This document shows, piece by piece, positions 1 through 64,000 of a stretch of DNA of 64,000 nucleotides. Each line of letters begins with the position of its first letter. The first letter of the stretch is position 1. Both the position numbers and the translations under genes were made by a program. The notes under the pieces were generated by a model. The model ran no database searches. It saw only the letters and a program-made list of their open reading frames with translations, and was not told the DNA's origin. The stretch comes from Telmatactis stephensoni. Its lineage: Eukaryota; Cnidaria; Anthozoa; Actiniaria; Isophelliidae. The stretch is from positions 186,001 through 250,000 of the forward strand of contig JALIZF010001537.1 in the NCBI GenBank assembly GCA_029948255.1. Reading direction: 5' to 3'.

Positions 1-1
1 T

Positions 2-637
2 TGTTATTTCTGCAACAAGCTATATGCAAAAATGGCACGTCATTTGGAGGACATGCATTCAAGTGAATCAGAAGTTGCTGATGCAGTTAGTCTCAAAAAA
101 AGCTCAAAAGAAAGATCGAAGGCACTTGAACGAATCAGACACAAGGTCAACTTTCACCACAATGGAAAGGTTCTAGCCACGAAAAAAGGTCAGCTTATTG
201 TCTGCAAGAGACCTACAGATGGTGATGATGATGTTGAAGCAAAAGACTACATGTCATGCCCTCACTGCCTTGGATTTCACAAAAAGAAAGATATGTATAG
301 GCATGTGAAGACTTGTATTTTCAAAGATGAAAAGAAGGATCGTGCTGAACTCGAAAATGAAGATGTCAAACACAACATACTAGCAGCAAGCTCCATGCTC
401 ATTCTCCCATACACATGCCCAAAAGCATCAAATATGTTGCAAAAAACAGTAATATCCAAAATGAAAGATGATGACATAAACTTTCGTGCTAAACAAGATG
501 AACTCATTATGATGTTTGGTTCTGCCACAATTGAAAAAGATGGTGAAAGCAGGGTCTGTGCAAGTTATCAAAAACGAAATTTAAGGACTTTTCAAGGACC
601 AAAATTGTATTTTCAAGGAACATCAAGAACATGTTAA
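2..637 (+). CDS. C2H2/C2HC zinc-finger protein, partial (5' end outside window)
   Basis: The frame is open from the first bases of the window, so the methionine at 32 is internal. The upstream codons complete a zinc finger, with C-x2-C just before the methionine and H-x4-H in ARHLEDMH. A second finger is CPHCLGFHKKKDMYRHVKTC (C-x2-C-x12-H-x4-C). Between them lies a basic linker rich in K and S. From memory, this two-finger arrangement is a multicopy, uncharacterised family in cnidarian and fish genomes, probably mobile-element derived; I cannot name its function. The last roughly 27 residues after DGESR look unlike the family, so the frame may leave the true exon or pass a deletion there. The catalytic or C-terminal part is absent. 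Confidence 0.55.
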   Translation, partial: CYFCNKLYAKMARHLEDMHSSESEVADAVSLKKSSKERSKALERIRHKVNFHHNGKVLATKKGQLIVCKRPTDGDDDVEAKDYMSCPHCLGFHKKKDMYRHVKTCIFKDEKKDRAELENEDVKHNILAASSMLILPYTCPKASNMLQKTVISKMKDDDINFRAKQDELIMMFGSATIEKDGESRVCASYQKRNLRTFQGPKLYFQGTSRTC

Positions 638-668
638 TTGTACATTTTTACATCACAAACGTCTTACT

Positions 669-1395
669 TCCAATGTAATGAAAAATAACTCAAGCCACTT
701 AAGGCCTGGGTCAGGCAAGATTTTAAATCTAAACTTTAATTTAACTTTTCTTTACCTTTTCTTGATGAAATACTATAAAACTTGGTGTGTTGAAATAAAT
801 TGATGTGAAAAAGAACTTAAGCTTGACAATCCTTATTAAGATTGGTGACGTGACCAATTATGGAATCTTAAGCCCTGAATCACTCTTTCAGGGCTCCGGT
901 TGCGAGTTTTATCGGTAGATAAGAGAAAACACTGTTTATCAGTTCTAATTGGTGTCCTTTTTACATATCTAGCTGGATAGTTTGACATTTCCGATTTCTT
1001 GAGGAGTTATTGTGCGAAACAGGTCACGTGATCAAACTCAAAAAATACTTTTTAGCCTATATCTTCTGTTAATTGCAACAATGTTCAATTCTCCAATTAG
1101 AGTGGGAATGGACCAATAGTGGACTTCAAGGTTTTGCACTCAGAATTTTCCGATATCAAACACTGGGAGCCGGAAAGCATTTTTACTACTTTTTTCAATT
1201 ATGACGTCACAAGTCACGTGATCACCAAACTATTCAGCTAAAAAAAATAAGAACCACAAATGGCATACCCTTACGAGGCTCTATACAAACTTAAGCAATT
1301 TCTGCCAAGTTATGAATAAAAACGTTTAATTCTTAAAACTCTTATGACCCAGGCCTTAAGTAGCTTGAGAACTTCATATTTCATCGGAATCACGT
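669..1395. repeat. Foldback (MITE-like) element with imperfect terminal inverted repeats
   Basis: The core of the left arm, CTTAAGGCCTGGGTCA at 698-713, recurs inverted at about 1345-1360. The similarity continues on both sides of that core (for example CTCAAGCCAC against CTCAAGCTAC), so arms of about 60-70 bp pair with mismatches. There is no coding potential between them. The TTAA inside both arms could suggest a TTAA target duplication, but pairing continues outward beyond it, so the true ends lie further out and are not fixed. Apart from this element I see nothing in 638-1875. Confidence 0.5.
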
Positions 1396-1875
1396 GAATT
1401 TATTGGGAAGATTCTCTTCAAACCTTGAGTTATCGCGGAAAATAAGACAAGAAATTTTGGCAAATAAAAACGAGGGGTATCCAGGTAATCTGAAAAATTA
1501 TAGGTTATTTTACTATGTTTCCACAATTTTCGATTGTGAACGAAAAAGCAACAGGCGTTCCTCTTATAGATAAGCTAGCACGAGTGCATTCTTTAGCATT
1601 AAAAGCAAAAAATGTGATTTAAAAAAATCGCGTGACTGACGACGTGTGAGCAACCATTAATCACAAAAACATCTCACTAAATATTTCCCTTGAAAATTTG
1701 CGTAATCAAGTGCACGAAATCAGTTAATATGATTCAAATTTATCACTAACTATAATGATATGGCAAGCAACCCCTAAAGTCCAATGATTAACCTAGAAAC
1801 TCATACAAAAGATCAATAGAACAAAAGCAAACATAACCATTATAGGACTTTGCGAAAGCTATCATAATGTCAACA

Positions 1876-3553
1876 TTTTAGTTTTTTCTTCAGCTCATTC
1901 AGAGTGGCATCCAGCACATCAGTTTCACACTCCATTTATTTAATTGTTCTCTTAAAGCTGTTGGCCTTAGTTACATGGTGAAGATTTTGTTCTTTCTTCG
2001 CACGGTCCATGAGCTTTTCTATGCCATCTTTAAGGAGGACACTATCTTCAATGATACGTCGTTGCTTTGCTTGCAAGACTGAAATCTCATCATTCAAAGC
2101 TTTATTAGCGTCTTCTTTCTCCTTTTTTTTTCCTTGGCCTCTTGCTGTTTTCTTTGTTTAGTGTGGTAATTAGAAGATGCTTGTCTTGCTGCATTCCTCA
2201 GTTCTTGATCAATGGTTACTTTCATAACACTGCCACATTTCTTAATATGATCGTAGATAATATGCTGGGCAGTCACCGACCGTTCTTTGAAGTTCTGCTG
2301 CATCATTTCTTTATTGACACTAAACCCTCTTTCGACACTTGCCTGGCCATGGGAGAGAACAAGAAGACATTTCACAAGTTCCCAGAGTTTACAAAAATTG
2401 CTTTCTTTCAATAAAGGCTAACAGAGAGTCAACACGTTCATCTTTGATCTTGTCATAGTTTTTGAATTTCAGGAACGTTTGAGGGTTACCATGAGCTTTT
2501 TCTGTCAAAAACTGTTGGTATTCACGCTTCAATCTATCAGCATCCATGTCCTTAGTCCTCTTTGCATCTAACAAGCAATTAAGTACACGTCCAAACAACT
2601 TTACTGAGACAGTAACAGACTCAGCCATGACACAGGGATCCAAGCATCTCATGCAGTGCACAAGTAGATACTTTAGATGGCAGTTGTCTAACATCTTCTC
2701 TACAGACCTTACAAGATGGTTTTACACTGGATTCTGAATTCAAGAATTTCTTTCCGAGTGGCTTTCTCCTCACGGCGCAAATTTTCCAGCTCTCTTTTAG
2801 TTGCAATGCCAACATCAATGAGCTTCGCTGATTTACAGTTATCTTAGGATGAAATATCTATGCTTGCTAGCTTCGAATACGGTGTTGAACTTGCCATAAT
2901 ATCGTCCTTTATAAAACAGACCATAAGATTTCTGAGTAGCCTATCCAAATCGGAGGCGAGAAAAGGAATGAGAGGTCTGTCTGCTTGACATAGAGTCAAA
3001 AACGGCTCAAATTCTTGGGCTATCGAGATCCAAAATAAGTGTTTCACTCTTAAAAACTTGTCAGTTGTAGCGAGGTTGTTGACAAAAGCATATCCTTCAT
3101 GTTGGTTTTTCTTAGGCAAGCTTGTTCACAATATTCCTTTATACTTCCCATTAATGATAATGACTTAGAAGCAACACCAAGATTTTCTAACCATCTGTTG
3201 GGAAAAAAGCACTCAGTGTATCATGTTCATCAACGTGAATAAAAGTCTAATAACAGTACATTACTAGTAATTCTTACCTGTGCTTGCAAAATTTTGAGGG
3301 GAAGATTGTACATCCGGTGTAACTTACAAAATCTTCACATCGAGCTGGCGAGTCTTTAAAGAGTTTATACTCCTTAAGAAAATACTTGTCAAGATTCCAA
3401 TCAGTGGCTTTAGCTCCAGTTTGGAAAGCCCTATGTATAGTATGCAAACCACAGGTACCAAGATAAAGAAGGTTGGGCAAGTCGTCTTCATTACGCTGAT
3501 CAACAAGCTTCTTGTGGAATGACACATTTACGTTGGGGCCATCCATCCCAACC
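1876..3553 (-). pseudogene. hAT-like transposase remnant (C-terminal half), spliced and broken
   Basis: Reading leftward from 3553, the first exon begins after a CAG acceptor and encodes MDGPNVNVSFHKKL. It ends at 3278 with a good AG|GTAAGA donor. The next exon starts at 3194 after an AACAG acceptor, giving an 83-bp intron. Then come a frameshift near 3120, an in-frame stop near 2844, and frameshifts near 2700 and 2395. The diagnostic part is LSHGQASVERGFSVNKEMM, which resembles the C-terminal dimerisation motif of an hAT-like family, followed by a lysine/glutamate-rich coiled coil with another stop at 1936-1938. The N-terminal BED finger and the first catalytic Asp region are not in view. 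It cannot be functional as written. The hAT-like assignment rests on the motif only. Confidence 0.6.
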
Positions 3554-3655
3554 TGCCAAGTTCTAAGCTGCGGTACTCACTGTTGCTATAATTATAAATG
3601 TCTACTTTTTATATTTGAAAATAATGTAATTTTTCTAGGATGGGTAGAATAAACA

Positions 3656-3679
3656 GTTGTTGTTGTTGTTGTTGTTGTT
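3656..3679. repeat. (GTT)n microsatellite
   Basis: A run of GTT trinucleotides sits directly upstream, on the plus strand, of a stretch without coding potential. The rest of 3554-3928 is plain AT-rich sequence. Confidence 0.9.
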
Positions 3680-3928
3680 CACATTGGTTGTAATATGGAA
3701 TTAAAATTTAAATTACCCAATTCTAACCACTAAGAATATTCAATGCCTTTGCATTGATTGTGGTTACTATGTAAAAGTTACTGTACTAAATTTCCAGTAT
3801 CTTTTCTGTTCCAAATTTGGCAGCATTTGACATAATACATATCATTGAAACATGAGACAAGTAACAGGATCATTTGATAATAACTTCAATATTCAGTTAT
3901 ATTTGAATATATAAACATATATTCGTAA

Positions 3929-4154
3929 TTACACTTCAGATCGACCAGCCAAGTCATCTTTTGTGAGTGGTTCTTCTTCTTCTGATTCTGTTTCAGTTAC
4001 ATATGTTTCATCATCATCATCAACATCATTGTCTTTGATGTCTTCCTCAATTTCAAGGTCATCATGACTGTCAATTCCTACTGTGTTGGCCTCAGCTTTG
4101 TCACTTTGCTGATCATCAGCAAACAAGGCTTTGAGTTCATTTTCCAGTTGTAAT
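3929..4154 (-). CDS. Acidic terminal exon of an unidentified gene
   Basis: After a TTTGTAG acceptor the frame reads LQLENELKALFADD. A highly acidic tail follows (IEEDIKDNDVDDDDETY, then ETESEEEEP) and ends in a stop at the low-coordinate side. Acidic, low-complexity C-terminal exons occur in many nuclear proteins and in several transposon-encoded ones. No catalytic motif is visible. It could be the last exon of the minus-strand gene whose first exon lies at 8889-9056, with a LINE/MITE in the intervening intron, but I cannot show the linking exons. Confidence 0.3.
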
Positions 4155-4351
4155 ACTACAAACAGATATAAATAATTAATACTGAAGAACTGAACTACAT
4201 ATTTACACAAAAAAAACATTGTTCAACTGTAGTGCAACTTCCCAAAAAAACTATACAATGGAAAATATAAGCAACATACATGTATATATAAACACACGCC
4301 CCACTTCAATTCTACATGTATATATAAATACATATGAGCGCTGTTCACACA

Positions 4352-4380
4352 AAAGGGGTCTTCTTTACTAAGACCCCTTT
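4352..4380. repeat. Perfect 11-bp hairpin
   Basis: AAAGGGGTCTT at 4352-4362 pairs perfectly with AAGACCCCTTT at 4370-4380 around a 7-nt loop. Its function is unknown. It lies in noncoding sequence upstream of a purine-rich tract. Confidence 0.6.
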
Positions 4381-4454
4381 GATGTACCATCTTCAAGATT
4401 TGCCGCTTTAACAGCAATCTTTAGCGTTTCTTTGGTCATTTCTCGGCGAAGAAA

Positions 4455-4760
4455 GGAGAGAGAACAAGCACAACAACAAAACTCTCAAAAGAAAAAGAAA
4501 GAAAAAAATAGAGAGAGAAAAGAAAGAAAAATGAACAGAAAAACCCAAGGGCGCATTTTGTGAGAGAGAAAGTAAGACAGCAAAGAAAGACAACAGTTGT
4601 TCGGATTTCTTTGGCAATTAAATGGGAATCAAAAACAAACTTTAAAAAGAATTAACCGAGAAATAAGAAAGAGAAAAGAAAGAAAAACAGGAAAAATGGG
4701 TTTGTGAAAGAGAAAAAGAGAGAAGAAAAAGAAAAAGAAAAAAAAAAAACAGGAAAGACA
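4455..4760. repeat. Polypurine (A/G) low-complexity tract
   Basis: Almost uninterrupted runs of AAAGAAAG- and GAGAGA-type sequence on the plus strand. Apparent open frames here are low-complexity artefacts. No gene is visible from 4155 to about 4890. Confidence 0.8.
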
Positions 4761-5249
4761 AACAATAGTTGTCAAGGTAACTGTCAATTTGGTGCTGTTC
4801 TAGAAGACTGAAGGCTCAATTATACAGTGACGCCTGACGAATTCTAGGCTTTACGTTCGGTGAGCGTACTGATCGTGGCCTGAATTCAGCTTCTAAGTGC
4901 TTTTCCGAGTCATTTTGTAGCACAGAAGTCGCTTGGCTTGCATCATTAAGCAAGAAAAGACGGCGGAGACAATCTCCTGGAAGAACTCAGGAGTGGGAAG
5001 CGACTTTACGAAGAAAGAGTCACAGTAATTACGGCGACAAGATTCAACTGTGATCTCTGGAGTATTGAGGCTTCTCTGGTCGTTCTGTGATGCATTCCCC
5101 AAGCCAACAAGGCCATTTCGGCGAGTTTTGAACTGTAACGAAGGCAATCGGTGCCGTCTGTGGCCTGTTAGCGAGGGGGGCTCAGCACTTATAAGAAATT
5201 TCTACGACTAAGAGTAGGGGACGGGTGCTGTGCAAATTTTTCATGGATG

Positions 5250-5304
5250 CCCATAATCCTTTTCTTCCGCTGTATCTGATCCAGCGGAAGAAATGCATTA
5301 TGGG
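5250..5304. repeat. Short palindromic element (23-bp arms)
   Basis: CCCATAATCC...CTTCCGCTG at 5250-5272 pairs with CAGCGGAAG...ATTATGGG at 5282-5304, about 20 of 23 positions, around a 9-nt loop. Weaker pairing continues a few bases outward. This is the shape of a very short foldback element or a structured RNA element. It lies in a slightly GC-richer noncoding region (about 4860-5400). Confidence 0.6.
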
Positions 5305-5551
5305 ATGCATGTTTGGACGCGTAGGGTGTTTGACCTTGGACCAGCTATGATTGTAGCGCAGAGAATGCCAAAACGGGGTCGACTTGCACACCGTGCGTTA
5401 CAGCCTAACTTATGGTCAACCTTTAAGACCCCTTTTAAGTGATCACGCCTCATATATATGTATTTGCTATTCAACACTAAGGGCCGGTTCACACTAGCAA
5501 CATAAGCATAAGCGCAAGCAGCATACACAGACTCAGTAGTGCATTTATTAC

Positions 5552-7258
5552 GATGTCGTAGCAGACACACCTTCTGATATCGCTGATGCTTTGAACAAAC
5601 ACTTTTCTTCGGTTGGCTCCTCCTTAGCCTCAGATATCCAGGCTAGTGATATCGAACCTGAATCGTACCTTATACCAACCGATAATACTTTTTGTCTTCA
5701 AAGCATCAGCGATAACAAGGTGTGCAAATTGCTAAAAAATCTTGACTCAAAGAAAGCTACAGGCCTAGACAACATCCCCTGCAAGCTGCTTAAATTAGCA
5801 GCTGATATTGTCTCTCCATCACTCACACACATCTTCAATTGTTCAATTAGAACTGGAATTTTTCCATCCGATTGGAAGCTAGCTAAAGTGACACCTATTT
5901 TTAAAAAAGGTGCCAAATCGGATGCAAACAATTACCGACCAATTTCTGTTATACCGGCTGTAGCCAAGATTTTTGAGAAAGCAATTCATGACCAGTTATA
6001 TGAATATCTGAATACTAATAATTTGCTGAACAACTGCCAGTCAGGCTTTAGAACTATGCATAGTACACTTACGGCTCTATTAGAAGCTACGAATAGCTGG
6101 TCTGTCAACATAGATAATGGACTACTCAATGCAGTAGTATTCATCGATTTGAAGAAAGCCTTCGATACCATTGATCATCTTATTCTACTACGTAAACTTA
6201 GGCTTTATGGATTTGATGAGGGTTCCCTCAGGTGGTTTGAATCATACTTGTCCAATCGCTCTCAAAGGTGTAGTGTAAATGGTCATTTGTCAAAAACATG
6301 TCAAATCACCTGCGGAGTTCCTCAAGGCTCGATTCTCGGCCCTTTACTGTTCTTGCTTTACATAAATGACTTGCCTAATTGTTTGTGTAAGGCAAGACCA
6401 AGAATGTATGCCGACGATACAAGCATCAGCCTTGCCTCATCGTGTCCAAATGTCTTGAAAAATGAGATGAGCAATGAACTAATAAGCCTTAACCGATGGT
6501 TAATATCTAACAAATTGAGCTTAAATTTTGCTAAAACAGAATTTATGCAGATAGGCTCTCGCCAAAGATTAACTGTGTGTAATGATTATCAGATAAATCT
6601 TCAAATCGAGGGCAATGATATAAAAAAAGTTGACAGTACCAAGTCACTAGGGGTGTACATAGACGAAAACTTGTCCTGGAAAACTCATATAACACATATT
6701 TCTAAAAAGATATCCTCCGGAATTGGGGCATTGAAACGCCTCAGGCCATTGGTATCTACCGATACTGCCATTAAAATCTACAACTCATTGATTAGACCAC
6801 ACTTCGATTATTGTAGCCCAGTTTGGGATGGCATGTGTGGTTTATTGAATGACAAATTGCAAAAACTTCAAAACCGAGCAGCCCGAGTTATTCTTAAATG
6901 TGGCTATGATACTAGTTCATCTGTATTACTTGACAGACTTGGGTGGGATAATATATCCTTGTCTCTTAAAAAGCAGAAAGCGGCAATGATGCATAAAGTT
7001 GTTAATGACCTCACCCCAGCCTATCTGAATGAGATGTTCACAAATACTGACACCAGCTACACATTAAGAAATAACAAAAACAAATTACAATTACCAAAAC
7101 CAAGGACAGATTATCTTAAACGCAGTTTTTGCTATGACGGAGCAGCTGTATGGAACAAGCTACCCGAAAACATTAGGACAACTAGCTCCTTAAGGGTCTT
7201 CAGAAAAAAACTAAAGAAGCACTTCTCTGCAGTAGACTCCCACACGGCAATCATGTAA
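5552..7258 (+). CDS. LINE ORF2 reverse transcriptase (C-terminal part)
   Basis: An open frame of about 568 codons carries an apparently complete reverse transcriptase domain. It shows finger and palm motifs FKKGAKSDANNYRPIS, motif A FIDLKKAFDTIDH, the GVPQGSILGPLLF motif, and the catalytic MYADDTS motif. A thumb/connection region continues to a stop just before the 3' UTR. The apurinic endonuclease domain that should precede it is missing through 5' truncation. The RT motifs contain no stop or frameshift, so the copy is young or slowly decaying, but it cannot transpose by itself. The style fits the CR1/L2/Jockey group; I cannot place the clade more exactly by eye. Confidence 0.85.
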   Translation, partial: DVVADTPSDIADALNKHFSSVGSSLASDIQASDIEPESYLIPTDNTFCLQSISDNKVCKLLKNLDSKKATGLDNIPCKLLKLAADIVSPSLTHIFNCSIRTGIFPSDWKLAKVTPIFKKGAKSDANNYRPISVIPAVAKIFEKAIHDQLYEYLNTNNLLNNCQSGFRTMHSTLTALLEATNSWSVNIDNGLLNAVVFIDLKKAFDTIDHLILLRKLRLYGFDEGSLRWFESYLSNRSQRCSVNGHLSKTCQITCGVPQGSILGPLLFLLYINDLPNCLCKARPRMYADDTSISLASSCPNVLKNEMSNELISLNRWLISNKLSLNFAKTEFMQIGSRQRLTVCNDYQINLQIEGNDIKKVDSTKSLGVYIDENLSWKTHITHISKKISSGIGALKRLRPLVSTDTAIKIYNSLIRPHFDYCSPVWDGMCGLLNDKLQKLQNRAARVILKCGYDTSSSVLLDRLGWDNISLSLKKQKAAMMHKVVNDLTPAYLNEMFTNTDTSYTLRNNKNKLQLPKPRTDYLKRSFCYDGAAVWNKLPENIRTTSSLRVFRKKLKKHFSAVDSHTAIM

Positions 7259-7340
7259 AACAGTATTATATTTTAATGTAATTTTACTGATGATTTTTTT
7301 TTCCGTGTGTTTAAATAAAGTTATCTTATCTTATCTTATC
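5552..7340 (+). mobile_element. 5'-truncated non-LTR retrotransposon (LINE)
   Basis: The insertion is bounded by a perfect 8-bp direct repeat, TTTATTAC, at 5544-5551 and 7341-7348. Coding sequence is already in frame at the first base after the left repeat, which is the usual 5' truncation of a LINE. The 3' end has a short untranslated region, AATAAA, and a (TTATC)n tail of four to five units. It is inserted inside a MITE. Confidence 0.9.
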
Positions 7341-7449
7341 TTTATTACTTAGGTGTGAAAAAAGACAAAAACTTCTGATGAGCAGTATGCTATTGAGTCT
7401 GCATATGCTGCTTGTGCTTATGCTTATGTTGCCAGTGTGAACCAGCCCT

Positions 7450-8888
7450 AAAAGGACTAACACCTTCATGTAAACAAATATACAGAAGACATAATTTGCT
7501 ATAAAATGTATATTAATGATCATAAGGCTAAGAATTTGTAAAAAATATTGGAATGTTTGAATAACGAATAATGAATAATGTACAGTGCTTTGGTGTTTGT
7601 ACTAGGTAATTCCCTTGGGGAATAACTGAGTATCCCTTTAGATGATGCTCATGCAGAGAAGAATACATCAGTGAAACCTTATGAAATTTGAAAGTTCATA
7701 TTGAGGAGCATTCTAATCCCACCCATAATTCTGCTCAAGGGTATTGGAAGAGGAAGATTATTGAAGTGTTCAAGATCCAAAGGGATAAATAATTAAATAA
7801 ACAAACATCATGCTTGATCGCTCAGCTATTCATCAAACAAATTACCTAAGGACACCAAAGCCTCTGATGATGACCTACAGTCCAACATTCTAATCAATAT
7901 TTTTTTTACAAATTCTTAGCCTTATGATCATTTATAAATATTTAGAAAAAGAAAGTTCTAAATTCTGCATACTGAATATGCATTCCAAGACTTACAAATT
8001 GCATTGTTGATCGTTTCCATTGTCATTTTGCCATTCACTGGCAGAGGGGGATTTTCACTATACCATCTCCAAAACATACTGAACTAAGAGGCATTTTGGT
8101 CTTTGAATGCACTATATATAATTCAGTATGCAGAATGCAGTATTCAATTTTTTTTGAAATAGCTGTATTTACATAAGTACACCCCAAAACATTATTGAAG
8201 GAACATACATGATAATCAGAGATCATAAAAGAGTGGCTGATTACTGATGCAGTCAAGGACCTGCTTTAGATCTTGTCAATATTATTCATGGAAACATACC
8301 TCTCTGATTGGCAACTTTTAATTGCTCTTTCTTCTCATGTAGATGTTTTTTCTGGTTCATTTATCTTTGCTTCCAGCACTTCCTTTCCCTATTTAACCTT
8401 GAACACCAAGCACATGATTTCTGTGATTTCTTGGCTTTCTACATGAGGACAAGGGAACATTTTGGAATATTAAAAACTATCTAATATAATCTCTGAAAGC
8501 ACAATCATCTGTCAGTTACTTCCCAAAACTCACTGATACATCCATCCCACACAATTTTGTCCAATTAGCTGAGAGCAATACTGGTGAAAGTGTTTAATAA
8601 AAGGGTTTTATTACTTTCACTAGCAAACAGGCCACACGAATGGTATGATTTCAAGCTCATAAATTTTGCACATATTTATTAATTCACTTCTTGAATTTTT
8701 GTTTCGACTATCTCTAAACTTCTATAGTTTATCCCATGTACAGTGCAATTACAGTGAAAAATAGTATAGGAAATCATATAAAAAATGCAAAGTTTAGAAT
8801 CTAAAGTATTATTGTGCACATTTGAAAGGCATTCTGACATTTTGAGCAATGGCAGTCGGACGTAAACGTAGACTACCCATGGCCTTAC
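7450..8888. other. Noncoding stretch, possibly intronic
   Basis: No convincing gene. On the minus strand, a segment near 8000-8090 reads FWRWYSENPPLPVNGKM with a possible GTAAGT donor, and one near 8300-8350 is a short lysine-rich frame with a GTATGT donor. These may be exons of the gene starting at 9056, but the splice phases I could find do not join cleanly. Confidence 0.3.
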
Positions 8889-9056
8889 CGTTCGGACAGT
8901 TATATATTCAACAGTAGCATCGTTGACTTCTGATTTTTCTTGTGATTGATCGAAAGTTTCAGCCTCTTGGGGAATGAGTTCTTCATCTACATTTCTGAGA
9001 TTCGATCCTTCCCGAACACTTGAGTGATTGCTAGTTGATGGACCTTCCGATGTCAT
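8889..9056 (-). CDS. First coding exon of an unidentified minus-strand gene
   Basis: An ATG at 9056 opens 56 codons (start MTSEGPSTSNHSS, end VEYITVRT). They finish in phase 0 at an AACG|GTAAGG splice donor. The content is Ser/Glu rich and probably disordered; no domain is recognisable. It is divergent from the plus-strand gene starting at 9582, with about 525 bp between the two start codons. The downstream exons were not resolved. Confidence 0.35.
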
Positions 9057-9581
9057 TCCTTCAATCCCGGCTTCATAGCGATGCTCCTTTATTGCATCCT
9101 TTATTATCTAAATATTACATATAGAGTTATCTTTCTTGTAACAAAGCAAGAAAATATCAATTTTAATAAAGAAACGTCAAGCAGTATTACAAGTTTAACT
9201 TATTGTACCTTGCGCCTTTTACGGTCGCTTGTTGGAAACTCGTCCTCTTGTGCTGCTTGTAATAATGACTTTAAGATGGTCGACGACGGACTACGGACGA
9301 GTACCGGAAGTGGACTGGAACAAGTTGTTTTGCGCATGCCCGCTAGCTGACAGACTCGTAGTCTGTCGCGTTGTCTGGTCGCAACGCTAAGTAGTGAGGG
9401 TTTTTCAAGTAGTCACAACTACATAAGTATTTTTACCGTAAATAACTACTGTTTCAGTTTGTATTCTTCAGTAATTTTTTAACCAATCTTAAGTCTTCAG
9501 CTTTGAGCCATTAGTTGTTTCAAGCGTAAATTTTCTTGGCCTGTTTTTGAGCGTTTTGGCAAAGCTACGTGAATTGTGATC
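9057..9581. promoter_or_regulatory. Divergent intergenic region, probable shared promoter
   Basis: This region lies between two divergent first exons with good splice donors and is GC-richer than its surroundings (for example around 9280-9390). It contains a small perfect hairpin CAGAC-TCGTA-GTCTG near 9351-9365. The promoter role is inferred from gene arrangement only; no TATA box or initiator was identified. Confidence 0.3.
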
Positions 9582-9822
9582 ATGTCTGTAGAAGGATCCG
9601 AAAGCAGGTAGGCTTAAATTCTTTTTCATTTAGATTAAAAACACTGTGACTTTATCGTTTAGTTCTGGCATTGAGCCATCTTTTAAAAGCATTACTTTGC
9701 TCTTTTTTAGTGACAGCAGTGCTGGTAGTGCTGGTTTAGTTCGTCCTTCAAAGAAAGTTGATGTTTCTGGCTATGTTCAAAATAATTCCATCACAACTGT
9801 AATTTATGATCTTGGAAAATAA
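9582..9822 (+). CDS. Short 5' exons, probably of the Myb/SANT-like gene
   Basis: An ATG at 9582 starts MSVEGSES and splices at 9607 (AGCAG|GTAGGC) to 9711 (TTTTTTAG acceptor). The second exon reads DSSAGSAGLVRPSKKVDVSG. It can run on to a stop at 9820-9822, or splice at an ACT|GTAATT donor. A Ser/Gly-rich leader before a Myb/SANT exon is plausible. The phase does not match the downstream exon at 10199, so the join is unproven. Confidence 0.4.
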
Positions 9823-10198
9823 TTAAAATATGTTTATATTTTGTACTTCAGTTATAATCAAAAATTTGAAATGTCTGCAGTGCAATTTACTGGAATAACT
9901 GAGTTGATGGCGTTTGCAAAGTGTGAAAAAATACCCCCTCCACATTATTTCCTTAGGGTTTTTATATATATAAGTTAACAAAACATTAACTTAAGTTTCG
10001 TCATTTTTATGTCCGGTTATTTCGTCCTTTTCCTTGAGTCCAGGAAAATATATACAAGATTGCAAATCAACCACAATAACTTGTCATATCTTTGTAAGCC
10101 ACAGGGACTGACATTTTTCATTTTTATTTTCTTATTAAAATGCATTGCAATCCCATTTTGAAAAAAAAATGTTTTTCTTCTTTTCTTTAATTAACTAG

Positions 10199-10911
10199 TC
10201 AACTTTTTCGATGGACAGATGGAAGGAACACACTTTTACTTTGTGAGGTCATAATTTCTGAGCCTTTTCTTTATAAAGTTGGAAGCAAGGAGGCTGGACA
10301 GAAGTGGACAGAAATAGCTAAAAAACTCAACAGCTATCTTCTATTCAAGGATACACCAAGGGATCAGCACAGTGTTCGTGATCATTTTAACAAGTTGGTT
10401 AAAGATTACAAAATTAAAAAAAGGAAAATGGAACAAGCAAGTGGCATTGATGCTGATCCACCCACTGAAATTGAAAACATGCTTGAGGACATAATTGAGG
10501 TAATGAATTCTACCCCAATTCGTGTGGAAAACTCTAACACCAACAAAGAGGACAAAAAAAGAAAAGATGCGATTGCTTGCAGAGAGAAGGCCATGACAAC
10601 TTGGGCTAAAGCTGGAAAAAGTAGTGATTTGAATATTTCTGATTCAGATGAAGAAACAGACAATGAGAAAAAAACAGGAGAGTAAGGAAAAGAAAATCAA
10701 GTTCTGATTTCAGTTTCTAGCTGAAAAGACAGCTAAAGAATCAGAACTCCGAAAAGAAGAGTTAGAATTGAAAAGAAAAGAGTTAGAACTTCAAACTCAG
10801 CAACAAAAAGAACAATTTGCCTTACAGCAGTAGCAGCTAAACCAACTACAGCAGAGCCAGCAAAATACACAAAATATTGTACTTGCTCTGATTCAAAAGT
10901 TGGCAAAGTGA
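10199..10911 (+). pseudogene. Myb/SANT-like DNA-binding protein, probably disabled
   Basis: After a TTAACTAG acceptor at 10198 the frame reads FRWTDGRNTLLLCEVIISE, then SKEAGQKWTEIAKKLN and VRDHFNKLVKDYKIKK. This is the three-helix Trp-spaced pattern of Myb/SANT-like domains found in many metazoan regulatory and transposon-accessory proteins. An acidic, Ser-rich linker follows. The frame ends at 10685, but a second frame continues with a glutamate/lysine/glutamine coiled coil that contains one stop (near 10830) and ends ALIQKLAK at 10911. That tail is the usual end of this protein type, so I infer one frameshift plus one nonsense codon. An intron was not excluded. The giant element begins about 20 bp after the last stop. 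Confidence 0.6.
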
Positions 10912-10933
10912 AAATTATTCACTTGGACAATTC

Positions 10934-13800
10934 GGTAATACGTCCATGTTCACATACACCAATGGGGAAAAATCCACAATAATTCTATACCGTCACTGCT
11001 ACTACACGTAATTGAACATCACTAGCCATCATCAGACGTTAGTATGCATCACTACATGTTATCATCCATCACTATCCATCACTCTCCATAACTATAAATC
11101 ATTATCCGTTACTAGCCATGATTATCCGTCACACGCATCACTAACCGTCACTACGCATCACTATCCGTCACTACGCATCACTATCCATCACCAGGCATCA
11201 CTATCCGTTACTAGGCATCGATATCCGTCACTATCCATCACTATCCGTCAATAGCCATCACTTTCCATCACTAGTCATCACTATCCATCACTATCCGTCA
11301 CTAGCTATCACTATCCGTCACTAGGCATCACTATCCGTCACTATCTATCACTTTCCATCATTACCCATTACTAGGCATCACTATACATCACTATCCATCA
11401 CTGGCCATCACTATACATAACTATCCATTACTAGCCATCACTACCTATCACTATACATCACTATCCATCACTTGCCATCACTATACATAACTATCCGTTA
11501 CTAGCCATCACTTTCAATCACTACCTATCACTATACATCACTATCCATCACTGGCCATCACTATACATAACTATCCGTTACTAGCCATCACTTTCCATCA
11601 CTACTTATCACTATACATCACTATACATCACTGGCCATCACTATACATAACTATCCGTTAATATACTAGCCATCACTTTCCATCACTACTTATCACTATA
11701 CATCACTATACATCACTGTCCATCACTATACATAACTATCCGTTACTAGCCATCACTATTCGTCACTAGCCATCACTTTCCATCACTACCTATCACTTTC
11801 CGTCATTATCCATCACTAGACATCACTATACATCACTGTCCATCACTAGCCATCACTTTCCATCACTACTTATCACTATACATCACTATCCATCACTGGC
11901 CATCACTATACATAACTATCCGTTACTAGCCATAACTTTCCATCACTACCTATCACTATCCATCACTATCCATCACTGGCCATCACTATACATAACTATC
12001 CGTTACTAGCCATCACTTTCCATCACTACTTATCACTATCCATCACTATCCATCACTGGCCATCACTATACATAACTATCCGTTACTAGCCATCACTTTC
12101 CATCATTACTTATCACTATACATCACTATCCATCACTGGCCATCACTATACATAACTATCCGTTAATATACTAGCCATCACTTTCCATCACTACTTAACA
12201 CTATACATCACTATCCATCACTGGCCATCACTATACATAACTATCCGTTACTAGCCATCACTTTCCATCACTACTTATCACTATCCATCACTATCCATCA
12301 CTGGCCATCACTATACATAACTATCCGTTACTAGCCATCACTTTCCATCACTACCTATCACTATACATCACTATCCATCACTGGCCATCACTATACATAA
12401 CTATCCATTACTAGCAATCACTTTCCATCACTACCTATCACTATACATCACTATCCATCACTGGCCATCACTTTACATAACTATCCGTTACTAGCCATCA
12501 CTTTCAATCACTACTTATCACTATACATCACTATCCATCACTGGCCATCACTATTCGTCACTAGCCATCACTTTCCATCACTACCTATCACTTTCCGTCA
12601 TTATCCATCACTAGACATCACTATACATCACTGTCCGTCACTATCCATTGTTAGCCATCACTATCCATCACTATCCATCACTAGCTATCACTATCCGTCA
12701 CTAGGCATCACTATCCGTCACTATCTATCACTTTCTATCATTACCCATTACTAGGCATCACTATACATCACTATCCATCACTGGCCATCACTATACATAA
12801 CTATCCGTTACTAGCCATCACTTTCCATCACTATCCGGTATTAGCAACTAGTAGCTATCACTAGGCATCACTATCCATCACCAGGCTTCACTATCCGTCA
12901 CTACCTATCACTATCCATCACTAGCCATCACAGACATGACTGGCCATCACTACCTATCACTTTCCATCATTATCCGTCACTTGGCATGACTATCCATCAC
13001 TAGCAATAACTATCCGTTACTAGCCATTACTAGCTATCACTAGGCATCACTATTCGTCACCAGGCATCACTATCCGTCATTCCCTATCACTAGCCATAAC
13101 TATCCGTTATTAGCCATCACTACCTATCACTTTCCATCATCATCCATCACTACCCATCACTAGGCATCACTATCCATCACTATCCATCACTATCCATCAC
13201 TGTCCGTCTCTAGGCATCACTATCCGTAACTTGCCATTACTAGCTATCACTAGGCATCACTATCCATCACCAGGCATCACTAGCCATCACTTTCCATCGC
13301 TTGCCATCACCATCAGTCACTAGCCGTTACTAGCCATCACTATCCGTTATTAGCCATCACTATCCATTATTAGCCGTTACTAGCTATCACTAGGCATCAC
13401 TATCCGTCACCAGGCTGCACTATCCGTCACTACCTATTACTATCCGTCACTAGGCATCACTATACATCACTATCTGTCACTAGCCATCACTTTCCATCAC
13501 TTGCCGTCACCATCAGTCACTAGCCATCACTATCCGTTATTTGCCAACACTATCCGTTATTAGCCATCACTATCCGTTATTTAGAGGTTAACGCACTCAG
13601 CGAGTGAATTATCGGGATTTATATTCACGAGTTTGCTAACAATGAACGAGAAATTTTAAATACTGTACGAGGCGTTAGCCGTCACTAGCCATCACCGACA
13701 TGACTGGCCATCACTATACATAGCTATCAATCATCCGTTAGCCATTTCTATTTGTCACTTCCCAACACTATTCGTCACTAGCCGGCACTACAGTTAGGCA
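10934..13800 (+). repeat. Left inverted-terminal satellite array of the giant element
   Basis: About 80 bp of unique terminal sequence is followed, from about 11015, by hundreds of 10-bp units of the type CACTATCCAT, CACTAGCCAT and CACTATCCGT. They keep a strict 10-bp register for most of 11,040-13,570. A higher-order repeat of eight units (80 bp, beginning CTGGCCATCA CTATACATAA) recurs many times between about 11,400 and 12,540. The array ends around 13,570, with degenerate units again at 13,675-13,800. Open frames here are repeat artefacts. Confidence 0.95.
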
Positions 13801-14316
13801 TGTTCCATTCTCTGTCTATTCATATTAGTTTCGTTTTTCACTAATCGAAGCAAAGGCAAATCTCGAAGTTTAGTCGATTTTTGAGAACAACTACGTATGT
13901 GTGGCAGTGGTATATAAATCGACGGCGTATGTTTAGATATTTTTGTAACAACAACTATTTAGTTCTGAATTTTCATTGGTTGTTCATTTATCATATTGTA
14001 ACAATTTAATTTAGCATTTCGTAGCTCTAGTAATAAACTATCTATATATCTACTCTGTTAAAAGATAGCTTCTAAGGTAGCCAAGTTTGCAATGTTGCCT
14101 TTCGCCCTTTTTTTGAAATTCATGATTAGATAAACAATACTAATAGCTGCCATCAAATGAATTACGTATTATTTTATGGGAAACACCGCAAAATAGCATG
14201 ACAGACCATGACAAATGCAGGACAGACTAATGACAACAAATGACAATAAATTAACAAGAAAACACCGCCAACCTCTGGTTCCCCGGACACCAATAATATA
14301 AAAATTAGGTACTACC
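13801..14316. other. Interior of the giant element, no gene seen
   Basis: AT-rich sequence with stops in all frames and no recognisable repeat boundary. Confidence 0.5.
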
Positions 14317-16349
14317 TAATAGCGGAGCTCCCATTTTTAAAAATAAATAATAATTTTAAATACTTTGTTTTTGACGTTTTTGATTCAAATGAATTGGGCT
14401 TCCTGTGGTAATAGGCAAACAAAGATTGCATTTTGTTGTAAAAGTTGAAATAAAGATATTTATAGATCAAGCTTTATAGCATTTGCTTTAGGGTTTGAAA
14501 AAACTATTGCCCTTCAGTCTCCTGAGAATTATATGGCTTTCAAGCCATATAGTCACCACAGTGATATTTATTCAGATTCAGTCAGATTTTATAATTGACT
14601 TTGTAGTAGTGGTGGTTCATAATTCTCAGAAATAGAATGCAAAAATCCCTCACTCAAACTAATTTCATTCACATAAATACTGAACCTGATTTCAACATCC
14701 CTCAATTAAACAATTAGACATTGCAGAATATTATATTTAGATTTTTCTGTCTTGACAGTATTGTGACATCTTGTTTTTGTACTATGTAGAATAGAATGAC
14801 ACAGATAAATAGTTGTCTTTACACGAAACAAGAATTCTCTCTTCCAGGTTACACTAATCATGACTTTAGATGAAATTGTAAAACAACTCAAAACAACTAC
14901 TACCTAAAAGCAGAGCTCCAATTTCAATTTTAATATTCTGTGGCTTCCTGTGGTAATTGAAAAATTTGAAATGAAGATTATTTTAAAAAGCATTTTTAAA
15001 ATAAGTTGTGGTTTTGGTTTATATATTGTATGGGCTTGTAAACTCAGTGACCTTAATATTACAGTAAATTTTAATATTCAGATTCACTGTCAGATTTCAT
15101 AATTGACTTTGTAGTGGTTCATAATTTTCAGAAATAGAAAGCAAAAATCTCCAAAACCTTTTTTAGATATTTGATACAAGTAATTAAACCTTCTCAACAT
15201 CCTGGATATTACAGAACAACATATCTTAATTTGTCTGTCTTCACTATATTGTGACATCTTGTTTTTTTCTGGTTCAGTGTTGTTGTTGTTTTGCTTTGTT
15301 TTTTAATGTAGAATAGAATGGCACAATACTTGTCTCTTCCAGATTACACTGATAATACAATTTAAGCTTAAAGTGATTATAAGAACAGCTACTTGAAATA
15401 AATAACAAGAAATTAAGCATTTTCAATTTGCATTTAAGGTCTCATAGGGCTCATTGAGAAACTTCATGCTTAAGCTTAATGGTAAAACAGCTCTAGTTTG
15501 CATGCAAAATTCCTTCTTTTTTTCCTGTCAATTTTTTCATTAAATTACAGACCCAAACTTGAGCTGTATTTTATACACATTAGTGGGGTTGAAATAAGTT
15601 CAAAATCAATTTTTTGCTAATTTTATTTTTAAAAGTAGTGCAAAACGTTCACCGTAAAACAAAATGTCATTGTCATGCCTGTACTTGAGTGTTTGTTTAA
15701 ACTTGGCCATAGTTCAGCGTGCATAAACGTATATTTTTATAAGTCATCAATCCCAAATAAAAGATAAATGATCAAATCAGTATAGGTACAAGAGACTTTT
15801 TGACATCATCTTTTGGCCAGGGTCTTTACCTTGAAGTGCCTTCCTTGTTGTCTTTAGAAGCTAAGCATAGTCCTCGTTTCATGTTCAATGCAGACGATTC
15901 TTGATTTCCAACTACTGACTGAGATTTTTAAGCAGCTTTACTGAAGGCATAGACTTCACGAAACGAAGAATACACGATCCTCAATGACTGATTCATTATG
16001 AGAAGTTTTTTGAAGCTACAAATCCAACTAAGTAAAAAGCTGTCCAACTTTGAAAATGTTCTCTGTGTCCTCTCGTCTCTCGAGCATGTTCTCTCGTCTT
16101 TCGAGCAGCTTTTGAAACGACACCGGGCTCGAAAAAAAATTCAAAGGTACGTTGTTTTCGCTTCAACCCGTCAAAATTGGCACAGATTAATGATCATGAA
16201 AATCTCTAAATTTTTACGAGGTTTCGAGAATAATCTTTTTAAGTTTTGCAAGTTAAAACTGCAGGGAAACTTGTAAATTTTCAGTTTTCAAAGTGTCAGC
16301 GCGCGTCAAGTTGGCGCCAAAAATCAATCAGCCAATCAGCATCGCGATG

Positions 16350-16412
16350 TACACGGACGTATGTACGGACGTATGTATGTATGTATGTATGTATGTATGT
16401 ACGGACGGACGT
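16350..16412. repeat. (GTAT)n / GTACGGAC microsatellite
   Basis: GTAC-GGAC and seven to eight GTAT repeats occur within the right half of the 2.2-kb repeat. They are mostly missing from the second copy (near 27,605-27,635), so this tract varies in length between copies. Confidence 0.8.
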
Positions 16413-16488
16413 ACAGCCGTTGGGCTCCCTGTGTGTCCATGAAAAATCAACTCGATGGGTTACCATTTTTTCTTAGGTATGGTGCTCC

Positions 16489-16517
16489 GCTCGCGCGGGC
16501 CTTCGGCCCGCGCGGGA
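16489..16517. repeat. GC-rich perfect palindrome at the repeat's right end
   Basis: CGCGCGGGCC, a short TTC loop and GGCCCGCGCG form a very stable hairpin in an otherwise AT-rich region. Copy B lacks one half of this palindrome (GCTCGCGCGGGAGCTCC), as if it had been deleted by replication slippage. Confidence 0.7.
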
Positions 16518-16531
16518 GCTCCGCTATTAAA

Positions 16532-17217
16532 ACAATACAATAATAAAACATTTAAAATCAAAACAATACAATACAGTATAAAAGCAATACGATAAAATAT
16601 TTGAACATAAAAACCGCACATTGCAACGTTTAGCTTATTAGGCATGCATTGCAACACGTACCGCATCTTTCCCGGAACTTTTCAGCCATTCAGCACCGCA
16701 ACAACCGGGCAAACACCACAAGTCCTTAAACCATACATAATGTTGGACTATCGTGCTAAATGTATGTGGAGCAAGAAAACCAAAATATAATTAGTTTGAT
16801 GTTTTGAAACGGTTTTTGTTCACAAATCTAACATCACATTTTGGTCAATTTACGCATCACGTGCACGCGCTGCCAAATTATGTCAATTCTCGAATTACGG
16901 GCCAATCACGATCAAATCACGGAAACCTATTTTCCCGTCTTTTTCAAGATGCGTATATTAATTCATACGGAATGTAACTGTTGTCAGGTTGCAAGTCGCA
17001 CGATTGGAAATTTGCTTGTTAATTAAAATCACGGACTAATTATAATTTTAGCCTGAATCACGCATCAAGTGAATTTGATTTTAGTTCAGAATCATCAACT
17101 TTTATTGACCGAACAATAGACCTTGGATGGCTACCCTGACAATGCTCCTAAGTAATAATTCGCGCGCTTGATACACGCGACTCTAGGCAGTTTGTTACAT
17201 CCGCCATGCTGACGGGT
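16532..17217. other. Interior of the giant element, no gene seen
   Basis: Short ambiguous frames only. 16,540-16,610 is an AATACAA-rich low-complexity tract. Confidence 0.4.
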
Positions 17218-18304
17218 CAGGGTGGCCCAGGGTTAAAGCGTAACGCGTGATTCGGCCTAAATTAAGTGCGTGAATCGTGAAAATAGCAAAATTTATTGTG
17301 TGATTCGTGAATTCCATGTTCATTGTGACGCGTGATTCCCATTTTAAAATGTACGTGATTTGTGAATGATTCGAAGTCGTGACAAATAAAAAATTTAAGA
17401 TAAAGCTCTGGGGTTATTAGAGACTGAGATCAAATTCCCGTTTCAATGCACAATTTCAGCTGAGCGGCTCGCGCTTTGCGCTCGCCATAACAGGCATGCA
17501 GTTTGGGAATGGCAAGTAGCACAAATCCTTCTTGGGTAATGCTAATATGCGCTGCAAGAGGTTCCCATGTCCTTGGGAAAGCAATCTCTGTAATTATCTA
17601 TAATTTATTTTTCACTGAGCGGTTCGCTCCTTATATACGCCCGCTTTTTAAACAATGCAGGCTAAATAATCTTAACAGATTAGTCTTTATTCTCGAGTAA
17701 TGCTCATATGAGGCTTTACAAAAGCATCCACCGTCTATATATGAGAAAGTGCAGGAGTGAGTCGTTAAGATCACCTGTAGCTCAATTTTTGATGAGCGAC
17801 TCGCTCTCCGCGCTTGCAACTTGATGAGTACTATCATATTCTGTCTTTACAACTCTTTCATTAGCACAATTCCAATTCCATTCCCGTGCTCAATATACAG
17901 ATTTCAGAGAGGAGTCTTGTACAATTTTAAACACTTTACAAACGTAAGAGCTCATTGTTGTTCCTTCTTTCTGGCTGGATTGTCGATTCACAAAGAAAAA
18001 TTTAATGTACCCCTCAGTCACAAGTTATTGAATTCATTGTTCCTTTGACATCGTTCTGTGACATCAGAGGCCTTTAAGAAAGGCCTTGTCACAATATGAT
18101 TTGCCTATATATGTAAAATTAAATATAAATCATCATTCAAAGCAAACAAAAATCTGCACGTAGAAATGCTGGAAAGCGAGATTTTTTACGTTTATTTTAG
18201 TTGAAATTTGTGATTCTTGAATTTGAGATAAAATTGTACGTGACGCGTGAATGTTGGAAATATCGATACGTGAAACGTGATGCCGACCCCCCTGGGCCAC
18301 CCTG
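17218..18304. mobile_element. Nonautonomous DNA element with CAGGGTGGCCCAGGG ends
   Basis: CAGGGTGGCCCAGGG at 17218-17232 is repeated exactly, inverted, at 18290-18304. The next bases pair only weakly. CAGGG ends are common in hAT-type elements, which suggests but does not prove that class. The flanks are similar (GACGGGT left, GCGGGTC right) but do not give a clean target duplication. The 1.09-kb interior has no transposase and contains many GTGATTCGTGAA- and ACGCGTGA-like motifs in both orientations. Confidence 0.6.
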
Positions 18305-18737
18305 GCGGGTCTCCCACAACTGTAGAACAATGGATCCTCTGTACGGACAGTTTTGTCTTATATTCACTTGCCCATAACTCTTCGAATAAACACGATTTGG
18401 CTTTACAATTTGACCAATTAGTGTGTATTTGAATGTATATACTGCTATGGATGTCTTGGAAGCAAAATATGCTTTGCAAATGCTTTAAAGGCTTTCGAGT
18501 TTGATACCACGCTTTGCCTCATACTGTGGTCATGAGTTAGGTCACGGATTGCCTGGAAGATGTCTTTCAAGTATAGGTCTAAACGGTCCAGTTAAATGCA
18601 ACCACGCGGTGACATTATAAGTTGCTACCGTTTGATTGGTTCTCGAACTGGCACTGTTTGGAGTGTTCCTCGTATACGACCTAGCTGTAGATCATTCTTC
18701 TTTGATGCTTTCAAACGAACAGTCAAGTCTATGAAAT

Positions 18738-20626
18738 ATGGCGACTCAGAGCAACTCAGAGCTGACTTCCGAGGCAGCGGAGGAGAGAGTCGAAGAGGTA
18801 GACCCGTTTAAGCTCATAAAAAGAGATGGAGTGCTCGGCTTTGAACGAGCGAAAGAGTTCGAAGCCGTCACTAATTTTGATGTGGACGTTAGCGGGTATG
18901 TTGGCCATGATGGCCATATTGCCGGCTACATACTAAACATTCAACTGGCCGTAACAGACCCTCTCGAGGCAGTCTCCAATAATTCAATGTAAGTTTGTCT
19001 AGCTAGCTTATCCTGTCACAGTGACACTTATTTTCTAAAAATACATGTAACTGGTTATGAAAGAAACGCACACTTTGCGTCTATGCGTAAATACCCAGCT
19101 TTGAACCACAAGTTGAATATATTCATAATTCGGCCCGCCCGTGAGTGCCTATATAAACTGAACCCGAGTTTGCTGTATGTCAGTCATATCATATAAATGA
19201 TTATGCTATTAAAATATCTAAATCTGAGAATTAGAAAATAACCTTTGAGATCGAGCTTTTATGTCGGTTCTTTAGTTCGGGTTCGGGTAGCTCAGGTTGC
19301 AACTCCTCATGGTTTTTGGCGGGACATTGTGGTTAGTTGACACAGGAAGGCCAGTCAGCACAGTATCTGCGTCTACAGAATTTTGCTCCAGCGGTTGTAT
19401 AGTGATAATAGACTCTATTTGTTTTGTGCAGTTGAACCGAAATATAAAATTTAAATGTGGCCTACTTACATTGCGATGTAATGTTTTATTTAGGGCCATC
19501 TATTTAACAAACAAACAGTTAGGGAATCAGGTCGCCATTGTTAAAGCGTTAACATCAAGCTCCCAAGCAGTGTGGTGTGCCCAGAGTAAAGAAATTTACT
19601 TACCACAGTTTGTCTACAAACTATGCAGCTCCTACATACAAGGACCTAACCCCAGACGGTTATTACTGGTCAAGGTATTTAAGCATAACATTATTCATAT
19701 TACTTAAGCAAGAACAGACATTTTAAGATTTCCTATAATGGAAATTCGCTGCTGAGAGGCCCACACAGACGTTTCGGACACTCGAAACGTCAGAAATGTA
19801 GGGTGGGTCTCTGTCTGTAAGGAATTAGAGGTTTTTATATGCTATCCCTTTTCATCATGAATCATTTCATTACAAAAACAAGAGCAAAATAAAATTTTCA
19901 TTGAATCGCTTTTTATAGGCATTTTTGAGGAAATATATGTTTTGTATAAATTTAGGAATATAAACAATTAAGCTTAAATTGACCTTTATTGACTTATTTT
20001 TACAAAATTGTACACGTTGTTTCATCTTTTTTCATGCGGAATTCTTGTTTGCTGTATAGATCAAATAATCTTAGACTTATTTAGTAATTGTACAATTAGT
20101 AAATTGTTTACCCTGGAAACAGGACTTTGATATAGTATACTCATAGAGTAGCCTGCGTCACATCTGGACTTTTCTTCGGCTAACCAAAGAAAAGTGTGGA
20201 TATGATGCAGGCTAGTGTACAGAGATAGGGAATGCCTCTAGAAGTAATACAAGTTTGAAATTTCTTTAAGTCTCTTGTTTTAAATTTGATGTTTTTTTTA
20301 AATTCCTTTATTAGGACCTCTCTAAATTTCATTTGTACCTATTAAAAATCATCATTAATATTTGTTTATGCCAAATCTCCACCTCTTGTCTGCAACCCCT
20401 GCCCCACAAGGCTTTATTAGCATGGGAAGGTTAACTTTTGATTTGACAATTCTTTTTGCTCAATTCACTTCAAAGAATATAGGGAAGCAACCTGGAGGTG
20501 ATGCTTGGGTGTTTAACAAGGTGGTTCAAATGAATAAAGAAGGAGAAGAAATCCAGGCTGCTGACCAGAGGTATATTGTGATTGATGAAGAAGGACAGTT
20601 ACCTGTTATCAATGCAATATCAGGAG
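18738..20626 (+). CDS. Unrecognised spliced gene inside the giant element
   Basis: Exon 1 (18738-18988) starts MATQSNSELTSEAAEER and includes DPFKLIKRDGVLGFERA and FDVDVSGYVGHDGHIAGY. It ends in phase 2 at AAT|GTAAGT. Exon 2 (19494-19674) follows a TTTAG acceptor in the matching phase, reads AIYLTNKQLGNQVAIVKAL and CAQSKEIYLPQFVYKLCSSY, and ends AAG|GTATTT. A third coding block (about 20362-20626) reads SMGRLTFDLTILFAQ and QRYIVIDEEGQLPVINAIS, and ends GGAG|GTAAGT. Its 5' acceptor is not clear and an exon may be missing. I recognise no known domain. Its location makes it candidate cargo or an accessory gene of the element. Its 3' exon or exons may lie beyond the inserted gypsy element (a possible short one near 27770-27826). 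Confidence 0.45.
19755..19811. repeat. Imperfect hairpin in intron 2 of the unrecognised gene
   Basis: GACGTTTCG and CGAAACGTC pair perfectly around a 6-nt loop. The flanking GAGGCCCAC and GTGGGTCTC extend the stem after bulges. It is probably a short foldback element. Confidence 0.5.
20149..20214. repeat. Snap-back element, about 28-bp stem
   Basis: TAGCCTGCGTCACATCTGG followed by ACTTTTCTT pairs with AAAGAAAAGTGTGG and ATGATGCAGGCTA around a loop of about 9 nt. It is 66 bp in all. A foldback element or a structured RNA element is possible. Confidence 0.6.
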
Positions 20627-20916
20627 GTAAGTATATTATTTTATATATTTCACCAATCTACATGTATATTGACCTATTTTATTGAATTAAATTACAATAT
20701 TATGATTACTGAACTTTATATAGTATTTAAAAAACTCATTAATAATTCATAAGGCAAACATAATGAAAATCGCCACCGTGACGAGTGTCTTTATATCTGA
20801 TAAAGATTCGGCCTAATTTACATCAACTTTAACCTCGATTTTCTCCAAGATAAATGAAGATATTTTTGAATTTCTTTTAGAGAACTACTCTAATATGTGT
20901 TGGAGTTTTTTAAGCC

Positions 20917-21014
20917 GTATAAAGAACTCGAGATCGTGTTTTATCGGTATAAAGATCCTCGCCTACGGCTCGGATCTTTATATCCGATAAAACACTCTCT
21001 CTCGTTCTTTATAC
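20917..21014. repeat. Palindromic element, about 42-bp arms
   Basis: The left arm GTATAAAGAAC...GTTTTATCGG.TATAAAGATCC is repeated inverted on the right with about 5 mismatches, separated by CTCGCCTACGGCT. A related TTTATATCTGATAAAG fragment lies at about 20,790. A compact MITE is the likely nature. Confidence 0.65.
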
Positions 21015-21324
21015 TATACATAGTGTTGGTAGGGGATTGTCGCCCGGTACAACAGTCTGTTCTTACTACTAACAAACTCTAAGCGCACTTGATTATATAC
21101 ACATAGATATTTGCGCTATATAAATGCAAAAAATTCATTTTTTCATTTTAGTAGAATTTTATGAGTACACAATCTGATTGGTCAATTAACCATACTTTAT
21201 CAGAGCACAGATAATAGATGTGACTTCACAAGATCGTACTCTTGTAAAATTCTATTATATAAAGCAAGAAGATCATGTTCTTTACTCTGATGGAACACTC
21301 CTGAAGCCTATGGCTTGTGGTTAC

Positions 21325-21457
21325 TGTAGTGTACTTATGTAAGGTCAGCGGTTGACCATGTGAGTAGTGGAGCAATAAAGATGGCGGACGTCCCGAAGGA
21401 CTTGTTGTGAGTTTAATCTGTTTCAATCTCGTGGATACACCGGCCATCGGTACTACA
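21325..21457 (+). repeat. Gypsy 5' LTR
   Basis: 133 bp, TG...CA ends, near identical to 25623-25755. It includes a short AATAAAG and the string GATGGCGGACGTCCC. Confidence 0.9.
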
Positions 21458-21506
21458 TCTGGCGACGAGGAATAAAATTAAGTTGTTAAGAAGGCGTTGA
21501 CGAACG

Positions 21507-21969
21507 ATGGCGTCCTCAATATTAGAAACTGGAGGATTAAAACCGTTTGACGTACACAGTGACCCGAATAGTTTAGCACTGGAATGGAAGCGATGGCTTC
21601 GAAGTTTTCAACTTTATGCTGATGGAAAAGGACTGATTATATTTCCTGATAAAGATGACAACAAGATACAGCGGAGAGCTTTACTCCTCCATTCAGCAGG
21701 ACCCGACGTTCAAGATATTTTTATGTTTTACCAGATACTGGAGGACCGAAGGAATACGCAAAGGCAGAGAAGGCCCTGAATGATTATTTCGTGACCCAAG
21801 TAAATATTCCATACGAACGACATCAGTTCCGTGAAATGAGTCAGAAGAAGACGAAACCATTGATCAGTATGTAGTACGATTAAAGCGTAAAGCAGAAGCA
21901 TGCAGTTATGGCGATCAGACGAATGACCAGATCAGAGATCAGATAATATCAACGTGTCGTTCCAGTGAA
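21507..21969 (+). pseudogene. Gypsy gag, N-terminal part, frameshifted
   Basis: The frame starts MASSILETGGLKPFDVHSD about 50 bp after the 5' LTR and contains WKRWLRSFQLYADGKG, the usual capsid-like start of Ty3/gypsy Gag. It goes out of frame near 21,735; the next frame carries KEYAKAEKALNDYF. A second shift near 21,840 returns it to the frame of the main polyprotein. As written no full-length Gag can be made. Confidence 0.8.
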
Positions 21970-24453
21970 TTGCGTCGCAAGCTTCTGGAGAAAGGTCAAG
22001 CCTTGACGTTGAAAGAGTTGAAAGATACCGCGAGGACTTTTGAAGCCGTGAAACGCCAGTCAAGAAGCATGAGTAGCCATTTTGATCAAGCTAACGTCAA
22101 TAGAGTAGTAGAAACACAAACATCCAGGTCACCATATGGTAGAGGGAGAGGGGCTAGTCGTCAACCCAAACCAGAGGACAAGAAAAAGGAACCGCAGTCA
22201 GGTGGGGGAGAGTGCTATAGATGTGGGAGACATGGACATTTTGCCAAAGACCAAAATTGCCCTGCAAAGAACAAAACATGTAACAAGTGTCATCAAACAG
22301 GACACTTTGCTTCTGTTTGCAAAACAGATAGTGGTCGTGACAGAGGGGATGGCAAAGTTAACCTTGTTGAGTCTGAGGAGTCTGATGATGAATATGCCTT
22401 TAGTGTGAGCTCAAGAGAAAGCATGGAAAGGGTAGATGTGACCGTTGGAGGCCACATAATTTCAATGATTGTGGATTCAGGTGCAAGCGTCAATGTCATA
22501 GATCAGAAGCTGTGGAGTGAGCTGAAGGAACAAAGGATAAAGTGCAAGTCGAGTAAGTCAAGCAAGAAATTATTTGCATATGGGAGCACAGAACCACTGA
22601 ATACTCTAGGAACTTTTACTGCTCTGACCTCTGTTGGACAGAATTCTGTGGACGCAGAATTTATCGTGCTTGAAGGCAAAGGGGAGCCACTTCTAGGAAA
22701 GACAACAGCAATGCAGTTAGGAGTGCTGAAGATTGGCCCAGATATCAGACAAGTCAACCAAAGTGATCAACTAATGAGTGAGTACACAGAATTGTTCCAT
22801 GGGGTGGGCAAATTGAAAGACTACCAGTTGAAACTACATATTGACCCAAATGTCACCCCAGTCGCACAGCCAGCTCGACGTGTGCCATGTGCCCTGAGGG
22901 ATAAAGTGAAAGATAAGATCGAAGAATTAGTAGAGATGGATATAATAGAGTCTGTAGAGGGGCCCACACCCTGGGTCAGTCCAGTTGTTGTTGTTCCCAA
23001 GCAAAATGGTGAAATCCGCTTATGTGTTGATATGCGACGTGCAAACGAGGCCATCGTCAGGGAAAGACACCCAATTCCAACTGTAGATGATGTGCTGCAC
23101 AGTTTAAACCAGAGCACGGTATTCAGTAAACTTGATTTAAAATGGGGTTATCACCAGATTGAGCTAGAACCTGCCTCCCGGAGTATCACTACCTTTGTCA
23201 CCCATTGTGGTTTGTATAGATACAAGAGATTAATGTTTGGCATTAATGCAGCCCCGGAAATCTACCAACATGTGATTCAACAAACACTGCAGAATTGTGA
23301 GAACACTGCAAACATTTCAGATGATATTATTGTACATGCTAAGAGTGTGGAAGAGCATGATCACATACTTGAGGAAGTGCTGAAGACTCTGAGGGAAAAG
23401 GGACTGACCCTGAATGCAGAGAAGTGTAAGCTACATATGACACAACTTGAGTTCATGGGTTTTGTTTTGTCAAAGAATGGAATTGGTCCAGCTGAAGAAA
23501 AGGTTAAGTCTGTTGTTAATGCAAGAGAGCCTGAGAGTGCCTCAGAAGTAAGAAGTTTCCTGGGACTAGTTAACTACAACGCACGATTTATTCCTGATTA
23601 TGCAACAATAACTGAGCCGTTACGCCGCTTGACAAAAAATGATGTCCCGTTTGTGTTTGGAGTAGATCAGAGGAAAGCTTTCAACGAGTTGAAGTCAAGA
23701 TTAAGTCGTGCAGAGACTTTGGCATACTTTAACAAAGATGCCAAGACCAGAGTCATCACAGATGCTAGTCCAGTCGGCCTTGGCACAGTTTTAACGCAAG
23801 AGCATGATGGTGAGTTTAGAGTTGTAAGCTATGCGAGCCGAAGTCTGACTCCTGTTGAAAGAAGATACTCTCAAACTGAAAGGGAAGCGCTTGCCATTGT
23901 ATGGGCATGTGAACGGTTTAATGTTTACTTGCATGGTGTTGAGTTTGAGCTGTGTACAGACCACAAACCTCTCGAAACTATTTACTCAGCTAAGTCTAAA
24001 CCAAGTGCAAGGATAGAGAGTTGGGTGTTAAGACTACAACCCTACAAATTCAAGGTGAAATACATTCCAGGAAAGCAAAATGTTGCGGATTCCCTGTCCA
24101 GGCTTATGCAAGTGGAAGACTCTGTTTCATCACCAGAGCAAAGAGTAGCAGAAGAGTTTGTTAGATTTGTAGCTGTCAGTGCAACTCCAAAAGCCATGAC
24201 CACAAGAGAAGTGGAAGAAGCATCAGCAGAGGATGAAGAGTTAAGAGAGTTACGGCATTGTATAAGTAGTGGACAGTGGCAGAACACCCAATGTAAGGAA
24301 TACATACCTGCGAGTGGAGAGCTGTGTGTAATTGGTAAGCTAGTACTAAGAGGTACGAGAATTGTAATTCCACGCAAGCTGAGACCCCATATCTTAACCT
24401 TAGCACATGAAGGACACCTCGGTATCGTCAGTATGAAGCAAAGGCTAAGGTGA
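21970..24453 (+). CDS. Gypsy Gag C-terminus, protease, reverse transcriptase, RNase H, start of integrase
   Basis: An open frame of 827 codons. Two CCHC knuckles lie at residues 82-117 (CYRCGRHGHFAKDQNC and CNKCHQTGHFASVC). An aspartic protease follows at 169-172 (VDSGAS). The reverse transcriptase has motif A KLDLKWGYHQ near 389 and ISDDIIV near 450, where the usual tyrosine-x-Asp-Asp is x-Ser-Asp-Asp. RNase H shows ITDAS near 598, the glutamate in TEREALAIV, and CTDHKPLE. The integrase zinc-binding domain begins at HEGHLGIVSMK. A TGA at 24451-24453 then interrupts the frame; the same frame continues beyond it. Only whole-polyprotein production depends on that stop; enzyme domains up to RNase H are uninterrupted. 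Confidence 0.9.
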   Translation: MRRKLLEKGQALTLKELKDTARTFEAVKRQSRSMSSHFDQANVNRVVETQTSRSPYGRGRGASRQPKPEDKKKEPQSGGGECYRCGRHGHFAKDQNCPAKNKTCNKCHQTGHFASVCKTDSGRDRGDGKVNLVESEESDDEYAFSVSSRESMERVDVTVGGHIISMIVDSGASVNVIDQKLWSELKEQRIKCKSSKSSKKLFAYGSTEPLNTLGTFTALTSVGQNSVDAEFIVLEGKGEPLLGKTTAMQLGVLKIGPDIRQVNQSDQLMSEYTELFHGVGKLKDYQLKLHIDPNVTPVAQPARRVPCALRDKVKDKIEELVEMDIIESVEGPTPWVSPVVVVPKQNGEIRLCVDMRRANEAIVRERHPIPTVDDVLHSLNQSTVFSKLDLKWGYHQIELEPASRSITTFVTHCGLYRYKRLMFGINAAPEIYQHVIQQTLQNCENTANISDDIIVHAKSVEEHDHILEEVLKTLREKGLTLNAEKCKLHMTQLEFMGFVLSKNGIGPAEEKVKSVVNAREPESASEVRSFLGLVNYNARFIPDYATITEPLRRLTKNDVPFVFGVDQRKAFNELKSRLSRAETLAYFNKDAKTRVITDASPVGLGTVLTQEHDGEFRVVSYASRSLTPVERRYSQTEREALAIVWACERFNVYLHGVEFELCTDHKPLETIYSAKSKPSARIESWVLRLQPYKFKVKYIPGKQNVADSLSRLMQVEDSVSSPEQRVAEEFVRFVAVSATPKAMTTREVEEASAEDEELRELRHCISSGQWQNTQCKEYIPASGELCVIGKLVLRGTRIVIPRKLRPHILTLAHEGHLGIVSMKQRLR

Positions 24454-25515
24454 AAGGTATGGTGGCCTGGCATTACAAGTGATGCTGAAAAGTTTTGCAA
24501 AACCTGTCATGGGTGCCAACTGGTAGGCCAACCCACCCATCCAGAACCTGTAAGGTCTACACCATTACCAAGTTCACCATGGCAAGATCTGGCGATAGAT
24601 TTCTTGGGACCCCTACCATCAGGACATTCTGTATTAACTGTGATAGATTACTACAGCAGGTTCTATGAAGTTGCCATTATGAAATCAACGACCACTGACA
24701 AAGTAATTGAGAGCTTAGAAGAGATCTTCTCCAGACACGGATTGCCACAAACAATAACAAGTGACAATGGCCCACAATTCATATCAGGGGCTTTTAAAAT
24801 GTATCTTGCAGATAATGGCATCAAGCATAGGAGAATCACCCCATTGTGGCCGCAGGCCAATGGGGAAATCGAAAGACAAAACAGGTCTCTTCTTAAGAGA
24901 ATGCAAATTGCACAGGCAGAGGGGAAAGACTGGATGCAGGAAGTGCGCAGATACCTCTTGGCTTATAGGGCTACGCCACATACGACAACTGGAGTGAGTC
25001 CAGCAGAACTACTTTATGGACGACAGATTAGGTCCAAACTTCCAAGTATCCAGGAAGCTACAAGGGAAGGAGATTTCAGTGATCGAGATGCAGAAATGAA
25101 GATGAAAGCTAAGATGTATGCTGACAAGAGGAGGAATGCAGAGACCACAGAGTTGAATCCAGGAGATCAAGTACTTCTAAAGCAACCCAAAGAAAACAAG
25201 TTATCGACAGCATTTGCAGCAGAACCATTCCAAGTGGTGGACAAAGATCGGAATAGTGTCATCATAGAATCCCCACAAGGAGTCCAATATCAGAGGAACG
25301 TTACACACGTAAAGAAATACAACACACCTACTCCAAGTTCATTGTTACAAGACTACATGGAAGAGGATGGGATGTGCGACCACGCAAGATCCCAAGAGGG
25401 ACAAAGGGACACCCACATGCAAGACTTGGAAGACCCTCAAGAAGAAGTTCCTGCAGCAGCAAGACCCACTCGTACAAGACAAGTACCAAAAAGATTTGAA
25501 GACTTTATGCACTAA
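24454..25515 (+). CDS. Gypsy integrase, downstream of an in-frame stop
   Basis: This continues the same frame after the TGA: VWWPGI, then the paired cysteines CKTCHGC that complete the HHCC zinc-binding domain. The catalytic core follows (DFLGPLPSG, VIDYYSRF, TSDNGPQF, NGEIERQNRSL) with the D, D and E present. A basic C-terminal domain with PGDQVLLKQPKENK follows, then a tail ending PKRFEDFMH. There is no envelope-like gene between the stop and the polypurine tract. Confidence 0.88.
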   Translation, partial: KVWWPGITSDAEKFCKTCHGCQLVGQPTHPEPVRSTPLPSSPWQDLAIDFLGPLPSGHSVLTVIDYYSRFYEVAIMKSTTTDKVIESLEEIFSRHGLPQTITSDNGPQFISGAFKMYLADNGIKHRRITPLWPQANGEIERQNRSLLKRMQIAQAEGKDWMQEVRRYLLAYRATPHTTTGVSPAELLYGRQIRSKLPSIQEATREGDFSDRDAEMKMKAKMYADKRRNAETTELNPGDQVLLKQPKENKLSTAFAAEPFQVVDKDRNSVIIESPQGVQYQRNVTHVKKYNTPTPSSLLQDYMEEDGMCDHARSQEGQRDTHMQDLEDPQEEVPAAARPTRTRQVPKRFEDFMH

Positions 25516-25622
25516 CATTGAACTGCTATTATCATGTTTGATTGTTTAACACTTTATTGAACAATTTTGGAACGTTAATGTTTGAGTTATATATCATTTA
25601 TTTGTTTGAAAAAAGGGAGGGA

Positions 25623-25755
25623 TGTAGTGTACTTATGTAAGGTCAGCGGTTGACCATGTGAGTAGTGGAGCAATAAAGATGGCGGACGTCCCGAAGGACT
25701 TGTTGTGAGTTTAATCTGTTTCAATCTCGTGGATACACCAGCCATCGGTACTACA
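25623..25755 (+). repeat. Gypsy 3' LTR
   Basis: Directly repeated copy of the 5' LTR, preceded by the polypurine tract and followed by the GTTAC target duplication. Confidence 0.9.
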
Positions 25756-26074
25756 GTTACTATTAATAAATGTTTTGTGTTCTTCAGCTTCTGTCATGTT
25801 CCCTCAGAATACAGAACATAGCTTCCACTGATCTTTTTGTTTAGTGACTTAATAATCTCAATTTAGAACAGCACAAATAGAATGGTTTGGCTTAACCAGT
25901 AAAATAGATAGGGGGTCCAATAGCTGACTTATAGACACTGGCAAGACCTTGGCAAGATCGTGGCAAGAATATCCATGGCAAGATTGCATGATTGATAAGA
26001 TCTTGCAAGATCCCCCAAGATCTTAATCATACCAAGATCCCATAAGATTTTGTAAGATTCCTCCCATTTAAATA
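25756..26074. other. Flank with short GCAAGATC repeats
   Basis: After the gypsy target duplication the sequence resumes the pre-insertion flank. 25,945-26,060 contains many imperfect GGCAAGATC / CAAGATCCC units. No gene. Confidence 0.5.
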
Positions 26075-27735
26075 AAAATAATAATTTTAAATACTTTTTT
26101 GACGTTTTTGATTCAAATGAATTATAAAATACACATTAGTGGGGTTGAAATATATGTTCAAAATCAATTTCTTTTACTAATTTTATTATTAAAAGTAATG
26201 CAAAAAGTTCACTGTAAAACAAAATGTCATTGTACAATTTAAAAAACGTTTGTTTTTTAAGTCATCAATCCCAAATAAAAGATAAATGATCAAATATAGG
26301 TACGAGAGACTTTTTAACATAATTTTCTAACCAGGGTCTTTACCTTGAAGGGCTTTCAATTCCTTGTGTTACGAGACAATAAATCGATAATCAATCGATA
26401 TTTCAAAAAACGAGTTGTATCCAAAGACATACAATTGGACATACTTATGATTGACAGTTCAGAAGTAGTTTTAGTTACTTCTTATACGAAAAAACCAAAT
26501 TAACAACTACAAATGATTATAATTAAGTCTTTGAGTTACACGATAATTACGCAGGAAACTTTGGTAAACTTTTCGTCTACTGTTGACATGAGTTTGTTCT
26601 GATTTGCATGATTATTATTCGCTAAATTTTAGGGGATAGTACGTCCCACTTTTTCATTTACACCTGTCTACGCCCAAGTCAAGTTGTAACTAAGATTTCT
26701 TTCTTGGATATAACTTTGGACTAGTTGAAAACTCTTTACTTTTGTCACATATTTTTGCAAATAGTATTTCTTGATCTAACTTTTCACTATATGTAATTCT
26801 TGATCTAGACCTAAAATTTTGGTATGAGTCTTGAACTCATTAAGTTATACTCCTAAATTCTAACCAATCACAAAGTTACTTTTAGTTCATGATTGACATT
26901 GTAAATCTATGACGAATCACGTCCATAAATACAGATAGTAGTAGTTGTTGGAAGTTGATGTAACTTGATCAACCAATAAAAGCTCGAACGGTACCAGCTT
27001 TGCCAAGAGGTGTCCCATAACACTTGTTGTCTTTAGAAGCATAGTCCCCCAGGCATAGTCCTTGTTTCACGCTCGACGGCAGACAATTCCTGATTTGAAA
27101 CTTTAGCTACATTTTTAAGCAGCTTTACTGAAGACATCTTCACAAAACGAAGAATACACAATCCTCAATGACCCATTCATTGTCAGAAGTTTTTTGAAGC
27201 TATGAATCCAACTAAAAAGTCGTCCAGCTTTGAAAATGTTCTCTGTGTCCTTCGGTCTTTCGAGCAGTTTTTGAAACGACACCGGGTCCGAAAAAAATAT
27301 TCAAACGTAGGTTGTTTTCGCTTTAACTCGTTAAGATTGTCACAGATTAATGATTATTAAAATCGCTAAATTTTTTAGGTTTCCAGAATAATATTTTTAA
27401 GTTATGCAAGTTCCAGTAAAACTGCAAAGAAACTTGTAAATTTTCAGTTTTCAAAGTGTCAGTCAATCTCGAACCCAGCGCCTGTGTTCCTCTTGGTCAG
27501 TACTGGGCTCGCGTCCGCTGACCAGACGCTGGCTCTCGAGATTGAGTGTCAGTGCGCGCCAAGTTGGCGCCAAAAAGCAATCAGCCAATCAGCATCGCGA
27601 TGTACACGGACGTACGACGTACCTAAGTACGACGGATACAGCCGTTGGGCTCCCTGTGTGTCAATGAAAAAGCAACTTGATGGGTAGCCATTTTTTCTTA
27701 GGTGTGGTGCTCCGCTCGCGCGGGAGCTCCGCTAT
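26075..27735. mobile_element. Nonautonomous TIR-bearing repeat, copy B (about 1.7 kb)
   Basis: This matches copy A (14317-16531) in the same orientation. Shared blocks include AATAATAATTTTAAATAC, TTGACGTTTTTGATTCAAAT, CACATTAGTGGGGTTGAAAT, TTGGCGCCAAAAA, AATCAGCATCGCGATG and the end GGGAGCTCCGCTAT. It lacks the left TIR, most of the tandem 5' portion and one half of the GC palindrome. It has gained an 81-bp foldback element at 27464-27544. Confidence 0.7.
27464..27544. mobile_element. 81-bp foldback insertion with 9-bp target duplication
   Basis: CAATCTCGAACCCAGCG on the left pairs with CGCTGGCTCTCGAGATTG on the right. The direct repeat AGTGTCAGT flanks it (27455-27463 and 27545-27553). Copy A of the host repeat carries the empty site (AGTGTCAGCGCGCG at about 16,290), which confirms an insertion. 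Confidence 0.8.
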
Positions 27736-27796
27736 AAATGATTTAAATCTAATGTACTTCAAATTTTTCAGGGACCATATTGGATTGTTTGCAGAC

Positions 27797-28140
27797 AAAA
27801 AGAACTTAGAAGTGATGCACGTGTAGTATGTATTAACTTTTACTAAGAGAATGATAAATAAAGTTAGGAAAGTCTATTATGGATTATGGATATTTTTATC
27901 AACTATGTCATGAGAAAGTGGCTGCTTAGTGAAGTGAAATGCTAGATGTCAAAATATGTTTCTATACATATAGTACCTCCATTTTAATAGTGCATCTTAT
28001 TATTGTCAAAAAGAACTTAGAAATGATGGTATGTAGTAAACTTTTACTAAGAGAATGATTAATAAAGTTATGAAGCAAAGTCTATTTTGGATTATGGATC
28101 TTTTTATCAACTGTGTCAGGAGAAAGTGGATGCTTATTGA
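27797..28140. repeat. Tandem direct duplication, about 140-bp core, period about 208 bp
   Basis: AAAAAGAACTTAGAA at 27,799 recurs at 28,009. After it both copies share TTTTACTAAGAGAATGAT, TGGATTATGGAT, TTTTTATCAACT and GAGAAAGTGG. The first copy follows a TTTTTCAG acceptor-like site and could hold a short terminal exon. Confidence 0.65.
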
Positions 28141-29125
28141 AAAAAAAACGCAGTCTAAGACTGCATGTGGCTAGTGCATGCGCAAGCTTGCTCAAAAAAT
28201 GTATACACATTTTCACGTGGAAGTCAAAGTCGTGTCAGCAAAGATTTTATTTTATACAACAGAAACGACCAAAAACATGCCAAGTTGAAACAATTGGGCG
28301 ATTTTTCTTGTCAAAATTTAAACGTTAATCTCGGCGATATTGATTTTGTTCATCATTGAACATCTTGTAAAAAATATAATTTGGCGGTCACGGTTAGCAC
28401 ATCGCACTTAGTAGTCTTAGTAATTGTCGCGCTGAATAAGGTAAACATTATAAGGTCTACTTGCACTCAAAAGAAGCCAGTAGCCTACAGGAGTAAAGAA
28501 GCATTACACAATGTTTTTCTGTTGGGGTTTTCTCGGACTGCAGATTCTGACCTAACAGGTGACCGAACGAGCGCGCACGCAACGGGACGTGTCAGCTCCG
28601 TTGTATATATATAATGGCACGGTAGCCAGCCAATCAGCGCGCACATGTTATTTCAAATATTTTATAAATATACCAAACTCGTTCTCGTTCTCGTCTAGAT
28701 TTTCTCAATGTCCGTCTTGCGAGCGCACCTAAAAACCGCGACGACAGACTTTCCCAGAATGTTTTCCGCCAGAGGGTTTCCGCCAAATTTACCGACCCAA
28801 AAATGGGTCGGCGAAGGTTTTAAATAAAGAAATTAAGAGAGCCAATCAGCGCGCTCCTCGCACTCAGCGCGCGCTCATTTGGGGGGAAACGCAAATCAAG
28901 ATCTTGCAAGTCGCACAAGGCTATCTGTCTAGAATGTTTATTTTTATTCTATTTTTTCATTAATATGTGAATTTTTATAAGAGGTCGACTTGTAGCAAGT
29001 TTAGTTCTCGTCAAGTACTCATTGTCAGTGAAGTCAAGACACATTTGTTCAAAAGAGCATTTGATTTAAGGTAGCTCGACCCCATAATTTTACACGAACA
29101 CTTTCCAACTTTGAAGCGCTCATGC
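28141..29125. other. Noncoding interior with repeated GCCAATCAGCGCGC motifs
   Basis: A relatively CpG-rich stretch (about 28,540-28,880) carries CCAATCAGCGCGC twice and many GCGCGC strings. This is promoter-like base composition, but no adjacent gene start was established. No convincing coding frame. Confidence 0.35.
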
Positions 29126-29417
29126 TTAAAATGAACGCAAAGTTAGGTAAATATTGAAGCAATGTTGAGGATTTTGTGCTCTGGGCTGGGACTCCTTTTG
29201 TTTCTGTCTTATCAACAAATAATTCTTGTACACCATGCACGCATTGACTGCACTTGGTTAACAATAACGAATAATTGTTATACTTTTCAAATTGTGCCCG
29301 TCACAGAATTCAATTCAAAAGAATTTGTTGCTGTGCTAAATCGTAGACAATAGAAGTCCCAGAGCACAAAATCGTCGACATTGCATCAATATTTACCTAA
29401 CTTTGCGTTCATTTTAA
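29126..29417. repeat. 60-bp inverted repeat with 172-nt spacer
   Basis: 29126-29185 (TTAAAATGAACGCAAAGTTAG... to ...GTGCTCTGGG) is repeated inverted at 29358-29417 with three mismatches that I can see. A transcript would form a long hairpin. It is probably a foldback element. Confidence 0.75.
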
Positions 29418-29992
29418 CCCACCTAAAAAGTTTTCAATTAACAGGAAAATCCGTTTGCTTATAATTTATTAATCAATTACGCTCCTCAGGAAAAATAAAT
29501 AAAGAAAATCGAGCAGTTTTCTAATGATCGCATGTTTTGCGAAAATGCCCGTAAAATCGGAGAAAATATGTAAACATTGAGTTTTCAGCTTCATTCACAT
29601 ATCATTCGATTTGGCAAAATCGCGTTGCTGTCTATCCTTCCAGTTTTTCCATAAAGTACTAGCGGGTATGAAAATAGAATGAGCGATTTTGGGGGTAAAT
29701 AAATATCCAAGAAGTAGTAAAATTTGGCAAGGGTAGTGTGGTCTTCAATTTTTGCATAAATTAATATACTCTTAATTTAAAGCACCCAAAATATCTCCAA
29801 ATCCGTCTTGTAGATTTTAGTGAGACTTCTTTCAGAGGAAGGCAGACATCCAAGGTATATGTAGCATCGAGCATTTCCTTAGCAAATGCATTTGAGAGCC
29901 AAAATTGGACCCAAAGCTAAAACACATTTGACGTCATTGTCACGTGATATTCCGTCCGATCTCCCAACTAAAAAACACATTCAATATTGCTT

Positions 29993-30060
29993 TTCAGTAT
30001 ATATGTAATATATACATATGTAATATATATATATGTAATATATATATGTCAGTATATATG
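29993..30060. repeat. (TA)-rich ATATATGTAAT microsatellite
   Basis: Repeated ATATATGTAATATATA units upstream of the transposase gene. The rest of 29,418-30,269 is AT-rich and noncoding. Confidence 0.8.
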
Positions 30061-30269
30061 CTTCTTATGACAATATTTAGGTAGTTAGTATATATTCTTA
30101 CTGTGTTAATTAGTTAATATTACATATTCAATGTATTATTTTATCATTTTGATATCTATTATTGTTATCTACTGTAAATTTTACTTAGAAAGCACTTTGG
30201 ACAATTAGTGTTTTAGCAGTTTTAGCGGGATGTGTCGATTTCAAGTGTGCGATTCCATATGCCAGCGGT

Positions 30270-31889
30270 TTGATCAGAGGGTTGAGCCCTCATATCTTCT
30301 GTTCTGCGGCTAATGCGTCAGCCTTTTCACACGTGTGTCAATTGTTATTCGTAGTATCAATATTATCAAAAATGTATTTCTTATCGCTATTTATTTTTTT
30401 AATTTGTCTCCTATCTTGCTGTCACACGATGAAGATTTCTGAGTTCACCTTCAAAAGGATCGAAGCAGCTATAAACAACTTCAAAAGTGGTGGGTATCGG
30501 GTGCTAGTTATTCAAGATATTTCAATGGAAGTATGCGACGGACAAACACCTCACTACGAAGACTATTTATCTCCACCAATCATGGTATGGGATGTTTTAC
30601 AAAGCTACAGTAATTTGGTAAAAGATATAACATGCCATATCTGTAAAGCCAAGGACGTGTTATCGAGACTTAGGGTAGCGGGACTTTGGACAAACGATTG
30701 TGCGTCGTCGTATCCTCCAAGGCTCATCTACGATACATCCAGGTATATTCTTCTGGTTTCATCTATTTACATTTGTCCACATAATCATCGAGTTCCATCA
30801 CACCACCCCACCATTCTTTCTGCACTTCCTTGTAATGCACATGTTCCGTTTTATTTGACAAACCGTGCTGGATTTACTGTTAATCTGTTAGAACAGATAT
30901 GTTCTCTAGTTGATCACGGTATGAGTTTTCTTGGTATCGAAGGTATCGTTGAGGATCAATATCTTCATACCTACAGTACATGCAAAGCGAAATATGTCCG
31001 AGATAAAGACTCAAACATCTCATTTCCAGAATTTTCACAGGAAGTGTTCACTTTCCCTCATGAGAAAAGCATAAGGAATGTCTTTTTATCTTACTCCTCA
31101 TTGTTTGAGGAAGTTTATAATAAAGATATGGCAGAACGTACTTCACATTGGTTATGCTGTGATCATACATTTAAAAGTGCTGCCAATATTCGTCAATATA
31201 GAGGAAGTGATGGTCGCTGGATAAAGCTCTTCAAATGCATATTTTGTGTACTTGGGATTGAAGGTGATATCCTCCATTGGCAATTCACAAGCGGAGAATC
31301 TTTTGATGAAGTGAGGCATGTTTTTAAAGAACTAAGAAGCCATTTGAAATGTAAAGGATTGGTATTAGATGGGATAATAATTGATAATTGCTGCAAATGG
31401 AAAGGAATGCTTTCTGTAGAGTTTCCCAATGTCCCAGTCAAACTCGATCTTTTTCATGCTGTGCAGCGCTTCACAAAGACGTTAAATTCAAAGACTAGAA
31501 AGAACAGTGGTGTGTCAAAAGATTATGGTATGATATTTAGACAACCAACAGATTTAGGTGAGAAGAGACAGCAATGTACAGCTAATGCTAGTACAATTTT
31601 AAAGAATCTGGAAAGTTTTGTAACGAAATGGAACGATGTTAAGTGGAATGGTGAAGATATACTGGGCACTCAAACACACCTAGCTATTTCAAATTTAAAG
31701 AAACACATTGAAAAAGGTTGCCTTAGTGGAATTCCAGCACATTGTTCTATTTCTGGAAATGAAAGGCTGCACAGAACTATGAATGCTATACTAAAAACAA
31801 ATAAAATTAGCCTTGATATGGCATATCCAGGATGCAGTACACTTTTTTTTAAAAGCAACAATTTTAAAGTGATGGAAAGTGATCGCTAG
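30270..31889 (+). CDS. DDE-type transposase-like protein of the giant element
   Basis: An open frame of 539 codons. Residues 1-53 are hydrophobic and probably not translated; M54 (MKISEFTFKRIEAAI) is a better start, or an exon joins here. A Cys-rich segment CHICKAKDVLSRLRVAGLW precedes the catalytic region. There CCDHTFKSA gives Asp298, GIIIDNCCKWK gives Asp372, LDLFHAVQRF follows, and SGNERLHRTMN gives Glu498. The D-D-E spacing is about 73 and 125 residues. I recall similar uncharacterised multicopy proteins in cnidarians, sponges and fish and infer a cut-and-paste transposase; I cannot name the superfamily. The C-terminus runs straight into the satellite (last residues FKVMESDR are repeat-encoded), so the native end may be lost. 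No internal stop or frameshift is seen. Confidence 0.7.
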   Translation: MIRGLSPHIFCSAANASAFSHVCQLLFVVSILSKMYFLSLFIFLICLLSCCHTMKISEFTFKRIEAAINNFKSGGYRVLVIQDISMEVCDGQTPHYEDYLSPPIMVWDVLQSYSNLVKDITCHICKAKDVLSRLRVAGLWTNDCASSYPPRLIYDTSRYILLVSSIYICPHNHRVPSHHPTILSALPCNAHVPFYLTNRAGFTVNLLEQICSLVDHGMSFLGIEGIVEDQYLHTYSTCKAKYVRDKDSNISFPEFSQEVFTFPHEKSIRNVFLSYSSLFEEVYNKDMAERTSHWLCCDHTFKSAANIRQYRGSDGRWIKLFKCIFCVLGIEGDILHWQFTSGESFDEVRHVFKELRSHLKCKGLVLDGIIIDNCCKWKGMLSVEFPNVPVKLDLFHAVQRFTKTLNSKTRKNSGVSKDYGMIFRQPTDLGEKRQQCTANASTILKNLESFVTKWNDVKWNGEDILGTQTHLAISNLKKHIEKGCLSGIPAHCSISGNERLHRTMNAILKTNKISLDMAYPGCSTLFFKSNNFKVMESDR

Positions 31890-34800
31890 TAACGGATAGT
31901 TATGTATAGTGATGGACAGTGATGTATAGTGATAAGTAGTGATGGAAAGTGATGGCTAGTAACGGATAGTTATGTATAGTGATGGCCAGTGATGGATAGT
32001 GATGTATAGTGATAAGTAGTGATGGAAAGTGATGGCTAGTAACGGATAGTTATGTATAGTGATGGCCAGTGATGGATAGTGATGTATAGTGATAAGTAGT
32101 GATGGAAAGTGATGGCTAGTATATTAACGGATAGTTATGTATAGTGATGGCCAGTGATGGATAGTGATGTATAGTGATAAGTAGTGATGGAAAGTGATGG
32201 CTAGTAACGGATAGTTATGTATAGTGATGGCCAGTGATGGATAGTGATGGCTAGTGATGGGTAATGATGGAAAGTGATGGCTAGTAACGGATAGCTTTGT
32301 ATAGTGATGGCCAGTGATGGATAGTGATGTATAGTGATAAGTAGTGATGGAAAGTAATGGTTAGTAACGGATAGTTATGTATAGTGATGGCCAGTGATGG
32401 ATAGTGATAAGTAGTGATGGAAAGTGATGGCTAGTAACAGATAGTTATGTATAGTGATGGCCAGTGATGTATAGTGATAAGTAGTGATGGAAAGTGATGG
32501 CTAGTAACGGATAGTTATGTATAGTGATGGACAGTGATGTATAGTGATAGGTAGTGATGGAAAGTGATGGCTAGTAACGGATAGTTATGTATAGTGATGG
32601 CCAGTGATGTATAGTGATGCCTGATGATGGGTAATGATGGAAAGTGATGGCTAGTGACGGATTTTGATGCCTTGTGATGAATAGTGATGGGTAGTGATGA
32701 CTAGTGATGGAAAGTGATGAATAGTGACGGATAGTGATGTCTAGTGATGGATAGTGATATCTAGCCGGATGTCTAGTGAGGGATAGTGATGGCTAGTAAC
32801 GGATAGTGATGGATAGTGATGCCCAATGACGGACAGCGATGTGTAGTGATGCCTAGTGATGGGTAATGATGGAAAGTGATAGGTAGTGATGGATAGTGAC
32901 AGATAGTTATGGTCAATACCGGACAGTGATGGCTAATAACGGATAGTGGTGACTAGTAACTAATAGTGATGTATAGTGATGGCTAGTGACGGATATGGAT
33001 GGCTAGTGACGGATAGTGACGGATAGTGATGGCTAATAACGGATAGTCATGCCAAGTGACGGATAATGATGGCCAGTGACGGACAGTGATGGATAGTGAT
33101 GCCTAGTGATGGAAAGTGATGCCTAGTGACGGACAGTGATGCCTAGTGACGGACAGTGATGGAAAGTGATGCCTAGCGACGGCCAGTGATGTATAGTGAT
33201 GCCTAGTGATGGGTAATGATGGAAAGTGATGCCTAGTGACGGACAGTGATGGAAAGTGATTCCTAGTGACGGATAGTGATGGCTAGTGATGGGTAATGAT
33301 GGAAAGTGATGGCTGGTAACGGATGGTTATGTATAGTGATGGCCAGTGATGGATAGTGATGTCTAGTGATGGATAGTGATGCCCAGTGATTGATAGTGAT
33401 GAATAGTGATGCCTAGTGATGAGTAATGATGGAAAGTGGTAGGTAGTGATAGAAAGTGATGCCTAGTGACGGATAGTGATGGCTAGTAACGGATAGTTAT
33501 GTATAGTGATGGCCAGTGATGGATAGTGATGTATAGTGATAGGTAGTGATGGAAAGTGATGGCTAGTAACGGATAGTTATGTATAGTGATGGACAGTGAT
33601 GGATAGTGATGTATAGTGATAGGTAGTGATGGAAAGTGATGGCTAGTAACGGATAGTTATGTATAGTGATGGCCAGTGATGGATAGTGATGGATAGTGAT
33701 AAGTAGTGATGGAAAGTGATGGCTAGTATATTAACGGATAGTTATGTATAGTGATGGCCAGTGATGGATAGTGATGTATAGTGATAAGTAGTGATGGATA
33801 GATAGTGATGCCCAATGACGGACAGCGATGTGTAGTGATGCCTAGTGATGGGTAATGATGGAAAGTGATAGGTAGTGATGGATAGTGACGGATAGTTATG
33901 GTCAATACCGGACAGTGATGGCTAATAACGGATAGTGGTGACTAGTAACTAATAGTGATGTATAGTGATGGCTAGTGACGGATATCGATGGCTAGTGACG
34001 GATAGTGACGGATAGTGATGGCTAATAACGGATAGTCATGCCAAGTGACGGATAATGATGGCCAGTGACGGACAGTGATGGATAGTGATGCCTAGTGATG
34101 GAAAGTGATGCCTAGTGACGGACAGTGATGCCTAGTGACGGACAGTGATGGAAAGTGATGCCTAGCGACGGCCAGTGATGTATAGTGATGCCTAGTGATG
34201 GGTAATGATGGAAAGTGATGCCTAGTGACGGACAGTGATGGAAAGTGATTCCTAGTGACGGATAGTGATGGCTAGTGATGGGTAATGATGGAAAGTGATG
34301 GCTGGTAACGGATAGTTATGTATAGTGATGGCCAGTGATGGATAGTGATGTCTAGTGATGGATAGTGATGCCCAGTGATTGATAGTGATGAATAGTGATG
34401 CCTAGTGATGAGTAATGATGGAAAGTGGTAGGTAGTGATAGAAAGTGATGCCTAGTGACGGATAGTGATGGCTAGTAACGGATAGTTATGTATAGTGATG
34501 GCCAGTGATGGATAGTGATGTATAGTGATAGGTAGTGATGGAAAGTGATGGCTAGTAACGGATAGTTATGTATAGTGATGGACAGTGATGGATAGTGATG
34601 TATAGTGATAGGTAGTGATGGAAAGTGATGGCTAGTAACGGATAGTTATGTATAGTGATGGCCAGTGATGGATAGTGATGGATAGTGATAAGTAGTGATG
34701 GAAAGTGATGGCTAGTATATTAACGGATAGTTATGTATAGTGATGGCCAGTGATGGATAGTGATGTATAGTGATAAGTAGTGATGGAAAGTGATGGCTAG

Positions 34801-35377
34801 TAACGGATAGTTATGTATAGTGATGGCCAGTGATGGATAGTGATGTATAGTGATAGGTAGTGATGGAAAGTGATGGCTAGTAACGGATAGTTATGTATAG
34901 TGATGGCCAGTGATGGATAGTGATGTATAGTGATGCCTAGTAATGGGTAATGATGGAAAGTGATAGATAGTGACGGATAGTGATGCCTAGTGACGGATAG
35001 TGATAGCTAGTGACGGATAGTGATGGATAGTGATGACTAGTGATGGAAAGTGATGGCTATTGACGGATAGTGATGGATAGTGACGGATATCGATGCCTAG
35101 TAACGGATAGTGATGCCTGGTGATGGATAGTGATGCGTAGTGACGGATAGTGATGCGTAGTGACGGTTAGTGATGCGTGTGACGGATAATCATGGCTAGT
35201 AACGGATAATGATTTATAGTTATGGAGAGTGATGGATAGTGATGGATGATAACATGTAGTGATGCATACTAACGTCTGATGATGGCTAGTGATGTTCAGT
35301 TACGTGTAGTAGCAGTGACGGTATAGAATTATTGTGGATTTTTCCCCATTGGTGTATGTGAACATGGATGTATTACC
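31866..35377 (-). repeat. Right inverted-terminal satellite array of the giant element
   Basis: The same decamer family as the left array, in reverse orientation (ATAGTGATGG-type units on the plus strand). It runs from just after the transposase frame to about 35,300, then the unique 70-80-bp terminus ends at 35,377. The 80-bp higher-order unit is present. The array is about 3.5 kb, against about 2.6 kb on the left; most of the excess is a 989-bp internal duplication. Confidence 0.95.
32811..34789. repeat. 989-bp tandem duplication inside the right array
   Basis: A distinctive run containing GCCCAATGACGGACAGCGAT at 32821 recurs at 33810, offset 989 bp. The sequences after it agree almost base for base for nearly a kilobase, including rare variants such as GTCAATACCGGACAGTG and a lone ATTAACGG spacer. 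The first copy joins the second within GGATAGATAG near 33,800. The near identity implies a recent unequal exchange. Confidence 0.85.
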
Positions 35378-35401
35378 AACAATTCATTGTTAAACAGAAT
35401 T

Positions 35402-35549
35402 AAGTGATCACATTTAATCCATAAAAAAACACTACATATAACTAAAATAGCAAAAAATAGCACTAATTGACCAATAGGAAACAAATTATTCTGTACAATT
35501 TAGTGCTATCTCAATTTAGTACTTTTTCATGGGTTGAGTGTGATCACTT
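35402..35549. mobile_element. Palindromic MITE 1 of a related cluster
   Basis: AAGTGATCACATTTAATCCAT at the left pairs with ATGGGTTGAGTGTGATCACTT at the right. 148 bp, noncoding. Confidence 0.7.
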
Positions 35550-35581
35550 TAAAAGTTGATGGGTTTTCTCAGTTGCAAGTT

Positions 35582-35729
35582 TATTAGAGTGGTACTTAAT
35601 CTGTGAAACAAAATCTACTAGGCAGTTTGAATAGTCTTATCAAAACAAAAGAAAACAAGAGAAATAGTATTAAATGCCTGGATGGTAGACCAATATCTAC
35701 TTCGTGGATTTAATGCCATCACTCTAATA
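35582..35729. mobile_element. Palindromic MITE 2 of a related cluster
   Basis: TATTAGAGTGGTACTTAATC at the left pairs with GGATTTAATGCCATCACTCTAATA at the right, and GTGAAAC pairs loosely with CTTCGTG. 148 bp. Confidence 0.65.
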
Positions 35730-35793
35730 GCAGTTTATTGTTAAAAGTTGAGTTTGAGGTGTTGAATTACATCTTGTGATTACAATATTAATA

Positions 35794-35935
35794 GAGTGAT
35801 TTCAATAAACCTGGGCACTACTAGTAAGCAAATAAAAATTATTAGATGCTTAATGTTTTGTCTCCTTTTGTTCCTTTGCATCTAGTAAACACTAACAGCT
35901 AATCAGCATTGCCCAGGTTTATTGAAATCACTATC
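35794..35935. mobile_element. Palindromic MITE 3 of a related cluster
   Basis: AGTGATTTCAATAAACCTGG plus GCA is repeated exactly inverted near 35,910-35,932. About 142 bp. Confidence 0.75.
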
Positions 35936-36296
35936 AACCCACAAAATATAATGTAGTTAATAGACCAGTCACAGAGTACAAGCACAAAAACTGTGCAATG
36001 CAAGCAGCCCTAAATAATAACTAAATTATGCAAATTCTGTTTTCTAGTGTTCAATTACTGCTAATAATTTGGTACTAAATAGACTGCAAAGTATTGCTCT
36101 TGGTGTTTGCTCTCTAGTAACCCAAGTGTCCATTGTTTTGGTTTGTCTAATGAACTCTTATTCATCTCATTACTCGTGTTTAAGTTTAATTTTTACAGTT
36201 TTTTTCAGTCACTCAAAGAACACAATAAAACATTGAGTTTGGAATAATTGACACTCTAAAAATATTGTTTACTTAATTGCTTTCTGCTTTGGTACT

Positions 36297-36432
36297 CTAG
36301 AGTGGTTTTCATTAACCTGTGAAGCACATTTTAGTGTATTACACTCTAATTGCATTGTGTTATTTTGTTGTCATTTGACTATTACACTTTTAAAAAAAAC
36401 ACTGTTTTACGGGTTAATGAAAATCACTCTAG
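36297..36432. mobile_element. Palindromic MITE 4 of a related cluster
   Basis: CTAGAGTGGTTTTCATTAACC plus TGT pairs with ACGGGTTAATGAAAATCACTCTAG. 136 bp. The GAGTGRTTTTCATTAACC ends are clearly a variant of MITE 3's GAGTGATTTCAATAAACC. A fifth, more decayed member may lie at about 36,432-36,625. Confidence 0.75.
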
Positions 36433-36702
36433 GGTTTACATGCATTGTCCAAACTTAAATATTCTTTTTACCCTAACATTAGTTTATTACATTTCACCTG
36501 TGAACAAGTGCTTGATTTGAATGGTGTAAAATCATTTGTTTTTCATTGCTTTTATCAGTGCTATTTTACAGCATTTTATAGCTTCCTAGTACTATTTCAT
36601 AGGTTAAATGCAATCACTTGTTTGACTAATGCATACTTTGATTATTGGTATATTGAGTAAACATCTGATGATGTGGACTAAAAAGTTTTAAGAGCAGTCA
36701 AT

Positions 36703-37610
36703 TTAGGCCAAATAGTTTTGGACAGTTGGTGGGTCAAGCTGGAAAAATCTTGATGTTGTGTTCCCATAAAGGCAGGTGAGGATGTTTCTGAAAAGTGTAG
36801 CAACTATATAGTACTTTCCCACTGCATTCATAATATCTACTAGAATATCTAAAAGGCCAGAGTCTTTGAGCATTCCTGAATCGTGACGACGGCCTTCCAC
36901 AGGACCATAAAGATTTGCTACAAGACCATTTGGAATGGCTATAGCTTGAAATTTCAGAGCGTGAACTCGTTTATCCCGTTATAAACTACACATTGATTTT
37001 CTCCAGGGCGGCATATTGGACATACTGTGCCATCGATGAACCCAAAGCAATTTGTTAGCAGACTTCCTTTTCTAGCAATTGCTTGAGAGTATTCTTGCAA
37101 AGCAATAGGGGAGAGAAATGGTTGGTTCCAAGAGGTTAAACGAAAACCATGATGATTATCGACCCAGTCGAGTACAGCGTCGGATAACATACAAAGTTCG
37201 GGCACTGGACAAGCAAAACAGTAGATTAAATCAAAGTAGCGGCATGGATAGGCCAGTCTTTTCAGCAACAAGCATAGTCCTTCCACTCCATCACAGACTG
37301 TCCCTTGAGGGCATTTGATTTTTTCTGGGATCTGCAATGCATTCTTTAAAGCTACAAGGTCGTCTTTGGCCACTCTGAAATTTGCTTCGCATTCGCTTGA
37401 AGTAAAATCGTCGTGGCAAAATGGTTCAAAATCACAGTATGGATAAGTAGCATTGGTTGGCTCGTAGTATTCATAAAGCGTGAGAAACTCTCATCGAGAT
37501 AACCCTCAACATAAGCTGATAAAAGAGCATTTCTAACTTCTTCGAATGACATTTTCCTTTTCCACAGCAGGTAGTCCCTGTCACAGTCTATCGCTTCGTT
37601 GTTGTCATCT
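36703..37610 (-). pseudogene. PIF/Harbinger nuclease (DDE_4-type), decayed
   Basis: Reading leftward, DRDYLLWKRKMSFEEVRNAL begins after a possible AG acceptor near 37,606. A frameshift near 37,490 leads to a region reading PEKIKCPQGTVCDGVEGLC. Next come WNQPFLSP and NCFGFIDGTV with the first catalytic Asp. A second frameshift near 36,965 follows YNG, then HALKFQ...PNGLVANLYGPVEG, which is characteristic Harbinger nuclease sequence. The expected third motif (YGDxAYP-like) is degraded near 36,780. It is on the same strand as, and 70 bp downstream of, the THAP exon. No Harbinger TIRs were found around it. Confidence 0.75.
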
Positions 37611-37663
37611 TAATGTAAACAAATCATGCGAATTTCACGCCCTACTCTTGTACTCGGCCCAGT

Positions 37664-37981
37664 CTACAATGACCGGGTTTTGACGTAGTCCGTAGTCCGT
37701 ACTCGCTGAATCTTAATTCTTGGTTTTTCATGGCCTGGTAGTAGAGTCAATCTTATGGTAAAGTCCTCAGGCTTAAAGTGTTTCGAGCAAACAGAGGAAA
37801 ACTTTTTACGCTTTGTGTCCACAAACTTTGTCCAAATCCTCCGTCTCTTCACAGCTTCTGCTCTTTCGTCGTCATAAAACGGAATTGTATACAAAAAAAT
37901 TCCTTCTTTTGGGTTCGGAGTACTATCACAACCCCAGACGACACACCAGTTCAGCATATCGCTGTAAAAAATGGTTTTCAA
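37664..37981 (-). CDS. THAP-domain protein (single exon, about 105 aa)
   Basis: After MKTIFYSDML the frame gives CVVWGCDSTPNPKEGIFLYT (C-x4-C), then RRRIWTKFV with the conserved Trp, and FSSVCSKHFKPEDF (C-x2-H-F-x-P-x-x-F). These are the zinc ligands and signature of a THAP DNA-binding domain. It ends in a basic tail VKTRSL. THAP domains occur in host regulators and in P-element and Harbinger-associated proteins. The next features downstream on the same strand are Harbinger nuclease remnants, so it may be the DNA-binding partner of that element. The domain itself is intact. Confidence 0.75.
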   Translation of the reverse strand: MKTIFYSDMLNWCVVWGCDSTPNPKEGIFLYTIPFYDDERAEAVKRRRIWTKFVDTKRKKFSSVCSKHFKPEDFTIRLTLLPGHEKPRIKIQRVRTTDYVKTRSL

Positions 37982-38443
37982 ACAAAATATTTATCTTAAA
38001 AATGAATGAATGCTCAGAAATATGCTAAAGTACGCCAAAGTTTATATCTAAGAACCAAGAGTGTCGTTCCTTTGTAGACGTCACAATAGGCTCGATCCAG
38101 GCTCCCTGGAAAGACCTCGTCCTCTTGGGATTTGTTGCAAATATGGCAAAAATTGCTACATTGAAACACTCACTAAAAATTGCAAATTGAACAAATTTGA
38201 AAAAAAATTGTTGCTCCAAAAAAAGTGTTGCTCCAAAGACTATATAGATTTTGAAAAAATACCATATAAATAGGGTTCAGTTGCACTTTAAACTTGGACC
38301 TTGGCTGTACATTTCTTGTTATCTAGATGCAGCTGGGTCCCCTTTACCCCGTCATGGTAGCCAGGTTGGGTTTTGCCAAAAGGTAGCCCATTGACATTTA
38401 ATTTGTTTTTTGTCTGCCGAATATTATTTTTCTTTGTTTCAGC
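37982..38443. other. Noncoding stretch
   Basis: No gene or repeat recognised. A TTTGTTTCAG acceptor precedes the ATG at 38444. Confidence 0.4.
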
Positions 38444-39236
38444 ATGCCTCCAGCACGTTCTCAGCGGCGATTCCGTGTTCAAACAAGATCTCAGAGAAGA
38501 AATACCAACCAACCAGTAGCATCTGAGTCACCAGCAGTTGAGTCAGCTACAAGTACTAGCTCAGTAGCAGCCCTGCAATCTTCATTGATTGAGCAATTAG
38601 TAACAACAATCACAGCTAAGGTTACAGACAACCTTGCACCACTACTTGGTAACCGACAACAAAACGAGGCAAGTTCTGGGCCGTCTGACACATTGGTGGA
38701 ATCACCAGTTGCTAGTGCCAACAATGTTGTAGGTGCTGCGGTGAACAGATTTAGTGGAAGCTTAACAGGTGAGCTGAGGGTAGACAAGGAGACCCCTTCA
38801 AGACCACATTAACTTTTTCAGTCGGTGGGTGTAGCACTTGACACAAGAGTGCCAGCCAAAATCAAATCCAAAATCTGGAGCCATGAATACATAGACCTGG
38901 GTAGCTTGCTTGTCAACCCCATTCAGGAAAAGAAATACCAACTTGAATGAATGGTAATGGTAATCAACCACATTCTCTTTGTTTGGGATCGACCTCCAAG
39001 CCAAAACGAATCCAGACCATAGAAATCTGGGTGTCAGCATTCCCTATATTTGTCTCTATTTCCACTCAAAAGTTTCCTAGTGAGGCACCAGCACTTATGA
39101 AGTATGCTGATACAATTCAGGATTTGGCGGGAAGGGGAAACAATTGGCAATATTATGACAAAAACTTTCGTTTTCTTCGCCAAGCTGACTCCTCTTCCTT
39201 GCCTTGGGGCAGTTTGCACTGTGAGTTGTGGCTGAA
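38444..39236 (+). pseudogene. Gag-like retroelement protein remnant (possibly DIRS-like)
   Basis: The first block (38444-38812) starts MPPARSQRRFRVQTRSQRRN, with a Ser/Thr/Ala-rich body, and ends GSLTGELR. After a possible TTTTTCAG acceptor at about 38,820 the reading continues VPAKIKSKIWSHEYIDLGS. A stop and a frameshift near 38,950 follow, then a long run with RIQTIEIWVSAFPIFVSIST, EAPALMKYADTIQDLAG and QYYDKNFRFLRQ, ending SLHCELWLK. This trio resembles the capsid-like ORF preceding reverse transcriptase/recombinase genes in some cnidarian DIRS-type elements. That identification is from memory and uncertain. It is cut at 39,237 by an ATTCG microsatellite, and no polymerase follows. Confidence 0.45.
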
Positions 39237-39275
39237 GTCGATTCGATTCGATTCGATTCGATTCGATTCGATTCT
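39237..39275. repeat. (ATTCG)n microsatellite
   Basis: Seven to eight perfect ATTCG units directly at the 3' edge of the gag-like remnant. Confidence 0.95.
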
Positions 39276-39921
39276 TTTTTTTGTTGCAATGTTTAAACCT
39301 GAAATATTCAAATATCCAAACAAAGACCAACAAAGAGCTCGAATGAGAACGTGACATCAAAGAAGAATACAAAGATGGACAGCCTTATAGATTACTAACA
39401 TTTTTCTTGAATTAATACACTGAGAATAATAAGGTAAGATATGCCTCAATTTCTAAAAAGACTTTGATCTAACACATAGCATAGAATTTATACATGAAAT
39501 GAAATAGCTGGATATCAAGAAAATGTTTCTGCATTGACATTGAAACTTTAGTTAATACAACTCAACAACTACATCAGACCTATTTTGAAAAATATATATC
39601 TTTCTTATCTTAATAACAAATAGGATTGAATAATAGGAAAAATAGAAAAATAGGATTTTCCTTTGAAAAACATAGTTTATGAAATTACAATTACATTTAT
39701 GAGTAAATAGGCTTTAAATTTATTTTCAATAGAGTTTTTCTGTATCTTCTGTTTTTCATAGGGCTTTGTTTTTCACAGCCCTCAAAATACAGTAGCTGAT
39801 TGCATTGTATGTTGTTGAATAAGATCACTCGAGCATTAAATTAAGAGTGTGAAAAGCTATTGTTGCTTTCATAAAATACCGGCTTTGTAGCTCAGATGGG
39901 TCAAATAACCATTGAACAAAA
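39276..39921. other. Noncoding AT-rich stretch
   Basis: No gene or repeat recognised. Confidence 0.4.
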
Positions 39922-41044
39922 ATGGTTCCAACGTTACCGGCTTTTATTTTTGATATTCTTGCGTTTCTTGTACTATATTTACACATTTTAACTTGTGGTA
40001 CAGTTCCTCCGCCTCCTTTACCACTTGATGCTCTGCTTGAAGGTATTGAAGCTTTCCTGAACATCGTTACACGGTTGCTGGTACCGATACATGTAATCAT
40101 CGGAAACCACTACGATAGTAATCGTTGGTTAACACCTCGCCGATATAGCATTTGGAACACCGCTGCAGCCCACCCCGAGTACTTTTGGTTTTTGACGGGA
40201 GAGACACCTGGTAGTGTAACGAGTGGTAGAGGGCATCGGAGTCGAAGTAGAGTTGCGAGTTCGAGAACCTTGGAATCCGCGTAGGCGTATTAGAAGAACT
40301 AGACCATGTGCTCTTTGTTTACATGACAGAATTTTACTAACATTCGTATGGCTAAGACAATACTACACTCTAACAAGTCTGGCCCAGTTGTTTCATATGT
40401 TTCTCCAAGTAATGTCCATGACATAATTTTTACAATTCGTTCCAATTGTATACCAACATTATGTTCATCGGTACATTGCATGGAATAGTGAAAATGAATG
40501 GGACAACCAACGTGGTGAGTTTGAAGAGCTACCAAAAGCAGTTGATGCCATTGACGCATTTGCAGTTCAGATCAACAGGCCTCAAGGTGATGCACAGCGA
40601 TTGTATTATAGAAGAGATCGAGGATATCATTTCGTCAATTTCCACGTAGTTGTTGACAATGATGGCTTCTTTCAGCTTTTAAGAGGTGGATTTCTGGAGC
40701 ATGTAACTGATTCTGCATCGTACGCACGTTTACCACACATAGGCTACAGGTGGCAACTCCAACTCCCTCGCAACTTGGATGGGGGATATCCCTCAGTTTA
40801 CCCTCTTTTAACGCCATTCCGAAGACCAAGACAAGACCAAGACTAATCGGGAGTTACATGGGGCAAGAGAACGGGTTGAAAACAGAATCGGAGATGCAAG
40901 GATATACCGCTCTATTCCTGGGCGTTCTGGTAGATTCCGTGGCGACAGGCATTTTGTATCTGTGGTTGTTAGTACCATACTTGCACTTGTGAATAGACGG
41001 CGGAGATTAGTTAGAAGAATTAGAGAACAATTCTTAAATATATA
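39922..41044 (+). pseudogene. Second PIF/Harbinger-type (DDE_4) transposase, decayed
   Basis: The reading begins MVPTLPAFIFDILAF with a leucine-rich segment, then shifts frame near 40,090. The next block has RRRIRRTRPCALCL and the helical QYYTLTSLAQLFHM. After a second shift near 40,440 comes the nuclease: PKAVDAIDAFAVQINRP with the first Asp, RGYHFVNFHVVVDNDG, GGFLEHVTDSASYARLP, and GGYPSVYPLLTPFRRP where the Asp-containing motif is expected. A final shift near 40,840 leads to ERVENRIGDARIYRSIPG and an arginine-rich end (RRRRLVRRIREQF). Order and motifs fit a Harbinger-like nuclease different from the one at 36.7 kb. At least three frameshifts make it nonfunctional. Confidence 0.65.
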
Positions 41045-42515
41045 AAATGTTTAAATTGCAATTATATCTTGGCTAGGCGCAGTGTAAAGAGTAGACCTTA
41101 TCAATAGGCCCATAGTATACCTATTTGCACAAACATTGATTCTTCAAAGCATAGAAGCTGAAACCGAAATGAACAATGGGGAATCTGATAGGAGCACTTG
41201 GATGAAAATCCATGAAAATTGAAAATGATTTGAAGCTAAATGAAACCTATGTACTCAGTGCCAATAATCACCACTGAAGCAAATTTTTCTTCACATCCAA
41301 ATGAGAGAGATAGAAATTGTCAAGTATTCTAAGCCTTTGAAATTGTGAGTAAATGACGTTCATTTACTCAACCCATTGTTCTTTTAGGTTTTAAACCAAA
41401 ATTTCTCTGTGATAATGAGCTTAAAATGTAGATTTTTTTGGCAGAAGAGTAGCTAGTATTTAGCTATATTCATTTTCATATAGAAATAATCAGTTTCCAA
41501 CTTTCACAGTTTCCGATTTGTGTCCAAGTGGGCCTTTAAAGAAACACGCCATATCCCCATGCTTCTAAAATCGACCGAGAAAAATACTTGGTATTCCAAA
41601 CGGCGATCGCAAAATTCATAGATAAAACAAATGAAAATCCATATATTACTAGTGTACTCAGGAGCCATGCATTTCGGTCTCAGCTTTTAGGCTACAGGGA
41701 AAACGGCGTACTTTTGTTTTCTCGCAAAACTGATCCCAAAATGCACTACAGTTTCCTATATGGCCTAGAACTTGGTTCGACATGCTTGATCCTATGCACT
41801 CTGTGTGAACAATAGAATTTTTCTTAACCCTAGCTGACAAATGTTATGAAAGTTGTAGCTGATGCCCTGCAAATCCACGAAACAGACGTTGAAGATATGT
41901 TACTGAGCAATTGCACATGGGAACGTTTCGGAGGATGGCATTAGGAGGAGGTCAACAACTCAGCCTATTTGATGAACTCACAATTTTTTTTAGTACGATG
42001 CATGTGTACTCATCTCAGAAAAATACAGTTTCTGATACCAAAGAATACCAGGATTTACTGTCAATGTTTACAGGAAATGCAAGAATAAGAGAGACAAGTA
42101 AGAAAATTATTATTTTTGTTGGTGAGCTTTGACTTGAACATTATCAAAAATTTGAATTATTGTTCTAAATGAGCCTGCATTTATCCAACTTTTTCTCAAG
42201 TCTGTCAGAAAAACCATGCATTGAGACACCTAGCAAATTGCATGATTATATATAGTCTGCATTCTCAAAAAAGGTTGTCCAGATGAAAAGACATTTAGTC
42301 ATTAATAAATTCATTTGCATATATCAAATTATCAAATTTTTGCAGGAATTTCAATTCAAAATACCAAAATACATTGCATATTATATACATATTGTGCAAA
42401 ATAAATTGTAGTTTTAGCGTTACCGGGCATCAAATTAGTTGTCATCTATCGGATTAGAAGTCTTCTACATAATTATTTAGTTGCATCTCATCAAACATTC
42501 TATGTATTTCGAACT
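41045..42515. other. Stretch without recognised gene
   Basis: Only short unrelated open frames (for example around 41,590-41,815 and 41,911-42,132). None shows a motif I know or consistent splice sites. Confidence 0.4.
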
Positions 42516-42600
42516 TGTGCGAAATGACTTAAGATATTGTGCGAAATGACTTTTTTTGTGCGAAATGACTTGTGCGAAATGACTTTTGTGCAAAATCACT
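42516..42600. repeat. Short tandem repeat, unit TTGTGCGAAATGACTT
   Basis: Four to five imperfect copies of (T)GTGCGAAATGACTT with variable T spacers, immediately before the LINE remnant. Confidence 0.85.
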
Positions 42601-42602
42601 GG

Positions 42603-42871
42603 TATTCCAAAAGAGTCACTGCTTAGAGGCAAGAAGCACTTGAAAAACAAGCTTACTACGCATCTTGGCTACGTGGAGAATAACAACATCTAGCCTAACA
42701 CCAAGAACGAGGGAGCTCTTCAATGAAGTGAGATCGTATCGAAAAACATTCAATCTTAAGAGCTGTTGGATTTTTAACGGTAAGGTCTTTTTGCAAGAAT
42801 CTGAAGACTCTAGGTTAGCATTTGATTCCCTGGCTTCTTTCCATGAGTACAAAGATGGCTGTGAGTACTGA
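42603..42871 (+). pseudogene. LINE ORF1 C-terminal fragment
   Basis: The frame gives SLTPRTRELFNEVRSYRK and then FNLKSCWIFNGKVFLQESED, resembling the C-terminal domain of LINE ORF1 nucleic-acid-binding proteins. The ORF2 endonuclease follows about 250 bp later, consistent with an ORF1-ORF2 layout. Confidence 0.5.
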
Positions 42872-43125
42872 CTGTAGTCGTAATGTTAACTGACTTTCAA
42901 TATCAATCATGAACTCTACTGAAAGTATTCTACCTTTCTGTAACCTGGACAATGACGATTTTCGTTTATTGATATATGAGTTACAGAATGGTCCAGTAAA
43001 ATTTGATAATGATAGGCTTTCTTCATTATGTTTCAATCCTATTGCATTTGATTCCAAACGTCAATTGATTTTAACTAGGGACATCGACCCGGATAACAAC
43101 TTATTTGAGAATTTGACTAACACTT

Positions 43126-44977
43126 GTGAGTATTACATTAAAGCCAGTTTTTTCTCTTTTACATTTAAATATTCGGAGCCTTAATCAAAACATTTGCCGT
43201 TTAACTGACTTGCTGTTCAACATCAATACTAATTTTGACGTTATCGGCATAAGTGAGACATGGTTAAAGGAGTCTGACCATTTGGTTGGGATAGAGGGCT
43301 ACAACTTTATTCATAATTATTGGGAAAATAAAACTGGAGGAGGCGTTGGATTTTATTTAGCAACAGAACTAGAATTCAAAGAAAGACCAGATTTACATTT
43401 TGGAAATTCAAACTCTGCAGAGTCTTTGTTTGTCGAAATTACAAGGACCCATGGGAAAAAAACATTATAATTGGGATCATCTATCGACCACCTAACCAAA
43501 GTCTAAGATTATTTACAAATGATTTTAATGATCTTGCAGAGAAGATCTCTAGGGAAAACAAGATTTGTTATCTGATGGGCGATTTTACTGTAAATCTTTT
43601 CAACTACAGTAGTCATTCAGTTACGGGCGAATTCGTAGATGGTATGTTTTCTAATCCGTTGTGTCCTCTGGTCAATTGACCAACAAGAATCACCTTGCAT
43701 TCTGCAACACTTATCGATAATATTTTAACTAATAACATTGGTTGTCAATGTTTAAACGGTCTTTTATTCTCAGATATATCAGACCACCTGCCAATATTTT
43801 CGATCGTATTCGAAGAGCGATCAACAAATCATTCCGCAAAGGAAACGTATACGTTAAGGGACATGAATGAAAAGAACAAGAAAACATTTGAAGAAAGTTA
43901 AAGAACTTCAACTGGTCTCAAATCACTAGTCTGAGTAATCCATCAGAGGCTTATTCCAAATGTATCTCCTCATTTACCAGTATCTATGATGAACGCTTTC
44001 CTCTTAAAAAAACATCAAATAAATCTTCCAAGATAAATAAACCATGGATTTCACAAGCTCTACAAAAATCTATACGAAAAAAGAACAGGCTATATAGAAA
44101 TTATATTCGAAATCCAAACCCAATAAACGAGTCAAAATATAAGAACTACAGAAATAAGCTTACACAATCGTTGAGATTGGCGAAGCGTTTGTATTACGAT
44201 AAAAAACTTTCAGATAATAAATCGAATCTTAAACAAACATGGAAAATACTAAACAATATCATAAATAAAAGAAAGCAGACAGATAGTCATAATAAGGTAT
44301 TTTTGTGCGGAACTCAAGAAATATCAGAAGTGGAACAGGTCCCAAATAGGTTTTGTGAATATTTTAGTAATATAGGTCCTAATTTGGCCAAAAATATACC
44401 TCTGTCTTCTTTACAACCAAACTTTTATCTTTCTGGAGAATTTACTAATTCAATGTTCATTGAGCCAGTCACTGAAAAAGAAATAATAGAAATCACAAAT
44501 GAGTTTCATTCTGGCAAAGCAACAGGGTATGACAACATTTCTATGTCGGCCATACAGCAATCTATTGAGCTCATTTCCAAACCACTCACGATCATTATAA
44601 ATTTGTCTTTATCAAATGGTGTTGTCCCTGATCAACTGAAAATATCTCGTGTAACGCCGTTGTTTAAATCAGGCGATAAATCGATTTTTAGCAACTACAG
44701 ACCAGTTTCAGTGTTGCCTGCATTTTCAAAGATATTTGAAAAAGTCATGTACAAACGTTTATTAACATATTTAACAAAGAATGACATCTTATTTAAGAAC
44801 CAATACGGTTTTAGGAAAGGGCATTCAATGTCCTTGGCTCTGATTGACTTGTATGATAAAATTTCATCAGCAATTGATAATAAGGAAATCGCTGTAGGAG
44901 TCTTCTTAGACCTGTCCAAGGCCTTTAACACTGTGAATCAAGACATTTTACTTAGAAAATTAGAACATTATGGTGTA
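43126..44977 (+). pseudogene. LINE ORF2: endonuclease and first half of reverse transcriptase
   Basis: The endonuclease begins FSLLHLNIRSLNQNICRL, then VIGISETWLKESD and GGGVGFYL. A frameshift near 43,465 leads to YRPPNQSLRLF and a GDFTVNL block (GDFN expected), an in-frame stop near 43,680, then LFSDISDHLPIFS with the catalytic SDH motif. After another break near 43,900 a long open frame (44171-45043) carries the reverse transcriptase start: LFKSGDKSIFSNYRPVSVLP, FKNQYGFRKGHS and VFLDLSKAFNTVNQDIL, with motif A Asp kept but the usual second Asp replaced by Asn. The LINE sequence ends at KLEHYGV (44977). The last 22 codons of that open frame are encoded by the inserted element's TIR and flank. 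Confidence 0.85.
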
Positions 44978-45071
44978 CTACCGAAACAGGTAGAGTGGAA
45001 ATTGGGTTCGAGAAAACACACTCGTTTGACTTCGCATTCCTGAGCTCAGGTGCTCAAATTCCTGAGATCAA

Positions 45072-46139
45072 ATGGCGGCTTATTCAGTATCAAAGAAAGG
45101 ACGCATGTACTGTCGAGGACAATCCCTGGATGAAGATCTTAGGACAAGTATCATTGATACAATTGTTAGCGAAGGAGGAGACCTTGCTTCTGGGTTATTT
45201 CCGGGTCAATTCAAGGACATTGCAAATAGATTTCGTGTCTCGGCAACATTTGTTGCGAAGTTGTGGAAGCAAGTTTGTAACACTGGAGACCATAGGCCAA
45301 CGAAACATACTTCTGGAAACCCGCCACACCTGAAAGAAGAGGACGTTGAACTAGTCGAGTTCCTTAAAATAGAAAAGCCCTCTAAAACTTACAAGTCTAT
45401 TAAAGAAGATATAGACAACTACTGTATACTACAAGGTGGGACGTCCTTGTCCGCAATTGGAAATGTCGTAAGAAACAAATTTTCAGATGGACAACATACC
45501 AGAAAACGACTAACGAAGCCATCCGCAGAAAAATTCATGCCCCCTAATATGATTTACTGTCAAAACTTCTTAGATACAATCAGCTCATTGCCTCCTGAAA
45601 AGTTGAAATTCTTTGATGAAGCAGGGGTTCACACAGGTACGGGCAATCCTGTGTATGGACACTCCTTACGCAGAACTCCTGCCATTGAAATATCAAGAAA
45701 TAAAAAGGGCGCTAATATAACTCTCAACTTACTGTGTGGCCTAGAAGGAGTACTTTATGTGAACACTATCGAAGGAGCTTCTGACACTATAAGTTTTCTA
45801 AATTTCTTCGGTGAAGCGGGACAAGCGAGAAGTGATTATGGTAATCCAGTGATAGATTTCGGGGACTATATTATTCTCGATAATTGCGCTATTCATCGTC
45901 ACGATGCTGGCGAAACTTTGCAAAGATGGCTTATGCAAATGGGAGCAAATGTTATATACACGCCCTCCCTTTCTCCAGAGTTTAATGCTGCTGAATATGC
46001 CTTTAATAAAATAAAAACTGTTTTGAAAAGAGAAGAGTTTACACTAGTATTGAAGCAAAATGTGCATGTTGCCATATATCAAGCTCCAGGCCATGTCACA
46101 GACACTGACATGTTGGGATTTTACAACTCGATTTTGTGA
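45072..46139 (+). CDS. Tc1/mariner-type (IS630) transposase, DD37E
   Basis: 355 codons without interruption. The N-terminal half has a paired helix-turn-helix layout: residues about 20-70 include FPGQFKDIANRFRVSATFVA, followed by a TGDHRPTKHTSG linker and a second helical domain. The catalytic core gives LKFFDEAG with Asp182, YIILDNCAIHRH with Asp270, and TPSLSPEFNAAEYAFNKIK with Glu308. There are 37 residues between the last two, so DD37E. It binds the 20-bp inverted ends and should insert at TA, as the flanks show. The start at 45072 lies 95 bp inside the left end. The copy is structurally intact. The family may be unlike the classic Tc1 (DD34E) and mariner (DD34D) groups, but I could not search. 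Confidence 0.9.
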   Translation: MAAYSVSKKGRMYCRGQSLDEDLRTSIIDTIVSEGGDLASGLFPGQFKDIANRFRVSATFVAKLWKQVCNTGDHRPTKHTSGNPPHLKEEDVELVEFLKIEKPSKTYKSIKEDIDNYCILQGGTSLSAIGNVVRNKFSDGQHTRKRLTKPSAEKFMPPNMIYCQNFLDTISSLPPEKLKFFDEAGVHTGTGNPVYGHSLRRTPAIEISRNKKGANITLNLLCGLEGVLYVNTIEGASDTISFLNFFGEAGQARSDYGNPVIDFGDYIILDNCAIHRHDAGETLQRWLMQMGANVIYTPSLSPEFNAAEYAFNKIKTVLKREEFTLVLKQNVHVAIYQAPGHVTDTDMLGFYNSIL

Positions 46140-46613
46140 TATATTGATTGTAATAAAGGAATTCAGAACACCCTGTTTCTTATCTACTCATCTCATTGTT
46201 GTCGTGGTTCACACGGCGCTCAGTTACAAACAAGAATAATACCTGGATAATAGTAAATATGCATGTTTCTTCGATTCACACAAGCTTCATTTTATGCTGT
46301 AATTGTAAACAATACAAGATATAGCATTCAATATATGACAGTTCTTTAATACAAGAGAGTGGGAAAATTGTATTTTTAGTAACATAATAGTTGTCAGTTT
46401 CTGTTTACGTCGCCGTGTGATCACTGAACGTTAGTACCTGCAGTGAAATAATTTAAACTACTGAATTCAATCTTTGAACTACATCGTAAGTTTAACTATG
46501 AAAACAATTTCTGTAACATAAGTTTCTAACATTTACTCTCAAGAATGAAATATTTACTTAGTAAGCCGACTAGTATATAACAACAACTCAAGTGAAAGTT
46601 TTCAGAATAGCTA

Positions 46614-46826
46614 AATTCATATTGGAGACGGGAAACTCGTCTGACAGAAAACTCGTCCTTTTTTCCCGGCCAAAACGACGAGAAAGTTGGACGGATAATT
46701 CGTCTAATGATAAAAACCATCCTAAATTCCCATAAAACGTGGAAATCGCGACAGGTTTTCTGTTTATAAAGATTTTTGTGCAACAAAATTCCGTCCGAGA
46801 CGAGTTTCCCGTCTCTAATATGAATT
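46614..46826. mobile_element. 213-bp foldback element in the spacer between the two convergent genes
   Basis: AATTCATATTGGAGACGGG plus AAACTCGTCT on the left is matched inverted, with one mismatch, at the right end (CGAGTTTCCCGTCTCTAATA). Internal copies of ACTCGTC and ACGACGAG occur. It does not disturb either gene. It is either a nested MITE or a structured transcription-end region shared by the convergent genes. Confidence 0.75.
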
Positions 46827-46885
46827 CAACAAATATAAACATTACAGAACATTATCAGTCAGTTCTCGGCTGAAAGCCTTTTCGT

Positions 46886-48115
46886 TCAATCTGAGCTGCT
46901 CGGCCAGGTAATTCCTTTGAGCTCCCAAAGAGTTCGAACAGGATTTCCGTCTTCGTGTTTTCCTTTAGTCGACGTTGTCTGTAATTTGGAGTCGTACTCG
47001 TCTAGCGCTGTAATTAGACTGATATCTTCCCCTGGAATTTTGCCATGAAAATGCTTTTCCAACTTTTTCAAATCCATATTAACTTGCTTCCAATTCTCAA
47101 ATCCTTGTGGACTGAGATAGCGTTGAGGATTTTCACTTATTAATCGTTTCCGCATTAGTTTTGGAAATGAATTCGTTTGTTGACACCTCAAAGTCCTTTT
47201 CATAGACAAAGTACTCTCAAGCTGCTTAACTTCTTTGTCTGCCGCCTGGAGTTTGTTTGTTGCTGCCATTACAAAATCCTTTTCATCTTTATGTTTGTTT
47301 AAATCTTTGCAGAATTCTGCCGATGTACAGGGATGGCCTTTGTAAGGGCAGTTAATGCGGTTATGGCCTTCACGGCGATGACAATATGTGCATGACGGTT
47401 TACTGTAATCTACACCCTCGCGTTTCTCGTACTTTGAATTGATTATTTCCCATTCTCGCTGCAACTTAAAGAATTCTTGTCTTTTTTCAGATACTTCTCT
47501 TTTTTTGTCTTCTATTAGAAGATCTAATGGTGACCTGTATTTGGCTTGTTCAGTTGGAAGACTATCTGCCGGCCACGTACTAGTAAATGTACTTAGAGGT
47601 CGTTGTTGTTTACGAGGTGGTGAATCTCCTATTTTATTTTCTGTAACCCAAACGGGACCACTTGCGGCATGCAAAGTATCTGTGCTTGATACATTCGGTT
47701 TTGTGTTACTATTTGAGAAATCTCGATGTTTTTTACTAGTAATTTTGACATTTTCTTTCACACAGTCCAGATCCGCTTTTGGCGCGCTGTCGCTTCGTCT
47801 TTTGGCTGCAAGCATCTCGGGGGTAGATTCGGGTTGCCAGTTTATCTTTATTTTTAGTCTTCTGAACGTAGAAACTGGAACAGCACATCTTAGGGCATCT
47901 TCAAGCGACTCTTCATTTAAATTTACGTAAGTTTCTTCATCGTCCAAATACTGTAGACGCAGTTCCTCATTAGGTATGAATTGAAAGCACTCTAGTTGTC
48001 GTCTAATTATCCCCAGCAAACTTTCAAATGTTAAAAGATTTTCTTCTTCAGTCATAATAATCTGACATCTGTCGACCGGGAATGATATATTATAGAATAC
48101 TTTAAGCTGAATCAT
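46886..48115 (-). CDS. Accessory protein with PB1-like domain and CCHC-type zinc knuckle
   Basis: 409 codons, uninterrupted, starting about 170 bp inside the right end of the element. Residues 1-95 look like a PB1/ubiquitin-like fold: MIQLKVFYN, and an acidic loop LRLQYLDDEETYVNLNEE (52-69) like the PB1 OPCA motif, then LKIKIN. A Ser-rich linker with PPRKQQRP and a coiled-coil stretch (about 200-232) precede SCTYCHRREGHNRINC (C242, C245, H251, C256), a zinc knuckle. A second coiled coil and a basic, Trp-containing tail follow. PB1 domains oligomerise and zinc knuckles bind nucleic acid, so I infer a DNA- or RNA-binding partner of the transposase. Nothing similar is normal for Tc1/mariner elements. 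Confidence 0.7.
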   Translation of the reverse strand: MIQLKVFYNISFPVDRCQIIMTEEENLLTFESLLGIIRRQLECFQFIPNEELRLQYLDDEETYVNLNEESLEDALRCAVPVSTFRRLKIKINWQPESTPEMLAAKRRSDSAPKADLDCVKENVKITSKKHRDFSNSNTKPNVSSTDTLHAASGPVWVTENKIGDSPPRKQQRPLSTFTSTWPADSLPTEQAKYRSPLDLLIEDKKREVSEKRQEFFKLQREWEIINSKYEKREGVDYSKPSCTYCHRREGHNRINCPYKGHPCTSAEFCKDLNKHKDEKDFVMAATNKLQAADKEVKQLESTLSMKRTLRCQQTNSFPKLMRKRLISENPQRYLSPQGFENWKQVNMDLKKLEKHFHGKIPGEDISLITALDEYDSKLQTTSTKGKHEDGNPVRTLWELKGITWPSSSD

Positions 48116-48289
48116 TGTGAACTGTTTTATAGCAGTTCTAAGTTCAGTTCAAGCAAATTTGACTTGAAGAGACGGGAATGGAATGTGATCACATGCGTGC
48201 ACGAATTACTCAAATAACTCATTATCACGTGACCAAGAACAAGTGAGTTATCTCGAGTCCAATCCTCACTCTACCTGTTTCGGTAGTAT

Positions 48290-48650
48290 GCGGAATAGCC
48301 CTAGACTGGATAAAAAGTTATCTCTCTAACAGACAACAATTTGTGTATTATAATAATACTTCATCATCTTTGAAACCTATTTCCTGTGGCATCCCACAAG
48401 GATCAATCTTAGGTCCCTTGATATTTTTGATATACATCAATGATATTTGTAATGTTTCGGCATTAGCTAGTTTGATATTATTTGCTGATGACACCAACTT
48501 GTTATTTTCTCACAAAGATCTTACTTTCCTTATTGAAATGATAAATGAGAAATAAACAAATTTTCGTCTTGGCTTATTGCAAATAAACTATCTTTAAATT
48601 TAGACAAAACTAAATTCATGATTTTTAGCCCCATTAAAAAATATATTTTG
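48290..48650 (+). pseudogene. LINE reverse transcriptase, second half, after the insertion
   Basis: Immediately after the TA target duplication the reading resumes CGIALDWIKSYLSNRQQF, then ISCGIPQGSILGPLIFLIYI and the catalytic LFADDTNLLF. A frameshift follows EMINE at about 48,550. The next frame has SSWLIANKLSLNLDKTKFM and then stops being recognisable near 48,640. Confidence 0.85.
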
Positions 48651-49115
48651 TAAAAAAAATCTATGATCTAGCTGGCTACTGTATGGAACTAAATAATTCA
48701 AATACACAACCATACCGTGCCATCTTGTCAGCATAGCTTAAATGTAAAGAGGAGATTTGACAAGATTTGATAAGCCATTGGGCTTTATGTCAAATTTCCT
48801 CGCCAATTATATTATAGTATTGTGATGTGTAATATTATTATTATTTACTGGCAAAAATAAACAAAGTTACAAAAGTTACAAAGTTATATTTCACATCTAA
48901 GGATTGGACAGGGAATCCAAGGCATTATTTCAGAAAAAGTGCGATATCTATGGTTGCCGATATGTGTCAATATTCGATGTTACGTTTTTGTATTCGATAA
49001 ACTTAAATATATTCGATAATTCTCAATATTTTCAATAAAAATGTAGCAAAATTTGATTAATTTAGCTTATAATTTCATTCGATGATAAAATTTGATTTTT
49101 TCGCGATCGAACACA
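48651..49115. other. Noncoding AT-rich stretch
   Basis: No gene recognised. Repeated TATTCGATAA-like words appear toward the right, foreshadowing the 23-bp array. Confidence 0.5.
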
Positions 49116-49272
49116 AAATTCATTCGATAATCCAAGCAAAATTCATTCGATAATCCAAGCAAAATTCATTCGATAATCCAAACAAAATTCATTCGATAAT
49201 CCAAGCAAAATTCATTCGATAATCCAAGCAAAATTCATTCGATAATCCAAGAAAAATTCATTCGATAATTGC
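49116..49272. repeat. 23-bp tandem array (about 6.5 copies)
   Basis: TTCATTCGATAATCCAAGC recurs every 23 bp, starting at 49119, 49142, 49165, 49188, 49211, 49234 and 49257, with one or two substitutions. Confidence 0.95.
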
Positions 49273-49334
49273 ATGTGATCGTCGGTCGATACTTCATGTA
49301 AGACCACATGAAGTGGCACTATTATCTCCATTAT

Positions 49335-49845
49335 TTTACTACAGTATCCATTACTTCACATCAGTATCCATGGCTATCCATTACTATCCATAACTGTATC
49401 CATGGCTGTCCATTACTATCCATGGCTGTCCATAGCTATCCATGAGTATCCCTCGCTATACATGGGTATCCATGGCTGTCCATGAGTATCCATGGCTGTC
49501 CATGACTGTCCATGAGTATCCACTGCTATCCATTACTATCCATGGCTGTCCATGAGTATCCATGGCTATCCATGAGTATCCATGACTATTCATAAGTATC
49601 CATGACTACGTCTAATATAGAGTGGTACGTGGGAATAACCATATTGAATAGTAATGCATGAATAAGCTTCATCCACGTTTGTAAATTTTTAATTTACCGA
49701 CTATATCCATAAGTATCGTTGGCTATCCATGAGTATCCATGAGTATCCATGGCTATCCATGAGTATCCATTACTATCCATGGCTATCCATGAGTATCAAT
49801 GGCTATCCATGAGTATCCATTGCTACCCCTCAGTGTCCATGAGAG
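49335..49845. repeat. Second decanucleotide array (GGCTATCCAT / GAGTATCCAT units)
   Basis: Units such as GGCTATCCAT, GAGTATCCAT and GGCTGTCCAT repeat in 10-bp register at about 49,360-49,615 and again at 49,705-49,845. The two blocks are separated by about 90 bp of unique sequence (GACTACGTCTAATATAGAG onward). The TATCCAT core is the same as in the giant element's satellite, but the flanking three bases differ. Confidence 0.85.
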
Positions 49846-49951
49846 TAGCAATCCTTAACGGGTTTTAAGCAAAAAATCAAACACCATGAATATGAAAATA
49901 TAGCCCCATAGTTATAAATTCTATATATGTTGTATATATGTATAACATTTT

Positions 49952-50925
49952 TGTGGTTACTGGCTTAATGCCAGTAACACACTATGCCATCGGGTCCATG
50001 AGTCTGTGAGTCCGTGAGTGAGTGAGTGAGTGATTTTCGGAAATCTCCGAAGGGGAGAACTGTCAAGCCGAAAGATACGTGAAGTTCCGAAGTAGAGGCG
50101 AAGTTCCAAGCCGAACTACGAAGTACGTGCGCGGAACTACGTGCGGTGGTCTGAGAGTGTTTAAGGCGATTATTAATAATCAAATATAGAAATTGTGGTT
50201 ATAGATATACATTTTGAGACTAAACCGATCAGTTTAGTTCATAAATATATCTGTAGGGGAAACGTTTGGACCAGCAGCAGTAGTAAAGACCCTTTATTTG
50301 TCTGTCAACAGCTATTAGTGTTTGCCTTTGTCATTGTATTATCATACATTATATCTCACACGCAAAAATATTCCCTGCGAATATACCAGTTTATTCAACT
50401 TTTTATTTCACTATATATCTAAATTGTTTGCTGTAAAGACTTCTACAACTGCAACGGCATTATTGACACAACAAATCGTGTATTTTTTCGTTCATGTTTC
50501 AGATGTTTTATCGATTACGTGACGAACGCGTCAGGTCAAATAGAACATAAAAATAGATTAGTCGAAGTAAACCCCTACCCTCACCCCCAACCAGGGACAG
50601 TTATTAATAATGAAATATAGGGTTTGTGGTTATAAATATACGTTTTGAGACCAAACTGTGCAGTTTAGTTCAGAAATATATCTGCAGGGGAAATGTTTGT
50701 TTCGTTCATGTTTCAGATGTTTTATCCATTACGTGACCAAACACATCAGGTCAAATAGAACATAAAAATATATTGAATTTCAATAAACTTACCAAGGGCA
50801 CTAGGACAAAGTCGGTGTGTGTGTATGCACTAGTCGAAGTAAACCCCTACCCCCACCCCCAACCAGGGACAGGCCTTGAAATGCGTCTATATCTATATTT
50901 GGATTTGAGGCCAGTAACCACATGG
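49952..50925. repeat. Complex repeat with internal tandem duplication
   Basis: GTGGTTACTGGC at about 49,952 has its inverted counterpart GCCAGTAACCAC near 50,910, suggesting element ends about 970 bp apart. Inside, a block with ATTATTAATAAT, GTGGTTATA and CAGTTTAGTTCA(T/G)AAATATATCTG occurs at 50,170-50,270 and again at 50,602-50,690. GTCGAAGTAAACCCCTACCC with CAACCAGGGACAG occurs at about 50,560 and 50,830. A (GTGA)n tract lies at about 50,012-50,032. No gene. Confidence 0.6.
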
Positions 50926-50993
50926 CCTCATAGAGGTCTATATTTTCAGCCTTGTTTCCCTTCCATTGCCTCTCAAACTCTTCTTTGAAGTGC

Positions 50994-53290
50994 TTAGATT
51001 GTACGTGTTGTATGCTTCCTTCTTGATCTCTGTTGAGCTGGTATGCTTAGATCTACCAGTTGGGCAGGCCACTCACTCTCGGGGTGACTAAGAAACTCTG
51101 GGCCCGATATCCAGCGCTGACTGTTGACAAGATCTTCTTTCGATATTCCCCTCGATGCATCATCTGCTGGTTTAGACGAGGTCTCCATGTACTTCTATTG
51201 GCTTGGAGATGATCTCTCTCGTATTGTCGAGACTCTATTTGACACGAACGTTTGATACCTTTTATCTTCGTTGGCAATGTAGCATAGCACACAGGTACTA
51301 TCGGTCCAAAACGTACTGGATGCAATGGGAAGGGTAGTTTCCTGACCAATCAAGGCATCTAACCGGGTAACGAGTACTGCGGCAGCAAGTTCCATTCGTG
51401 GAATGGTCATGACCTTCACAGGGGCAACTCTTGCCTTGGCCATGAAAGAGCAGTGAGTATCTCCCTCGTCGTTAGCAGCTCTTAAATATGAAACAGCGCC
51501 ATATCCACGTTCAGATGCGTCGGAAAAGTGATGCAGTTCGTAGATCTTTGGAGTGAAGGAGATGGGTTTAAAACATCGATTAATATTGAATAACTTTGGT
51601 AAGTCTCGTTGCCAAGACTTCCACTCCTCTAGCTCTGCATCGGGTATGGGGTCGTCCCATCCCAGTCTCTTTTGCATAGTTGTTGAAGGATAATTTTCGA
51701 TGTCAGTATGAAAGGAGATGCGAAACCGAGTGGGTCATAAACTGATACAGTTGAAAGAATGCCTCGTCTCGTTTGAGGGTTTTCCTTTCTAGAGATTTGG
51801 AAGCCGAATGTGTCGTTTACAACATTCCAATGCACACCAAATGCGCGCTCAGACACTACACCCTCAAAGTCTATACTTTTCATCGACGTTGCTCTTTCGG
51901 ATTCTGGAATAGAATCGAGTACATCCTTGGAATTTGAGACCCATTTGGTGAGACAAAACCCTCCTCGTGCTAATAGCTCTCTTAGCTCACCGGCCAACTC
52001 AATTGCTGCTGGTACAGTGTTGACTGACTTGAGGCAATCGTCAACATAGAAGTTCTCCTTGACTGTACGAACGTTTCAGCGTTGAAGTTGTCCTTGTTGT
52101 CCTCAGCAGTCTGTTGCAAGGCGAAGTTCAGGCAGCTTGGAGAGGAAGCACCTCCAAACAAGTGAACAAGCATTTGATACTCACTTGGTTGTTCGTTCAA
52201 GTTACCACCAGGCCACCAAACAAATCGTAGACAGTTACAATCGCTTGAACGGACGTAGACCTGGTAGAACATTGCCTCTATGTCGGACATGAGAGCAACT
52301 GGTTCCTGACGAAAGCGTGTTAACACGCCGACTAATGAATTAGTCAGGTCCGGCCCCTGTAGAAGACAGTCATTGAGCAAGGTTCCACGCCGCTTCGCTG
52401 AGCAGTTGTACACCACTCGGATCTTCCCTGGCTTAGGATGGAAAACAGGATGATGTAGCAAATACCATGTGGGATTGTCTGCACTAAGCTCGTCTGGTGC
52501 GTAACCGTTACTCAGGAGTCCATCAATGAACGCCACGTATTTCTCAAAGGTGACGGGCTCCCTTTGTAACCTCCGCTTTAAGAGCTTGAGACGATGTTCA
52601 GCTAATGATCTATTGTTCTCCAATACAGGTGGATGTTCTTTCCATGGTAGTGCAATCTCATAGTGGTTATCATCACGCAGAAAAATTGAACTCTGCATGG
52701 CTTGCAGGGCACGTTCGTCGTTAGGCGACATAGCTAACCTTGGTTCGTAGGTAACGTCATTGAATTCTAGATTACAGAAGCGCTCAAACTGTTGGTTGAG
52801 TTCGGCTTCCATAAAGTTCGCTGTGCTCCGGTGAGCACCCTTTCTTCCGAGCAGGCCGTTGATCGCCCAACCAAACACTGTTCTTGTGGCATAGGGTCCA
52901 TTATTCTCACTTTGTCTGACTTCTATTGGTTGAAGCGCCTCGGGAGCATCGTTTCCGATCAGCAGGCCAATTTCAGAGTTGATTTCTTGAACATGAATTC
53001 CGCGCAAGTGCTCCCAGCGATCTACGTCTCCTTGTTGTGCTATGTTATCGATCGACACTGGCAGAAAAAACGTTTGGAACTTCAACGAGATGGCGTCATT
53101 TTTCAAAACGAGGTACACTGCGCCAACCAGTGATCGGCCTTACAAGCAGGACGGCTGAGATGGGTTGGTTCTTACTGTCGGTTTGTTTTCCTCCTTCGTT
53201 CACATCTCCGATAACAGCAAAGTTTCGTGCTCTAGTAGAAGGCTGTCGTCGATCTTGGGTTGTTTTATCATTGCTGACGTTACCAAACAC
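50994..53290 (-). pseudogene. BEL/Pao protease-like region, reverse transcriptase and RNase H
   Basis: The protease-like (DUF1758-type) segment reads HVQEINSEIGLLIGNDAPEA and RTVFGWAINGLLG. Reverse transcriptase follows with WYLLHHPVFHPKPGKIRVVY, NDCLLQGPDLTNSLVGVLTR and ALMSDIEAMFYQVYV. A frame break near 52,050 moves the catalytic FYVDDCLKS into another frame, which continues GGFCLTKWVSNSKDVLDSI. RNase H is recognisable by HHFSDASERGYGAVSYL, the glutamate in PRMELAAAV, and FWTDSTCVL. The sequence then decays and ends near 50,990 before the integrase. Confidence 0.85.
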
Positions 53291-53401
53291 GGGATGTGAG
53301 GCAGCTCTTGCTCTTAGTGTTACGAAATAAGTTACGTCGTCAATGGTTACTTCTTGATTGTGCTCTTCCAGAATTCGATCTACATAATCGCTCCACTTGA
53401 T

Positions 53402-54878
53402 TCAAAGACCGTAAGGCAGCTTATCGATGATCTTCTTGAGAGTGTCTGGATTTTCAAGCTTAGTTAGGTAACCAAGCTCTTTAAGAGTGTTCCTGCTACC
53501 TCTGAGTAAGATGGAGAAACTTTGTAGTGCTGCGTTGTCTTCCGGTTTTATAGGTGAAGATTTGATTAGTCTGTTGAGGTGAGTGGCAGCAATCTTGTAC
53601 CCTTGTCCAAATCGCTCCTTTAGAAGTCTTCGGGCTTCTTCGTAACCCATTTCGGCCGGCATAGGGAGACAGCTCTTCATAAGTTCACACACGTTACCAG
53701 AAGTGTATTGTATTAGGTAGTAAAGGCGCGCACTCGGGCTGCTGGTCTTAGACTCTATTAAATTTCCAAAGGCACGTAGTCTATGGGATCGGCGTTATAT
53801 ATAGGTACTTGCAGCTGAGTTAAAGCTGAGGTATTCTCTTGTTGTTTTTCTAACAGCTGTTGAAAGGAAGTTGTAATGCTAACCATGAGCTTGCTGTCGG
53901 TGGTTTCTGTGCTAATAGTTGGAGGCGCAACTTGAGGCGGCGATCTTTTCCATTTTGATAGTGGTAAGGTGGGATGCACACCAGGCAGAGGTGGTACCTT
54001 TCTCTCCGTCCTCCTGAATTGCAGACTGGGATCTGAAGCCGGTTTTTAGACTCCACATCTGTGAATTCAACCTTAGGTTTCCTTCCCTTTCCTAGCTTCT
54101 GGAACATTGGCGCCGGATCGTTCTTGTTTGCCAGAGCGTTTTCTGACAAGTCTGAATTTGACTGTCTTACTGCTTCTTCAAGCTCTTTGCGAGCAGCCAT
54201 TTCTGGGTCGTCAAATGCTGCGTACGCCTCTTCCTCTGCTTCAACTTTGGCGAGCTCAGTTTTCATTTTTAGATCCCTCTTCCTTTGCTGCAATCGCAAC
54301 TCTTCCTCTTCCATGGACTTCATCTCCTCCATTGCCTTGGCTTCAGCTAATAAGGCCGCTCGTTTTGCGCTTGCATGTGCTCTGACAGAGCTGGTTGAAC
54401 TCCTTCAGGAGCGTCTAGATGAACGAGAAAACCGAGAGGTCCCTCCAATGACACTTACTGAGTCCTTGGACCCTACATAGTCATTCACAAGATTCGCGGA
54501 CTCTATACATGTGGCCCACGCGCTTACTTTGTTGTGAATTTCAGATATTTGAGTTAAGACTTCCTTATGGTAGGCGTTTGAATTGTATTTCCCTTCTTCA
54601 TCTGATAATTGATTGTCATAGGCATCTTAAGTCTTTACAAATTCCTTAACGGCTAGGTTTAGGGACGTCGATACCTTTTCTTTAACTATTGCCAAATTTT
54701 TGGGCGATTCCATTAGCGAGAGTAGCTCGTTTATTTGTTTAGTAACGTTCGCTTTAGCGCCCCCTCTGGTCTTTTTTTGTCGAGCCAACAACTCTGCCTT
54801 TATTCCCTCTAAGTCTAAAGTTGTATTTGGAATTTTCCTTCTAGATTCATTGTTCTCCTCTTTCTGTTCGGAACTCAT
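53402..54878 (-). pseudogene. BEL/Pao gag region (with DUF1759-like segment)
   Basis: It starts MSSEQKEENNESRRKIPNTT at 54878. An in-frame stop occurs at 54,627. Later frames give a long charged coiled coil (EEMKSMEEEELRLQQRKRDL, 54332 leftward), then a proline-rich linker. Then comes the DUF1759-type segment: EEARRLLKERFGQGYKIA, and LQSFSILLRGSRNTLKELG with ending KIIDKLPYGL. That segment is the standard conserved part of BEL/Pao Gag in animals. At least three frame breaks. Confidence 0.75.
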
Positions 54879-54963
54879 AATTCTTTGATATTGGCTGTGT
54901 TTTCACTAGGACAATTTAGACTAGTTTAACTCAGAAACTCCGGAAATACAGTGAAAACAGCCT

Positions 54964-56217
54964 TAGCCTGCGTAGCGGCTCTTTGGGGGAAGGGGAGGGG
55001 AGGGGGAAGGAGGGAAAGGCGAGGGGGACTGGGGAGGAGAGGAGGGAAAGGAGAGCCTGCAGCCAAACTCCTGGTTTTTCTGTTACTCGCAGGCACCAGC
55101 GCCTGCGTATTTCTATTGGTCGAAATCGATAGCGTTGAAAGGTTGATATGTTTGATGGACAGTCAGAGTTCAAGATGGCGGAGTTGACGGTGGAGGAGAA
55201 TATGAAGCTTTTAAATTTTGATCTTAAACAAGAACAAGAAAATGGTGTGAAGTCTCTCTTGGATGGTAAAGACGTCCTTGCGATTTTACCTACAGGTTTC
55301 GGAAAAAGCAGGATTTATCAAGCCTTCGCACAGATTAAGGAAAGTGCTGTTGTCGTGGTCATTGCTCCTTTGACGAGCATCATTAAAGACCAAATTTCAC
55401 ATCTGAATAATTTGGGGATATCTAGTGTTGAACTTTCTGCTTTAAAAGCTGATGAAATCAAGGATTGTAAATTTCAAATCCTCTATAGCTCTGCTGAGGA
55501 AGCTTTGGCAAGCGAGTTTACAAGTGAGTTAAAGAAGAACACCAGTGAACTTCACAAGCGACTATCGTGCATTGTTGTTGACGAGATTCACACCATTGAA
55601 ACGTGGTCGGGCAAAAGCTAGCGAACTGTAATATTTTACTATAGCCTAAATAACTTAAGTTTACAGTTAACTTACATATAAATCTACGTTAAAAACTTAT
55701 GTTTTCTATGTGTATTTTACCGTAGTCGAGAGGTCAGCCCTTTGCATTCCTTTCTCTCAGACGGCTTGAAAAGATTCTCCGAAGAACTTCTTGAAGTACT
55801 TAAATTTAGTTTGCAAATTCGACAAAAATCGTTTACACTCTCAGATCTTGGTTTTGGTCCTCTAGCTGCAGGCTTTTAGGGGTTGAAAGCATTTAATAAT
55901 AAACTAAAGCATTACACAAATAACCATAAAAATGTCATAAAACCGTCTAATCAATTATGAATTTGTTTTGGTTCGGCAAAAGCGCCAGAACTACACGTGA
56001 GTTTGACAAGTAGTAGCTCATCTTTCACTTCCGGTCATTTCTGATTGGTCAAGGAAATTTGATCCCTCAAGTGGGCAGTAACGGAAAAACCAGGGGTTTG
56101 GCTGCAGGCTCTCCCTTCCCTCCTCTCCTCCCCAGTTCCCCTCCCCCTCCCCTTTCCCTCCTTCCCCCTCCCCTCCCCTCCCCTTCCTCTTTCCCCAAAG
56201 AGTCGCTACGCAGGCTA
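54964..56217. mobile_element. Mutator-type (Pack-MULE-like) element carrying a RecQ-helicase fragment
   Basis: The inverted ends extend about 125 bp, starting TAGCCTGCGTAGCGGCTCTT and running through a G-rich polypurine stretch to GAGAGCCTGCAGCCAAAC(T/C)CC. A 9-bp direct repeat AAACAGCCT flanks it (54955-54963 and 56218-56226). Long inverted ends plus a 9-bp duplication are typical of the Mutator superfamily. Total length is 1,254 bp. There is no transposase; the cargo is a helicase fragment. The polypurine arms (runs of GGGG and GGGGAGGGG) could form G-quadruplexes. Confidence 0.8.
55148..55621 (+). CDS. RecQ-like helicase N-terminal fragment
   Basis: 157 codons. The first good methionine is probably M10 (MAELTVEENMKLLNFDLK), since MFDGQSEFK encroaches on the element's 5' part. 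The fragment shows motif 0-like KQEQENGVKSLLDGKDVLAI, Walker A LPTGFGKS (47-54), motif Ia APLTSIIKDQI (73-83) and motif II VVDEIHTIETW (143-153), where RecQ proteins usually have DExH. It stops at SGKS just after motif II, so the second half of the helicase core (motifs III-VI), RQC and HRDC are missing. It cannot be an active helicase. It may be captured cargo, or the first exon of a longer gene lost by internal deletion. The frame has no interruption. Confidence 0.75.
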   Translation: MFDGQSEFKMAELTVEENMKLLNFDLKQEQENGVKSLLDGKDVLAILPTGFGKSRIYQAFAQIKESAVVVVIAPLTSIIKDQISHLNNLGISSVELSALKADEIKDCKFQILYSSAEEALASEFTSELKKNTSELHKRLSCIVVDEIHTIETWSGKS

Positions 56218-56703
56218 AAACAGCCTAGAAAAAGTTAAGCGAGTTAAAAATGCAGAGTGTTTTCACTTGTAAAATTTTCGCTAAAACACCGGAAATCGCG
56301 TCCAAGTTAGACTACCTAGCAAGATGGTTTAACTTGTCCTCACAGCTCAAACAACCAATGGGAGCACGCTAGTTGATCTGTCTCATTATTTACTTAATGC
56401 GTGTTATCATACAACAGACAACCCTAGAATCGTTCTTAAAGAAGAGAATATTGTATATTTTAAAGAATAATTTCTCCTTTTTAACTTAATAGACCATTAT
56501 TTCTTATGGAGAGTTGTTAAACTTTGTATTCTTTTGACTGCTTGCTTTGGAAATGACCGTTGGTAATTAGATCCATTCATGTAATGGCACCACAAACTTT
56601 GCCAGTGAAAACACTGGAAAAGTTGCACTAGTCTAAAGTTGGTCTGTACACAAACACCTAAAGGAATGTTAAGCTAGTAAAATGTCCTAGTGAAAACACA
56701 GCC

Positions 56704-57241
56704 ATTTTTGTAGCAATTCCTTATGTGACGATGATAGATTGGCATCGCGTTTCACTACCTTTTCTTTCATACCTCCAATTCGAACTAGTGTAGCCTGTGC
56801 TACAGATGGATGGGTCGAAAAGTCGGATACAACACGTATACAATATGAACGCACGTGGTAGATGATTTATTGTTGATATGATAATATGGTTCGAACTGAA
56901 ATACAATAATGCCAAAATAGGACTGAATATAACGATAACTATATGGATTACAAATTACAAAGGAGGTATAAAGATGATCTAATTAACATGCAGCAAATGC
57001 TACAAGTAATTACACACATAAATATGGTCAAATGTATAAGGTTTACAATTGTATAATGCACCTATCAATGTCTTGCCCCAACGGGGGGAGCCCGGGCGTA
57101 TGCGGGCTATTGACAAAATAACCTTGCCCGGGAGAGGGGCTGTAAATTTTTATTGACACAGGGCTCCCCCCAGGTAGGGTTTATTGACCATTTTGTCAGA
57201 GAAGGACTGGGAAAGAGAGACCGAGTTGGCATAAAATCAAG
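56704..57241. other. Noncoding region; possible BEL 5' LTR and GC-rich promoter-like tract
   Basis: 56,790-57,060 read on the minus strand could be an LTR ending GGCTACACTAG before a GAATTGGAGGTATGAAAG primer-site-like stretch; no second LTR exists here to test it. 57,065-57,190 has GC-rich inverted-type words (GGGGGGAGCCCGGGC, CTTGCCCGGGAG, GGGCTCCCCCC) just upstream of the next gene's start. Confidence 0.3.
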
Positions 57242-59769
57242 ATGGCTGCTTTCACGCCAACTACGAAAAAAGTAAGAAAAAACTTAAATACATTGTAAAA
57301 TAGCCATTGCAATATGTTTTTATTCAATGTCTGCGCATTCTGTACATAAAATAAGTAGGAAAAAGAAGTTAAACTTTATAAGCTTACTTTGTTTGACAGT
57401 CTCGAACACATGGCCGGCTGCCATCGTGACAAAGTTTCGTCAACTTCTGTCAATAAAACATATTTTTTCCATCTTTCAATGTCCACAGGTCCTTGTTATG
57501 TTCAAAGAACGCAAGTTTTTAATAAATGCCGAAAGCTTGAACGATCTCCTTGGCCAAATTGCCAAAAAATTAAGCCTGGAAGACTCTTCACTGCTACTCC
57601 AGAAATATGATGAAGAGTTCAAAGAGTTTGTGGAAATAGACGATTGGGAGCAAGTCCAAAAAGGCGAAAAGATAAATCTAGTTTTAAAGGAAAACAGTTC
57701 TTCTGTTCATGAACAAGATGAAAGGAACACTCAGGTATTGTATAATTTGTTTTCAATACTTCAAAATATTAAAGCATAAAATTGTGATGAGAAAACCTGT
57801 ATTTTGATTTCGATTTTTTTTTCATTTGGTTCGACATTTTAGATGATTATGCCCTTCTTTTATAGCATTATATAATGAAATAAATAAGAAGTTCAATAAG
57901 GCAATTTGAAGCCTAATCAACTTTTTGTGATAAAAATAGTTGTTATTTAGAAACTATTAATAGTCACTATTGATATTTTAAACAAGCTGAGTATATAAAC
58001 CAACCTTTGATCTCTTTGTATTTGCTTATTGAAAATATTTTCTGGCTGAGTGATAATACCTAATTTATGGTTTATGGTATTCTGTAAGGATTGTTATTTA
58101 GTTAATACTTGATAATATTAAGATTGTGTTTCACAGATTAAATAATATTGTTCTATGAACACTCCTAGATTATCTACTTTTATAGAGATATGTTTTTGAA
58201 AACTTTTTAGCCTAGTGTTTATGTGAAGAATACCCAAAGACAAATATGTTTCAAAGATGGCAGTATGGGACTGAAAGAACCTTCTGAGGATAATGTGAGT
58301 AAAGTAATATGTACACAACATAAATTTTTGATAAATGTTTATTAAACACAATCTTTGTAACTCTTTGTTGAGAATGCTATCTACGACCTTTGATCGTATT
58401 TTGCCTGCTGGTAACCATATAAATATGCAAACATGGGCAAAATGCCCCAAACATCCTTTTGTATTTCCTCAAACTCATCAGTATTTTTCAAACTGTTTCC
58501 CTGAACAATTAAATCAAATTCATACCAACCAACATTAAGCAAGAGACCTCTTGCGATAGCTTGAAAATCTTTAGTGAAGTGGTTTATAAATATCGAGGTT
58601 CTCATTCCAATCTATTTTACATGTCTCATAGTTGGTTGGAAAATTATTTTATTTTACAGTACATTTACTCTGACTCTATTCTTTGTATTCTGTAAGGAGA
58701 CAATTGCAAATTTATTAGGGTTCTACCTGTTTTATTTTTCTGACATCATATTTATTTTGTTAATGTCAGTCTCAAATCATGCGTACACTTGTAATAGTTG
58801 TATTTCTGAGGCAAATCTCAATAAAATAGAATTAAAAATAACTAAGTGGAATCATATGAACTTTGAAATAAAATATACTAACTATTTTGTATTATGAGAG
58901 AGATTGATTCACTGATTTATGTGGATGCTCTGTTTGCAGACTGATGTTGAAATTGATGACAATGACTTGAAGCTTAAGTCAAGAATTTATGGAAGAGATA
59001 AAGGCATCGATAATCTTACACCTTATCAAAGGGAAGTGAATGAGGCTGCTTATGCCATTGTCAAGAACAATGTTTCCCTTGTAGCTGATAGAAAATAATT
59101 GATGGCCCAAGCCCAAGGGAATGTTCGTTCTTCATATAAATTCAAAAAAGGGGTTTTCAAGATCTAAATCCGCTGATTGCAAACAAAGTGAAGGGAAAAA
59201 AATGCAAACATGAGAAAACCTATAAAGAAGACAGAGCAATCCGTCGAATGGAGCTAAATGAGAAAATCAAAGAAACAAAAAACATTATTAGATTTAAAAC
59301 ACTACGAAGAGACAAATCTTCTTCTGTTAAGGAATGGAAAACGTGTGAAAAACTAAGTTCTGAAATAGCCAAATTGCTTTCTGATAAAGGTCAACTTGAA
59401 AGAGAGCTTGCATTACTTGAGCGTAAGGAACAAAAGTCCAAATGGCATGAGAGCAAAGCTTCAAGAACAAATGCAGAAAAAGGCAAGTCTTCAGATTCTA
59501 CAAAAAAAGCTAGACCATCAGTGGACATCAGAAATATTTTTGGTGCAAGCTCCCAAGGAAACAAGACAACTACTACTGTTATTACAAGCTCTACACTCCT
59601 GTCACAGTTGCCAGTACAGCCAAGTGTAAGCCATTCTGAGAGCTCAACAGAAATTAGCCCTATATGCAGTCAAGATCAGACAGAGAGCTCTTCATGTGTA
59701 CCTGATAACACATTGTCTCAGGAAATTCCAGAAGAAGTTTCTGAGGGTTGTCCAGCAGAGGATTTTTAG
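57242..59769 (+). pseudogene. 5' part of a multi-exon gene with PB1/ubiquitin-like N-terminus
   Basis: Exon 1 (57242-57271) MAAFTPTTKK ends at a GTAAGA donor. Exon 2 (57489-57734) VLVMFKERKFLINAESL... forms a beta-grasp/PB1-like unit with DDWEQVQKGEKINLVL. Exon 3 is 58211-58294, and exon 4 starts at 58940 (TDVEIDDNDLKLKSRIYGRD, LTPYQREVNEAAYAIV). All junctions are GT-AG and in phase, which strongly supports the model. Exon 4 is then broken by TAA at 59096 and by a frame change at an A-run near 59,185. A lysine-rich coiled coil (MELNEKIKETKNIIRFKTL) and a Ser/Thr-rich linker ending in a stop at 59769 follow. The next frame continues the same protein. Breaks at homopolymers could be sequencing errors; otherwise it is a pseudogene. 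Confidence 0.6.
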
Positions 59770-61598
59770 ATAAGCCCTCCTTCAATCCTGATTCAGTTGA
59801 TGGGGGGCATATGATTGACCTTTACAAATCACAAGAAAGAAACAGTAAATTATCAGGATTTGATGTTGATGGTAATGTAGCCATTTCCCGTTTTGAGGGT
59901 ATGTCCCTATCACAATACATTGAAGTAAGAAAGCATGTTTGCAAAGTCTTTCACAAAAACTGCCATGTTTGTCCTACAATGATTCATGTTGCAACTACTG
60001 TTAAGAAATATGGATTTTGGAAATTGAAAGCAGCTTATATTTGTTGCATTAATCATTTGCAACCATGTGAGATTTGCCCACCACAAATATATTCACCTCA
60101 TGTAAACACTGTACAATCTGCTAACAGTTACACTTCAGGAAAAGCAAAACAAAAGTTTCTTCGTATGCCACTGGCTTGCATCACAGTTCCTACTGGACCA
60201 AAGACATCTGCAAACTTCTTGATTGAAAAGGACAGTAACTATTTGTTGATGACAACTGTTATCAAGGAATTCAATGAGAAGAAAACCCCTGAAAGAACAC
60301 TAAGTAAAGAGTCAGTTTCAAATCTCATAAAATGTTGTTCATCTGACCCAGAAAGGGAGCGCCTACGGTATGCTATATGTGAGGCTAGCAATATGTCCAA
60401 ACGAGAAATAAGGAGACAATTTGGATTTGAGGATACTTCCCAAAGAAAAGAAAAAGTTGAATATGCTTTAAGAAAGCAAAAGGAAATCAGAGAATCAGTT
60501 TATAAAATTGCCAGCATCAAAGAAAAAGCCATTCTTCAATCTTTTGGTGTAGAAATACATGATTCAAGTGAAGAATCTACAACAGAAAGCGAATCAGATG
60601 ATGAAAGTCACAGAGAAGATAAACAAGAAAATGCCACAATCAATTCAGAAAATTCTATTTGTGATAAAATTGTCAATAATGTAATTGATACGCATTTGCT
60701 TGATGAAAACAATGAAGGTCAACCTAAAGCAGACAGCTTTAAAGACAAATTTGAACTGCCTCTGAGCAAGGAACGGTCAAGTACCGGAGAAGCTTCTATG
60801 AACACCAATCAACTATTAGAATGCCTGAAATCCTGTCGTCTTAATTGGATTGCTTTTGCTAATACCTTAAAAAATGAAATGCCTACTCTTCCAGCAGATG
60901 CATTTGATCAGCTCTTGCTTGATTTTGCATCACAACTGCCACATCTTAATTTAGAAGAAAACGAAGAACAGTTGATTGAGCAAAGTAGACAAATATACTT
61001 AGAAAATAAACGAGTTGAGGATATGGCTGAAGAAGCAGAAGAGATGATAGTTTCAGAATCAGGTTCAGATGATGATGCAGAAGAGTTCACTCAAGTGAAA
61101 GATTTATTGGGACCTGAAGCTAAGGAATTGATTGCCAAAAAAGTAAAAACCCTTCGCAAGCAAGCAGCAAGAAAAGCTGCAAAGAAAATAGAAGGTGAAA
61201 GGTTCCTGAGAAGAAAACGGAGCAAACATGCTGGTACCATTTTGAGAAAGTATCCTAATATTGGAAGGGACATAGAAAATTTTGTGAAGTCTCGCGGGGT
61301 TGGAGCAGAACAATGGAGAAGAACTGGGGTTCTCACATTCGATGGTAACAGGAAGGTCGGACAGAAGGTGACGTTTTCTAGAATTAAAGATCATCTTGAG
61401 GAGCTATATAACACAAAGCTTTCTTATGGCACAGTTGTGCAAATGTGTGTTGCCAGAAATCGTAGAAGAAAAGCAGCAGCAAACTACCAAGGAGTGGCTC
61501 ATGTTACCTGTAGAAAAGCACGCAAAGGGTTTGAAATTAAGTATAATCCAGATTCACATTGGTCCAGTGCATTCTATAAAATCTTAGATTATATCTAG
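59748..61598 (+). CDS. Large uncharacterised protein, C-terminal part of the same gene
   Basis: 616 codons. Near the start it has FDVDGNVAISRFEGMSLSQY and a Cys/His cluster (VFHKNCHVCP and ICCINHLQPCEICPP) that looks like a zinc-binding module. A long acidic, disordered middle (SSEESTTESESDDESHRED) and a helical region follow. Then a basic stretch KKVKTLRKQAARKAAKKIEG, a winged-helix-like part (VLTFDGNRKVGQKVTFSRIK), and KGFEIKYNPDSHWSSAFYK complete it. I recall a multicopy cnidarian family with this order in which a DDE-like or other large domain follows the last motif. Here the protein stops at LDYI, so it appears 3' truncated. It overlaps the upstream frame by 22 bp in another phase, consistent with a frameshift rather than a separate gene. 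Function unknown. Confidence 0.6.
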   Translation: MSSRGFLDKPSFNPDSVDGGHMIDLYKSQERNSKLSGFDVDGNVAISRFEGMSLSQYIEVRKHVCKVFHKNCHVCPTMIHVATTVKKYGFWKLKAAYICCINHLQPCEICPPQIYSPHVNTVQSANSYTSGKAKQKFLRMPLACITVPTGPKTSANFLIEKDSNYLLMTTVIKEFNEKKTPERTLSKESVSNLIKCCSSDPERERLRYAICEASNMSKREIRRQFGFEDTSQRKEKVEYALRKQKEIRESVYKIASIKEKAILQSFGVEIHDSSEESTTESESDDESHREDKQENATINSENSICDKIVNNVIDTHLLDENNEGQPKADSFKDKFELPLSKERSSTGEASMNTNQLLECLKSCRLNWIAFANTLKNEMPTLPADAFDQLLLDFASQLPHLNLEENEEQLIEQSRQIYLENKRVEDMAEEAEEMIVSESGSDDDAEEFTQVKDLLGPEAKELIAKKVKTLRKQAARKAAKKIEGERFLRRKRSKHAGTILRKYPNIGRDIENFVKSRGVGAEQWRRTGVLTFDGNRKVGQKVTFSRIKDHLEELYNTKLSYGTVVQMCVARNRRRKAAANYQGVAHVTCRKARKGFEIKYNPDSHWSSAFYKILDYI

Positions 61599-61908
61599 CT
61601 GATTCCTCGAGAAGACAGTAGCCAATCAGCGCAAAGTAAACCTGCACAACTTGTTAGCATCACCCCGAAGGGATAAGCAAATCTATGCCCTACCCGGGTA
61701 GGGTATTGTGGGTTTTTAATAAATCAATAAAATATCATTAAATGTGAATTTTCTTTCTTAACTGATTTTTAAGAAACAATATAGAAAATTTTATAGAATT
61801 TACATCTTAAAAAAAACAGTTTTTGCGAAATTTTAAAGCTTCCAAATGTATTTACAAACTTTTCCTTCGAGCCCCTCCCGCCGTCAGGACATTTTGGCGA
61901 AGCGGGTT
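61599..61908. other. Spacer between convergent genes, with a 16-bp perfect palindrome
   Basis: CCCTACCCGGGTAGGG at 61688-61703 is perfectly self-complementary. AATAAATCAATAAAAT at about 61,717 could supply polyadenylation signals. No gene. Confidence 0.6.
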
Positions 61909-64000
61909 TTACTTAGAGTCCCTTGACTCACGCCTCAGAATCTCGTTGAAGCGAAGTTCAAGTCCATGATATCTTAAAATTAACCAATTTATGTCATTAT
62001 TTTGAGCGGTAGCTTCCTCCAGAAGAGCTAGCGAAGCAAGTTGACCAGCACGGACAAGTTTAGGATCTTGAATAATTGGAAACCACTTCTCAGGCTGGAT
62101 TTCTGTCTTGGTAATTGAAGTTGACGAGTAGCTGGTTTGGAGTTTTCGCTGTAATGCCTTGTCTTGCATCAAAACGGATTCAAAGGATGTACTTTCTGAT
62201 TTAGGATTCAATTTGATGGAGACTTGGATTTGAGACTTTGAATCTGACCTTCGAGGGTTGACGTTTACGTTAGTTGCTGTTGTTGTTGCTGCTAACTTCC
62301 ATGTTCTGCACTTTGGAGACTTCACCATGATCGTCGCTGGTTCGGACATATGGAAGGCAATTGTGGAAGTGTTCTTGTTATAAAGAAAACCAAGTATTGA
62401 ATCAAATGGAACAACAATCTTGGTCTTTGTGTTGTCGTTTATCAGCTGACGTTGTACTATGATCTGTCGTCTCGAAGCGAAGTGGAATGTAGCCGTGAAT
62501 ATCTCTCGTGAAACTCTGAAGTCTTCTCTCGACCACTCGATCATGCCACCGATTCGACAAGAGTCAATGTGTGCTTTGAATTCCGCCAGATAGCCTCGAT
62601 CTGTAACACATTTTACAGCTGATTCAAAGTTTATTTCAGTAACTGTAGCGATGGATGCATTTTGATGAGCATGCAAGGCCAAATCTTCCTTCAAGGCTTC
62701 AATTTCACAGTCGTCAGCTGTGAAACTGTTACATCTCCTCTCTTGAGATAGCACCAATGGATCAACATCATCTTCCTCGTCATCAGAAACATAGTGATTA
62801 CAGCATGCCATGGTTGAACACTGATAAAAAATTCAAATAAAATGGGTGAGTATTGTGTAATAATTGTTTTTTATTTTATTTTAGACATTGCATCCTGAAC
62901 ATGCATGAAATTTATTTTTATATTTTTTACATACTATACTATGGTTGTTACTTGATCAAGAATTGCATTATCATCATTATCCTTTATGCTTAAGTCTATA
63001 CCATTATGGGGATAGGCAGTGTCACTGAGCTATAAACAGTAAATAAATTATGTTACAATTTATCACTGAAGTACATGTATATAAAATATTAATTAAAATC
63101 AAGTAAATCAATCAATACTGACTATATCTTACTTGATCATGAATTTCACTTTCATCATTTTCATTGCCTGTGTTCAAGTCTATATAAGAGTGGTCTCTGA
63201 CCTATAAAATTAATAGTCAATCATTAATGTTACAATTTATCACTGTGAAGTAGTAAATCAAGTAAATATAAATCCAAATGCACTATTTAAATCTTACTTG
63301 ATCATGAATTTCACTCTCATCATTTTCATCACCTGTGTTCAAGTCTATATAAGAGTAGTCTCTAACCTAAAAAAATTAATAGTTAATAAATATCTATTGC
63401 AATGTCACTGAGTTACATGCATTTAAAATAGAATAAATATTTAATAATTATAAAGCAAATCTAAATGCATTTTATCCTTACTTGATCAGGAATTTCACTG
63501 TCAACATTCTCCCCTGTGTGTGAATTCACATGAGAGCTGGCTGAGCCACTGATCTATAAAATCAATAGTCAATAAATGAGGTCATATTGATGAAAAAATT
63601 ATGCAAAATTATACTTTAAAAAATGGTTTCTTACCATAAAGCTTTGTTCTGTTGGTTGTCCACTACTGCTGCTAATTTCTATAGACTTGTCAAGGAATGG
63701 AACTTCCTGTGTGAGTGAAAAAATCATACAAAATTAAAGTTTTACTTTTAAGATTAAAAAGTAACGTTTGGTAATTCTAGGGAACTTTCTGTTTTGTTTA
63801 AAAATACATTTGAAGTCAGAGTTATGATAAATGATAAACATAATACAGTCATGTATAGGCATGTCGATATATGTAATTATATTAGAATTAACGTATTTTT
63901 ATGTCAAATAATGTTACAATTTGAACAAGTTGTTACATCTTGTTAGATACTGCTTATGTCTTTGCCTACCTTTTTGCGGTGTTTAGCTTCCTCAACACTG
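61909..64000 (-). CDS. Multi-exon gene of unknown function, 3' part, with duplicated exons
   Basis: The terminal exon is 61909-62820 (after a TTTATCAG acceptor), including MACCNHYVSDDEEDDVD, IGGMIEWSREDFRVSREIF, FHFASRRQIIVQRQLI and WLILRYHGLELRFNEILRR. Upstream exons, all phase 0-0 with GT-AG borders, are 62952-63029, 63133-63201, 63298-63366, 63482-63553 and 63635-63706, plus one running off the edge from 63970. Four of them (62952-63553) are duplicates of one about 23-codon acidic exon, typically SYIDLNTGDENDESEIHDQ. The long exon alternates hydrophobic strands like a beta-rich binding domain, but I recognise no family. The 5' end lies outside the window. No interruption is seen, so this may be an active host gene. 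Confidence 0.6.
62952..63553 (-). repeat. Tandem array of four symmetrical exons
   Basis: Exons of 78, 69, 69 and 72 bp all begin after (T)ATAG or TTTAG, end GATCAA|GTAA, and encode variants of an acidic 23-26-residue unit ending in DQ. Intron sequences near them are also similar (TTAATAGTCAAT, AATGTTACAATTTATCACTG), so whole exon-intron units were duplicated about every 165 bp. Confidence 0.8.

Follow-up and report, generated by a model that had tools for sequence, protein, structure and literature searches.

The question raised by this locus is whether a 24-kb stretch bounded by two inverted, kilobase-scale decamer satellites is a transposon, and if so of which kind. The 64,000-nucleotide stretch analyzed (the window) is C427:186001-250000 of the 483.5-Mb, 1782-contig assembly in which the searches were made. 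We consider it probable that the locus is a copy of a cut-and-paste Mutator/IS256 (MULE) DNA transposon family with Foldback-type ends, whose arrays serve as transposase binding sites.

Boundaries, arms and arrays of the element

The decamer arrays were located by TRF at 11064-13575 (forward) and 31868-35247 (inverted, with an internal duplication), reported as 20- and 30-bp composites of a decamer. The first-pass annotation had described them as inverted copies with matching tips and unit order, and each of these points was borne out. The two arms, of 2.6 and 3.5 kb, aligned in inverted orientation (10934-13501 against 35377-32775) with 83% identity. With gap columns scored as differences, successive 200-column blocks starting at the tip were 100, 94 and 95% identical, and those further in 53 to 86%. 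After removal of the first 130 bp of each arm, the array parts gave a local alignment score of 1527, compared to a mean of 423 and a maximum of 474 when 10-bp units were shuffled and a mean of 802 and a maximum of 862 for 20-bp units (n = 100 each). The agreement in unit order between the arms is far beyond chance. The element has both long terminal inverted repeats, as in MULEs, and the Foldback-type feature of terminal inverted repeats made of short tandem repeats.

Outside the arrays lie tips of about 130 bp starting with GGTAATAC, at 10934-11063 on the forward strand (GGTAATACGTCCATG...) and 35248-35377 on the reverse. Within the window, a 30-base tip pattern was found only at 10934 (+) and 35377 (−), without mismatch where up to three were allowed, and it was absent from 100 shuffles. 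The direct repeat reported outside the tips was present, while its length was corrected to 8 bp: GACAATTC at 10926-10933 and AACAATTC at 35378-35385 match at 7 of 8 positions. The allele of this insertion on C385 has an 8/8 match, its left copy also reading AACAATTC. The final base of the element is 35377, earlier given as 35378.

Five arrays from three elements of the family gave the unit profile CC(A/G)TCACTA(T/G), in which T4, A6 and T8 were conserved at 94% or more and the register jumped only 1 to 6 times per 2.5 to 3.4 kb. Alleles were compared over 1.6 kb of each arm. Two indels, 80 and 480 bp long, separated the left arms, in which 1614 of the 1630 remaining bases were identical. The indels between the right arms measured 10, 10 and 172 bp, of which 172 is not divisible by ten. 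The right array also contains a duplicated segment, offset by 989 bp, whose copies agree at 99.9% across 700 bp. Judged from these sequences, array change occurred largely in whole units; the allele indels and the duplication look like unequal exchange or slippage, which would be the process involved.

A diverged tip on C59 (469929-472200, L069), 84 to 85% identical to that of the window family, is followed by at least about 2 kb of another decamer, CC(G/A)TT(A/G)CTT(A/G). This relative has, by all appearances, retained the tip and the period while the unit sequence was altered. A diverged tip similar to that on C59 was also observed at C755:157754-157813.

It had been suggested that the element shows how decamer satellites may spread in this genome; among the matches listed, such spread was seen only inside the element family. 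An exact 28-base decamer pattern had 180 matches in the genome and its reversed control none. The 100 of these 180 that were listed all fell on seven tip-bearing contigs, forward matches adjoining left tips and reverse matches adjoining right tips, and among them this one pattern revealed no free-standing decamer satellite. Separately, a second, shorter decamer array was observed in the window at 49345-49841, with a unit near CCATG(A/G)CTAT whose frame matches that of the element decamer. No tip sequence adjoined it at three or fewer mismatches; it is possibly the remnant of a related element.

Genome copies, insertion sites and the size of the window copy

A genome search with the 130-bp tip returned 36 matches, of which 27 covered essentially its whole length, one covered 91 bases, six were inner pieces and two were diverged (83 to 85%). 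Twenty-two of the full-length tips formed 11 inverted pairs and five were single, of which two, on C122 and C157, look allelic. The pairs spanned 7.5, 7.9, 8.2, 8.9, 9.3, 9.7, 10.5, 11.8, 13.3, 24.4 (window) and 48.8 kb. Since the 48.8-kb pair lies on C385 and represents the second allele of the window insertion (1.5-kb flanks 98.9% and 99.3% identical), the 11 pairs represent ten loci. Perfect 8-bp direct repeats were found at nine of the ten (TGAATTTC, TAAGCTTC, GAGCTAAG, AACAATTC, AACAAAAG, GCACGAGT, GAAAATTG, GCAAAACG and AAAATCCT), with no obvious consensus; the exception was the C689 locus, which is without a target duplication. This length lies within the 8 to 11 bp given for MULEs in PMC6446971.

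Empty sites were sought by joining the two flanks of an insertion and looking for an uninterrupted counterpart elsewhere in the genome. Such sites were found for C973 (on C1240, 100%), C357 (on C496, 96%), C216 (on C1016, 98%) and C470 (on C101, 99%). The C725 and C564 insertions lie within repeats, other copies of which are uninterrupted across the site. The joined flanks of C354 gave no empty site in the genome, and none was present among the 40 of 1114 candidates that were scored for C689. At the window locus both known alleles carry the insertion. From these comparisons, the mobility, precise ends and 8-bp duplications of the family are regarded as shown at the sequence level, and a transposon with satellite arrays as terminal inverted repeats, as first proposed, is supported by several copies in different flanks. 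The contrary outcome that the proposal had named, tips never paired elsewhere and no duplicated targets, did not occur. The target of the C725 insertion is itself a high-copy repeat, present at C1169:52095-52841 and over 40 other places as a stretch of about 300 bp, often in inverted pairs about 140 bp apart, with copies 99 to 100% identical.

The first-pass annotation had taken giant size to be a trait of the element. This was rejected, as nine of the 11 pairs span 7.5 to 13.3 kb and the remaining two represent alleles of a single insertion. Other copies were compared over their full length (C725 and C973) or in part (C375, C385, C154, C689 and C564). The internal segment at 13676-14305 (+) is retained in the shorter copies L061, L062, L067 and partly L068, as are parts of 16525-18879 (+) in shorter copies, where they lie between the arrays. 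Between them, a stretch of about 2.2 kb (14306-16524) is missing from L061, L062, L067 and L068, all four copies whose alignment crosses the site. A nested Gypsy-type LTR retrotransposon of 4.4 kb at 21325-25755 (+) has protease, reverse transcriptase, RNase H and integrase domains and 133-bp terminal repeats 99% identical. The 24.4-kb size of the window copy is attributed to these two additions. The 2.2-kb insertion is bordered by short inverted ends containing GAGCTCCGC and is therefore probably another DNA transposon; a second stretch in the same element, 26061-27724, is 81 to 91% similar to parts of it. Elsewhere in the window, a 355-aa open reading frame (45072-46139) has a DDE_3 endonuclease domain (E 8.5e-12) and belongs to a separate DNA transposon.

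The transposase and the arrays of its relatives

The transposase open reading frame occupies 30372-31889 (+) and, counted from its first in-frame ATG, encodes a protein of 505 aa. It had been noted to touch one array; in fact its last seven or so codons and the stop lie inside satellite DNA, so that the right array supplies the end of the frame. The protein is without an OTU-like domain that is present in relatives: OTU families were annotated in nine of the 120 homologs listed, and weak matches below cut-offs were obtained for P0001, P0002, C294 and C50. The predicted fold is a DDE fold of IS256/Mutator type, as in MULEs, and in Foldseek searches with the predicted structure ISCth4 scored well above every other fold, the P element transposase being a weaker match (E 2.0e-4). 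For the window protein the Pfam MULE domain (PF10551) gave no match even with the threshold relaxed to E 10, and in the relatives C50 (E 2.6e-4) and C294 (E 0.068) it was matched below the curated cut-off. The assignment to a Mutator-like class rests on the predicted fold, the duplication length and the long ends; of these, the fold and the 8-bp duplications speak against the new superfamily that had been entertained. Columns with C, C and H are invariant across the homolog alignment in the N-terminal domain (residues 18-171 of the window protein), which is presumed to bind DNA; zinc-finger types WRKY-GCM1, FLYWCH and SWIM were considered, and no solved structure matched. Between alleles, 14 nonsynonymous and three synonymous codon differences were counted, and the resulting dN/dS of about 1.2 gives no sign of recent selection keeping the transposase.

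Two further observations concern these proteins. The window transposase starts with a hydrophobic, signal-peptide-like segment (30372-30440, MYFLSLFIFLICLLSCC...), which is unexpected in a nuclear enzyme. With a crude hydropathy threshold (mean of at least 2.2 over 11 residues within the first 45), a hydrophobic N terminus was found in 33 of 49 usable homolog rows (35 of 84 rows were not usable); of the later 45-residue blocks, mostly 0 to 6% per protein, and at most 29%, passed the threshold. At C203:600671-606082, three same-strand transposase matches lie 2376 bp apart, as if the transposase-bearing unit were itself tandemly repeated.

Among 30 transposase loci examined with 1.5-kb flanks, 11 had an array of at least 300 bp, including three of the window family and the near-copy pairs C563/C67 and C401/C62; the other 19 had no such array within 1.5 kb. 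Controls gave none in 28 outer tip flanks (1.49 kb each) and none in eight window tiles (4.3 kb), sets with less sequence per piece or fewer pieces than the 30 test loci. The repeat units of the relatives were 19 bp (9+10), 20 bp, 22 bp (11+11) and 30 bp (three tens), and their sequences were largely different, though one C202 decamer, GGATAGTGAA, is close to the reverse complement of the window-family unit. The 852-aa transposase of C294, which has an OTU-like match, is flanked by inverted 20-bp arrays, and two open reading frames on C50 are flanked by inverted 19-bp arrays. On C202 and C401 an array was seen on just one side, with the opposite side followed for a further 3.0 to 3.5 kb. In a tree of homologs of the window protein, the array-bearing relatives did not form a single clade.

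Arrays with 9- to 11-bp subunits in 19-, 20-, 22- or 30-bp composites, roughly one to two repeats per helical turn, thus recur beside distantly related transposases, and their repeat sequences largely differ. We tentatively hypothesize, while thinking it rather less than an even chance, that spacing and not sequence is conserved at the ends of this lineage, and that the transposase may polymerize along satellite DNA into an extended filament in phase with the helix, array and DNA-binding domain coevolving.

Proposed mechanism, rival explanations and known systems

In the mechanism that we favor, a DDE transposase, with chemistry as suggested by its fold, would act at the conserved tips of about 130 bp and insert the element with 8-bp target duplications. 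The kilobase decamer arrays inside the tips would offer many binding sites in close phase, spaced roughly a helical turn apart, and the transposase molecules bound there would be gathered and paired at both ends. This role as a binding platform is proposed by analogy with the Galileo repeats, which bind a THAP domain, and with Muta1-type subterminal repeats. Array length would shift via unequal exchange, slippage or gap repair. Array growth, or else a rearrangement, is proposed to have put satellite DNA where the transposase gene once had its 3′ part, including the OTU-like domain, and growth beyond usefulness may destroy the gene and leave noncoding copies. Most copies are without the gene and presumably moved in trans. 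The locus would then illustrate one route to partial gene loss, in which an element's own end array takes over the gene's place. Several of the results weigh against this mechanism: the window protein without a Pfam MULE match, its structurally unmatched N-terminal domain, the C689 locus without a duplication, the dN/dS of about 1.2, the 172-bp indel, the 19 transposase loci with no nearby array, the one-sided arrays of C202 and C401, and the hydrophobic protein starts.

The same transposon could instead carry passive arrays, near-end repeats expanded by slippage with no role in transposition beyond the tips. The array indels between alleles and the 989-bp duplication would be expected from this, as would the invasion of the gene, the drop in arm identity inward of the first 600 or so columns and the 19 of 30 relatives without a nearby array. 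We nevertheless think it unlikely, as register is nearly perfect across kilobases, polarity fits the end in all 100 matches listed, and the C59 element and other relatives keep a period of about 10 or 20 bp with different unit sequences.

The remaining rivals concern what kind of entity the locus is. P, hAT and KDZ/Zisupton elements also make 8-bp duplications, and a satellite-ended transposon of one of these DDE superfamilies, or of its own, would be consistent with the P element match in Foldseek and with a window protein that fits no Pfam family. This was judged very improbable given the lead of ISCth4 over all other folds, the Pfam MULE match, below the curated cut-off, of the C50 relative and the OTU-domain Mutator group recorded in Cnidaria (PMC6446971). 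Inverted satellite blocks can also arise by chromosomal inverted duplication, and assemblies often err in arrays. Such an origin was ruled out for practical purposes by ten loci with different flanks and precise ends, the 8-bp duplications at nine of them, the empty sites, and a second haplotig that agrees on the window insertion.

The favored reading, a Mutator-like transposon with array-bound ends, places the family beside several known systems. Drosophila Foldback elements (FB, FB-NOF) have ends of short tandem repeats, including 10-bp units, with a duplication of 9 bp rather than the 8 bp of the window family. In Aedes aegypti, ten of 12 long-ended MULE families have short (9 to 15 bp) subterminal tandem repeats, and in Muta1, a mosquito MULE that is active, the subterminal repeats are 12 bp long with 3- to 4-bp linkers (PMC5225508). 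As described there, these elements share with the window family a Mutator-kind DDE transposase, long terminal repeats, noncoding derivatives and 8- to 9-bp target duplications without sequence preference; their repeats are short and subterminal, whereas the window element has 2.5 to 3.4 kb of contiguous decamers per end and an array that truncates the gene. Tm1, a root-knot nematode Mutator/Foldback element with a Phantom-like transposase, is likewise reported to have composite ends with a variable number of tandem repeats of about 14 bp, 8- to 10-bp duplications and noncoding copies, but differs in its asymmetric terminal motifs, a commonest duplication of 9 bp and a unit of 13 to 15 bp (PMC3169594). 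Tetris of Drosophila virilis has Foldback-type ends with internal tandem repeats, 8- to 10-bp duplications and kilobase satellite-like arrays grown from end repeats, with alleles varying in repeat number (PMC4079207). According to that account, its unit is about 220 bp, no coding copy is known, and some contigs contain its repeats but no other part of the element, a situation for which the decamer matches listed gave no counterpart. Galileo has long, internally repetitive ends whose repeats bind the transposase THAP domain, but it is described as a member of the P-element superfamily and has few sites, where the window family has hundreds of units in unbroken succession (PMC3688188).

The cnidarian MuDR-6_HM carries an OTU motif, as do relatives of the window transposase though not the window copy itself; its terminal repeats are given as none and its duplications are not indicated in PMC6446971. 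The window family may be near this OTU-bearing group. A minisatellite precedes the 3′ terminal repeat of Rehavkus and follows the transposase open reading frame of an aphid Phantom, and the descriptions of these three in PMC6446971 contain no kilobase inverted decamer arrays. In the portions of this literature consulted, kilobases of decamer per end, near-perfect register and several array types in one transposase lineage and genome were not found described for tandem-repeat-ended elements. Inverted arrays of similar period but different sequence also occur with two distant relatives in this genome, and two questions become testable: whether the arrays are working transposase-binding platforms, and how transposon ends seed satellite DNA. 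The window family is an extreme form of the known tandem-repeat-ended design, in which, next to an identified transposase lineage, such ends have reached the scale of kilobase satellites.
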